Assembly: GCF_019059575.1 (NCBI RefSeq) | Contig: NW_024882885.1 | Span: 109,501 to 173,500, forward strand | Direction: 5' to 3' | DNA length: 64,000 bases | Source of the DNA: Amphibalanus amphitrite | Lineage: Eukaryota > Arthropoda > Thecostraca > Balanomorpha > Balanidae | Shown: in pieces, positions 1 to 64,000 of the stretch | Layout of the letters: each line of letters begins with the position of its first letter | Numbering within the stretch: the stretch's first letter is position 1 | Program-made: the position numbers and the translations under genes | The notes under the pieces: generated by a model | The model's database searches: none | What the model saw: the letters and a program-made list of their open reading frames with translations, nothing else | What the model was told of the DNA's origin: nothing

Positions 1-127
1 CAAAAATAAATTTCCTCGGCGGAGCGTTTGAGCTGTTCAAAAGGACCGACACACAACACGAATCATATCTGTCGCTCTCGCTTCTGTCACCACTGTCGCT
101 TGTGAGCATGTCGAAGGACTATAGTAC

Positions 128-3100
128 CTATACCTTTCCGAAGGTGGCCTTACGCTCGGAGTTTTTGGCGACGAAGCTCCGAGCCAGCTCCCGCATGGCA
201 TCCTTCGTTACCTTGTCGTGGTACACATGCAGAAGCGCGAGGCTGGTGAGGCGCGCCTGCCCTGTGCTGGATCGCAGATAAGTCTTCAGACGGCGCAGCA
301 TTGAAAAAGAGCGCTCTGCCGACGCCACTGTTGCAGGGAGGCTTACGATGAGAGTCACCAGCTTCGATACGTCGTTAAACATTTTCCTGCTCGAGGAGTC
401 CATCGAGCGCAGCCTCTCGAGCACCTCCGCTGGAGACGCTGGCGCCCCATCAAAGCTATGCGCCAACACAGACAGCTGACAGCGAAGGTTGTCCACAGAG
501 ATGGTTGACGGCAGGTGCAGAGCTACCAGCTCGGCTGTCGATAGTTGCTGGCTCGTGCTGTCCAATCCACTGAGGAGCACTTCCTCTCTCTGCGCCGCCA
601 GCTTGAGCCCCGGAGTGTCGAACCGCTCGTCCAGCTGTGCGAGCACCAGATCTAGTGCCTCCAGGGCCTGAGTCCGCGCAGTCTCTGCCGGATGCTGGTT
701 AAGATCTTCACTCACTTTGCCGTCTTGACGTATCCTCGCGGGAGTTTTTGTCTGCCTCTTGTGAGCTGCTGGAACGAGCCCGAGACCCTCAGCCTTCTCG
801 ACGGCTTCGGTCGTTTCTTTCACAAGGGCACCCTCGCGTAGCTTCTGTAAGCGACTGTTGAGGAGGCTCAGTTGGGTTTGGGCACCCCGAGCAGTGATCT
901 TCGGTGACTGTAGTGAAGTCGCCACCATCTCGCACGGCTCGTAAATTGCCAGCACCAGACTGAGTGCGACATAGGTGACGGCGTCATTGGCCTTCAGGGC
1001 CAGGCCAGCAATTTTGGCGCGAGTGTCCCCTCTGATGGTTCTGTCCTCTTTCAGGAGCGTCAGTACTTCCCTCACGTGTTGGTACTGCTGGAGCATCCGC
1101 CTGACAGCAGCAGCACGCACGCACCATCGAGTGGCACAAATGCCAAGCAGCTTGTGCACAGTTTCGTCAGGCTGAAACGTGGCTTTGAAAGCCTGCCCAC
1201 GCTTAGCAGACTCGTTGATCGTGTTTGCCGCGTCTCTGACGAACTGCAGGCAGCTCGACACGAGGACCACCTCACGGCTGGCCTCCTGCAGGACCAGGTC
1301 CAGCGAATGGTTCGAGCATGGCACGTAGACGGCTGTTGGGTTTCGCTCCTTCAGTCTCGCTTGTACGCCCTTGTGCATGCCGCTCATGTTGGCTGCGGTA
1401 TCGAAAGAAAAGCCCGATAGTTTCTCAACAGGGATACCAAACCTAAGCAGCACGTCCAGGATGATGTTCGTGATGGTCTCCCCAGTACTACCCGGTGCGT
1501 TGTAGAAGCCGACAAAGGCATTCTCGGAAGCCATTTGACTGTCTAAATACTGAAGGCAGACGCTGATCTGTTCCTCCCCGCTTATGTCTGTGGTGCCATC
1601 AGCCACCACACCAACAAAGTCACTTTGGTTGACCTCGCGCATGATCGACCTCTGAATGTACTCCCCGTACATTGATATGATCTCATTTTGAATCGTGTCA
1701 GACAGCCAGTTGTCGCGTTTCTTCAAGAAGGCTGCGACCTCTTTGTCGTAGTCCTCCTCTGCCCTCCTTTGAACCAGCCTAACAAACGCGCCCCCACCAT
1801 GCTCGTGGCCCCTGATTGCGAACCCCTGCTCCCCCAGATAGCACATTGAGGAGAACATGAGCATGAGCGCTTTCTGAGCAGCCTCTTGTTCTCGAGCGCA
1901 CAGCCCCGTGATCATGCCAGGCAATCCTGGAGAATCCATTGCAGCGACCTTCAGCATTGCAAGCCGATGAAACTCGGAGCGAGCATGGCGGCCGAATCGC
2001 TCTGTGGCTTTCTTCCACTTTCGGAAGCCTCTGTCAACGAATGCGTCCTCACCTGTTTGGCAGTGCATCAGCCCAGCAGCGATGGCCCGTTTGCAAACCG
2101 AGCAAAATACCCCGTCCACTTCGCTGCAGTAGTCGATCCAGGTGAACGACTTCTTCCACTCCTCTCGGTACTTTCGGTTCGCTTTGGCGGCAGTGTTGAC
2201 CCGCTCACTGGCTCTCGCAGGCGGTGCGTTCTTCGGGGAACTTTCACAGGATCGGTGAGGATGCGTCTCCGAAAGAGGATGCTCGACCGGAAGGGCGACA
2301 GGCTCAGATGAAGGACCAGGTTCTGAAATAAGTGACACAAGTGACCAAAAAGGAATCTGGCGCGGTTCACAGATTATGGGCAAATTCAAATGATAGCACG
2401 ATATTGCATGATTCTGAGTATAACAAAGAACATATGAATCGTCGAGAACTTGATCCAAATATCTGCCTAGTCCTATAAAATTAATACATTTCGTGCATTG
2501 TCACTCGTCAATCGTTGTAGCAAGTTAATGAATTGGCATAAAAGTGATGTCGCTCGGGCTCGGTTCAGAAAGAGCAATGACGGATATCTACCAAATTTCG
2601 CCAAAAAATATTCACCGGTTTTTGAGATATTAGGCTTTTACTTTCTTTACTTTTGGGGGCCTCCGCTGTTCCTATGATGTCATTTGGAAGCAATAATTTG
2701 GCATCCTTAAAGTGCGGCAGATGTAGTATATACCACTACCTTTTACCAAAGGTTTAAGTGCAAGATTTAAAAATCAGCAGATCTGCGCTGATGTCACAAA
2801 TTCTAAGGGGGCATTCAAATGCATTAGCCCCTTAGAATCCGAAAACTGCTGCCTTTGAAATTATACATCTCGGAATTAAAGCACTTTTTCGATGTTGTGA
2901 GTGCCCACGCCGGTAATTGCATGCAAGGGACCCCAAATTTGGCTATCTCAAGTCAAAACTAATGTTAAGGTGGGATGGTCACTTTTAATATTGGACCAAT
3001 GATCACCCATGTGTGTAACTGTTGTAAGTACGTGACAAATTTGGGAAATGGGATATGAGGTCACTTTAATAATCTGGTGACCTTTCCTTGGGCGACCTGG

Positions 3101-4842
3101 GCTAATTTCCCAGTCCTACAAAAACATGGGTAAGGTGTGTAATAAAAAGACATGCTGTTACTGACTGTATTTAGTGCAAATCAAATGATATCTCACTAGG
3201 AGAGTAAACCCCTCGCCGGGTTTATTGGTCTCGCACATACGCCCCGGCCGAGGGAAGGGGCGGGGTGGGGTGGTAGGACCCCTCTCCGTTTCGCCCCCAA
3301 TAAGCTAGGGCCTCGCGGGAAAAAACGCGAGCATGTACGCCATTACGAGACAAGGGTATTGGTATCCTATTTTACGATCTCAGGTCAACCGGTGACCTCT
3401 AAGGTCAGGTCAAGTGCCCCGAAGCACTGGTTCGGTTTTTGGTAAATAACCACCCATGGTCGAGGAGCCGCAATTTTGACACCATCGTGTTCAGCCACCT
3501 CAGGCACGTCGAATGGTATACTTTTTTGGTCAGCAGGTTAACTTGAGGTGCTAACCTCATGTCAAGGTCACGTCAGCAGAGGCCCTCAGGTCACAAAGTT
3601 GGTCGAAAGAGGTCATATTGCATTTGCATATCATTCGATTTGGCAGGTCTTCTCGACCCCATCCCCCCTCAAACCCAGAGCTTTAAACCCAGTTGAAGGA
3701 ACATTGCAGGTCTTAAAATACCTATTTAGAAAGTAAACAACAATCAATGTCTACATAAGCTCAATTAACATTCTTCAATCATATGATTTGGGACAGGTGA
3801 CAAAGTCAATTATATTTAATGGCTTGCCTGAATGCCTTATCATGAAGCTGAACAGCTTCATACAATCAACATAAAACTTTTAACAATGAAAAATATATTA
3901 ACATAAATTCCAAATGACAAGGAAATGTAACACACAGGAAAAAATATTTGGGTATTCACATCTAAATCTTTTTTTTTAACCTCAAACTAAAATTTCACAA
4001 CCACAACCATATGAACTTACCTTGAATGTCATGAAGGACTGAGGATCCGGATGTTAAACAGGATTCAGGACCAGGTTGTGCAGGTTGGCCGTTAGGCATG
4101 CCTGCAATGGTAAACATAAAACAAATCAACGTCATGCTTGTACAACTGGTCTTTGACCTGTGTTAACAAAGGATTAGTCAATTGAAAACCTTGACAAAAA
4201 TAACATGCGTGAAAACACACACAAGACCAAGACAGGCAGAGGTGCGTAATGTCTGGGCATCATTTTTGCACCATGCAATCATCATTGCCCATTGGTTATC
4301 ACTTATCAGTTACTTAGGTATAATTCAATAAAACAGGCTTCTAATGTAAGTTTAAAGTTAAGTTAGATATGTTTTAGAGGTATGCAAAAGCAGCATATTT
4401 CATTACTACATGTGATTGTACCTTAATTCCAGGACAGAATAAAATTTTCTATGAATCAAACATATAATATGAAGCATCAACAGGGGATTTGTCTTGACAT
4501 CTGCTTTATTCACCATCCATGTAAACTCATCTAGATTTAAGATACCAAAATTACCAATACATGAAATCCGAAAGCCCATCAGACCAGCTGTGAGCTGAGC
4601 ATTTACACCTGCCAAAATTGTGAAACTGCTGTAAATATATGAAATAGTTTGATTACAAGCAAATCATTTCTTAACAGGACAATGAGAAACCTTACACAGT
4701 TACCGCGGTCCGCGAACATACTTGCATAGCTAGGAACCTACAATACAAACCTTGTACCTACCTATACAAAGTACAAGTACATACCTAGTTGACACGCGCG
4801 TTTCTTAAAAAACGCATCTATCTTACTCTGCCCGCGCTTCAT
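128..4842 (-). CDS. hAT-transposase-like zinc finger protein (ZMYM/KIAA1586 type), three exons
   Basis: Exons on the minus strand are 4842-4785, 4101-4021 and 2322-128 (stop at 130-128), giving 777 residues. Exon 1 starts at an ATG with A at -3 and an in-frame TAG 12 bases upstream. Donors read CTAG|GTATGT and TCAAG|GTAAGT; acceptors read ATTGCAG|GC and ATTTCAG|AA. Both introns are phase 1 and the frame stays open across both joins. Residues 5-12 (QSKIDAFF) fit the PIP-box consensus and are followed by KKR. Residues about 111-166 are a TTF-type zinc finger (FCSVCKR, then Cys and His). A DUF4371/RNase H-like core holds VVADGTTDIS (about 285-294), FDTAANMSG (353-361), CSNHSLDL (382-389) and CATRW (442-446). 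The hAT dimerisation segment with SAERSFSMLRR lies at about 714-724. Both Asp motifs and the Glu of the hAT triad are present, so it may be a live or recently live transposase, or a domesticated one. No terminal inverted repeats were found. The open frame running up to 2458 is intron read-through. Confidence 0.85.
2323..4020 (-). other. Intron 2 of the hAT-like gene, repeat-bearing
   Basis: This 1,698-bp interval lies between a GT donor (4020-4019) and an AG acceptor with a pyrimidine-rich tract ending ACTTATTTCAG (about 2323). It contains a hairpin (2800-2838), a GC-rich patch (3200-3350) of unknown origin, several AGGTCA/TGACCT-rich stretches, and an 18-bp word at 2965-2982 that recurs inverted at 9285-9302. 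I see no coding sequence in it. Intron 1 (4102-4784) is AT-rich and featureless. Confidence 0.6.
2800..2838. repeat. Short inverted repeat (11-bp arms) within intron 2
   Basis: ATTCTAAGGGG at 2800-2810 pairs with CCCCTTAGAAT at 2828-2838 around a 17-base loop. This could be a MITE remnant or an RNA hairpin in the intron; no target duplication is visible. Confidence 0.6.
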
Positions 4843-5049
4843 CTTGCTTTTCTAAGGCGTACGCAGGTCACTTTAGTCAGCCTCCCTTTCTACCCTATCA
4901 TGGCCATGGAAGCACAGCATCCATAGAAAAATGCATGGAAAGTATCGGACAAACGCACATGGACACTTATTTCACCGAATGTCTCTTTTGCGTCCCAAAT
5001 GCATCACAAAAGCGCTGCCATATGAGCTGCCATTTAGGAAAAGAGGGAA

Positions 5050-5239
5050 TTTTTCACGTCAGTGTTTTCTTCCACTCAGTTTTCCTTTGTGCCCCCACCA
5101 CCCCAGCTTGAGGGACTTGGGGAGGACAAACTGACCAAACGGTTCCTGCGACTATGAAAATCTGGGGGGGCACCGCCCCCCCGGCCCTTGAGTTGGGGGG
5201 GCAAGCTGCCCCCACTGCCCCCCCGGCTCCCGCGCCTAT
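5050..5239 (-). repeat. Dispersed G/C-run repeat fragment, copy 1
   Basis: The segment ending GGCTCCCGCGCCTATGG is homologous, with substitutions and small indels, to 6189-6358. Shared landmarks in order are a TTTTTCAC start, GGACAA.CTG..CAAACGGTTCCTG, a G-run/C-run block and the CCCGCGCCTATG end. On the minus strand the terminus reads CATAGGCGCGGG, which resembles an element end, but the other end and a target duplication were not located. It sits about 200 bp upstream of the first exon of the hAT-like gene. Confidence 0.6.
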
Positions 5240-5712
5240 GGTCAGGCTCGATGGATCCACCGTCACTTTGCGCGGTACTTTTAAGACAGACTGTACATCA
5301 AGTGGGCGACTGAATATGTCACCGCCAAATTGACAGCACTAAATATCATACATGTGATGTTAAACGATAAGAGGCAGGCTGCTTACGGCTGAAGAAAAGT
5401 GATTTTATTGAGATATCTGAAGCAGGTGGTGTCAGTGAGCATATCTATTTGATTGGAAATGGAGGCGTTATTCGATTGCATTGACCAATTTGGCTGTAAA
5501 ATTTCCGGAAATACTTAAAAATGGGTCTTAAACCGCAATGTCAACCATGCTTCAGCCTGGTTCAGCTCAAGTTTAGGCCTTGCCTCAAGTGCATAAAGCT
5601 ATTTATAGTTATTTATATCACCGTGCATAAAGCTTTCTTGCGGGGTATCAGCAAATCAGCAATCAGTGTAATTCTATGGAAGGAAAGACTTAGAGTGAAA
5701 TTGGAATGGATG
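5240..5712. other. No recognisable feature
   Basis: AT-rich unique-looking sequence between two repeat elements. Short open frames here have no protein-like composition. Confidence 0.4.
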
Positions 5713-6188
5713 GTCAAGCACACTGGCGGATCCAGGGGGGGGGCATTAGGGGCATATGCCCCTCCCCCAGACAGGAGCCTGGGGAGGGCATTCAGTACAA
5801 GTATGCCCTTCTTACGCCTTCTTACGTTACATACACTTCTTACGCCTACAACGAGGAACTAAATAAAAATGGTTTAGAAAGCCTTCCTAGTAACTACTTT
5901 TGTGATCAGAGTCGTTTTAGTCAGCGGCGCGAGAACTTCTTCCAGACTGGGGGGGGGGGGGGGCTGAACCATAATAGAGATCAACCTAGGGTATCCCAAA
6001 TCTAGTTTTCTCACCGGTTTTAGGCCACTTATTTTTCAGACTTTGGTCTTTTTAACAACAAAAAAAAAAACGAAAAAATGCAAAAAGTGAGGCATTCCGT
6101 CTCAGCCGAGTGAAAAACTACCGTTTTGGCAACCTGGAGTAAAGGTTTTAATCTGTCAAATGAGTTGCCGAGCCAGTGAAAGTGGTGG

Positions 6189-6358
6189 ATTTTTCACTTA
6201 CATGCTTTCTTCCTATGTGACCCACAACCCCTAATTTGGGAAGGACAAGCTGCCCAACGGTTCCTGGCCTCATGAAAAGTTGTGTGGACCGCCCCCACGT
6301 CCGCAGAATTGTGAGGGCAAGCTTCCCCCACTGCCCCCTCCCCGGTTCCCGCGCCTAT
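6189..6358 (-). repeat. Dispersed G/C-run repeat fragment, copy 2 (nested)
   Basis: Homologous and co-oriented with 5050-5239, ending GGTTCCCGCGCCTATG. It lies inside the 2.7-kb hAT-type element, so it either arrived by nesting or is part of the element's own sequence. Confidence 0.6.
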
Positions 6359-6407
6359 GTATGAATCTATGAAATTATGTTGGTAGATTTCCGATTTCGA
6401 TTCCTCC

Positions 6408-6455
6408 AGCTGGGGGGGGGGGGGGCTCAAATACATTACGAGCCCCCCCCCCAGC
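6408..6455. repeat. G-run/C-run hairpin
   Basis: CAGCT followed by a 14-base G run and CTC is mirrored after an 11-base loop by GAG, a long C run and AGCT. A further CTGGGGGGCTCAGCCCCC hairpin follows directly. A separate 15-base G run lies at 5949-5963. These tracts can form hairpins or quadruplexes and their lengths are easily miscalled. Confidence 0.7.
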
Positions 6456-6954
6456 TTTTCGGCTGGGGGGCTCAGCCCCCTCTAGCCCCCCCCCCTCTCG
6501 GTTCCCGCGCCACTGGTTTTTAATAACCTCAATTTAGTTGTCATTGCTTTATTTTGTCTAAAAATATGCTGCTTCTTAGTTCTAACCACAGGGGAGTCAT
6601 GCCGCTTCAACCCTTTTGACCGTATTGTCTAACGATGGCACTCATATTGCGCAAATCATGCAGGAATCGGCCGCCGCCTATGCTTGGGAATAGGGATGGT
6701 TAGAATATGATTTACCTGTATGGCCGCAGCCAGTGCAGCGTAACCGGGGAAAAGGGGGGCACAAGGGGCGCGTGCCGCCTCACTAGATGCATGGTGCCCT
6801 ATGGGCCCCAGAGGCCCTGCAGTGCCAATTAGCCGCTCAGGGTCTAAGCGTGCCTTATTTCGACTGAGATAAGACCCGCAGGCCTCGTGAGGGCACCTCA
6901 CAGAGTCACGGGCTCCTGAGTCACATCACACATCACATCATACATCACACATCT

Positions 6955-8125
6955 CCATAAGGGCCCCACTCCGGCTTCTGAGGGCCCTGTGCTGGCCTCT
7001 GAGTGACATTGCTGACCTATTAAGCGTCAGCTCTAATTAGGGTCCTGGCCCACCCGCATGGAACGGCTCCACAGTTCCACACCAGTGTCTCTAAGGGCCC
7101 ATAACGGCGCCTGTGAGGGTCTCACACCGGCGCCTTTGAGGGCCCAACACCGCCAACACCGCCAATCTGAGGGACTAACACCAATATTTCTTAAGGCCCT
7201 ACATCGGCGGCGGCTCTGAGGGCCCCACACTGGCGCCTCTGAAGGTCTTTCACAGGCGCATCTGACGGCTACCTACCTGCACTATGTGGGCCCCACACTG
7301 GTGAGTCTGAGGGCTCCCAGTGACGCCTGAGAGTGCCAGGCCGGCCTCCAGAATCCCGCAAGGCAACTGAAACCCTCTGCTGGCCCTTGCTGGTCTCTTG
7401 AAGACCCCTTGCCCAGATGCATGTGTCTCTGGGGACTGAGGAGTGAGGACTCCAACAACGATGCCTTTGAAAGTCTTCACCGGCGACTGTGAGGGCACCA
7501 CACAGACGCGTCTGAGGGCCCTACACCGCCACCTCTGAGAAACCAGTGTCTCCTGAGGCCCACATCATCGGCGACTCAGGGTCCCACACCGGCGCCTCTG
7601 GGGCCCCACACCAGTGCCTCTGGCAGCCAGCCACTGGAAACTCTGTAGGTCCTACACCGGTGACTCTGAGGGCCCCACCGGCGTCTGAGAGGACCATGCC
7701 GATCTCTAAGGATCCCACAGGGCTCCTGAAGATACTGCCGGCCCTCAATTGCCGGCCTGTGAAGGCCCATTGTTGGCATCATACGGCCTGTTACCGGCCT
7801 CTGAGGGCCCTTTGTCGGTCTCTGAGAGGTCCTACTGGATTATATAGCATTTGCATTTCGCACAAACAACTCCAATGGCCCCTCACACAGCCATCTGTGA
7901 ATGGTGTGGGCTTAGCGCCACACCAGTGTCTGAGGCACCACAACGACGTCCATGTGAGGGCCTCACACCAGCACCTTAGAGGGCCCACACCGGCTCCTTT
8001 GTGGTTCCTGCACCAGTGCCTTTGAGCGCCCCACACCACTGCCTCTGGGGAACCCACACCGATACCTTTGATGGTCCCACGCCAGTACCTCTTAAGGTTC
8101 CACACCGGCGGCCCCGGGTCGGCTC
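6955..8125. repeat. Degenerate minisatellite, unit about 25-33 bp
   Basis: Dozens of diverged tandem copies share the core CTCTGAGGGCCCCACACC, with variants such as CTCTGGGGCCCCACACCAG. The low stop density produces open frames in several phases on both strands. None of them is protein-like beyond the repeat, and they are not annotated as genes. Confidence 0.8.
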
Positions 8126-8429
8126 TATACACCCGTCATTCTGAGGGGCTGAGGGCCCCAACGTCTCCACCAATTTTCGTCGATTTCTGGCGCTGCCCGG
8201 GTATTTGTCCCAAAAGCCTCCTCCTCCTGGATCTGCCAATGGGGGTCAGGTGTCGAACCATTTCTGTTTTTTTTTTTAGAAAAAAAAACTCGTGTCAGGG
8301 CTATGACGAAAAATAAGTGGCCTAAGTCCGATGGGAAAATGGGATTTGGGGGTACCCTAGGTCTGGCTCCGTGACTTGATATGCCCCCCCCCCCCGTGCT
8401 AAATCCCTGGATCCGCCAGTGGTCAAGCA

Positions 8430-8898
8430 TTGTTATTGAGTGTGGGGAATTCCTGCTGAATCCATAGACATTCAGTTGTGAAGACCTGGTCCTATCATCC
8501 TAGTCCAGGTTCGTAGGGGCTTCTTGGCCAGACTGGAAAACATTCATACACTACGCCGGACGCCCGTGAGACCCTCTTGCGCCGAAATTTGGCGCAACCG
8601 ATCTTGCGCTGAAATTTTTGTGTGATTTGAGCCAAAAATTAGGTGCCTATTTGTGCGAAAATTAAGGCCTTAATATAAAGCACATGTGCAGTGTGCACAT
8701 CTACCGATCAAGGCTATATGAACCAGACAGAGTGTTCCGGGGGCGGGGCCTTGTATGCTCTCCCATGTTTGAGCGTCCGAATGAGTTTTTCATTTCCACA
8801 GAAACCCAATGCCTGAATAGTGTTAGCACACTCTTGCTTCATGCCGTGAAACAAAGCTGGAGCCGTGAGCTCCGGGGCCACAAATTTGTGCCGATGTT
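8430..8898. other. No recognisable feature
   Basis: Unique-looking sequence between the hAT-type element and the LINE remnant. The only pattern is a pair of GCGCCGAAATTT/GCGCTGAAATTT words near 8580-8620. Confidence 0.35.
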
Positions 8899-9292
8899 AA
8901 TAACGGCGGAGCAGCATGTGCTCCGGCACATCACCCTCTTCTCGGCACACTCTGCGCCGCGGGGCACCGCTTGTCTAGGCACTGCTGGCACGTCGCGGAG
9001 TTGAGACAGCCGATTCGGTGCCTTATTGGAGCGAGCGGCTCCAGTGGCCCGCCCTTATCTGGTGCACCGAAACGGCATCCTCTCGGTCCGCTCCGGGGAT
9101 AGGGAGCGGCGACGTGCTCCCGAGGAGTGGCTTGAATAGTGATTCTGAGCAGTTGTCGCGCCATTCCTGCGTGGCCGCACAGTGAACCGCCCTGGTCAGC
9201 GAGTGGGCGTTTAAGGGCAAGGCGGCCGCTTGTTTTGTCAGGTCGTCCGCGCTCTCAATCCCCTCGATAGCAGTATTGCTTAGGGTGACCAT
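8899..9292 (-). pseudogene. LINE (jockey/CR1-like) RNase H and C-terminal remnant
   Basis: The minus-strand translation from 9292 contains AIEGIESADDLTKQAAALP, matching the G-I-x-G-N-E-x-A-D-x-L-A-K pattern that ends the RNase H domain of non-LTR retrotransposons. It is followed by a divergent linker and HQIRAGHWSRSLQ, the typical H-x-(L/I)-R-(T/A)-G-H segment. After a stop or frameshift near 9023 the next frame continues YRHRIGC..ATCQQCLD. A further frame change gives DVPEHMLLRRY near 8933-8899, as in the usual CxxC...EHxLL tail. The Asn of GNE is Ile, and at least two frame breaks show it is dead. Only the 3' end is present, and upstream sequence is cut off at the piggyBac-like insertion. 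Confidence 0.6.
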
Positions 9293-9302
9293 CCCACCTT
9301 AA

Positions 9303-10082
9303 CCCTTGCCCGCACATGGTGGTTGCCACCCCCTTCCCCCCAGGTAGTCTTTCTGCTCTGAACTCAACATTTTTAGAGCTAGAAGGCTGATTTTTCGTAT
9401 AGCTGCTGCTCTATCCTTTCTTAATATCTACCGAAAATTTCAAGGTTCTGTGATTTTTGGTTTCGGAGACATGACCTTGTTTTTCAGGTCGTCATGACCC
9501 AAATGGCCAATTCTCAACATCTTGTCAGGGTCAAGGTCAACCTAGGTCATCTAAGATAATTGCGTTTTAGGCAAGCTGAATTTACTTTTCGTGGAGTTTT
9601 ATGACTGCATTTTTGGTAAAAACTTCTCAGATCATGATTTTATGTAATATGGACACACAAAAAATCGGTGCACACATCAGTATACACACAGACACACACA
9701 GACATACAAACACATATAATGGACCTTGACCTAACTTGACCTGAAATGACCTCAGCAGCAAAAATCTGGTCGGGTAGTGTGACAAAGAGGTTCTAGCTGG
9801 CTTGGCAGCAGAAAACAGCATCGTCGTCGGTATATGATAAGCAGCGCACTTGATATCCAACGGTGACCCAAAACAGCAACATTTTTTTAGTTTGGCCTGA
9901 CCTGGAAGTTCAATGACTGACCTGAGAAGGTAAAACTGGGTATCATTGGATTTTTCTCTTCCCAAAGAATCTTTTTGGTCTTCACCGCTAAACTCTATCT
10001 CCAACAGGAACGAAATGGCGAGGGGGTGGCAACCACCCCCATGTGCGCTCTAGGATGGGAAAATGGCATGTGCGGGCAAGGG
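9303..10082. mobile_element. piggyBac-like non-autonomous element with TTAA duplications
   Basis: CCCTTGCCCGCACATG at 9303-9318 is mirrored by CATGTGCGGGCAAGGG ending at 10082. TTAA flanks both sides (9299-9302 and 10083-10086). A subterminal inverted pair (GGTGGTTGCCACCCCC near 9316-9331, and inverted near 10022-10040) supports the same boundaries. TTAA duplication with CCC-starting ends is the hallmark of piggyBac elements. The 780-bp interior has no transposase, only TGACCT/AGGTCA-rich sequence and a CA-rich patch. It sits beside, and probably inside, the older LINE remnant. Confidence 0.8.
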
Positions 10083-10103
10083 TTAACGATCACAATCAGC
10101 AAT

Positions 10104-10242
10104 GACATATTATAGTGCATGTATGGCCTAAACTTTTGAATTCATTTAAAAGGGGGAAAAACGCAAGAAAATGCGTTAATTGAAAAAAATGCCCTTTTAA
10201 ATGAATTCAAAAGTTTAGGCCATACATGCACTATAATATGTC
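10104..10242. repeat. 139-bp foldback with 51-bp arms
   Basis: Positions 10104-10154 are the exact reverse complement of 10192-10242 apart from uncertainty at the inner edge. The 37-base loop holds a smaller AACGCA/TGCGTT stem. The 13-bp word CAATCAGCAATGA occurs just left of it (10093-10105) and again at 10263-10275. Arm perfection suggests a young insertion or a preserved hairpin. Confidence 0.85.
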
Positions 10243-10863
10243 ACCTGTCCATTGATAATCCTCAATCAGCAATGAATTGATATGAAATGGATCCCATTTT
10301 CAGAACGTGAAGCTGAAGCCGGGCCAACGCAGAGCTGAGGATCGTACACTCGCGACTGGGCTGCTGGAGCGGCCGGCGACAGCATGGATGACAAACGTCA
10401 GCTCAGCAGCATGAAAGTCACGCGGGTAGGTCAGGTTGATGAGCCAGTCTTTTGCTTGCTGCAGCTACTTTGAAACACCTTTTTGCATTTTACAACCGAC
10501 ACAACTACTGACAGGTGTGCAGAGTCGATGGACGATTTGATGACTGACTCCGGGTTTGTCAGAAATGTTTCATCTTGCCTGCAACAATTCTTTGCACGCT
10601 CTTAGATTGCAAGACCTAAAATTGCAATATGTTTTAAAGTAATGTGCAGAGCTATGAAGAGGTTCTGGCACAAGTGTTGTTTCTGATTTTAACTGAAAAG
10701 GATTGTTCAAAACGTAAGCTTCGTCTTTACTACGACCAAATCTGGCTTTGAAGCATCAACGAACGTTTTAGTGTCTTGGGCCATGCTATATTGACACCGA
10801 TCCGGAGTGGATTGACACCGATCCGGAGTCGGTAAGATTTGGGCGACTCAGACTTCCGGCACC
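10243..10863. other. No gene seen; contains a 21-bp tandem duplication
   Basis: ATTGACACCGATCCGGAGT occurs at 10790-10808 and 10811-10829. The rest is unique-looking with no supported coding region. Confidence 0.4.
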
Positions 10864-10910
<47 letters not shown>

Positions 10911-10914
10911 TAAG

Positions 10915-10946
<32 letters not shown>

Positions 10947-10957
10947 TGTGTGTGTGT
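10864..10957. repeat. (GTGC)n microsatellite passing into (GT)n
   Basis: About 20 tandem tetranucleotide units with one TAAG interruption near 10911, ending in a short GT run. Length is probably polymorphic. Confidence 0.95.
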
Positions 10958-12367
10958 CTTTCATTTATACCACTTAACCTTATCTAGATGCTATATCAGT
11001 GCTGTTTCCTGTCCGCTTGTGCAATGTTATCCCCTCCCCTACACCGATTGCTGATGGGTTTCGTTCCCTGTGCGTTACAGCTCGCTTTCCACGTCGGTGG
11101 CAGGGTTTACCTAGCGGACCGGTGGAGTGGCGGTGGTACGTGTAGCTCACCTGGGGCGGCGGTGGCAGCATTCGCTGTATCCGATCATCTCCCAGTCCAG
11201 AGGCCCCGTGCACGGCACCGGCCGGCGGCATGGACCTGGTGCAATTAGCCTAGCTCGGCCAGTCGGCCCAGCTTGTTCTCTCTCGGGCCGCGGGCCGACG
11301 TCGAGGAGCTCAGGCGGGCCAGTCACATGCTGCAGCTACAGAACCGAGATGGTGGACCTCGTCGCAACGCTGCGCGGGCCGCTGGACCACTCAGAGGATG
11401 AACAGGGGGAACCCACCAGTCATCTGCAAAACTACGGATAGCCAGTCGGCCCTGTGCTCAAAACCGGCGACACAGCTCGAAGTTGCAGTGTGGAAGTCCC
11501 TGCTTGCGCGGGGAGAAAGATGACCGGATTCAAATCGGCGGCCCCGGTGCGGGCTGTAGGGTAATAAGCGTGCCCCAAGGAGGCGGCACAGTTACCGTGG
11601 TTAAACCGTGGTTAACAGTTACAGTTACCAGTTACAGTTAATCGTGGATTGTCACCCAAAGGTTAATGGAGGCATGGTGGCGTGACGGCGGACGGTCGGC
11701 GCGGCACCTTCTGTCACGGGATTGACAGTGCTGCATGGAGTGAACACTTCGGTGGAAATAGAGTGCGGGTCGGGGTGATGAAGTTCATCATTGAAATAGT
11801 TGTGAGGATCATCAGATGACAGACAAGAGCGGCAAGCGGGGAGGAATTATACCGGTGCTAGGTAAAGTTCGTTATGATCAAAGTGTAACTGATAATTGTA
11901 CGATCCATTTGCTGTGCAACTGCTCATTGTGACGTTCATCCCCCTCTCCCGTGGCCGTATGTATGAGAACGATAGTTCCGGCGATTTTTGACTAGCATTC
12001 GTAACATGATGCATGACGATGTATTTGTTTGGCGGGCTTTTCTGCACATTATACATGACCTGTTGTCTACCCCTACCGGTTACCGATTCGCATGCCATGA
12101 ATTTCACGCATCAGACCTCAATTACTTTATTGTGAACATAAGTGACTACGATTTGCGGGCAACACCTCTTTACAATTACAAATGCGGGCAACACTTCTTA
12201 CAATTACAAGTATTTGTATTTTGTATGATCATTCAGATCATAATGATCATTCATATTCGTGATTGTGGTAACCTCGGTAATTTGCCGTTTGTGAAACTGT
12301 TCGGCGCGGTGTGAGCTGACATCTGCCGAGTTGAGCTCGGACCGAGCATGTTAGTTCTGCGCTGTTG
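10958..12367. other. Intergenic; GC-rich patch without a supported gene
   Basis: About 11080-11450 is GC-rich and open in several frames on both strands (up to about 100 codons). None shows a recognisable domain, so no gene is called. Short direct repeats include GTTACAGTTA words near 11618-11640 and a roughly 30-bp tandem pair at 12151-12210 (GCGGGCAACAC..CTTACAATTACAA). Confidence 0.35.
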
Positions 12368-12375
12368 GTTGCTAC

Positions 12376-12634
12376 TATTGATGTCAAATATAGAAAACCA
12401 CAGTACCGATACCAAACAAAATACCAACCAAAACCGTGAGAAATATCGAAACCGAACCAACCTAAGAACATGAGGCAAATACCAAATTTATACCAATCTA
12501 TCTGCGTCATATATTAGTATGGGTTCATAATACCAACAAAATATCAAATATAGAGGGATTGAAATACCAAATACCAAATTGGTATCGGTTTGGTATCGGT
12601 ATACCAAAATGTTGGTATCCGATTGACATCTCTA
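12376..12634. mobile_element. hAT MITE, 259 bp, with perfect 8-bp target duplication
   Basis: GTTGCTAC flanks both sides (12368-12375 and 12635-12642). The element begins TATTGATGTCAA and ends TTGACATCTCTA; the right end inverted reads TAGAGATGTCAA, which is 10 of 12 identical to the left. The interior is rich in GGTATCGG/ATACCAAA words, a composition common in hAT MITEs, and has no coding capacity. Confidence 0.85.
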
Positions 12635-12642
12635 GTTGCTAC

Positions 12643-13411
12643 TCTGTGCTCGTGGTAAATTCACATTATCATTTATACAGTTGAATGACAGATGAAGTTT
12701 CGTCTCGGCTTTGCGTGTGATTGGTGAATGTTTTTTTCCGTTTGAAATTGGTTAATGTGCGTTTTGTGCGCATATTTTTTAACCGGACTTCTTGAAGTAT
12801 TGAGATGAATACACGAAGCACGGAGGGGAGATGCAGATTTCTGGCTTCTCGTCAAACTTCCTAAGGAATGTTCGAGACGGATTTTGCGGTAAATTTTCCA
12901 TACGTAGGTCTAAAAAGTCACGTCGATGTCAGCTTAAGTCTGGGAACAAATATCTGTATTGGTTTATATAATGATAAATATTGTTATTCACCTGGGAAGG
13001 AATCATGTTTAGGACGAATATTCGAAACACCAGGTACTTTTTATTTATGGTAGCTTTCGAAATACTTTTAAATATAGCTATATAGCTTTTAAATACAAAA
13101 CACGGTGTACCGCTGGCAAATGTGTACCGTGTGCTGAAGTAGTGAAAAAGTGCAGACCTGCGGAATTATAATATGTATTTTTTGTATGCATGTTGTTTCG
13201 CCGTTTTGACGATTTGCTTATGATGTTGAAGCGCATGCGATAGGCATCTGTCTTTTTTAGGGTAACTATGGGGAAAACGCACCCCTGGGTTAAGCGCCTC
13301 CCCTAAAAAAATCGTATTTCTTATCGACGGATAGGTGTTTTATCCTGTCTTTCAGAACAGTCAGCTGCTTGTTTACGTAGGTCTCTATTTCCTAAAAAAA
13401 CGCCTCTATTT
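12643..13411. other. No gene seen; one small inverted repeat
   Basis: AT-rich sequence leading to the satellite edge. TTTTTTAGGG (13253-13262) is mirrored by CCCTAAAAAA (13301-13310) around a GGGG/CCCC-containing loop, possibly a tiny MITE. Confidence 0.4.
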
Positions 13412-14591
13412 CTAACATTGCACTAGAATCTTCAGTCTTTACTTTAACATCCCTTGTCGTGAAACATAATAATGATTAGTTACGTTATATAAAACCGACA
13501 TAAAGAAACCAAAGACAAAACCAGCAACGAAACAAGTGAACGTATTGAATATCGGTTTACAATACATACTTATTCAAACTTATAACAGACTTGCCGTACA
13601 GACGACACAAAACGCTTCAATGATCACCTCGCTGTAGAAGATACACGCAGTGCCCCTCACCAGTGCTCAGAACAAACTGAAGTCGCCGGCAGAATGGGCC
13701 AGTTTCGGCCGACCACGATAATTAGGTCCTATCAGCTGACGTATAAGAGCTGCCAGATTATCAATGTTATCAATTACAACACGGACACATGGTATGCCAA
13801 GTTCTTTAAAAACGGATGTTCAGCCCATTAGTCTTCTTAAAATCTGCACTGGATACATAATTCTAACGTCTCGATTACTTCTCGTAACGGAACATTCGGG
13901 AACTGTGCTTGCTTCCATTGAAAATCTGGCAGCTCTAATTCTCAACCGCGATCGGCAGCCGGCCGGTGAGCCGGCGCCTTCAGTCTGTTCCGAGCGAAGG
14001 TGAGGGGCGCTGCGTGTATCTTTTACAGCAAGGTGATCATTGAAGCGCTTTGTGTCGTCTATACGGCAAGTCTGTTATAAGTTTGATTAAGTATGTATTG
14101 AAAACTGATATTCAATACGTTCTGTTGTTTCGTTGCTGGCTTTGTTTATGGTTTATTTATGTCGGTTTTTTATACCGTAACTTATCATTATTCTATTTCA
14201 CGACAAGGGATGTTAAAGAAAAGACTGAAGATTCTAGACAGAATAAAAAGACAAAGGCAGCAACGACACAAGTGAAAGTATTGAATACCAGTTCACTGAA
14301 CATACTTATTCAAAATTATAGCAGCCTTGCCGTACAGACGACACACAGCGCTACAACGATCACATCGCTGTAAAGATGCACGCACCGCCCTTCACCAGTG
14401 CTTAGAACAAACTGAAGTCGCCGGCCAGTTGCAACCGACCACGATAATTAGGTCCTATCAGCTGACGTATTAGAGCTGCCAGATTATCAATGTTATCAAT
14501 TACAACACGGACACATGGTATGCCAAATTCTTTAAAAACGGCTGTTCAGCCCATCAGTCTTCCTAAAATCTGCACTGGATACATAATTACG

Positions 14592-15259
14592 GAGCGAGCG
14601 AAGCGAGCGTAGTCTTTCCTTAGATTAACGGAAATTTCTGAGTATGAGCGGCCGGCCGGCCGTGGTCACGCTTTTGCGAGGCTTATATCTCAGCAACCAC
14701 TTGACCGATTTACACGCGGTAATTTTTGTAGGGTAGCTTCATTCCTTCTACCAAGTATTGGACTATTCCTGATGCATGTGGGTGACCCCTTATGCACGTG
14801 CCACGTGCAAAACGAAGAGGTGTCCGTTTTGTAATTGTTGCAATATCTCGGTAACTACTTGGCCGATTGCGCTGAAAGTTGGCATGTAGGTAGGCATCCA
14901 CTAGGCGCTGCATATCCATGTGCCAGAGTTGGGGCGCTGCTGCACGTGCGCACGTGCATGGGTCGTTTCCAGATCTCGAGAACGGCTCGACCGATTGCGC
15001 TCAAATTTGGTACACAGTTAGGGACCGGTTAGTAGGGTGCCGTGCACAAGTCAGTTGGGACCCATTTTGCACGTGCGCACGTGCAGGGTGCCGCTTCCAG
15101 ATCTCGAGAACGGCTGGGCCGATTGTGCCCAAATTTGGCACATCGCTAGAGACCGGTTAGTAGGGTGCCGTGCACAAGTCAGTTGGAGGTACTCCCTCGC
15201 AATTTCGCACGTGCAAGGCCCACCTTCTCGCTCGCTCCGTTAGTCGCCCCAAAAGGCGT
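14592..15259. mobile_element. Insertion in a satellite unit with GAGCGAGCGA-type ends and internal tandem repeats
   Basis: The core that should run CATAATTCTAGCG is split after CATAATT. The insert begins ACGGAGCGAGCGAAGCGAGCG, and TCGCTCGCTCCGT, the inverse of its first bases, occurs about 25 bp before its right limit. The flanks ATACATAATT and ATACTGGTT look like a decayed 9-10-bp duplication, so boundaries are approximate. Inside are four tandem units of about 115-135 bp starting with an ATCTCG.GAACGGCT..ACCGATTGCGC motif, the last three containing GCACGTGCGCACGTGC or similar. No transposase is present and the superfamily is not assigned. Confidence 0.65.
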
Positions 15260-15494
15260 TATACTGGTTCTAGTGTCTCGATTACTTCTCGTAACAGAAC
15301 ATTCGGGAACTGTGCTTGCTTCCATTGGAAATCTGGCAGCTCTAATTCTCAACCGCGATCGGCAGTCGGCCGGTGAGCCGGCGCTCTCAGTCTGTTCCGA
15401 GCGCTGGTGAAGGGCGCTGAGTGTATCTTCTACAGCGAGGTGATCATTGAAGCGCTTTGTGTCGTCTATACGGCAAGTCTGTAATAAGTTTGAA

Positions 15495-15722
15495 TAAGTA
15501 TGCATTGTAAACTGATATTCGATACGTTCTAATGTCTCGTTGCTGGCTTTGTCTTTGGTTTATTTATGTCGGTTTTAAATAAGGTAACTTATCATTATTA
15601 TATTTCACAAGGCATGTATTGTAAACTGATATTCAATACGTTCTGTTGTCTCGTTGCTGGCTTTGTCTTTGGTTTATTTATGTCGGTTTTAAATAACGTA
15701 AGGTATCATTATTATATTTCAA
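15495..15722. repeat. 114-bp tandem duplication in a spacer
   Basis: The stretch from ATTGTAAACTGATATTC through the GTCGGTTTTAAATAA spacer to ATTTCACAAGGCATG is repeated at a period of about 114 bp with a few substitutions. It is a local duplication private to this left-edge unit. Confidence 0.75.
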
Positions 15723-17299
15723 AAGGGATGTTAAAGAAAAACTGAAGATTCTAGACAGAATAAAAAGACAAAGGCGGCAACGACACAAGTGAAAGTATTG
15801 AATACCAGTTCACTGAACATACTTATTCAAAATTTTAACAGCCCTGCCGTACAGACGACACACAGCGCTACAACGATCACATCGCTGTAAAGATGCACGC
15901 ACCGCCCTTCACCAGTGCTTAGAACAAACTGAAGTCGCCGGCCAGTTGCGGCCAACCACGATAATTAGGTCCTATCAGCTGACGTATTAGAGCTGCCAGA
16001 TTATCAATGTTATCAATTACAACACGGACACATGGTATGCCAAGTTCTTTAAAAACGGCTGTTCAGCCCATTAGTCTTCTTAAAATCTGCACTGGATACA
16101 TAATTCTAGCGTTTCGATTACTTCTCGTAACAGAACATTCGGGAACTGTGCTTGCTTCCATTGGAAATCTGGCAGCTCTAATTCTCAACCACGATCGGCA
16201 GCCGGCCGGTGAGCCGGCGCCTTCAGTCTGTTCCGAGCGCTGGTGGGGGGCGCTGCGTGTATCTTCTACAGCGAGGTGATCATTGAAGCGCTTTGTGTCG
16301 TCTGTACGGCTAGGCTGTTATAAGTTTGAATAAGTATGTTCAATGAACTGGTATTCAATACTTTCACTTGTGTCGTTGCTGCCTTTGTCTTTTTATTCTG
16401 TCTATAATCTTCAGTCTTTTCTTTAACATCCCTTGTCGTGAAATAAAATAATGATAAGTTACGTTATATAAAACCGACATAAATAAACCAAAGACAAAGC
16501 CAGCAACGAGACAACAGAAGGTATTGAATATCAGTTTACAATACATAATTATTCAAACTTATAACAGACTTGCCGTATAGACGACACAAAGCGCTTCAAT
16601 GATCACCTCGCTGTAGAAGATACACGCAGCGCCCCTCACCAGCGCTCAGAGCAGACTGAAGGCGCCGTCTCACCGTCCGGCTGCCGATCGCGGTTGAGAA
16701 TTAGAGCTGCCAGATTTTCAATGGAAGCAAGCACAGTTCTCGAATGTTCTGTTACGAGAAGTAATCGAGACGCTAGAATTATGTATCCAGTGCAGATTTT
16801 AAGAAGACTAATGGGCTGAACAGCCGTTTTTAAAGAACTTGGCATACCATGTGTCCGTGTTGTAATTGATAACATTGATAATCTGGCAGCTCTAATACGT
16901 CAGCTGATAGGACCTAATTATCGTGGTCGGCCGCAACTGGCCCATTCTGCCGGCGACTTCAGTTTGTTCTGAGCACTGGTGAGGGGCACTGCGTGTATCT
17001 TCTACAGCGAGGTGATCATTGAAGCGTTTTGTGTCGTCTGTACGGCAAGTCTGTTATAGTTCAGTTAAATAGTATTCAATACTTCACTTGTGTCCTTGCT
17101 GCCTTTGTCTTTTTATTTTGTATCCGATTTTTTGTCACGAGATTAAGCGATAATAAATCTGCCATGTTCAAGATTTTAAAAACGATTGTAACAAACATTG
17201 CACTAGAATCTTCAGTCTTTCCTTTAACATCCCTTGTCGTGAAGCATAATAATGATTAGTTACGTTATATAAAACCGACATAGAGAAACCAAAGACAAA

Positions 17300-17950
17300 A
17301 CCAGCAACGAAACAAGTGAACGTATTGAATATCGGTTTACAATACATACTTATTCAAACTTATAAGAGACTTGCCGTACAGACGACACAAAACGCTTCAA
17401 TGATCACCTCGCTGTAGAAGATACACGCAGTGCCCCTCACCAGTGCTCAGAACAAACTGAAGTCGCCGGCAGAATGGGCCAGTTTCGGCCGACCACGATA
17501 ATTAGGTCCTATCAGCTGACGTATAAGAGCTGCCAGATTATCAATGTTATCAATTACAACACGGACACATGGTATGCCAAGTTCTTTAAAAACGGCTGTT
17601 CAGCCCATTAGTCTTCTTAAAATCTGCACTGGATACATAATTCTAGCGTTTCGATTACTTCTCGAAACAGAACATTCGGGAACTGTGCTTGCTTCCATTG
17701 GAAATCTGGCAGCTCTAATTCTCAACCGCGATCGGCAGCCGGCCGGTGAGCCGGCGCCTTCAGTCTGTTCCGAGCGCTGGTGAGGGGCGCTGCGTGTATC
17801 TTCTACAGCGAGGTGATCATTGAAGCGCTTTGTGTCGTCTGTACGGCTAGGCTGTTATAAGTTTGAATAAGTATGTTCAATGAACTGGTATTCAATACTT
17901 TCACTTGTGTCGTTGCTGCCTTTGTCTTTTTATTCTGTATAGAATCTTCA
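17300..17950 (+). repeat. Representative foldback unit: arm, 163-bp core, inverted arm
   Basis: AGAGCTGCCAGATT (17526-17539) and its exact inverse AATCTGGCAGCTCT (17703-17716) bound a 163-bp core. Moving outward on both sides the same sequence is met inverted: a diverged 45-bp stretch, about 70 bp of strongly conserved arm (CTTCAGT..GTTC..AGC.CTGGTGAGGGGC.CTG, then ATCTTCTACAGCGAGG), then GTCGTCT.TACGGC and GTTATAAGTTTGAATAAGTATG, then GTTGCTGCCTTTGTCTTT. Arms total roughly 240 bp. Adjacent units are joined by an asymmetric spacer of about 60-200 bp; a long form carries an extra segment around GCACATGGCAGATTTATT. The design resembles a foldback transposon that became a satellite monomer. Confidence 0.8.
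17544..17783 (+). other. Recurrent 79-codon open frame in the satellite core (representative)
   Basis: Most cores keep an ATG-initiated frame of 79 codons spanning the core and the start of the right arm, ending in CSERW. Several copies are truncated (64 codons at 24797, 34653, 42631 and 59436) or frameshifted (23876). Spacers hold further recurrent frames: 60 codons on the minus strand (for example 16364-16546, hydrophobic then ending KRQRQQRHK), 89 codons on the minus strand (for example 19275-19544, one strongly hydrophobic segment), and 68 codons on the plus strand (for example 22298-22504). Persistence is expected from sequence homogenisation alone, so these are not called as genes. Confidence 0.3.
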
Positions 17951-18776
17951 GTCTTTTCTTTAACATCCCTTGTCGTGAAATATAATTATGATAAGTTACG
18001 TTATATTAAACCGACATAAATAAACCAAAAACAAAGGCAGCAACGAGACAACAGAACGTATTGAATATCAGTTTTCAATACATACTTATTCAAACTTATA
18101 ACAGACTCTCCGCATAGACGACACAAGGCGCTTCAATGATCACCTCGCTGTAGAAGATACACGCAGCGCCCCTCACCAGCGCTCGGAACAGACTGAAGGC
18201 GCCGGCTCACCGGCCAGCTGCCGATCGCGGTTGAGAATTAGAGCTGCCAGATTTCCAATGAAAGCAAGCACAGTTCCCGAATGTTCTGTTACGAGAAGTA
18301 ATCGAGACGCTAGAATTATGTATCCAGTGCAGATTTTAAGAAGACTAATGGGCTGAACAGCCGTTTTTAAAGAACTTGGCATACCATGTGTCCATGTTGT
18401 AATTGATAACATTGATAATCTGGCAGCTCTAATACGTCAGCTGATAGGACCTAATTATCGTGGTCGGCCGCAACTGGCCGGCGACTTCAGTTTGTTCTAA
18501 GCACTGGTGAAGGGCGGTGCGTGCATCTTTACAGCGATGTGATCGTTGTAGCGCTGTGTGTCGTCTGTACGGCTTGTCGTGAAATAAAATAATGATAAGT
18601 TACGTTATATAAAACCGACATAAATAAACCAAAGACAAAGCCAGCAACGAGACAACAGAAGGTATTGAATATCAGTTTACAATACATAATTATTCAAACT
18701 TATAACAGACTTGCCGTATAGACGACACAAAGCGCTTCAATGATCACCTCGCTGTAGAAGATACACGCAGCGCCAC

Positions 18777-21700
18777 TCACCAGCGCTCGGAACAGACTGA
18801 AGGCGCCGGCTCACCAGCCGGCTGCCGATCGCGGTTGAGAATTAGAGCTGCCAGATTACCAATGGAAGCAAGCACAGTTCCCGAATATTCTGTTACGAGA
18901 AGTAATCGAGACGCTTGAATTATGTATCCAGTGCAGATTTTAGGAAGACTGATGGGCTGAACAGCCGTTTTTAAAGAATTTGGCATACCATGTGTCCGTG
19001 TTGTAATTGATAACATTGATAATCTGGCAGCTCTAATACGTCAGCTGATAGGACCTAATTATCGTGGTCGGCCGCAACTGGCCCATTCTGCCGGCGAATT
19101 CAGTTTGTTCTGAGCACTGGTGAGGGGCACTGCATGTATCTTCTACAGCGAGGTGATCATTGAAGCGTTTTGTGTCGTCTGTACTGCAAGTCTGTTATAA
19201 GTTTGAATAAGTATGTATTGTAAACCGATATTCAACGTTCACTTGTTTCGTTGCTGGTTTTGTCTTTGATTTCTTTATGTCGGTTTTATATAACGTAACT
19301 TATCATTATTATGCTTCACGACAAGGGATGTTAAAGGAAAGACTGAAGATTCTAGTGCAATGTTTGTTACAATTTTTTCTAAAATCTTGCACATGGCAGA
19401 TTTATTATCGCTTAATCTCGTGACAAAAAATCGGATACAAAATAAAAAGACAAAGGCAGCAAGGACACAAGTGAAGTATTGAATACTAGTTAACTGAACA
19501 TACTTATTCAAATTAATAACAGACTTGCCGTACAGACGACACAAAACGCTTCAATGATCACCTCGCTGTAGAAGATACACGCAGTGCCCCTCACCAGTGC
19601 TCAGAACAAACTGAAGTCGCCGGCAGAATGGGCCAGTTGCGGCCGACCACGATAATTAGGTCCTATCAGCTGACGTATTAGAGCTGCCAGATTATCAATG
19701 TTATCAATTACAACACGGACACATGATATGCCAAGTTCTTTAAAAACGGCTGTTCAGCCCATTAGTCTTCTTAAAATCTGCACTGGATACATAATTCTAG
19801 CGTCTCGATTACTTCTCGTAACAGAACATTCGGGAACTGTGCTTGCTTCCATTGGAAATCTGGCAGCTCTAATTCTCAACCGCGATCGGCAGCCGGCCGG
19901 TGAGCCGGCGCCTTCAGTCTGTTCCGAGCGCTGATGAGGGGCGCTGCGCGTATCTTCTACAGCGAGGTGATCATTGAAGCGCTTTGTGTCGTCTATACGG
20001 CAAGTCTGTTATAAGTTTGAATATGTATGCATTGTAAACTGATATTCAATACGTTCTGTTGTCTCGTTGCTGGCTTTGTCTTTGGTTTATTTATGTCGGT
20101 TTTAAATAACGTAACTTATCATTATTATATTTCACAAGGGATGTTAAAGAAAAGACTGAAGATTCTAGACAGAATAAAAAGAAAAAGGCAGCAACGACAC
20201 AAGTGAAAGTATTGAAAACCAGTTCACTGAACATACTTATTCAAAATTATAACAGCATTGCCGTACAGACGACACACAGCGCTACTACGATCACATCGCT
20301 GTAAAGATGCACGCACCGCCCTTCACCAGTGCTTAGAACAAACTGAAGTCGCCGGCCAGTTGCAACCGACCACGATAATTAGGTCCTATCAGCTGACGTA
20401 TTAGAGCTGCCAGATTATCAATGTTATCAATTACAACACGGACACATGGTATGCCAAATTCTTTAAAAACGGCTGTTCAGCCCATTAGTCTTCCTAAAAT
20501 CTGCACTGGATACATAATTCTAGCGTCTCGATTACTTCTCGTAACAGAACATTCGGGAACTGTGCTTGCTTCCATTGGAAATCTGGCAGCTCTAATTCTC
20601 AACCACGATCGGCAGCCGGCCGGTGAGCCGGCGCCTTCAGTCTGTTCCGAGCGCTGGTGAGGGGCGCTGCGTGTATCTTCTACAGCGAGGTGATCATTGA
20701 AGCGCTTTGTGTCGTCTGTACGGCAAGACTGTTATAATTTTGAATTAGTATGTATTGTAAACTGATATTGAATACGTTCACTTGTGTCGTTGCTGCCTTT
20801 GTCTTTTTATTCTGTATAGAATCTTCAGTCTTTTCTTTAACATCCCTTGTCGTGAAATAAAATAATGATAAGTTACGTTATATAAAACCGACATAAATAA
20901 ACCAAAGACAAAGCCAGCAACGAGACAACAGAAGGTATTGAATAACAGTTTACAATACATAATTATTCAAACTTATAACAGACTTGCCGTATAGACGACA
21001 CAAAGCGCTTCAATGATCACCTCGCTGTAGAAGATACACGCAGCGCCACTCACCAGCGCTCGGAACAGACTGAAGGCGCCGGCTCACCAGCCGGCTGCCG
21101 ATCGCGGTTGAGAATTAGAGCTGCCAGATTACCAATGGAAGCAAGCACAGTTCCCGAATATTCTGTTACGAGAAGTAATCGAGATTCTTGAATTATGTAT
21201 CCAGTGCAGATTTTAGGAAGACTGATGGGCTGAACAGCCGTTTTTAAAGAATTTGGCATACCATGTGTCCGTGTTGTAATTGATAACATTGATAATATGG
21301 CAGCTCTAATACGTCAGCTGATAGGACCTAATTATCGTGGTCGGCCGCAACTGGCCCATTCTGCCGGCGACTTCAGTTTGTTCTGAGCACTGGTGAGGGG
21401 CACAGCGTGTATCTTCTACAGCGAGGTGATCATTGAAGCGTTTTATGTCGTCTGTACGGCAAGTCTGTTATAAGTTTGAATAAGTATTTTCAGTAAACTA
21501 GTATTCAATACTTCACTTGTGTCCTTGCTGCCTTTGTCTTTTTATTTTGTATCTGATTTTTTGTCACGACATTTAGCGATAATAAATCTGCCATGTGCAA
21601 GATTTTAAAAACAATTGTAACAATCATTGCACTAGAATCTTCAGTCTTTCCTTTAACATCCCTTTTCGTGAAATATAATAATGATAAGTTACGTTATATA

Positions 21701-24700
21701 AAACTGACATAAATAAACCAAAGACAAAGTCAGCAACGAGACAAGTGAACGTATTCAATATCAGTTTACAATACATACTAATTCAAAATTATAACAGACT
21801 TGCCGTACAGACGACACAAATCGCTGCAATGATCACCTCGCTGTAGAAGAGACACGCAGCGCCCCTCACCAGAACAGACTGAAGGCGTCGGCTGACCGGC
21901 CGGCTGCCGATCACGGTTGAGAATTAGAGCTGCCAGATTTCCAATGGAAGCAAGCACAGTTCCCGAATGTTCTGTTACGAGAAGTAATCGAGACGCTAAA
22001 ATTATATATCCAGTGCAGATTTTAAGAAGACTGATGGGCTGAACAGCCGTTTTTAAAGAATTTGGCATACCATGTGTCAATATTGTAATTGACAACATTG
22101 ATAATCTGGCAGCTCTAATACGTATTGTAAACTGATATTCAATACGTTCTGTTGTCTCGTTGCTGGCTTTGTCTTTGGTTTATTTATGTCGGTTTTATAT
22201 AACGTAACTAATCATTATTATATTTCACGACAAGGATGTTAAAGAAAAGAATGAAGATTCTAGACAGAATAAAAAGACAAAGGCAGCAACGACACAAGTG
22301 AAAGTATTGAATACCAGTTCACTGAACATACTTATTCAAAATTATAACAGCCTTGCCGTACAGACACAGCGCTACAACGATCTTATCGCTGTAGAAGATG
22401 CACGCATCGCCCTTCACCAGTGCTTAGAACAAACTGAAGTCGCCGGCAGAATGGGCCAGTTGCGGCCGACCACGATAATTAGGTCCTATCAGCTGACGTA
22501 TTAGAGCTGCCAGATAATCAATGTTATCAATTACAACACGGACACATGGTATGCCAAATTCTTTAAAAACGGCTGTTCAGCCCATCAGTCTTCCTAAAAT
22601 CTGCATTGGATACATAATTCTAGCGTCTCGATTACTTCTCGTAACAGAACATTCGGGAACTGTGCTTGCTTCCATTGGAAATCTGGCAGCTCTATTTCTC
22701 AACCGCGATCGGAGGCCGGCCGGTGAGCCGGCGCCTTCAGTCTGTTCCGAGCGCTGGTGAGGGGCGCTGCGTGTATCTTCTACAGCGAGGTGATCATTGA
22801 AGCGCTTTGTGTCGTCTGTACGGCTAGGCTGTTATAAGTTTGAATAAGTATGTTCAATGAACTGGTATTCAATACTTTCACTTGTGTCGTTGCTGCCTTT
22901 GTCTTTTTATTCTGTATAGAATCTTCAGTCTTTTCTTTAACATCCCTTGTCGTGAAATATAATTATGATAAGTTACGTTATATTAAACCGACATAAATAA
23001 ACCAAAAACAAAGCCAGCAACGAGACAACAGAACGTATTGAATATCAGTTTTCAATACATACTTATTCAAACTTATAACAGACTCTACGCATAGACGACA
23101 CAAGGCGCTTCAATGATCACCTCGCTGTAGAAGATACACGCAGCGCCCCTCACCAGCGCTCGGAACAGACTGAAGGCGCCGGCTCACCGGCCAGCTGCCG
23201 ATCGCGGTTGAGAATTAGAGCTGCCAGATTTCCCATGAAAGCAAGCACAGTTCCCGAATGTTCTGTTACGAGAAGTAATCGAGACGCTAGAATTATGTAT
23301 CCAGTGCAGATTTTAAGAAGACTAATGGACTGAACAGCCGTTTTTAAAGAACTTGGCATACCATGTGTCCGTGTTGTAATTGATAACATTGATAATCTGG
23401 CAGCTCTAATACGTCAGCTGATAGGACCTAATTATCGTGGTCGGCCGCAACTGGCCGGCGACTTCAGTTTGTTCTAAGCACTGGTGAAGGGCGGTGCGTG
23501 CATCTTTACAGCGATGTGATCGTTGTAGCGCTGTGTGTCGTCTTTTCGGCAAGGCTGTTATAATTCTGAATAAGTATGTTCAGTGAACTAGTATTCAATA
23601 CTTTCACTTGTGTCGTTGCTGCCTTTGTCTTTTTATTCTGTTTAGAAGCTTCAGTCTTTTCTTTAACATCCCTTGACGTGAAATAGAATAATGATAAGTT
23701 ACGTTATATAAAACCGATATAAATAAACCAAAAACAAAGCCAGGAACGAGACAACAGAACGTATTGAATATCAGTTTTCAATACATACTTATTCAAACTT
23801 ATAACAGACTTGCTGTATAGACGACGCAAAGCGCTTCAATGATCACCTCGCTGTAGAAGATACACGCAGCGCCCCTCACCACCGCTCGGAACAGACTGAA
23901 GGCGCCGGCTCACCGGCCGGCTGCCGATCGCGGTTGAGAATTAGAGCTGCCAGATTTCAATGGAAGCAAGCACAGTTCCCGAATGTTCTGTTACGAGAAG
24001 TAATCGAGACGCTAGAATTATGTATCCAGTGCAGATTTTAAGAAGACTAATGGGCTGAACAGCCGTTTTTAAAGAACTTGGCATACCATGTGTCCGTGTT
24101 GTAATTGATAACATTGATAATCTGGCAGCTCTAATACGTCAGCTGATAGGACCTAATTATCGTGGTCGGCCGCAACTGGCCCATTCTGCCGGCGAATTCA
24201 GTTTGTTCTGAGCACTGGTGAGGGGCACTGCATGTATCTTCTACAGCGAGGTGATCATTGAAGCGTTTTGTGTCGTCTGTACGGCAAGTCTGTTATAAGT
24301 TTGAATAAGTATGTATTATAAACCGATATTCAATACGTTCACTTGTTTCGTTGCTGGTTTTGTCTTTGGTTTCTTTATGTCGGTTTTATATAACGTAACT
24401 TATCATTATTATGCTTCACGACAAGGGATGTTAAAGGAAAGACTGAAGATTCTAGTGCAATGTTTGTTACAGTTTTTTTAAAATCTTGCACATGGCAGAT
24501 TTATTATCGCTTAATCTCGTGACAAAAAATCGGATACAAAATAAAAAGACAAAGGCAGCAAGGACACAAGTGAAGTATTGAATACTAGTTAACTGAACAT
24601 ACTTATTCAAACTTATAACAGACTTGCCGTACAGACGACACAAAACGCTTCAATGATCACCTCGCTGTAGAAGATACACGCAGTGCCCCTCACCAGTGCT

Positions 24701-26753
24701 CAGAGCAAACTGAAGTCGCCGGCAGAATGGGCCAGTTGCGGCCGACCACGATAATTAGGTCCTATCAGCTGACGTATTAGAGCTGCCAGATTATCAATGT
24801 TATCAATTACAACACGGACACATGATATGCCAAGTTCTTTAAAAACGGCTGTTCAGCCCATTAGTCTTCTTAAAATCTGCACTGGATACATAATTCTAGC
24901 GTCTCGATTACTTCTCGTAACAGAACATTCGGGAACTGTGCCTACTTCCATTGGAAATCTGGCAGCTCTAATTCTCAAATGCGATCGGTAGCCGGCCGGT
25001 GAGCCGGCGCCTTCAGTCTGTTCCGAGCGCTGGTGACGGGCGCTGCGTGTATCTTCTACAGCGAGGTGATCATTGAAGCGCTTTGTGTCGTCTATACGGC
25101 AAGTCTGTTATAAGTTTGAATAAGTATGCATTGTAAACTGATATTCAATAAATACGTTCTGTTGTCTCGTTGCTGGCTTTGTCTTTGGTTTATTTATGTC
25201 GGTTTTAAATAACGTAACTTATCATTATTATATTTCACAAGGGATGTTAAAGAAAAGACTGAAGATTCTAGACAGAATAAAAAGACAAAGGCAGCAACGA
25301 CACAAGTGAAAGTATTGAATACCAGTTCACTGAACATACTTATTCAAAATTATAACAGCGTTGCCGTACAGACGACACACAGCGCTACTACGATCACATC
25401 GCTGTAAAGATGCACGCACCGCCCTTCACCAGTGCTTAGAACAAACTGAAGTCGCCGGCCAGTTGCAACCGACCACGATAATTAGGTCCTATCAGCTGAC
25501 GTATTAGAGCTGCCAGATTATCAATGTTATCAATTACAACACGGACACATGGTATGCCAAGTTCTTGAAAAACGGCTGTTCAGCCCATTAGTCTTCTTAA
25601 AATCTGCACTGGATACATAATTCTAGCGTTTCGATTACTTCTCGAAACAGAACATTCGGGAACTGTGCTTGCTTCCATTGGAAATCTGGCAGCTCTAATT
25701 CTCAACCGCGATCGGCAGCCGGCCGGTGAGCCGGCGCCTTCAGTCTGTTCCGAGCGCTGGTGAGGGGCGCTGCGTGTATCTTCTACAGCGAGGTGATCAT
25801 TGAAGCGCTTTGTGTCGTCTGTACGGCTAGGCTGTTATAAGTTTGAATAAGTATGTTCAATGAACTGGTATTCAATACTTTCACTTGTGTCGTTGCTGCC
25901 TTTATCTTTTTATTCTGTATAGAATCTTCAGTCTTTTCTTTAACATCCCTTGTCGTGAAATATAATTATGATAAGTTACGTTATATTAAACCGACATAAA
26001 TAAACCAAAAACAAAGGCAGCAACGAGACAACAGAACGTATTGAATATCAGTTTTCAATAAATACTTATTCAAACTTATAACAGACTCTCCGCATAGACG
26101 ACACAAGGCGCTTCAATGATCACCTCGCTGTAGAAGATACACGCAGCGCCCCTCACCAGCGCTCGGAACAGACTGAAGGCGCCGGCTCACCGGCCAGCTG
26201 CCGATCGCGGTTGAGAATTAGAGCTGCCAGATTTCCAATGAAAGCAAGCACAGTTCCCGAATGTTCTGTTACGAGAAGTAATCGAGACGCTAGAATTATG
26301 TATCCAGTGCAGATTTTAAGAAGACTAATGGGCTGAACAGCCGTTTTTAAAGAACTTGGCATACCATGTGTCCATGTTGTAATTGATAACATTGATAATC
26401 TGGCAGCTCTAATACGTCAGCTGATAGGACCTAATTATCGTGGTCGGCCGCAACTGGCCGGCGACTTCAGTTTGTTCTAAGCACTGGTGAAGGGCGGTGC
26501 GTGCATCTTTACAGCGATGTGATCGTTGTAGCGCTGTGTGTCGTCTGTACGGCTTGTCGTGAAATAAAATAATAAGTTACGTTATATAAAAACGACATAA
26601 ATAAACCAAAGACAAAGCCAGCAACGAGACAACAGAAGGTATTGAATATCAGTTTACAATACATAATTATTCAAACTTATAACAGACTTGCCGTATAGAC
26701 GACACAAAGCGCTTCAATGATCACCTCGCTGTAGAAGATACACGCAGCGCCAC
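18777..26753. repeat. Higher-order repeat, copy A (7,977 bp, 11 units)
   Basis: Unit order is - + + - - + - - + + -. Every core has its counterpart in copies B and C at a constant offset (9,855 bp to B for most units). One core (about 23,876) lacks a single base relative to B (ATTTCAATGG against ATTTTCAATGG). Its last spacer has the 3-bp deletion AATAATAAG shared with B, C and E, whereas 18,589, 51,897 and 52,501 keep AATAATGATAAG. Confidence 0.85.
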
Positions 26754-28631
26754 TCACCAGCGCTCGGAACAGACTGAAGGCGCCGGCTCACCAGCCGGCT
26801 GCCGATCGCGGTTGAGAATTAGAGCTGCCAGATTACCAATGGAAGCAAGCACAGTTCCCGAATATTCTGTTACGAGAAGTAATCGAGACGCTTGAATTAT
26901 GTATCCAGTGCAGATTTTAGGAAGACTGATGGGCTGAACAGCCGTTTTTAAAGAATTTGGCATACCATGTGTCCGTGTTGTAATTGATAACATTGATAAT
27001 CTGGCAGCTCTAATACGTCAGCTGATAGGACCTAATTATCGTGGTCGGCCGCAACTGGCCCATTCTGCCGGCGAATTCAGTTTGTTCTGAGCACTGGTGA
27101 GGGGCACTGCATGTATCTTCTACAGCGAGGTGATCATTGAAGCGTTTTGTGTCGTCTGTACTGCAAGTCTGTTATAAGTTTGAATAAGTATGTATTGTAA
27201 ACCGATATTCAACGTTCACTTGTTTCGTTGCTGGTTTTGTCTTTGATTTCTTTATGTCGGTTTTATATAACGTAACTTATCATTATTATGCTTCACGACA
27301 AGGGATGTTAAAGGAAAGACTGAAGATTCTAGTGCAATGTTTGTTACAATTTTTTCTAAAATCTTGCACATGGCAGATTTATTATCGCTTAATCTCGTGA
27401 CAAAAAATCGGATACAAAATAAAAAGACAAAGGCAGCAAGGACACAAGTGAAGTATTGAATACTAGTTAACTGAACATACTTATTCAAACTAATAACAGA
27501 CTTGCCGTACAGACGACACAAAACGCTTCAATGATCACCTCGCTGTAGAAGATACACGCAGTGCCTCTCACCAGTGCTCAGAACAAACTGAAGTCGCCGG
27601 CAGAATGGGCCAGTTGCGGCCGACCACGATAATTAGGTCCTATCAGCTGACGTATTAGAGCTGCCAGATTATCAATGTTATCAATTACAACACGGACACA
27701 TGATATGCCAAGTTCTTTAAAAACGGCTGTTCAGCCCATTAGTCTTCTTAAAATCTGCACTGGATACATAATTCTAGCGTCTCGATTACTTCTCGTAACA
27801 GAACATTCGGGAACTGTGCTTGCTTCCATTGGAAATCTGGCAGCTCTAATTCTCAACCGCGATCGGCAGCCGGCCGGTGAGCCGGCGCCTTCAGTCTGTT
27901 CCGAGCGCTGGTGAGGGGCGCTGCGCGTATCTTCTACAGCGAGGTGATCATTGAAGCGCTTTGTGTCGTCTATACGGCAAGTCTGTTATAAGTTTGAATA
28001 TGTATGCATTGTAAACTGATATTAAATACGTTCTGTTGTCTCGTTGCTGGCTTTGTCTTTGGTTTATTTATGTCGGTTTTAAATAACGTAACTTATCATT
28101 ATTATATTTCACAAGGGATGTTAAAGAAAAGACTGAAGATTCTAGACAGAATAAAAAGAAAAAGGCAGCAACGACACAAGTGAAAGTATTGAAAACCAGT
28201 TCACTGAACATACTTATTCAAAATTATAACAGCATTGCCGTACAGACGACACACAGCGCTACTACGATCACATCGCTGTAAAGATGCACGCACCGCCCTT
28301 CACCAGTGCTTAGAACAAACTGAAGGCGCCGGCCAGTTGCGGCCAACCACTGAATACGTTCACTTGTGTCGTTGCTGCCTTTGTCTTTTTATTCTGTCTA
28401 TAATCTTCAGTCTTTTCTTTAACATCCCTTGTCGTGAAATAAAATAATGATAAGTTACGTTATATAAAACCGACATAAATAAACCAAAGACAAAGCCAGC
28501 AACGAGACAACAGAAGGTATTGAATATCAGTTTACAATACATAATTATTCAAACTTATAACAGACTTGCCGTATAGACGACACAAAGCGCTTCAATGATC
28601 ACCTCGCTGTAGAAGATACACGCAGCGCCAC
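26754..28631. repeat. 1,878-bp rearranged block, first copy
   Basis: It holds a minus core, a plus core and then a junction at about 28,351 where GCGGCCAACCAC jumps to TGAATACGTTCACTTG, deleting the next plus core. The identical junction recurs at 46,185. It precedes higher-order copy B, so that A to B is 9,855 bp while B to C is 7,978 bp. Confidence 0.85.
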
Positions 28632-31600
28632 TCACCAGCGCTCGGAACAGACTGAAGGCGCCGGCTCACCAGCCGGCTGCCGATCGCGGTTGAGAATTAG
28701 AGCTGCCAGATTACCAATGGAAGCAAGCACAGTTCCCGAATATTCTGTTACGAGAAGTAATCGAGACGCTTGAATTATGTATCCAGTGCAGATTTTAGGA
28801 AGACTGATGGGCTGAACAGCCGTTTTTAAAGAATTTGGCATACCATGTGTCCGTGTTGTAATTGATAACATTGATAATCTGGCAGCTCTAATACGTCAGC
28901 TGATAGGACCTAATTATCGTGGTCGGCCGCAACTGGCCCATTCTGCCGGCGAATTCAGTTTGTTCTGAGCACTGGTGAGGGGCACTGCATGTATCTTCTA
29001 CAGCGAGGTGATCATTGAAGCGTTTTGTGTCGTCTGTACTGCAAGTCTGTTATAAGTTTGAATAAGTATGTATTGTAAACCGATATTCAACGTTCACTTG
29101 TTTCGTTGCTGGTTTTGTCTTTGATTTCTTTATGTCGGTTTTATATAACGTAACTTATCATTATTATGCTTCACGACAAGGGATGTTAAAGGAAAGACTG
29201 AAGATTCTAGTGCAATGTTTGTTACAATTTTTTCTAAAATCTTGCACATGGCAGATTTATTATCGCTTAATCTCGTGACAAAAAATCGGATACAAAATAA
29301 AAAGACAAAGGCAGCAAGGACACAAGTGAAGTATTGAATACTAGTTAACTGAACATACTTATTCAAATTAATAACAGACTTGCCGTACAGACGACACAAA
29401 ACGCTTCAATGATCACCTCGCTGTAGAAGATACACGCAGTGCCCCTCACCAGTGCTCAGAACAAACTGAAGTCGCCGGCAGAATGGGCCAGTTGCGGCCG
29501 ACCACGATAATTAGGTCCTATCAGCTGACGTATTAGAGCTGCCAGATTATCAATGTTATCAATTACAACACGGACACATGATATGCCAAGTTCTTTAAAA
29601 ACGGCTGTTCAGCCCATTAGTCTTCTTAAAATCTGCACTGGATACATAATTCTAGCGTCTCGATTACTTCTCGTAACAGAACATTCGGGAACTGTGCTTG
29701 CTTCCATTGGAAATCTGGCAGCTCTAATTCTCAACCGCGATCGGCAGCCGGCCGGTGAGCCGGCGCCTTCAGTCTGTTCCGAGCGCTGATGAGGGGCGCT
29801 GCGCGTATCTTCTACAGCGAGGTGATCATTGAAGCGCTTTGTGTCGTCTATACGGCAAGTCTGTTATAAGTTTGAATATGTATGCATTGTAAACTGATAT
29901 TCAATACGTTCTGTTGTCTCGTTGCTGGCTTTGTCTTTGGTTTATTTATGTCGGTTTTAAATAACGTAACTTATCATTATTATATTTCACAAGGGATGTT
30001 AAAGAAAAGACTGAAGATTCTAGACAGAATAAAAAGAAAAAGGCAGCAACGACACAAGTGAAAGTATTGAAAACCAGTTCACTGAACATACTTATTCAAA
30101 ATTATAACAGCATTGCCGTACAGACGACACACAGCGCTACTACGATCACATCGCTGTAAAGATGCACGCACCGCCCTTCACCAGTGCTTAGAACAAACTG
30201 AAGTCGCCGGCCAGTTGCAACCGACCACGATAATTAGGTCCTATCAGCTGACGTATTAGAGCTGCCAGATTATCAATGTTATCAATTACAACACGGACAC
30301 ATGGTATGCCAAATTCTTTAAAAACGGCTGTTCAGCCCATTAGTCTTCCTAAAATCTGCACTGGATACATAATTCTAGCGTCTCGATTACTTCTCGTAAC
30401 AGAACATTCGGGAACTGTGCTTGCTTCCATTGGAAATCTGGCAGCTCTAATTCTCAACCACGATCGGCAGCCGGCCGGTGAGCCGGCGCCTTCAGTCTGT
30501 TCCGAGCGCTGGTGAGGGGCGCTGCGTGTATCTTCTACAGCGAGGTGATCATTGAAGCGCTTTGTGTCGTCTGTACGGCAAGACTGTTATAATTTTGAAT
30601 TAGTATGTATTGTAAACTGATATTGAATACGTTCACTTGTGTCGTTGCTGCCTTTGTCTTTTTATTCTGTATAGAATCTTCAGTCTTTTCTTTAACATCC
30701 CTTGTCGTGAAATAAAATAATGATAAGTTACGTTATATAAAACCGACATAAATAAACCAAAGACAAAGCCAGCAACGAGACAACAGAAGGTATTGAATAA
30801 CAGTTTACAATACATAATTATTCAAACTTATAACAGACTTGCCGTATAGACGACACAAAGCGCTTCAATGATCACCTCGCTGTAGAAGATACACGCAGCG
30901 CCACTCACCAGCGCTCGGAACAGACTGAAGGCGCCGGCTCACCAGCCGGCTGCCGATCGCGGTTGAGAATTAGAGCTGCCAGATTACCAATGGAAGCAAG
31001 CACAGTTCCCGAATATTCTGTTACGAGAAGTAATCGAGATTCTTGAATTATGTATCCAGTGCAGATTTTAGGAAGACTGATGGGCTGAACAGCCGTTTTT
31101 AAAGAATTTGGCATACCATGTGTCCGTGTTGTAATTGATAACATTGATAATATGGCAGCTCTAATACGTCAGCTGATAGGACCTAATTATCGTGGTCGGC
31201 CGCAACTGGCCCATTCTGCCGGCGACTTCAGTTTGTTCTGAGCACTGGTGAGGGGCACAGCGTGTATCTTCTACAGCGAGGTGATCATTGAAGCGTTTTA
31301 TGTCGTCTGTACGGCAAGTCTGTTATAAGTTTGAATAAGTATTTTCAGTAAACTAGTATTCAATACTTCACTTGTGTCCTTGCTGCCTTTGTCTTTTTAT
31401 TTTGTATCTGATTTTTTGTCACGACATTTAGCGATAATAAATCTGCCATGTGCAAGATTTTAAAAACAATTGTAACAATCATTGCACTAGAATCTTCAGT
31501 CTTTCCTTTAACATCCCTTTTCGTGAAATATAATAATGATAAGTTACGTTATATAAAACTGACATAAATAAACCAAAGACAAAGTCAGCAACGAGACAAG

Positions 31601-34600
31601 TGAACGTATTCAATATCAGTTTACAATACATACTAATTCAAAATTATAACAGACTTGCCGTACAGACGACACAAATCGCTGCAATGATCACCTCGCTGTA
31701 GAAGAGACACGCAGCGCCCCTCACCAGAACAGACTGAAGGCGTCGGCTGACCGGCCGGCTGCCGATCACGGTTGAGAATTAGAGCTGCCAGATTTCCAAT
31801 GGAAGCAAGCACAGTTCCCGAATGTTCTGTTACGAGAAGTAATCGAGACGCTAAAATTATATATCCAGTGCAGATTTTAAGAAGACTGATGGGCTGAACA
31901 GCCGTTTTTAAAGAATTTGGCATACCATGTGTCAATATTGTAATTGACAACATTGATAATCTGGCAGCTCTAATACGTATTGTAAACTGATATTCAATAC
32001 GTTCTGTTGTCTCGTTGCTGGCTTTGTCTTTGGTTTATTTATGTCGGTTTTATATAACGTAACTAATCATTATTATATTTCACGACAAGGATGTTAAAGA
32101 AAAGAATGAAGATTCTAGACAGAATAAAAAGACAAAGGCAGCAACGACACAAGTGAAAGTATTGAATACCAGTTCACTGAACATACTTATTCAAAATTAT
32201 AACAGCCTTGCCGTACAGACACAGCGCTACAACGATCTTATCGCTGTAGAAGATGCACGCATCGCCCTTCACCAGTGCTTAGAACAAACTGAAGTCGCCG
32301 GCAGAATGGGCCAGTTGCGGCCGACCACGATAATTAGGTCCTATCAGCTGACGTATTAGAGCTGCCAGATAATCAATGTTATCAATTACAACACGGACAC
32401 ATGGTATGCCAAATTCTTTAAAAACGGCTGTTCAGCCCATCAGTCTTCCTAAAATCTGCATTGGATACATAATTCTAGCGTCTCGATTACTTCTCGTAAC
32501 AGAACATTCGGGAACTGTGCTTGCTTCCATTGGAAATCTGGCAGCTCTATTTCTCAACCGCGATCGGAGGCCGGCCGGTGAGCCGGCGCCTTCAGTCTGT
32601 TCCGAGCGCTGGTGAGGGGCGCTGCGTGTATCTTCTACAGCGAGGTGATCATTGAAGCGCTTTGTGTCGTCTGTACGGCTAGGCTGTTATAAGTTTGAAT
32701 AAGTATGTTCAATGAACTGGTATTCAATACTTTCACTTGTGTCGTTGCTGCCTTTGTCTTTTTATTCTGTATAGAATCTTCAGTCTTTTCTTTAACATCC
32801 CTTGTCGTGAAATATAATTATGATAAGTTACGTTATATTAAACCGACATAAATAAACCAAAAACAAAGCCAGCAACGAGACAACAGAACGTATTGAATAT
32901 CAGTTTTCAATACATACTTATTCAAACTTATAACAGACTCTACGCATAGACGACACAAGGCGCTTCAATGATCACCTCGCTGTAGAAGATACACGCAGCG
33001 CCCCTCACCAGCGCTCGGAACAGACTGAAGGCGCCGGCTCACCGGCCAGCTGCCGATCGCGGTTGAGAATTAGAGCTGCCAGATTTCCCATGAAAGCAAG
33101 CACAGTTCCCGAATGTTCTGTTACGAGAAGTAATCGAGACGCTAGAATTATGTATCCAGTGCAGATTTTAAGAAGACTAATGGACTGAACAGCCGTTTTT
33201 AAAGAACTTGGCATACCATGTGTCCGTGTTGTAATTGATAACATTGATAATCTGGCAGCTCTAATACGTCAGCTGATAGGACCTAATTATCGTGGTCGGC
33301 CGCAACTGGCCGGCGACTTCAGTTTGTTCTAAGCACTGGTGAAGGGCGGTGCGTGCATCTTTACAGCGATGTGATCGTTGTAGCGCTGTGTGTCGTCTTT
33401 TCGGCAAGGCTGTTATAATTCTGAATAAGTATGTTCAGTGAACTAGTATTCAATACTTTCACTTGTGTCGTTGCTGCCTTTGTCTTTTTATTCTGTTTAG
33501 AAGCTTCAGTCTTTTCTTTAACATCCCTTGACGTGAAATAGAATAATGATAAGTTACGTTATATAAAACCGATATAAATAAACCAAAAACAAAGCCAGGA
33601 ACGAGACAACAGAACGTATTGAATATCAGTTTTCAATACATACTTATTCAAACTTATAACAGACTTGCTGTATAGACGACGCAAAGCGCTTCAATGATCA
33701 CCTCGCTGTAGAAGATACACGCAGCGCCCCTCACCACCGCTCGGAACAGACTGAAGGCGCCGGCTCACCGGCCGGCTGCCGATCGCGGTTGAGAATTAGA
33801 GCTGCCAGATTTTCAATGGAAGCAAGCACAGTTCCCGAATGTTCTGTTACGAGAAGTAATCGAGACGCTAGAATTATGTATCCAGTGCAGATTTTAAGAA
33901 GACTAATGGGCTGAACAGCCGTTTTTAAAGAACTTGGCATACCATGTGTCCGTGTTGTAATTGATAACATTGATAATCTGGCAGCTCTAATACGTCAGCT
34001 GATAGGACCTAATTATCGTGGTCGGCCGCAACTGGCCCATTCTGCCGGCGAATTCAGTTTGTTCTGAGCACTGGTGAGGGGCACTGCATGTATCTTCTAC
34101 AGCGAGGTGATCATTGAAGCGTTTTGTGTCGTCTGTACGGCAAGTCTGTTATAAGTTTGAATAAGTATGTATTATAAACCGATATTCAATACGTTCACTT
34201 GTTTCGTTGCTGGTTTTGTCTTTGGTTTCTTTATGTCGGTTTTATATAACGTAACTTATCATTATTATGCTTCACGACAAGGGATGTTAAAGGAAAGACT
34301 GAAGATTCTAGTGCAATGTTTGTTACAGTTTTTTTAAAATCTTGCACATGGCAGATTTATTATCGCTTAATCTCGTGACAAAAAATCGGATACAAAATAA
34401 AAAGACAAAGGCAGCAAGGACACAAGTGAAGTATTGAATACTAGTTAACTGAACATACTTATTCAAACTTATAACAGACTTGCCGTACAGACGACACAAA
34501 ACGCTTCAATGATCACCTCGCTGTAGAAGATACACGCAGTGCCCCTCACCAGTGCTCAGAGCAAACTGAAGTCGCCGGCAGAATGGGCCAGTTGCGGCCG

Positions 34601-36609
34601 ACCACGATAATTAGGTCCTATCAGCTGACGTATTAGAGCTGCCAGATTATCAATGTTATCAATTACAACACGGACACATGATATGCCAAGTTCTTTAAAA
34701 ACGGCTGTTCAGCCCATTAGTCTTCTTAAAATCTGCACTGGATACATAATTCTAGCGTCTCGATTACTTCTCGTAACAGAACATTCGGGAACTGTGCCTA
34801 CTTCCATTGGAAATCTGGCAGCTCTAATTCTCAAATGCGATCGGTAGCCGGCCGGTGAGCCGGCGCCTTCAGTCTGTTCCGAGCGCTGGTGACGGGCGCT
34901 GCGTGTATCTTCTACAGCGAGGTGATCATTGAAGCGCTTTGTGTCGTCTATACGGCAAGTCTGTTATAAGTTTGAATAAGTATGCATTGTAAACTGATAT
35001 TCAATAAATACGTTCTGTTGTCTCGTTGCTGGCTTTGTCTTTGGTTTATTTATGTCGGTTTTAAATAACGTAACTTATCATTATTATATTTCACAAGGGA
35101 TGTTAAAGAAAAGACTGAAGATTCTAGACAGAATAAAAAGACAAAGGCAGCAACGACACAAGTGAAAGTATTGAATACCAGTTCACTGAACATACTTATT
35201 CAAAATTATAACAGCGTTGCCGTACAGACGACACACAGCGCTACTACGATCACATCGCTGTAAAGATGCACGCACCGCCCTTCACCAGTGCTTAGAACAA
35301 ACTGAAGTCGCCGGCCAGTTGCAACCGACCACGATAATTAGGTCCTATCAGCTGACGTATTAGAGCTGCCAGATTATCAATGTTATCAATTACAACACGG
35401 ACACATGGTATGCCAAGTTCTTGAAAAACGGCTGTTCAGCCCATTAGTCTTCTTAAAATCTGCACTGGATACATAATTCTAGCGTTTCGATTACTTCTCG
35501 AAACAGAACATTCGGGAACTGTGCTTGCTTCCATTGGAAATCTGGCAGCTCTAATTCTCAACCGCGATCGGCAGCCGGCCGGTGAGCCGGCGCCTTCAGT
35601 CTGTTCCGAGCGCTGGTGAGGGGCGCTGCGTGTATCTTCTACAGCGAGGTGATCATTGAAGCGCTTTGTGTCGTCTGTACGGCTAGGCTGTTATAAGTTT
35701 GAATAAGTATGTTCAATGAACTGGTATTCAATACTTTCACTTGTGTCGTTGCTGCCTTTATCTTTTTATTCTGTATAGAATCTTCAGTCTTTTCTTTAAC
35801 ATCCCTTGTCGTGAAATATAATTATGATAAGTTACGTTATATTAAACCGACATAAATAAACCAAAAACAAAGGCAGCAACGAGACAACAGAACGTATTGA
35901 ATATCAGTTTTCAATAAATACTTATTCAAACTTATAACAGACTCTCCGCATAGACGACACAAGGCGCTTCAATGATCACCTCGCTGTAGAAGATACACGC
36001 AGCGCCCCTCACCAGCGCTCGGAACAGACTGAAGGCGCCGGCTCACCGGCCAGCTGCCGATCGCGGTTGAGAATTAGAGCTGCCAGATTTCCAATGAAAG
36101 CAAGCACAGTTCCCGAATGTTCTGTTACGAGAAGTAATCGAGACGCTAGAATTATGTATCCAGTGCAGATTTTAAGAAGACTAATGGGCTGAACAGCCGT
36201 TTTTAAAGAACTTGGCATACCATGTGTCCATGTTGTAATTGATAACATTGATAATCTGGCAGCTCTAATACGTCAGCTGATAGGACCTAATTATCGTGGT
36301 CGGCCGCAACTGGCCGGCGACTTCAGTTTGTTCTAAGCACTGGTGAAGGGCGGTGCGTGCATCTTTACAGCGATGTGATCGTTGTAGCGCTGTGTGTCGT
36401 CTGTACGGCTTGTCGTGAAATAAAATAATAAGTTACGTTATATAAAAACGACATAAATAAACCAAAGACAAAGCCAGCAACGAGACAACAGAAGGTATTG
36501 AATATCAGTTTACAATACATAATTATTCAAACTTATAACAGACTTGCCGTATAGACGACACAAAGCGCTTCAATGATCACCTCGCTGTAGAAGATACACG
36601 CAGCGCCAC
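28632..36609. repeat. Higher-order repeat, copy B (7,978 bp)
   Basis: Same 11-unit order as copy A. It matches copy C unit for unit at exactly 7,978 bp, with only isolated single-base differences seen by eye, for example CGTGGTCGG against CGTGTTCGG at 42,000 and TTTGGCATA against TTTCGCATA at 36,815. Confidence 0.85.
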
Positions 36610-39600
36610 TCACCAGCGCTCGGAACAGACTGAAGGCGCCGGCTCACCAGCCGGCTGCCGATCGCGGTTGAGAATTAGAGCTGCCAGATTACCAATGGAA
36701 GCAAGCACAGTTCCCGAATATTCTGTTACGAGAAGTAATCGAGACGCTTGAATTATGTATCCAGTGCAGATTTTAGGAAGACTGATGGGCTGAACAGCCG
36801 TTTTTAAAGAATTTCGCATACCATGTGTCCGTGTTGTAATTGATAACATTGATAATCTGGCAGCTCTAATACGTCAGCTGATAGGACCTAATTATCGTGG
36901 TCGGCCGCAACTGGCCCATTCTGCCGGCGAATTCAGTTTGTTCTGAGCACTGGTGAGGGGCACTGCATGTATCTTCTACAGCGAGGTGATCATTGAAGCG
37001 TTTTGTGTCGTCTGTACTGCAAGTCTGTTATAAGTTTGAATAAGTATGTATTGTAAACCGATATTCAACGTTCACTTGTTTCGTTGCTGGTTTTGTCTTT
37101 GATTTCTTTATGTCGGTTTTATATAACGTAACTTATCATTATTATGCTTCACGACAAGGGATGTTAAAGGAAAGACTGAAGATTCTAGTGCAATGTTTGT
37201 TACAATTTTTTCTAAAATCTTGCACATGGCAGATTTATTATCGCTTAATCTCGTGACAAAAAATCGGATACAAAATAAAAAGACAAAGGCAGCAAGGACA
37301 CAAGTGAAGTATTGAATACTAGTTAACTGAACATACTTATTCAAATTAATAACAGACTTGCCGTACAGACGACACAAAACGCTTCAATGATCACCTCGCT
37401 GTAGAAGATACACGCAGTGCCCCTCACCAGTGCTCAGAACAAACTGAAGTCGCCGGCAGAATGGGCCAGTTGCGGCCGACCACGATAATTAGGTCCTATC
37501 AGCTGACGTATTAGAGCTGCCAGATTATCAATGTTATCAATTACAACACGGACACATGATATGCCAAGTTCTTTAAAAACGGCTGTTCAGCCCATTAGTC
37601 TTCTTAAAATCTGCACTGGATACATAATTCTAGCGTCTCGATTACTTCTCGTAACAGAACATTCGGGAACTGTGCTTGCTTCCATTGGAAATCTGGCAGC
37701 TCTAATTCTCAACCGCGATCGGCAGCCGGCCGGTGAGCCGGCGCCTTCAGTCTGTTCCGAGCGCTGATGAGGGGCGCTGCGCGTATCTTCTACAGCGAGG
37801 TGATCATTGAAGCGCTTTGTGTCGTCTATACGGCAAGTCTGTTATAAGTTTGAATATGTATGCATTGTAAACTGATATTCAATACGTTCTGTTGTCTCGT
37901 TGCTGGCTTTGTCTTTGGTTTATTTATGTCGGTTTTAAATAACGTAACTTATCATTATTATATTTCACAAGGGATGTTAAAGAAAAGACTGAAGATTCTA
38001 GACAGAATAAAAAGAAAAAGGCAGCAACGACACAAGTGAAAGTATTGAAAACCAGTTCACTGAACATACTTATTCAAAATTATAACAGCATTGCCGTACA
38101 GACGACACACAGCGCTACTACGATCACATCGCTGTAAAGATGCACGCACCGCCCTTCACCAGTGCTTAGAACAAACTGAAGTCGCCGGCCAGTTGCAACC
38201 GACCACGATAATTAGGTCCTATCAGCTGACGTATTAGAGCTGCCAGATTATCAATGTTATCAATTACAACACGGACACATGGTATGCCAAATTCTTTAAA
38301 AACGGCTGTTCAGCCCATTAGTCTTCCTAAAATCTGCACTGGATACATAATTCTAGCGTCTCGATTACTTCTCGTAACAGAACATTCGGGAACTGTGCTT
38401 GCTTCCATTGGAAATCTGGCAGCTCTAATTCTCAACCACGATCGGCAGCCGGCCGGTGAGCCGGCGCCTTCAGTCTGTTCCGAGCGCTGGTGAGGGGCGC
38501 TGCGTGTATCTTCTACAGCGAGGTGATCATTGAAGCGCTTTGTGTCGTCTGTACGGCAAGACTGTTATAATTTTGAATTAGTATGTATTGTAAACTGATA
38601 TTGAATACGTTCACTTGTGTCGTTGCTGCCTTTGTCTTTTTATTCTGTATAGAATCTTCAGTCTTTTCTTTAACATCCCTTGTCGTGAAATAAAATAATG
38701 ATAAGTTACGTTATATAAAACCGACATAAATAAACCAAAGACAAAGCCAGCAACGAGACAACAGAAGGTATTGAATAACAGTTTACAATACATAATTATT
38801 CAAACTTATAACAGACTTGCCGTATAGACGACACAAAGCGCTTCAATGATCACCTCGCTGTAGAAGATACACGCAGCGCCACTCACCAGCGCTCGGAACA
38901 GACTGAAGGCGCCGGCTCACCAGCCGGCTGCCGATCGCGGTTGAGAATTAGAGCTGCCAGATTACCAATGGAAGCAAGCACAGTTCCCGAATATTCTGTT
39001 ACGAGAAGTAATCGAGATTCTTGAATTATGTATCCAGTGCAGATTTTAGGAAGACTGATGGGCTGAACAGCCGTTTTTAAAGAATTTGGCATACCATGTG
39101 TCCGTGTTGTAATTGATAACATTGATAATATGGCAGCTCTAATACGTCAGCTGATAGGACCTAATTATCGTGGTCGGCCGCAACTGGCCCATTCTGCCGG
39201 CGACTTCAGTTTGTTCTGAGCACTGGTGAGGGGCACAGCGTGTATCTTCTACAGCGAGGTGATCATTGAAGCGTTTTATGTCGTCTGTACGGCAAGTCTG
39301 TTATAAGTTTGAATAAGTATTTTCAGTAAACTAGTATTCAATACTTCACTTGTGTCCTTGCTGCCTTTGTCTTTTTATTTTGTATCTGATTTTTTGTCAC
39401 GACATTTAGCGATAATAAATCTGCCATGTGCAAGATTTTAAAAACAATTGTAACAATCATTGCACTAGAATCTTCAGTCTTTCCTTTAACATCCCTTTTC
39501 GTGAAATATAATAATGATAAGTTACGTTATATAAAACTGACATAAATAAACCAAAGACAAAGTCAGCAACGAGACAAGTGAACGTATTCAATATCAGTTT

Positions 39601-42600
39601 ACAATACATACTAATTCAAAATTATAACAGACTTGCCGTACAGACGACACAAATCGCTGCAATGATCACCTCGCTGTAGAAGAGACACGCAGCGCCCCTC
39701 ACCAGAACAGACTGAAGGCGTCGGCTGACCGGCCGGCTGCCGATCACGGTTGAGAATTAGAGCTGCCAGATTTCCAATGGAAGCAAGCACAGTTCCCGAA
39801 TGTTCTGTTACGAGAAGTAATCGAGACGCTAAAATTATATATCCAGTGCAGATTTTAAGAAGACTGATGGGCTGAACAGCCGTTTTTAAAGAATTTGGCA
39901 TACCATGTGTCAATATTGTAATTGACAACATTGATAATCTGGCAGCTCTAATACGTATTGTAAACTGATATTCAATACGTTCTGTTGTCTCGTTGCTGGC
40001 TTTGTCTTTGGTTTATTTATGTCGGTTTTATATAACGTAACTAATCATTATTATATTTCACGACAAGGATGTTAAAGAAAAGAATGAAGATTCTAGACAG
40101 AATAAAAAGACAAAGGCAGCAACGACACAAGTGAAAGTATTGAATACCAGTTCACTGAACATACTTATTCAAAATTATAACAGCCTTGCCGTACAGACAC
40201 AGCGCTACAACGATCTTATCGCTGTAGAAGATGCACGCATCGCCCTTCACCAGTGCTTAGAACAAACTGAAGTCGCCGGCAGAATGGGCCAGTTGCGGCC
40301 GACCACGATAATTAGGTCCTATCAGCTGACGTATTAGAGCTGCCAGATAATCAATGTTATCAATTACAACACGGACACATGGTATGCCAAATTCTTTAAA
40401 AACGGCTGTTCAGCCCATCAGTCTTCCTAAAATCTGCATTGGATACATAATTCTAGCGTCTCGATTACTTCTCGTAACAGAACATTCGGGAACTGTGCTT
40501 GCTTCCATTGGAAATCTGGCAGCTCTATTTCTCAACCGCGATCGGAGGCCGGCCGGTGAGCCGGCGCCTTCAGTCTGTTCCGAGCGCTGGTGAGGGGCGC
40601 TGCGTGTATCTTCTACAGCGAGGTGATCATTGAAGCGCTTTGTGTCGTCTGTACGGCTAGGCTGTTATAAGTTTGAATAAGTATGTTCAATGAACTGGTA
40701 TTCAATACTTTCACTTGTGTCGTTGCTGCCTTTGTCTTTTTATTCTGTATAGAATCTTCAGTCTTTTCTTTAACATCCCTTGTCGTGAAATATAATTATG
40801 ATAAGTTACGTTATATTAAACCGACATAAATAAACCAAAAACAAAGCCAGCAACGAGACAACAGAACGTATTGAATATCAGTTTTCAATACATACTTATT
40901 CAAACTTATAACAGACTCTACGCATAGACGACACAAGGCGCTTCAATGATCACCTCGCTGTAGAAGATACACGCAGCGCCCCTCACCAGCGCTCGGAACA
41001 GACTGAAGGCGCCGGCTCACCGGCCAGCTGCCGATCGCGGTTGAGAATTAGAGCTGCCAGATTTCCCATGAAAGCAAGCACAGTTCCCGAATGTTCTGTT
41101 ACGAGAAGTAATCGAGACGCTAGAATTATGTATCCAGTGCAGATTTTAAGAAGACTAATGGACTGAACAGCCGTTTTTAAAGAACTTGGCATACCATGTG
41201 TCCGTGTTGTAATTGATAACATTGATAATCTGGCAGCTCTAATACGTCAGCTGATAGGACCTAATTATCGTGGTCGGCCGCAACTGGCCGGCGACTTCAG
41301 TTTGTTCTAAGCACTGGTGAAGGGCGGTGCGTGCATCTTTACAGCGATGTGATCGTTGTAGCGCTGTGTGTCGTCTTTTCGGCAAGGCTGTTATAATTCT
41401 GAATAAGTATGTTCAGTGAACTAGTATTCAATACTTTCACTTGTGTCGTTGCTGCCTTTGTCTTTTTATTCTGTTTAGAAGCTTCAGTCTTTTCTTTAAC
41501 ATCCCTTGACGTGAAATAGAATAATGATAAGTTACGTTATATAAAACCGATATAAATAAACCAAAAACAAAGCCAGGAACGAGACAACAGAACGTATTGA
41601 ATATCAGTTTTCAATACATACTTATTCAAACTTATAACAGACTTGCTGTATAGACGACGCAAAGCGCTTCAATGATCACCTCGCTGTAGAAGATACACGC
41701 AGCGCCCCTCACCACCGCTCGGAACAGACTGAAGGCGCCGGCTCACCGGCCGGCTGCCGATCGCGGTTGAGAATTAGAGCTGCCAGATTTTCAATGGAAG
41801 CAAGCACAGTTCCCGAATGTTCTGTTACGAGAAGTAATCGAGACGCTAGAATTATGTATCCAGTGCAGATTTTAAGAAGACTAATGGGCTGAACAGCCGT
41901 TTTTAAAGAACTTGGCATACCATGTGTCCGTGTTGTAATTGATAACATTGATAATCTGGCAGCTCTAATACGTCAGCTGATAGGACCTAATTATCGTGTT
42001 CGGCCGCAACTGGCCCATTCTGCCGGCGAATTCAGTTTGTTCTGAGCACTGGTGAGGGGCACTGCATGTATCTTCTACAGCGAGGTGATCATTGAAGCGT
42101 TTTGTGTCGTCTGTACGGCAAGTCTGTTATAAGTTTGAATAAGTATGTATTATAAACCGATATTCAATACGTTCACTTGTTTCGTTGCTGGTTTTGTCTT
42201 TGGTTTCTTTATGTCGGTTTTATATAACGTAACTTATCATTATTATGCTTCACGACAAGGGATGTTAAAGGAAAGACTGAAGATTCTAGTGCAATGTTTG
42301 TTACAGTTTTTTTAAAATCTTGCACATGGCAGATTTATTATCGCTTAATCTCGTGACAAAAAATCGGATACAAAATAAAAAGACAAAGGCAGCAAGGACA
42401 CAAGTGAAGTATTGAATACTAGTTAACTGAACATACTTATTCAAACTTATAACAGACTTGCCGTACAGACGACACAAAACGCTTCAATGATCACCTCGCT
42501 GTAGAAGATACACGCAGTGCCCCTCACCAGTGCTCAGAGCAAACTGAAGTCGCCGGCAGAATGGGCCAGTTGCGGCCGACCACGATAATTAGGTCCTATC

Positions 42601-44587
42601 AGCTGACGTATTAGAGCTGCCAGATTATCAATGTTATCAATTACAACACGGACACATGATATGCCAAGTTCTTTAAAAACGGCTGTTCAGCCCATTAGTC
42701 TTCTTAAAATCTGCACTGGATACATAATTCTAGCGTCTCGATTACTTCTCGTAACAGAACATTCGGGAACTGTGCCTACTTCCATTGGAAATCTGGCAGC
42801 TCTAATTCTCAAATGCGATCGGTAGCCGGCCGGTGAGCCGGCGCCTTCAGTCTGTTCCGAGCGCTGGTGACGGGCGCTGCGTGTATCTTCTACAGCGAGG
42901 TGATCATTGAAGCGCTTTGTGTCGTCTATACGGCAAGTCTGTTATAAGTTTGAATAAGTATGCATTGTAAACTGATATTCAATAAATACGTTCTGTTGTC
43001 TCGTTGCTGGCTTTGTCTTTGGTTTATTTATGTCGGTTTTAAATAACGTAACTTATCATTATTATATTTCACAAGGGATGTTAAAGAAAAGACTGAAGAT
43101 TCTAGACAGAATAAAAAGACAAAGGCAGCAACGACACAAGTGAAAGTATTGAATACCAGTTCACTGAACATACTTATTCAAAATTATAACAGCGTTGCCG
43201 TACAGACGACACACAGCGCTACTACGATCACATCGCTGTAAAGATGCACGCACCGCCCTTCACCAGTGCTTAGAACAAACTGAAGTCGCCGGCCAGTTGC
43301 AACCGACCACGATAATTAGGTCCTATCAGCTGACGTATTAGAGCTGCCAGATTATCAATGTTATCAATTACAACACGGACACATGGTATGCCAAGTTCTT
43401 GAAAAACGGCTGTTCAGCCCATTAGTCTTCTTAAAATCTGCACTGGATACATAATTCTAGCGTTTCGATTACTTCTCGAAACAGAACATTCGGGAACTGT
43501 GCTTGCTTCCATTGGAAATCTGGCAGCTCTAATTCTCAACCGCGATCGGCAGCCGGCCGGTGAGCCGGCGCCTTCAGTCTGTTCCGAGCGCTGGTGAGGG
43601 GCGCTGCGTGTATCTTCTACAGCGAGGTGATCATTGAAGCGCTTTGTGTCGTCTGTACGGCTAGGCTGTTATAAGTTTGAATAAGTATGTTCAATGAACT
43701 GGTATTCAATACTTTCACTTGTGTCGTTGCTGCCTTTATCTTTTTATTCTGTATAGAATCTTCAGTCTTTTCTTTAACATCCCTTGTCGTGAAATATAAT
43801 TATGATAAGTTACGTTATATTAAACCGACATAAATAAACCAAAAACAAAGGCAGCAACGAGACAACAGAACGTATTGAATATCAGTTTTCAATAAATACT
43901 TATTCAAACTTATAACAGACTCTCCGCATAGACGACACAAGGCGCTTCAATGATCACCTCGCTGTAGAAGATACACGCAGCGCCCCTCACCAGCGCTCGG
44001 AACAGACTGAAGGCGCCGGCTCACCGGCCAGCTGCCGATCGCGGTTGAGAATTAGAGCTGCCAGATTTCCAATGAAAGCAAGCACAGTTCCCGAATGTTC
44101 TGTTACGAGAAGTAATCGAGACGCTAGAATTATGTATCCAGTGCAGATTTTAAGAAGACTAATGGGCTGAACAGCCGTTTTTAAAGAACTTGGCATACCA
44201 TGTGTCCATGTTGTAATTGATAACATTGATAATCTGGCAGCTCTAATACGTCAGCTGATAGGACCTAATTATCGTGGTCGGCCGCAACTGGCCGGCGACT
44301 TCAGTTTGTTCTAAGCACTGGTGAAGGGCGGTGCGTGCATCTTTACAGCGATGTGATCGTTGTAGCGCTGTGTGTCGTCTGTACGGCTTGTCGTGAAATA
44401 AAATAATAAGTTACGTTATATAAAAACGACATAAATAAACCAAAGACAAAGCCAGCAACGAGACAACAGAAGGTATTGAATATCAGTTTACAATACATAA
44501 TTATTCAAACTTATAACAGACTTGCCGTATAGACGACACAAAGCGCTTCAATGATCACCTCGCTGTAGAAGATACACGCAGCGCCAC
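36610..44587. repeat. Higher-order repeat, copy C (7,978 bp)
   Basis: Directly follows copy B in the same orientation and is nearly identical to it. Its first core carries the TTTCGCATA variant, also found at 46,670, indicating exchange between copies. Confidence 0.85.
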
Positions 44588-46465
44588 TCACCAGCGCTCG
44601 GAACAGACTGAAGGCGCCGGCTCACCAGCCGGCTGCCGATCGCGGTTGAGAATTAGAGCTGCCAGATTACCAATGGAAGCAAGCACAGTTCCCGAATATT
44701 CTGTTACGAGAAGTAATCGAGACGCTTGAATTATGTATCCAGTGCAGATTTTAGGAAGACTGATGGGCTGAACAGCCGTTTTTAAAGAATTTGGCATACC
44801 ATGTGTCCGTGTTGTAATTGATAACATTGATAATCTGGCAGCTCTAATACGTCAGCTGATAGGACCTAATTATCGTGGTCGGCCGCAACTGGCCCATTCT
44901 GCCGGCGAATTCAGTTTGTTCTGAGCACTGGTGAGGGGCACTGCATGTATCTTCTACAGCGAGGTGATCATTGAAGCGTTTTGTGTCGTCTGTACTGCAA
45001 GTCTGTTATAAGTTTGAATAAGTATGTATTGTAAACCGATATTCAACGTTCACTTGTTTCGTTGCTGGTTTTGTCTTTGATTTCTTTATGTCGGTTTTAT
45101 ATAACGTAACTTATCATTATTATGCTTCACGACAAGGGATGTTAAAGGAAAGACTGAAGATTCTAGTGCAATGTTTGTTACAATTTTTTCTAAAATCTTG
45201 CACATGGCAGATTTATTATCGCTTAATCTCGTGACAAAAAATCGGATACAAAATAAAAAGACAAAGGCAGCAAGGACACAAGTGAAGTATTGAATACTAG
45301 TTAACTGAACATACTTATTCAAACTAATAACAGACTTGCCGTACAGACGACACAAAACGCTTCAATGATCACCTCGCTGTAGAAGATACACGCAGTGCCT
45401 CTCACCAGTGCTCAGAACAAACTGAAGTCGCCGGCAGAATGGGCCAGTTGCGGCCGACCACGATAATTAGGTCCTATCAGCTGACGTATTAGAGCTGCCA
45501 GATTATCAATGTTATCAATTACAACACGGACACATGATATGCCAAGTTCTTTAAAAACGGCTGTTCAGCCCATTAGTCTTCTTAAAATCTGCACTGGATA
45601 CATAATTCTAGCGTCTCGATTACTTCTCGTAACAGAACATTCGGGAACTGTGCTTGCTTCCATTGGAAATCTGGCAGCTCTAATTCTCAACCGCGATCGG
45701 CAGCCGGCCGGTGAGCCGGCGCCTTCAGTCTGTTCCGAGCGCTGGTGAGGGGCGCTGCGCGTATCTTCTACAGCGAGGTGATCATTGAAGCGCTTTGTGT
45801 CGTCTATACGGCAAGTCTGTTATAAGTTTGAATATGTATGCATTGTAAACTGATATTAAATACGTTCTGTTGTCTCGTTGCTGGCTTTGTCTTTGGTTTA
45901 TTTATGTCGGTTTTAAATAACGTAACTTATCATTATTATATTTCACAAGGGATGTTAAAGAAAAGACTGAAGATTCTAGACAGAATAAAAAGAAAAAGGC
46001 AGCAACGACACAAGTGAAAGTATTGAAAACCAGTTCACTGAACATACTTATTCAAAATTATAACAGCATTGCCGTACAGACGACACACAGCGCTACTACG
46101 ATCACATCGCTGTAAAGATGCACGCACCGCCCTTCACCAGTGCTTAGAACAAACTGAAGGCGCCGGCCAGTTGCGGCCAACCACTGAATACGTTCACTTG
46201 TGTCGTTGCTGCCTTTGTCTTTTTATTCTGTCTATAATCTTCAGTCTTTTCTTTAACATCCCTTGTCGTGAAATAAAATAATGATAAGTTACGTTATATA
46301 AAACCGACATAAATAAACCAAAGACAAAGCCAGCAACGAGACAACAGAAGGTATTGAATATCAGTTTACAATACATAATTATTCAAACTTATAACAGACT
46401 TGCCGTATAGACGACACAAAGCGCTTCAATGATCACCTCGCTGTAGAAGATACACGCAGCGCCAC
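44588..46465. repeat. 1,878-bp rearranged block, second copy
   Basis: Same content and same deletion junction as 26754-28631, including the shared GCCTCTCACC variant at 45,398 (27,564 in the first copy). The block therefore formed once and was then copied, most simply together with its neighbouring higher-order copy. Confidence 0.85.
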
Positions 46466-48327
46466 TCACCAGCGCTCGGACCAGACTGAAGGCGCCGGCT
46501 CACCAGCCGGCTGCCGATCGCGGTTGAGAATTAGAGCTGCCAGATTACCAATGGAAGCAAGCACAGTTCCCGAATATTCTGTTACGAGAAGTAATCGAGA
46601 CGCTTGAATTATGTATCCAGTGCAGATTTTAGGAAGACTGATGGGCTGAACAGCCGTTTTTAAAGAATTTCGCATACCATGTGTCCGTGTTGTAATTGAT
46701 AACATTGATAATCTGGCAGCTCTAATACGTCAGCTGATAGGACCTAATTATCGTGGTCGGCCGCAACTGGCCCATTCTGCCGGCGACTTCAGTTTGTTCT
46801 GAGCACTGGTGAGGGGCACAGCGTGTATCTTCTACAGCGAGGTGATCATTGAAGCGTTTTGTGTCGTCTGTACTGCAAGTCTGTTATAAGTTTGAATAAG
46901 TATGTATTGTAAACCGATATTCAACGTTCACTTGTTTCGTTGCTGGTTTTGTCTTTGATTTCTTTATGTCGGTTTTATATAACGTAACTTATCATTATTA
47001 TGCTTCACGACAAGGGATGTTAAAGGAAAGACTGAAGATTCTAGTGCAATGTTTGTTACAATTTTTTCTAAAATCTTGCACATGGCAGATTTATTATCGC
47101 TTAATCTCGTGACAAAAAATCGGATACAAAATAAAAAGACAAAGGCAGCAAGGACACAAGTGAAGTATTGAATACTAGTTAACTGAACATACTTATTCAA
47201 ACTAATAACAGACTTGCCGTACAGACGACACAAAACGCTTCAATGATCACCTCGCTGTAGAAGATACACGCAGTGCCCCTCACCAGTGCTCAGAACAAAC
47301 TGAAGTCGCCGGCAGAATGGGCCAGTTGCGGCCGACCACGATAATTAGGTCCTATCAGCTGACGTATTAGAGCTGCCAGATTATCAATGTTATCAATTAC
47401 AACACGGACACATGATATGCCAAGTTCTTTAAAAACGGCTGTTCAGCCCATTAGTCTTCTTAAAATCTGCACTGGATACATAATTCTAGCGTCTCGATTA
47501 CTTCTCGTAACAGAACATTCGGGAACTGTGCTTGCTTCCATTGGAAATCTGGCAGCTCTAATTCTCAACCGCGATCGGCAGCCGGCCGGTGAGCCGGCGC
47601 CTTCAGTCTGTTCCGAGCGCTGGTGAGGGGCGCTGCGCGTATCTTCTACAGCGAGGTGATCATTGAAGCGCTTTGTGTCGTCTATACGGCAAGTCTGTTA
47701 TAAGTTTGAATATGTATGCATTGTAAACTGATATTAAATACGTTCTGTTGTCTCGTTGCTGGCTTTGTCTTTGGTTTATTTATGTCGGTTTTAAATAACG
47801 TAACTTATCATTATTATATTTCACAAGGGATGTTAAAGAAAAGACTGAAGATTCTAGACAGAATAAAAAGAAAAAGGCAGCAACGACACAAGTGAAAGTA
47901 TTGAAAACCAGTTCACTGAACATACTTATTCAAAATTATAACAGCATTGCCGTACAGACGACACACAGCGCTACTACGATCACATCGCTGTAAAGATGCA
48001 CGCACCGCCCTTCACCAGTGCTTAGAACAAACTGAAGTCGCCGGCCAGTTGCAACCGACCACGATAATTAGGTCCTATCAGCTGACGTATTAGAGCTGCC
48101 AGATTATCAATGTTATCAATTTCAACACGGACACATGGTAGGGTAAGTGGCTCCTATCACGCACAACTAGTAGGAAAACTGCTTTTGAGACTTACTGAAA
48201 CCTGTTTTGCTGACAAAATGGTCACAAGCAGTTTTCATAAGCATTTGTTTTCTTGATTTGACTTTTACGTTCCAGCGGTCCTTCATTATTTATGACATAT
48301 AAGGCAAAACATCCACCAACGTCCGAC

Positions 48328-48363
48328 GTGCGCTAATAGAGCACCGGTGCTCTTATGACGCAC
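48328..48363. repeat. 36-bp near-perfect palindrome in the TA element
   Basis: GTGCGCTAATAGAGCACC is followed at once by GGTGCTCTTATGACGCAC, whose inverse differs at only three positions. It contains the end-like word ATGACGCAC, so it could be a subterminal binding site. Confidence 0.75.
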
Positions 48364-48460
48364 ATTCAGCTGCCTCAAATGCGCACAAGAACAATTCCAA
48401 CAGGTTTTAGGTTTAATAAACATGTCGAGGTATTGATCAAATCACTTTATTTTAAAGTTG

Positions 48461-48553
48461 AACACCATGAGCACATCATGAACTTTGAACTCGACACATC
48501 ATGAAACACACCATGAACATGTACGCATCATGAACACATCATGAACTCGAAAC
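48461..48553. repeat. Short degenerate tandem repeat (ACATCATGAA)
   Basis: About six to seven spaced copies of ACATCATGAA/ACACCATGAA lie in the left part of the TA element, upstream of the minisatellite. Confidence 0.7.
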
Positions 48554-48759
48554 CTTTTCATTGACTCAGTATCTACTGTCGGCAGAGGTCACAAGTGAAA
48601 CTTGTCTGTTTTGTTTCAGCGTCAGTGCATGGCACGCATGCCCAGCCAGTGCACACTTGACATTGTATCCACTCTTCACACGATCGTGAGAACTTCATGC
48701 AGCAGTATATGCATGTCGTCTCACTTCCTGATGACTGGTCTTCATTGGGCTTTAGGTAC

Positions 48760-49590
48760 CTGTTTTATTTTCACGTGTCCATGTTTGGCTGTTTTCTTTG
48801 TTTTTTCCTTGTTACCGTCGGACTCAAACAATGCCCTCTTTACCAGCACAGCATCTCTATTAACTGCCCTTCGCTTACCTTTGCTCTGCACGCGAGGGGT
48901 TGGCATCACGTCATGCAGACTTCTATCTAGTTCTTCGTCGTCCCGCATGGATACGGAGTCAGCACGAGATGTTCCATCGGCCGAGCTCCCGGGCCCGGCG
49001 TCACCAGCCGAGCGCCCGGGCCTGGCGTCACTTGCCGAGCGCCCGGGCCCGGCGTCACCTGCCGAGCTCCCGGGCCCGGCGTCACCAGCCGAGCGCCCGG
49101 GCCTGGCGTCACTTGCCGAGCGCCCGAGCCCGGCGTCACCTGCCGAGCTCCCGGGCCCGGCGTCACCAGCCGAGCGCCCGGGCCTGGCGTCACTTGCCGA
49201 GCGCCCGGGTCCGGCGTCACCAGTCGAGCGCCCGGGCCCGGCGTCACCTGCCGAGCTCCCGGGCCCGGCGTCACCAGCCGAGCGCCCGGGTCCGGCGTCA
49301 CCAGCCGAGCGCCCGGGCCCGGCGTCACCTGCCGAGCTCCCGGGCCCCGCGTCACCAGTCGAGCGCCCGGGCCCGGCGTCACATGCCGAGCGCCCGGGCC
49401 CGGCGTCACCTGCCGAGCTCCCGGGCCCGGCGTCACCAGCCGAGCGCCCGGGCCCGGCGTCACCTGCCGAGCTCCCGGGCCCGGCGTCACCAGCCGAGCG
49501 CCCGGGTCCGGCGTCACCAGCCGAGCGCGCGGGCCCGGCGTCCAGCTCCACCGCCGTTTTGCCAGCTCCACCGCCGGGAGTGGAGCTCAA
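48760..49590 (-). CDS. Putative exon of a repeat-containing protein inside the TA element
   Basis: The minus-strand frame is open through the whole minisatellite and then through about 220 bp of non-repetitive sequence. That part encodes a charged, lysine-rich tail (for example SMRDDEELDRSLHD and SKGKRRAVNRDAVLVKRAL) and runs into CAG|GTACCT, a usable splice donor at 48,760/48,759. No ATG or clear acceptor is seen at the upstream side. The opposite strand is also open (48602-49657, 351 codons from a non-ATG start) but its non-repeat part is Ser/Cys/Leu-rich, as expected of an antisense frame. The protein is not recognised. It could be captured host sequence or chance openness of a GC-rich repeat. 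Confidence 0.25.
48980..49542. repeat. 27-bp minisatellite, 20 full copies plus one partial
   Basis: Each unit reads GCCGAG(C/G)(T/G)CCCGGG..., then GGCGTCAC plus two variable bases. The first nine units follow an 81-bp super-period (units ending CA, TT, CT). Because 27 is divisible by three and the unit has no stops, several frames stay open: plus-strand repeats of the type PGPASPAER and minus-strand repeats of the type AGDAGPGRS. Confidence 0.95.
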
Positions 49591-52083
49591 TGCCGCATTC
49601 TACACTGTGCCAATGCCTAACATGTCAATTCATCGTGATATAAGCTGCTCCTTGTAAGAAAGAAGGCTAGATAATCATCAGATGTACTGTGCGCATTTGC
49701 GGCACTGAAAGTGTGCGTCATTGCAGAACCAGTTGCCCTAAACACGCACACCTGACATTCAGCCCCCTCCCGTCAGCACTGACGCATTCTGGGTAAAGCA
49801 TGCATGCCTAAACTGAGCCCCGTTTCATTGCCATCCGGTCAGTGCCCATCGATCTTTCCGGCCTATTCAGGTTTACGCGAGAAGTGCATGCGTCTTAAAA
49901 CATGCATTATTGCTTCAGGCACTTTTTTGCTGAAGAAACATTGCACCTCAATCACAATATCCGCCATAACTACTCACCTTTTGAGCCGACAACACCCCAC
50001 CGCCGTCCACCGCCGTCCACACGCAGCACAAATGTCGCTGGAAGTGATTGACAGCTGATTTTTTCGTTCCTGGCTTCTGCTGAAGGAACTACATTAAAAA
50101 AAGTTCTTGGTGTGCGCTTTTAGGAAGTGTGCGTCATAGGAGCCACTTACCCTATGCCAAATTCTTTAAAAACGGCTGTTCAGCCCATCAGTCTTCCTAA
50201 AATCTGCACTGGATACATAATTCTAGCGTCTCGATTACTTCTCGTAACAGAACATTCGGGAACTGTGCTTGCTTCCATTGGAAATCTGGCAGCTCTAATT
50301 CTCAACCGCGATCGGCAGTCGGCCGGTGAGCCGGCGCTCTCAGTCTGTTCCGAGCGCTGGTGAGGGGCGCTGAGTGTATCTTCTACAGCGAGGTGATCAT
50401 TGAAGCGCTTTGTGTCGTCTATACGGCAAGTCTGTTATAAGTTTGAATAAGTATGCATTGTAAACTGATATTCAATAAATACGTTCTGTTGTCTCGTTGC
50501 TGGCTTTGTCTTTGGTTTATTTATGTCGGTTTTAAATAACGTAACTTATCATTATTATATTTCACAAGGGATGTTAAAGAAAAGACTGAAGATTCTAGAC
50601 AGAATAAAAAGACAAAGGCAGCAACGACACAAGTGAAAGTATTGAATACCAGTTCACTGAACATACTTATTCAAAATTATAACAGCGTTGCCGTACAGAC
50701 GACACACAGCGCTACTACGATCACATCGCTGTAAAGATGCACGCACCGCCCTTCACCAGTGCTTAGAACAAACTGAAGTCGCCGGCCAGTTGCAACCGAC
50801 CACGATAATTAGGTCCTATCAGCTGACGCATTAGAGCTGCCAGATTATCAATGTTATCAATTACAACACGGACACATGGTATGCCAAGTTCTTGAAAAAC
50901 GGCTGTTCAGCCCATTAGTCTTCTTAAAATCTGCACTGGATACATAATTCTAGCGTCTCGATTACTTCTCGTAACAGAACATTCGGGAACTGTGCTTGCT
51001 TCCATTGAAAATCTGGCAGCTCTAATTCTCAACCGCGATCGGCAGCCGGCCGGTGAGCCGGCGCCTTCAGTCTGTTCCGAGCGCTGGTGAGGGGCGCTGC
51101 GTGTATCTTCTACAGCGAGGTGATCATTGAAGCGCTTTATGTCGTCTGTACGGCTAGGCTGTTATAAGTTTGAATAAGTATGTTCAATGAACTGGTATTC
51201 AATACTTTCACTTGTGTCGTTGCTGCCTTTGTCTTTTTATTCTGTATAGAATCTTCAGTCTTTTCTTTAACATCCCTTGTCCTGAAATATAATTATGATA
51301 AGTTACGTTATATTAAACCGACATAAATAAACCAAAAACAAAGGCAGCAACGAGACAACAGAACGTATTGAATATCAGTTTTCAATACATACTTATTCAA
51401 ACTTATAACAGACTCTCCGCATAGACGACACAAGGCGCTTCAATGATCACCTCGCTGTAGAAGATACACGCAGCGCCCCTCACCAGCGCTCGGAACAGAC
51501 TGAAGGCGCCGGCTCACCGGCCAGCTGCCGATCGCGGTTGAGAATTAGAGCTGCCAGATTTCCAATGAAAGCAAGCACAGTTCCCGAATGTTCTGTTACG
51601 AGAAGTAATCGAGACGCTAGAATTATGTATCCAGTGCAGATTTTAACAAGACTAATGGGCTGAACAGCCGTTTTTAAAGAACTTGGCATACCATGTGTCC
51701 ATGTTGTAATTGATAACATTGATAATCTGGCAGCTCTAATACGTCAGCTGATAGGACCTAATTATCGTGGTCGGCCGCAACTGGCCGGCGACTTCAGTTT
51801 GTTCTAAGCACTGGTGAAGGGCGGTGCGTGCATCTTTACAGCGATGTGATCGTTTTAGCGCTGTGTGTCGTCTGTACGGCTTGTCGTGAAATAAAATAAT
51901 GATAAGTTACGTTATATAAAACCGACATAAATAAACCAAAGACAAAGCCAGCAACGAGACAACAGAAGGTATTGAATATCAGTTTACAATACATAATTAT
52001 TCAAACTTATAACAGACTTGCCGTATAGACGACACAAAGCGCTTCAATGATCACCTCGCTGTAGAAGATACACGCAGCGCCAC

Positions 52084-52687
52084 TCACCAGCGCTCGGAAC
52101 AGACTGAAGGCGCCGGCTCACCAGCCGGCTGCCGATCGCGGTTGAGAATTAGAGCTGCCAGATTACCAATGGAAGCAAGCACAGTTCCCGAATATTCTGT
52201 TACGAGAAGTAATCTAGACGCTTGAATTATGTATCCAGTGCAGATTTTAGGAAGACTGATGGGCTGAACAGCCGTTTTTAAAGAATTTGGCATACCATGT
52301 GTCCGTGTTGTAATTGATAACATTGATAATCTGGCAGCTCTAATACGTCAGCTGATAGGACCTAATTATCGTGGTCGGCCGCAACTGGCCGGCGACTTCA
52401 GTTTGTTCTAAGCACTGGTGAAGGGCGGTGCGTGCATCTTTACAGCGATGTGATCGTTTTAGCGCTGTGTGTCGTCTGTACGGCTTGTCGTGAAATAAAA
52501 TAATGATAAGTTACGTTATATAAAACCGACATAAATAAACCAAAGACAAAGCCAGCAACGAGACAACAGAAGGTATTGAATATCAGTTTACAATACATAA
52601 TTATTCAAACTTATAACAGACTTGCCGTATAGACGACACAAAGCGCTTCAATGATCACCTCGCTGTAGAAGATACACGCAGCGCCAC
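52084..52687. repeat. 604-bp tandem duplicate unit
   Basis: Units at 52084 and 52688 are consecutive, minus-oriented and share private variants: AATCTAGACG (52,214 and 52,818) and CGTTTTAGCG (51,852 and 52,456). All other units have AATCGAGACG and CGTTGTAGCG. This is a recent local head-to-tail duplication. Confidence 0.85.
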
Positions 52688-55600
52688 TCACCAGCGCTCG
52701 GAACAGACTGAAGGCGCCGGCTCACCAGCCGGCTGCCGATCGCGGTTGAGAATTAGAGCTGCCAGATTACCAATGGAAGCAAGCACAGTTCCCGAATATT
52801 CTGTTACGAGAAGTAATCTAGACGCTTGAATTATGTATCCAGTGCAGATTTTAGGAAGACTGATGGGCTGAACAGCCGTTTTTAAAGAATTTGGCATACC
52901 ATGTGTCCGTGTTGTAATTGATAACATTGATAATCTGGCAGCTCTAATACGTCAGCTGATAGGACCTAATTATCGTGGTCGGCCGCAACTGGCCCATTCT
53001 GCCGGCGAATTCAGTTTGTTCTGAGCACTGGTGAGGGGCACTGCATGTATCTTCTACAGCGAGGTGATCATTGAAGCGTTTTGTGTCGTCTGTACTGCAA
53101 GTCTGTTATAAGTTTGAATAAGTATGTATTGTAAACCGATATTCAACGTTCACTTGTTTCGTTGCTGGTTTTGTCTTTGATTTCTTTATGTCGGTTTTAT
53201 ATAACGTAACTTATCATTATTATGCTTCACGACAAGGGATGTTAAAGGAAAGACTGAAGATTCTAGTGCAATGTTTGTTACAATTTTTTCTAAAATCTTG
53301 CACATGGCAGATTTATTATCGCTTAATCTCGTGACAAAAAATCGGATACAAAATAAAAAGACAAAGGCAGCAAGGACACAAGTGAAGTATTGAATACTAG
53401 TTAACTGAACATACTTATTCAAACTAATAACAGACTTGCCGTACAGACGACACAAAACGCTTCAATGATCACCTCGCTGTAGAAGATACACGCAGTGCCC
53501 CTCACCAGTGCTCAGAACAAACTGAAGTCGCCGGCAGAATGGGCCAGTTGCGGCCGACCACGATAATTAGGTCCTATCAGCTGACGTATTAGAGCTGCCA
53601 GATTATCAATGTTATCAATTACAACACGGACACATGATATGCCAAGTTCTTTAAAAACGGCTGTTCAGCCCATTAGTCTTCTTAAAATCTGCACTGGATA
53701 CATAATTCTAGCGTCTCGATTACTTCTCGTAACAGAACATTCGGGAACTGTGCTTGCTTCCATTGGAAATCTGGCAGCTCTAATTCTCAACCGCGATCGG
53801 CAGCCGGCCGGTGAGCCGGCGCCTTCAGTCTGTTCCGAGCGCTGGTGAGGGGCGCTGCGCGTATCTTCTACAGCGAGGTGATCATTGAAGCGCTTTGTGT
53901 CGTCTATACGGCAAGTCTGTTATAAGTTTGAATATGTATGCATTGTAAACTGATATTCAATACGTTCTGTTGTCTCGTTGCTGGCTTTGTCTTTGGTTTA
54001 TTTATGTCGGTTTTAAATAACGTAACTTATCATTATTATATTTCACAAGGGATGTTAAAGAAAAGACTGAAGATTCTAGACAGAATAAAAAGAAAAAGGC
54101 AGCAACGACACAAGTGAAAGTATTGAAAACCAGTTCACTGAACATACTTATTCAAAATTATAACAGCATTGCCGTACAGACGACACACAGCGCTACTACG
54201 ATCACATCGCTGTAAAGATGCACGCACCGCCCTTCACCAGTGCTTAGAACAAACTGAAGTCGCCGGCCAGTTGCAACCGACCACGATAATTAGGTCCTAT
54301 CAGCTGACGTATTAGAGCTGCCAGATTATCAATGTTATCAATTACAACACGGACACATGGTATGCCAATTCTTTAAAAACGGCTGTTCAGCCCATTAGTC
54401 TTCCTAAAATCTGCACTGGATACATAATTCTAGCGTCTCGATTACTTCTCGTAACAGAACATTCGGGAACTGTGCTTGCTTCCATTGGAAATCTGGCAGC
54501 TCTAATTCTCAACCACGATCGGCAGCCGGCCGGTGAGCCGGCGCCTTCAGTCTGTTCCGAGCGCTGGTGAGGGGCGCTGCGTGTATCTTCTACAGCGAGG
54601 TGATCATTGAAGCGCTTTGTGTCGTCTGTACGGCAAGACTGTTATAATTTTGAATTAGTATGTATTGTAAACTGATATTGAATACGTTCACTTGTGTCGT
54701 TGCTGCCTTTGTCTTTTTATTCTGTCTATAATCTTCAGTCTTTTCTTTAACATCCCTTGTCGTGAAATAAAATAATGATAAGTTACGTTATATAAAACCG
54801 ACATAAATAAACCAAAGACAAAGCCAGCAACGAGACAACAGAAGGTATTGAATAACAGTTTACAATACATAATTATTCAAACTTATAACAGACTTGCAGT
54901 ATAGACGACACAAAGCGCTTCAATGATCACCTCGCTGTAGAAGATACACGCAGCGCCACTCACCAGCGCTCGGAACAGACTGAAGGCGCCGGCTCACCAG
55001 CCGGCTGCCGATCGCGATTGAGAATTAGAGCTGCCAGATTACCAATGGAAGCAAGCACAGTTCCCGAATATTCTGTTACGAGAAGTAATCGAGACGCTTG
55101 AATTATGTATCCAGTGCAGATTTTAGGAAGACTGATGGGCTGAACAGCCGTTTTTAAAGAATTTGGCATACCATGTGTCCGTGTTGTAATTGATAACATT
55201 GATAATATGGCAGCTCTAATACGTCAGCTGATAGGACCTAATTATCGTGGTCGGCCGCAACTGGCCCATTCTGCCGGCGACTTCAGTTTGTTCTGAGCAC
55301 TGGTGAGGGGCACAGCGTGTATCTTCTACAGCGAGGTGATCATTGAAGCGTTTTGTGTCGTCTGTACGGCAAGTCTGTTATAAGTTTGAATAAGTATTTT
55401 CAGTAAACTAGTATTCAATACTTCACTTGTGTCCTTGCTGCCTTTGTCTTTTTATTTTGTATCTGATTTTTTGTCACGACATTTAGCGATAATAAATCTG
55501 CCATGTGCAAGATTTTAAAAACAATTGTAACAATCATTGCACTAGAATCTTCAGTCTTTCCTTTAACATCCCTTTTCGTGAAATATAATAATGATAAGTT

Positions 55601-58600
55601 ACGTTATATAAAACTGACATAAATAAACCAAAGACAAAGTCAGCAACGAGACAAGTGAACGTATTCAATATCAGTTTACAATACATACTAATTCAAAATT
55701 ATAACAGACTTGCCGTACAGACGACACAAATCGCTGCAATGATCACCTCGCTGTAGAAGAGACACGCAGCGCCCCTCACCAGAACAGACTGAAGGCGTCG
55801 GCTGACCGGCCGGCTGCCGATCACGGTTGAGAATTAGAGCTGCCAGATTTCCAATGGAAGCAAGCACAGTTCCCGAATGTTCTGTTACGAGAAGTAATCG
55901 AGACGCTAAAATTATATATCCAGTGCAGATTTTAAGAAGACTGATGGGCTGAACAGCCGTTTTTAAAGAATTTGGCATACCATGTGTCAATATTGTAATT
56001 GACAACATTGATTATCTGGCAGCTCTAATACGTAATGTAAACTGATATTCAATACGTTCTGTTGTCTCGTTGCTGGCTTTGTCTTTGGTTTATTTATGTC
56101 GGTTTTATATAACGTAACTAATCATTATTATATTTCACGACAAGGATGTTAAAGAAAAGAATGAAGATTCTAGACAGAATAAAAAGACAAAGGCAGCAAC
56201 GACACAAGTGAAAGTATTGAATACCAGTTCACTGAACATACTTATTCAAAATTATAACAGCCTTGCCGTACAGACACAGCGCTACAACGATCTTATCGCT
56301 GTAGAAGATGCACGCATCGCCCTTCACCAGTGCTTAGAACAAACTGAAGTCGCCGGCAGAATGGGCCAGTTGCGGCCGACCACGATAATTAGGTCCTATC
56401 AGCTGACGTATTAGAGCTGCCAGATAATCAATGTTATCAATTACAACACGGACACATGGTATGCCAAATTCTTTAAAAACGGCTGTTCAGCCCATCAGTC
56501 TTCCTAAAATCTGCATTGGATACATAATTCTAGCGTCTCGATTACTTCTCGTAACAGAACATTCGGGAACTGTGCTTGCTTCCATTGGAAATCTGGCAGC
56601 TCTATTTCTCAACCGCGATCGGAGGCCGGCCGGTGAGCCGGCGCCTTCAGTCTGTTCCGAGCGCTGGTGAGGGGCGCTGCGTGTATCTTCTACAGCGAGG
56701 TGATCATTGAAGCGCTTTGTGTCGTCTGTACGGCTAGGCTGTTATAAGTTTGAATAAGTATGTTCAATGAACTGGTATTCAATACTTTCACTTGTGTCGT
56801 TGCTGCCTTTGTCTTTTTATTCTGTATAGAATCTTCAGTCTTTTCTTTAACATCCCTTGTCGTGAAATATAATTATGATAAGTTACGTTATATTAAACCG
56901 ACATAAATAAACCAAAAACAAAGCCAGCAACGAGACAACAGAACGTATTGAATATCAGTTTTCAATACATACTTATTCAAACTTATAACAGACTCTACGC
57001 ATAGACGACACAAGGCGCTTCAATGATCACCTCGCTGTAGAAGATACACGCAGCGCCCCTCACCAGCGCTCGGAACAGACTGAAGGCGCCGGCTCACCGG
57101 CCAGCTGCCGATCGCGGTTGAGAATTAGAGCTGCCAGATTTCCCATGAAAGCAAGCACAGTTCCCGAATGTTCTGTTACGAGAAGTAATCGAGACGCTAG
57201 AATTATGTATCCAGTGCAGATTTTAAGAAGACTAATGGACTGAACAGCCGTTTTTAAAGAACTTGGCATACCATGTGTCCGTGTTGTAATTGATAACATT
57301 GATAATCTGGCAGCTCTAATACGTCAGCTGATAGGACCTAATTATCGTGGTCGGCCGCAACTGGCCGGCGACTTCAGTTTGTTCTAAGCACTGGTGAAGG
57401 GCGGTGCGTGCATCTTTACAGCGATGTGATCGTTGTAGCGCTGTGTGTCGTCTTTTCGGCAAGGCTGTTATAATTCTGAATAAGTATGTTCAGTGAACTA
57501 GTATTCAATACTTTCACTTGTGTCGTTGCTGCCTTTGTCTTTTTATTCTGTTTAGAAGCTTCAGTCTTTTCTTTAACATCCCTTGACGTGAAATAGAATA
57601 ATGATAAGTTACGTTATATAAAACCGATATAAATAAACCAAAAACAAAGCCAGGAACGAGACAACAGAACGTATTGAATATCAGTTTTCAATACATACTT
57701 ATTCAAACTTATAACAGACTTGCTGTATAGACGACGCAAAGCGCTTCAATGATCACCTCGCTGTAGAAGATACACGCAGCGCCCCTCACCACCGCTCGGA
57801 ACAGACTGAAGGCGCCGGCTCACCGGCCGGCTGCCGATCGCGGTTGAGAATTAGAGCTGCCAGATTTTCAATGGAAGCAAGCACAGTTCCCGAATGTTCT
57901 GTTACGAGAAGTAATCGAGACGCTAGAATTATGTATCCAGTGCAGATTTTAAGAAGACTAATGGGCTGAACAGCCGTTTTTAAAGAACTTGGCATACCAT
58001 GTGTCCGTGTTGTAATTGATAACATTGATAATCTGGCAGCTCTAATACGTCAGCTGATAGGACCTAATTATCGTGGTCGGCCGCAACTGGCCCATTCTGC
58101 CGGCGAATTCAGTTTGTTCTGAGCACTGGTGAGGGGCACTGCATGTATCTTCTACAGCGAGGTGATCATTGAAGCGTTTTGTGTCGTCTGTACGGCAAGT
58201 CTGTTATAAGTTTGAATAAGTATGTATTATAAACCGATATTCAATACGTTCACTTGTTTCGTTGCTGGTTTTGTCTTTGGTTTCTTTATGTCGGTTTTAT
58301 ATAACGTAACTTATCATTATTATGCTTCACGACAAGGGATGTTAAAGGAAAGACTGAAGATTCTAGTGCAATGTTTGTTACAGTTTTTTTAAAATCTTGC
58401 ACATGGCAGATTTATTATCGCTTAATCTCGTGACAAAAAATCGGATACAAAATAAAAAGACAAAGGCAGCAAGGACACAAGTGAAGTATTGAATACTAGT
58501 TAACTGAACATACTTATTCAAACTTATAACAGACTTGCCGTACAGACGACACAAAACGCTTCAATGATCACCTCGCTGTAGAAGATACACGCAGTGCCCC

Positions 58601-61600
58601 TCACCAGTGCTCAGAGCAAACTGAAGTCGCCGGCAGAATGGGCCAGTTGCGGCCGACCACGATAATTAGGTCCTATCAGCTGACGTATTAGAGCTGCCAG
58701 ATTATCAATGTTATCAATTACAACACGGACACATGATATGCCAAGTTCTTTAAAAACGGCTGTTCAGCCCATTAGTCTTCTTAAAATCTGCACTGGATAC
58801 ATAATTCTAGCGTCTCGATTACTTCTCGTAACAGAACATTCGGGAACTGTGCTTGCTTCCATTGGAAATCTGGCAGCTCTAATTCTCAACCGCGATCGGC
58901 AGCCGGCCGGTGAGCCGGCGCCTTCAGTCTGTTCCGAGCGCTGGTGAGGGGCGCTGCGCGTATCTTCTACAGCGAGGTGATCATTGAAGCGCTTTGTGTC
59001 GTCTATACGGCAAGTCTGTTATAAGTTTGAATATGTATGCATTGTAAACTGATATTCAATACGTTCTGTTGTCTCGTTGCTGGCTTTGTCTTTGGTTTAT
59101 TTATGTCGGTTTTAAATAACGTAACTTATCATTATTATATTTCACAAGGGATGTTAAAGAAAAGACTGAAGATTCTAGACAGAATAAAAAGACAAAGGCA
59201 GCAACGACACAAGTGAAAGTATTGAATACCAGTTCACTGAACATACTTATTCAAAATTATAACAGCCTTGCTGTAAAGACACAGTGCTACAACGATCTTA
59301 TCGCTGTAGAAGATGCACGCACCGCCCTTCACCAGTGCTTAGAACAAACTGAAGTCGCCGGCAGAATGGGCCAGTTGCGGCCGACCACGATATTAAGGTC
59401 CTATCAGCTGACGTATTAGAGCTGCCAGATTATCAATGTTATCAATTACAACACGGACACATAGTATGCCAAGTTCTTTAAAAACGGCTGTTCAGCCCAT
59501 TAGTCTTCTTAAAATCTGCACTGGATACATAATTCTAGCGTCTCGATTACTTCTCGTAACAGAACATTCGGGAACTGTGCCTACTTCCATTGGAAATCTG
59601 GCAGCTCTAATTCTCAAATGCGATCGGTAGCCGGCCGGTGAGCCGGCGCCTTCAGTCTGTTCCGAGCGCTGGTGACGGGCGCTGCGTGTATCTTCTACAG
59701 CGAGGTGATCATTGAAGCGCTTTGTGTCGTCTATACGGCAAGTCTGTTATAAGTTTGAATAAGTATGCATTGTAAACTGATATTCAATAAATACGTTCTG
59801 TTGTCTCGTTGCTGGCTTTGTCTTTGGTTTATTTATGTCGGTTTTAAATAACGTAACTTATCATTATTATATTTCACAAGGGATGTTAAAGAAAAGACTG
59901 AAGATTCTAGACAGAATAAAAAGACAAAGGCAGCAACGACACAAGTGAAAGTATTGAATACCAGTTCACTGAACATACTTATTCAAAATTATAACAGCGT
60001 TGCCGTACAGACGACACACAGCGCTACTACGATCACATCGCTGTAAAGATGCACGCACCGCCCTTCACCAGTGCTTAGAACAAACTGAAGTCGCCGGCCA
60101 GTTGCAACCGACCACGATAATTAGGTCCTATCAGCTGACGTATTAGAGCTGCCAGATTATCAATGTTATCAATTACAACACGGACACATGGTATGCCAAG
60201 TTCTTGAAAAACGGCTGTTCAGCCCATTAGTCTTCTTAAAATCTGCACTGGATACATAATTCTAGCGTCTCGATTACTTCTCGTAACAGAACATTCGGGA
60301 ACTGTGCTTGCTTCCATTGAAAATCTGGCAGCTCTAATTCTCAACCGCGATCGGCAGCCGGCCGGTGAGCCGGAGCCTTCAGTCTGTTCCGAGCGGTGGT
60401 GAGGGGCGCTGCGCGTATCTTCTACAGCGAGGTGATCATTGAAGCGCCTTGTGTCGTCTATGCGGAGAGTCTGTTATAAGTTTGAATAAGTATGTATTGA
60501 AAACTGATATTCAATACGTTCTGTTGTCTCGTTGCTGGCTTTGTTTATGGTTCATTTATGTCGGTTTTTTATAACGTAACTTATCATTATTCTATTTCAC
60601 GACAAGGGATGTTAAAGAAAAGACTGAAGATTCTAGACAGAATAAAAAGACAAAGGCAGCAACGACACAAGTGAAAGTATTGAATACCAGTTCACTGAAC
60701 ATACTTATTCAAAATTATAGCAGCCTTGCCGTACAGACGACACACAGCGCTACAACGATCACATCGCTGTAAAGATGCACGCACCGCCCTTCACCAGTGC
60801 TTAGAACAAACTGAAGTCGCCGGCCAGTTGCAACCGACCACGATAATTAGGTCCTATCAGCTGACGTATTAGAGCTGCCAGATTATCAATGTTATCAATT
60901 ACAACACGGACACATGGTATGCCAAGTTCTTTAAAAACGGCTGTTCAGCCCATTAGTCTTCTTAAAATCTGCACTGGATACATAATTCTAGCGTTTCGAT
61001 TACTTCTCGAAACAGAACATTCGGGAACTGTGCTTGCTTCCATTGGAAATCTGGCAGCTCTAATTCTCAACCGCGATCGGCAGCCGGCCGGTGAGCCGGC
61101 GCCTTCAGTCTGTTCCGAGCGCTGGTGAGGGGCGCTGCGTGTATCTTCTACAGCGAGGTGATCATTGAAGCGCTTTGTGTCGTCTGTACGGCTAGGCTGT
61201 TATAAGTTTGAATAAGTATGTTCAATGAACTGGTATTCAATACTTTCACTTGTGTCGTTGCTGCCTTTATCTTTTTATTCTGTATAGAATCTTCAGTCTT
61301 TTCTTTAACATCCCTTGTCGTGAAATATAATTATGATAAGTTACGTTATATTAAACCGACATAAATAAACCAAAAACAAAGGCAGCAACGAGACAACAGA
61401 ACGTATTGAATATCAGTTTTCAATAAATACTTATTCAAACTTATAACAGACTCTCCGCATAGACGACACAAGGCGCTTCAATGATCACCTCGCTGTAGAA
61501 GATACACGCAGCGCCCCTCACCAGCGCTCGGAACAGACTGAAGGCGCCGGCTCACCGGCCAGCTGCCGATCGCGGTTGAGAATTAGAGCTGCCAGATTTC

Positions 61601-62118
61601 CAATGAAAGCAAGCACAGTTCCCGAATGTTCTGTTACGAGAAGTAATCGAGACGCTAGAATTATGTATCCAGTGCAGATTTTAAGAAGACTAATGGGCTG
61701 AACAGCCGTTTTTAAAGAACTTGGCATACCATGTGTCCATGTTGTAATTGATAACATTGATAATCTGGCAGCTCTAATACGTCAGCTGATAGGACCTAAT
61801 TATCGTGGTCGGCCGCAACTGGCCGGCGACTTCAGTTTGTTCTAAGCACTGGTGAAGGGCGGTGCGTGCATCTTTACAGCGATGTGATCGTTGTAGCGCT
61901 GTGTGTCGTCTGTACGGCTTGTCGTGAAATAAAATAATAAGTTACGTTATATAAAAACGACATAAATAAACCAAAGACAAAGCCAGCAACGAGACAACAG
62001 AAGGTATTGAATATCAGTTTACAATACATAATTATTCAAACTTATAACAGACTTGCCGTATAGACGACACAAAGCGCTTCAATGATCACCTCGCTGTAGA
62101 AGATACACGCAGCGCCAC
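52688..62118. repeat. Higher-order repeat, copy E, expanded by two units (9,431 bp)
   Basis: From 52688 to about 58,700 it matches copy C at a constant offset of 16,077 bp. Two extra plus units (about 728 bp at 58708-59435 and about 726 bp between 60159 and 60889) then shift the offset to 16,805 and 17,531. The second extra unit carries the rare TTTGTTTATGG spacer known otherwise only at the left edge. Confidence 0.8.
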
Positions 62119-64000
62119 TCACCAGCGCTCGGAACAGACTGAAGGCGCCGGCTCACCAGCCGGCTGCCGATCGCGGTTGAGAATTAGAGCTGCCAGATTA
62201 CCAATGGAAGCAAGCACAGTTCCCGAATATTCTGTTACGAGAAGTAATCGAGACGCTTGAATTATGTATCCAGTGCAGATTTTAGGAAGACTGATGGGCT
62301 GAACAGCCGTTTTTAAAGAATTTGGCATACCATGTGTCCGTGTTGTAATTGATAACATTGATAATCTGGCAGCTCTAATACGTCAGCTGATAGGACCTAA
62401 TTATCGTGGTCGGCCGCAACTGGCCCATTCTGCCGGCGAATTCAGTTTGTTCTGAGCACTGGTGAGGGGCACTGCATGTATCTTCTACAGCGAGGTGATC
62501 ATTGAAGCGTTTTGTGTCGTCTGTACTGCAAGTCTGTTATAAGTTTGAATAAGTATGTATTGTAAACCGATATTCAACGTTCACTTGTTTCGTTGCTGGT
62601 TTTGTCTTTGATTTCTTTATGTCGGTTTTATATAACGTAACTTATCATTATTATGCTTCACGACAAGGGATGTTAAAGGAAAGACTGAAGATTCTAGTGC
62701 AATGTTTGTTACAATTTTTTCTAAAATCTTGCACATGGCAGATTTATTATCGCTTAATCTCGTGACAAAAAATCGGATACAAAATAAAAAGACAAAGGCA
62801 GCAAGGACACAAGTGAAGTATTGAATACTAGTTAACTGAACATACTTATTCAAACTAATAACAGACTTGCCGTACAGACGACACAAAACGCTTCAATGAT
62901 CACCTCGCTGTAGAAGATACACGCAGTGCCTCTCACCAGTGCTCAGAACAAACTGAAGTCGCCGGCAGAATGGGCCAGTTGCGGCCGACCACGATAATTA
63001 GGTCCTATCAGCTGACGTATTAGAGCTGCCAGATTATCAATGTTATCAATTACAACACGGACACATGATATGCCAAGTTCTTTAAAAACGGCTGTTCAGC
63101 CCATCAGTCTTCTAAAATCTGCACTGGATACATAATTCTAGCGTCTCGATTACTTCTCGTAACAGAACATTCGGGAACTGTGCTTGCTTCCATTGGAAAT
63201 CTGGCAGCTCTAATTCTCAACCGCGATCGGCAGCCGGCCGGTGAGCCGGCGCCTTCAGTCTGTTCCGAGCGCTGGTGAGGGGCGCTGCGCGTATCTTCTA
63301 CAGCGAGGTGATCATTGAAGCGCTTTGTGTCGTCTATACGGCAAGTCTGTTATAAGTTTGAATATGTATGCATTGTAAACTGATATTAATACGTTCTAGT
63401 TGTCTCGTTGCTGGCTTTGTCTTTGGTTTATTTATGTCGGTTTTAAATAACGTAACTTATCATTATTATATTTCACAAGGGATGTTAAAGAAAAGACTGA
63501 AGATTCTAGACAGAATAAAAAGAAAAAGGCAGCAACGACACAAGTGAAAGTATTGAAAACCAGTTCACTGAACATACTTATTCAAAATTATAACAGCATT
63601 GCCGTACAGACGACACACAGCGCTACTACGATCACATCGCTGTAAAGATGCACGCACCGCCCTTCACCAGTGCTTAGAACAAACTGATGTCTCGTTGCTG
63701 GCTTTGTCTTTGGTTTATTTATGTCGGTTTTAAATAACGTAACTTATCATTATTATATTTCACAAGGGATGTTAAAGAAAAGACTGAAGATTCTAGACAG
63801 AATAAAAAGAAAAAGGCAGCAACGACACAAGTGAAAGTATTGAAAACCAGTTCACTGAACATACTTATTCAAAATTATAACAGCATTGCCGTACAGACGA
63901 CACACAGCGCTACTACGATCACATCGCTGTAAAGATGCACGCACCGCCCTTCACCAGTGCTTAGAACAAACTGAAGTCGCCGGCCAGTTGCAACCGACCA
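62119..64000. repeat. Start of a further higher-order copy with a 287-bp tandem duplication, cut by the window edge
   Basis: A minus core (62119) and a plus core (63040) follow the usual opening order. TGTCTCGTTGCTGGC at 63,401 recurs at 63,688, and the following bases match through AACAAACTGA, giving a 287-bp head-to-tail duplication not seen in other copies. The array continues beyond 64,000. Confidence 0.8.

Follow-up and report, generated by a model that had tools for sequence, protein, structure and literature searches.

A barnacle satellite with units in mixed orientation, amplified as higher-order repeats and associated with inverted flanking arms

A stretch of 64,000 bp from the barnacle Amphibalanus amphitrite (the window; C1388:109501-173500, in an assembly of 807.6 Mb and 2,644 contigs) carries a satellite array in which units lie in both orientations and mixed-orientation blocks of units have been amplified as higher-order repeats. 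The structure is real and well defined, and is a new variation on satellites with large dyad symmetry. Mixed orientation belongs to the satellite family genome-wide and not to the block in the window alone. Such higher-order repeats are probably explained by a founder inversion, followed by shuffling and block amplification.

The unit of about 730 bp comprises a 457-bp imperfect palindrome (linker P) and a directional core of about 270 bp (K), a division based on the self-complementarity of P, the directional spacers between linkers and the folding energies. In head-to-tail stretches consecutive copies of P are about 270-280 bp apart and the spacer is directional. As single-stranded DNA, the 457 bp of P fold at -146.6 kcal/mol, compared with -51.6 ± 4.9 for 100 shuffles, and the 270 bp of K at -36.0 kcal/mol, compared with -27.0 ± 3.4 for 200 shuffles. 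The array starts at 13414, not at 18777 as the initial annotation had it, and runs on to the contig end, which lies 283 bp beyond the window and is still satellite; in total, satellite makes up 48 kb of the 64.3 kb examined. Core spacing within a block is 539-809 bp, a wider range than the unit size of 600-730 bp proposed earlier. Features are listed in Table 1.

Table 1. Features of the window (position 1 is its first base)
Feature	Position	Strand	Details
hAT-type DNA transposon	128..5240	-	790-aa open frame 128-2500
Left arm	5241..13259	+	recurs inverted beyond the array in other contigs (homology searches)
Satellite array, mixed-orientation units	13414..64000	.	self-alignment; 64 core markers within the window
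0.7-kb non-satellite insert in one unit	14589..15267	.	
Higher-order block A, 11 units	18573..26553	+	self-alignment, core markers
Extra two-unit block, 1,874 bp	26554..28427	+	100% identical to 44388-46261
Higher-order block B, 11 units	28428..36408	+	self-alignment, core markers
Higher-order block C, 11 units	36409..44387	+	self-alignment, core markers
Extra two-unit block, second copy	44388..46261	+	identity to 26554-28427
2.0-kb insert inside a unit core	48141..50152	.	perfect 17-bp inverted ends (GGGTAAGTGGCTCCTAT), TA on either side
Fourth block copy, partial	52484..60098	+	about 6 kb near-identical, then two extra units
Linker P, example	59642..60098	+	457 bp, 74.5% match to own reverse complement
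Core K, example	60099..60368	+	270 bp, directional

Self-alignment pairs 18573-28350 with 28428-38206 at an offset of 9,855 (A to B), 28428-38206 with 36409-46184 at an offset of 7,981 at the start and 7,978 past a 3-bp deletion (B to C), and sequence from 36409 with that from 52484 at an offset of 16,075 (C to the fourth copy). The initial annotation had given the first of these values exactly; for the step from C to the next copy, it had found the repeat but put the offset at 16,077. Its period of 7,978 holds from B to C and nowhere else, the larger period by self-alignment being about 17,846, or 11 + 13 units. The mixed-orientation order that it had described, - + + - - + - - + + -, is genuine, since core markers place exact copies at 18944, 28799 and 36777 and a partial one in the fourth copy, which from 52855 reads - + + - - + - - + + + + -.

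That the composite block is the amplified unit, as had also been claimed, is borne out by the few substitutions separating its copies (A and B, 9 in 9,778; B and C, 12 in 9,776; A and C, 3 in 9,775) and by the distances at which similar cores recur. The share of core pairs with at least 99.5% identity peaks at lags 11, 13 and 24 (30, 35 and 37%, respectively); at lag 19 it is 15%, and at every other lag up to 25 it stays at 0-9%. The array thus consists of related units in tandem, and its multi-unit blocks resemble one another far more closely than adjacent units do. The block copies are young, as they are 99.8-99.97% identical. Of the 127 differences between the fourth copy and B, 12 lie in the first 6 kb and the remaining 115 are crowded into the last 1.6 kb, where the sequence passes into a different unit; for this reason its reading as an old copy (1.7% diverged) was rejected. 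In each of A, B and C, a stretch of 4.2 kb is self-complementary at 90% identity, so that the overlapping long palindromes described at the outset are present. The initial annotation thus recognized the amplified block and its palindromes; the 457-bp palindrome in the unit, the family-wide mixing of orientation and the inverted arms had escaped it.

Both inserts in the array have features of their own. The 0.7-kb insert begins near ACGGAGCGAGCGAAGCGAGCG and has GCGAGC-rich inverted ends and an internal 128-bp tandem duplication. The 2.0-kb insert resembles a DNA transposon and contains a GC-rich, 27-bp minisatellite in which several frames are open; no transposase family was found in the two frames scanned. 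Inserts also occur in the arrays of C979 (1.8 kb, two copies, 99.8% identical) and C408 (1.1 kb, two copies, 99.3% identical) and, since each is present twice in near-identical form, these were co-amplified with blocks. A search of the window gave no Rfam match at the gathering score, and a 133-aa frame of the array (one of three identical copies scanned) gave no Pfam match.

Across the assembly, the core pattern (≤ 3 mismatches) was matched 333 times in forward and 338 times in reverse orientation, with no match on either strand for the reversed-pattern control. These 671 matches in 807.6 Mb correspond to roughly 0.5 Mb of satellite (0.06% of the assembly); because the window's contig ends inside the array, this is a minimum. 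In nine sampled contigs (173 cores identified by marker, neighbours < 1.1 kb apart), the 154 neighbouring pairs comprised 73 head-to-tail, 39 tail-to-tail and 42 head-to-head. Hence 81 of the 154 are inverted and the head-to-tail arrangement of an ordinary complex satellite does not apply. Within contigs, cores in opposite orientation are 94.6% identical and cores in the same orientation 95.2% (172 cores). Unit order varies from one sampled array to another, and the order repeated in the window is absent, in either direction, from the other eight sampled contigs (108 cores). Mixed-orientation higher-order repeats of 12 units (lag 12, 6/6 pairs ≥ 99%) and of 6/7 units (lags 6, 7 and 13: 35, 47 and 46%) were found in C979 and C1600, respectively. 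Among the matches listed, TTAGG runs are scattered inside long contigs and thus give no hint for or against a link to telomeres. The mitochondrial contig has its protein genes in the usual insect and crustacean order and contains a repeated piece of the ND4/ND5 region (7337-7855), either a duplication or an assembly fault.

Inverted junctions share their switch points. Of the 39 tail-to-tail junctions 37 were analysed, and in 29 of these, from seven contigs, P gives way to its reverse complement either in one 11-bp interval (213-224, 28 junctions) or 2 bp from it (211-222, one junction). Among the head-to-head junctions (32 of 42 analysed), the change falls at 195-244 or 196-245 in 20, from five contigs. 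For each junction the reading direction with the earlier switch was used, a choice that may favour agreement. The head-to-head interval, 49 bp wide, is by arithmetic the mirror place of the tail-to-tail interval. Switches deviate in 8/37 tail-to-tail and 12/32 head-to-head junctions, ten of the latter at 138-139 (only in C979 and C2232) and two in C108. Junctions of C979 and C2232 are not independent because these contigs share identical sequence, and those within duplicated blocks are likewise not independent observations.

An insert of about 80 bp also distinguishes the junction types. It is present in all 32 full-length head-to-head junctions (785-804 bp), in 14 of 73 head-to-tail junctions and in one of 39 tail-to-tail junctions. 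The other ten of the 42 head-to-head junctions are shortened (485-589 bp), and no insert-free head-to-head junction of the expected length (about 720 bp) occurs among the 42 in nine contigs. If an insert-free linker and one bearing the insert had exchanged reciprocally, the two inverted junctions together should be as long as the two head-to-tail forms together; the sums agree to within about 16 bp, an approximate balance (752 + 798 against 726 + 809 in the window's contig; 752 + 800 against 736 + 816 for the commonest values across contigs). In 63/63 head-to-tail junctions with one linker marker (of the 73, nine have no marker and one has two), the linker keeps a constant direction with respect to the core, indicating that linkers do not flip freely.

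The left arm of the window recurs widely. A query mostly of arm sequence (11648-13413) gave at least 22 long matches (≥ 1,141 of 1,766 bases; 91-100% identity) in at least 16 contigs including that of the window, and thus in at least 15 others at 91-98%, these numbers being lower bounds because they come from the best 40 of 2,529 candidates. In seven contigs (C1600, C1859, C1950, C2083, C332, C206 and C108) the arm flanks a gap of about 18-49 kb to the left and to the right, and in all seven the arms converge. The right-hand matches are shorter in C206 and C108, and C206 is not a simple palindrome, as its left arm is present twice in direct order. Satellite was detected in the gap at six of the seven loci (C1600, C108, C332 (3 kb), C1859, C2083 and C206 (400 bp each)), and a 400-bp sample from the centre of the C1950 gap gave no satellite match. 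Only the left arm is assembled in the window's contig, whose array would once also have had a right arm.

The arms of C1950 are 99.8% identical over 4.2 kb and extend outward through a BEL/Pao copy; outward arm sequence is common to C1718, C979 and C1600, diverging further out. The C332 locus spans 69.7 kb, the fetched parts of its arms (326755-342000 and 381524-396504) being 98-99.6% identical where aligned and the remainder up to the array being covered by search matches. Among the matches listed, a 1.1-kb repeat near the C332 arm end recurs outward on both sides in mirrored order with matching subtypes, and two left-hand copies have no right-hand partner. Mirror symmetry at C332 may therefore reach about 70 kb from the array, perhaps 96-152 kb. 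Each C332 arm also has a lone degenerate satellite unit (about 80%) outside the array (330206-330878 and 392352-393023), which is present in the C979 arm as well. Elsewhere, parts of 5720-8200 of the window recur at about 20 sites with 90-95% identity, which makes the arm a mosaic that includes older dispersed elements. Arm homology of other contigs begins sharply at 5241, and the arm seems to be interrupted there by the hAT-type element, whose end we take, from its sequence and known end motifs, to lie near 5237. The 790-aa frame of this element matches Pfam DUF4371 (2.5e-13) and Dimer_Tnp_hAT (1.4e-07).

From the junctions and arrays we infer an order of events and a mechanism of recombination. 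A single ancestral inversion between an insert-free linker and one with the insert of about 80 bp would have given two reciprocal products, one tail-to-tail and one head-to-head junction. P reads much the same on either strand; therefore, an inversion ending inside two P copies leaves the junctions intact. Recombination between oppositely oriented units would subsequently have inverted the intervening stretches, shuffling orientations and keeping junction types, and unequal exchange or block duplication would have amplified local strings of units (11 and 13 here). The resulting mixed-orientation higher-order repeats would be locus-specific, and the arrays would form the centres of inverted-arm loci across the genome. 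Later conversion or more inversions must be added, because 12 head-to-head and 8 tail-to-tail switches deviate.

Shared switch points would also be expected from recurrent inversion at one favoured site; all that opposes this is the constancy of the insert and of linker direction. Both also speak against continual free inversion, in which recombination, or a site-specific recombinase, would keep turning units over between flanking palindromic linkers: the near-equal orientations and the one dominant switch point fit this process, but it is improbable given a constant linker direction in 63/63 single-marker head-to-tail junctions and an insert found in 32/32 full-length head-to-head against 1/39 tail-to-tail junctions. 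Mis-joined long reads might have produced the repeat copies or the palindromes, as 3-12 sites per approximately 9.8 kb separate A, B and C, the extra two-unit block has two identical copies and the contig end falls inside the array. However, a common switch point of inverted junctions is shared across seven contigs, arrays elsewhere have blocks of their own and the C332 arms differ by 0.4-2% with indels, making an assembly artefact quite improbable; real doubt is limited to the copy number of the 8-kb block, which could reflect assembly duplication.

Two further explanations concern the arms. Foldback elements have long inverted repeats rich in tandem repeats, and the array could be the interior and the arms, which converge in 7/7 contigs with both sides seen, the termini of a giant mobile element of this type. 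This is very improbable, as there is no common outer end: in the young copies compared, arm homology runs outward for at least 5-8 kb through BEL/Pao. In addition, at C332, the one locus checked for this, no target-site duplication flanks the limits of the aligned arms (326755 and 396504), and mirrored copies of related sequence lie beyond them; neither the defined ends of foldback elements nor the fixed termini with target-site duplication of a mobile element were found there. The satellite may otherwise be the spacer of ampliconic palindromes on a sex or B chromosome, given the many arm copies 96-99% identical on short contigs. This is conceivable but doubtful, since older copies (91-94%) lie within long contigs, among them C332 (657 kb), C206 (836 kb) and C108 (1.08 Mb).

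Judged from sequence, the likely role of the satellite is structural (heterochromatin), or it has none; the initial annotation had proposed centromeric or heterochromatic DNA or a source of hairpin RNA as possible roles. Centromeres of fission yeast and Candida tropicalis have a central element between inverted arms, alike at several chromosomes. By analogy, there is a slight chance that the convergent-arm loci, with a mixed-orientation satellite as centre and arms homogenized between chromosomes, are candidate centromere cores, although unlike the yeast centromeres the barnacle loci have a satellite array as their centre. An animal centromere would then exist as a giant palindrome with fission-yeast-like architecture. 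Long inverted repeats are usually unstable, and tens of kilobases of palindromic DNA kept, not lost, at many loci are an unusual natural case. The junctions seem still to record the founding inversion, offering a handle on how palindromic satellites originate, spread and survive.

The open literature searched offered no precedent for higher-order repeats of mixed-orientation units enclosed by inverted non-satellite arms, and only work on Tribolium looked a close parallel there. The premise of the initial annotation that ordinary satellites are head-to-tail is fair, although inverted subarrays have been published for Tribolium (PMC13081366). In the available part of that paper, TmSat1 and TmSat2 of Tribolium madens are macro-dyad satellites whose arrays change orientation, with conserved inversion-site sequences and dyad symmetries of tens of kilobases; arrays mostly consist of two inverted subarrays, and a shared element of about 110 bp makes up 38% of the genome (PMC13081366). 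Its authors state there that macro-dyad satellite-array symmetries are documented only in Tribolium (PMC13081366), a paper that PMC13427858, in the part available, merely cites. The barnacle arrays likewise combine array-scale inverted symmetry with conserved inversion sites (29/37 and 20/32 junctions), raising the question of whether (peri)centromeres beyond beetles, too, are marked by symmetry as such, a role proposed for it in Tribolium. The TmSat2 monomer is 704 bp with a palindrome-like part of about 600 bp (PMC13081366), and the barnacle satellite resembles it in a monomer of about 700 bp with a big internal palindrome and in its orientation changes, a likeness of description rather than a claim of common descent. 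Tribolium brevicornis has a 1061-bp satellite with inverted segments of about 470 bp (as cited in PMC13081366), similar, as far as this one citing passage goes, in the long dyad symmetry within the monomer. Unlike the two subarrays described in the available text for T. madens, the barnacle array switches orientation about every second unit, amplifies mixed-orientation blocks as higher-order repeats and belongs to a family of arrays flanked by non-satellite inverted arms.
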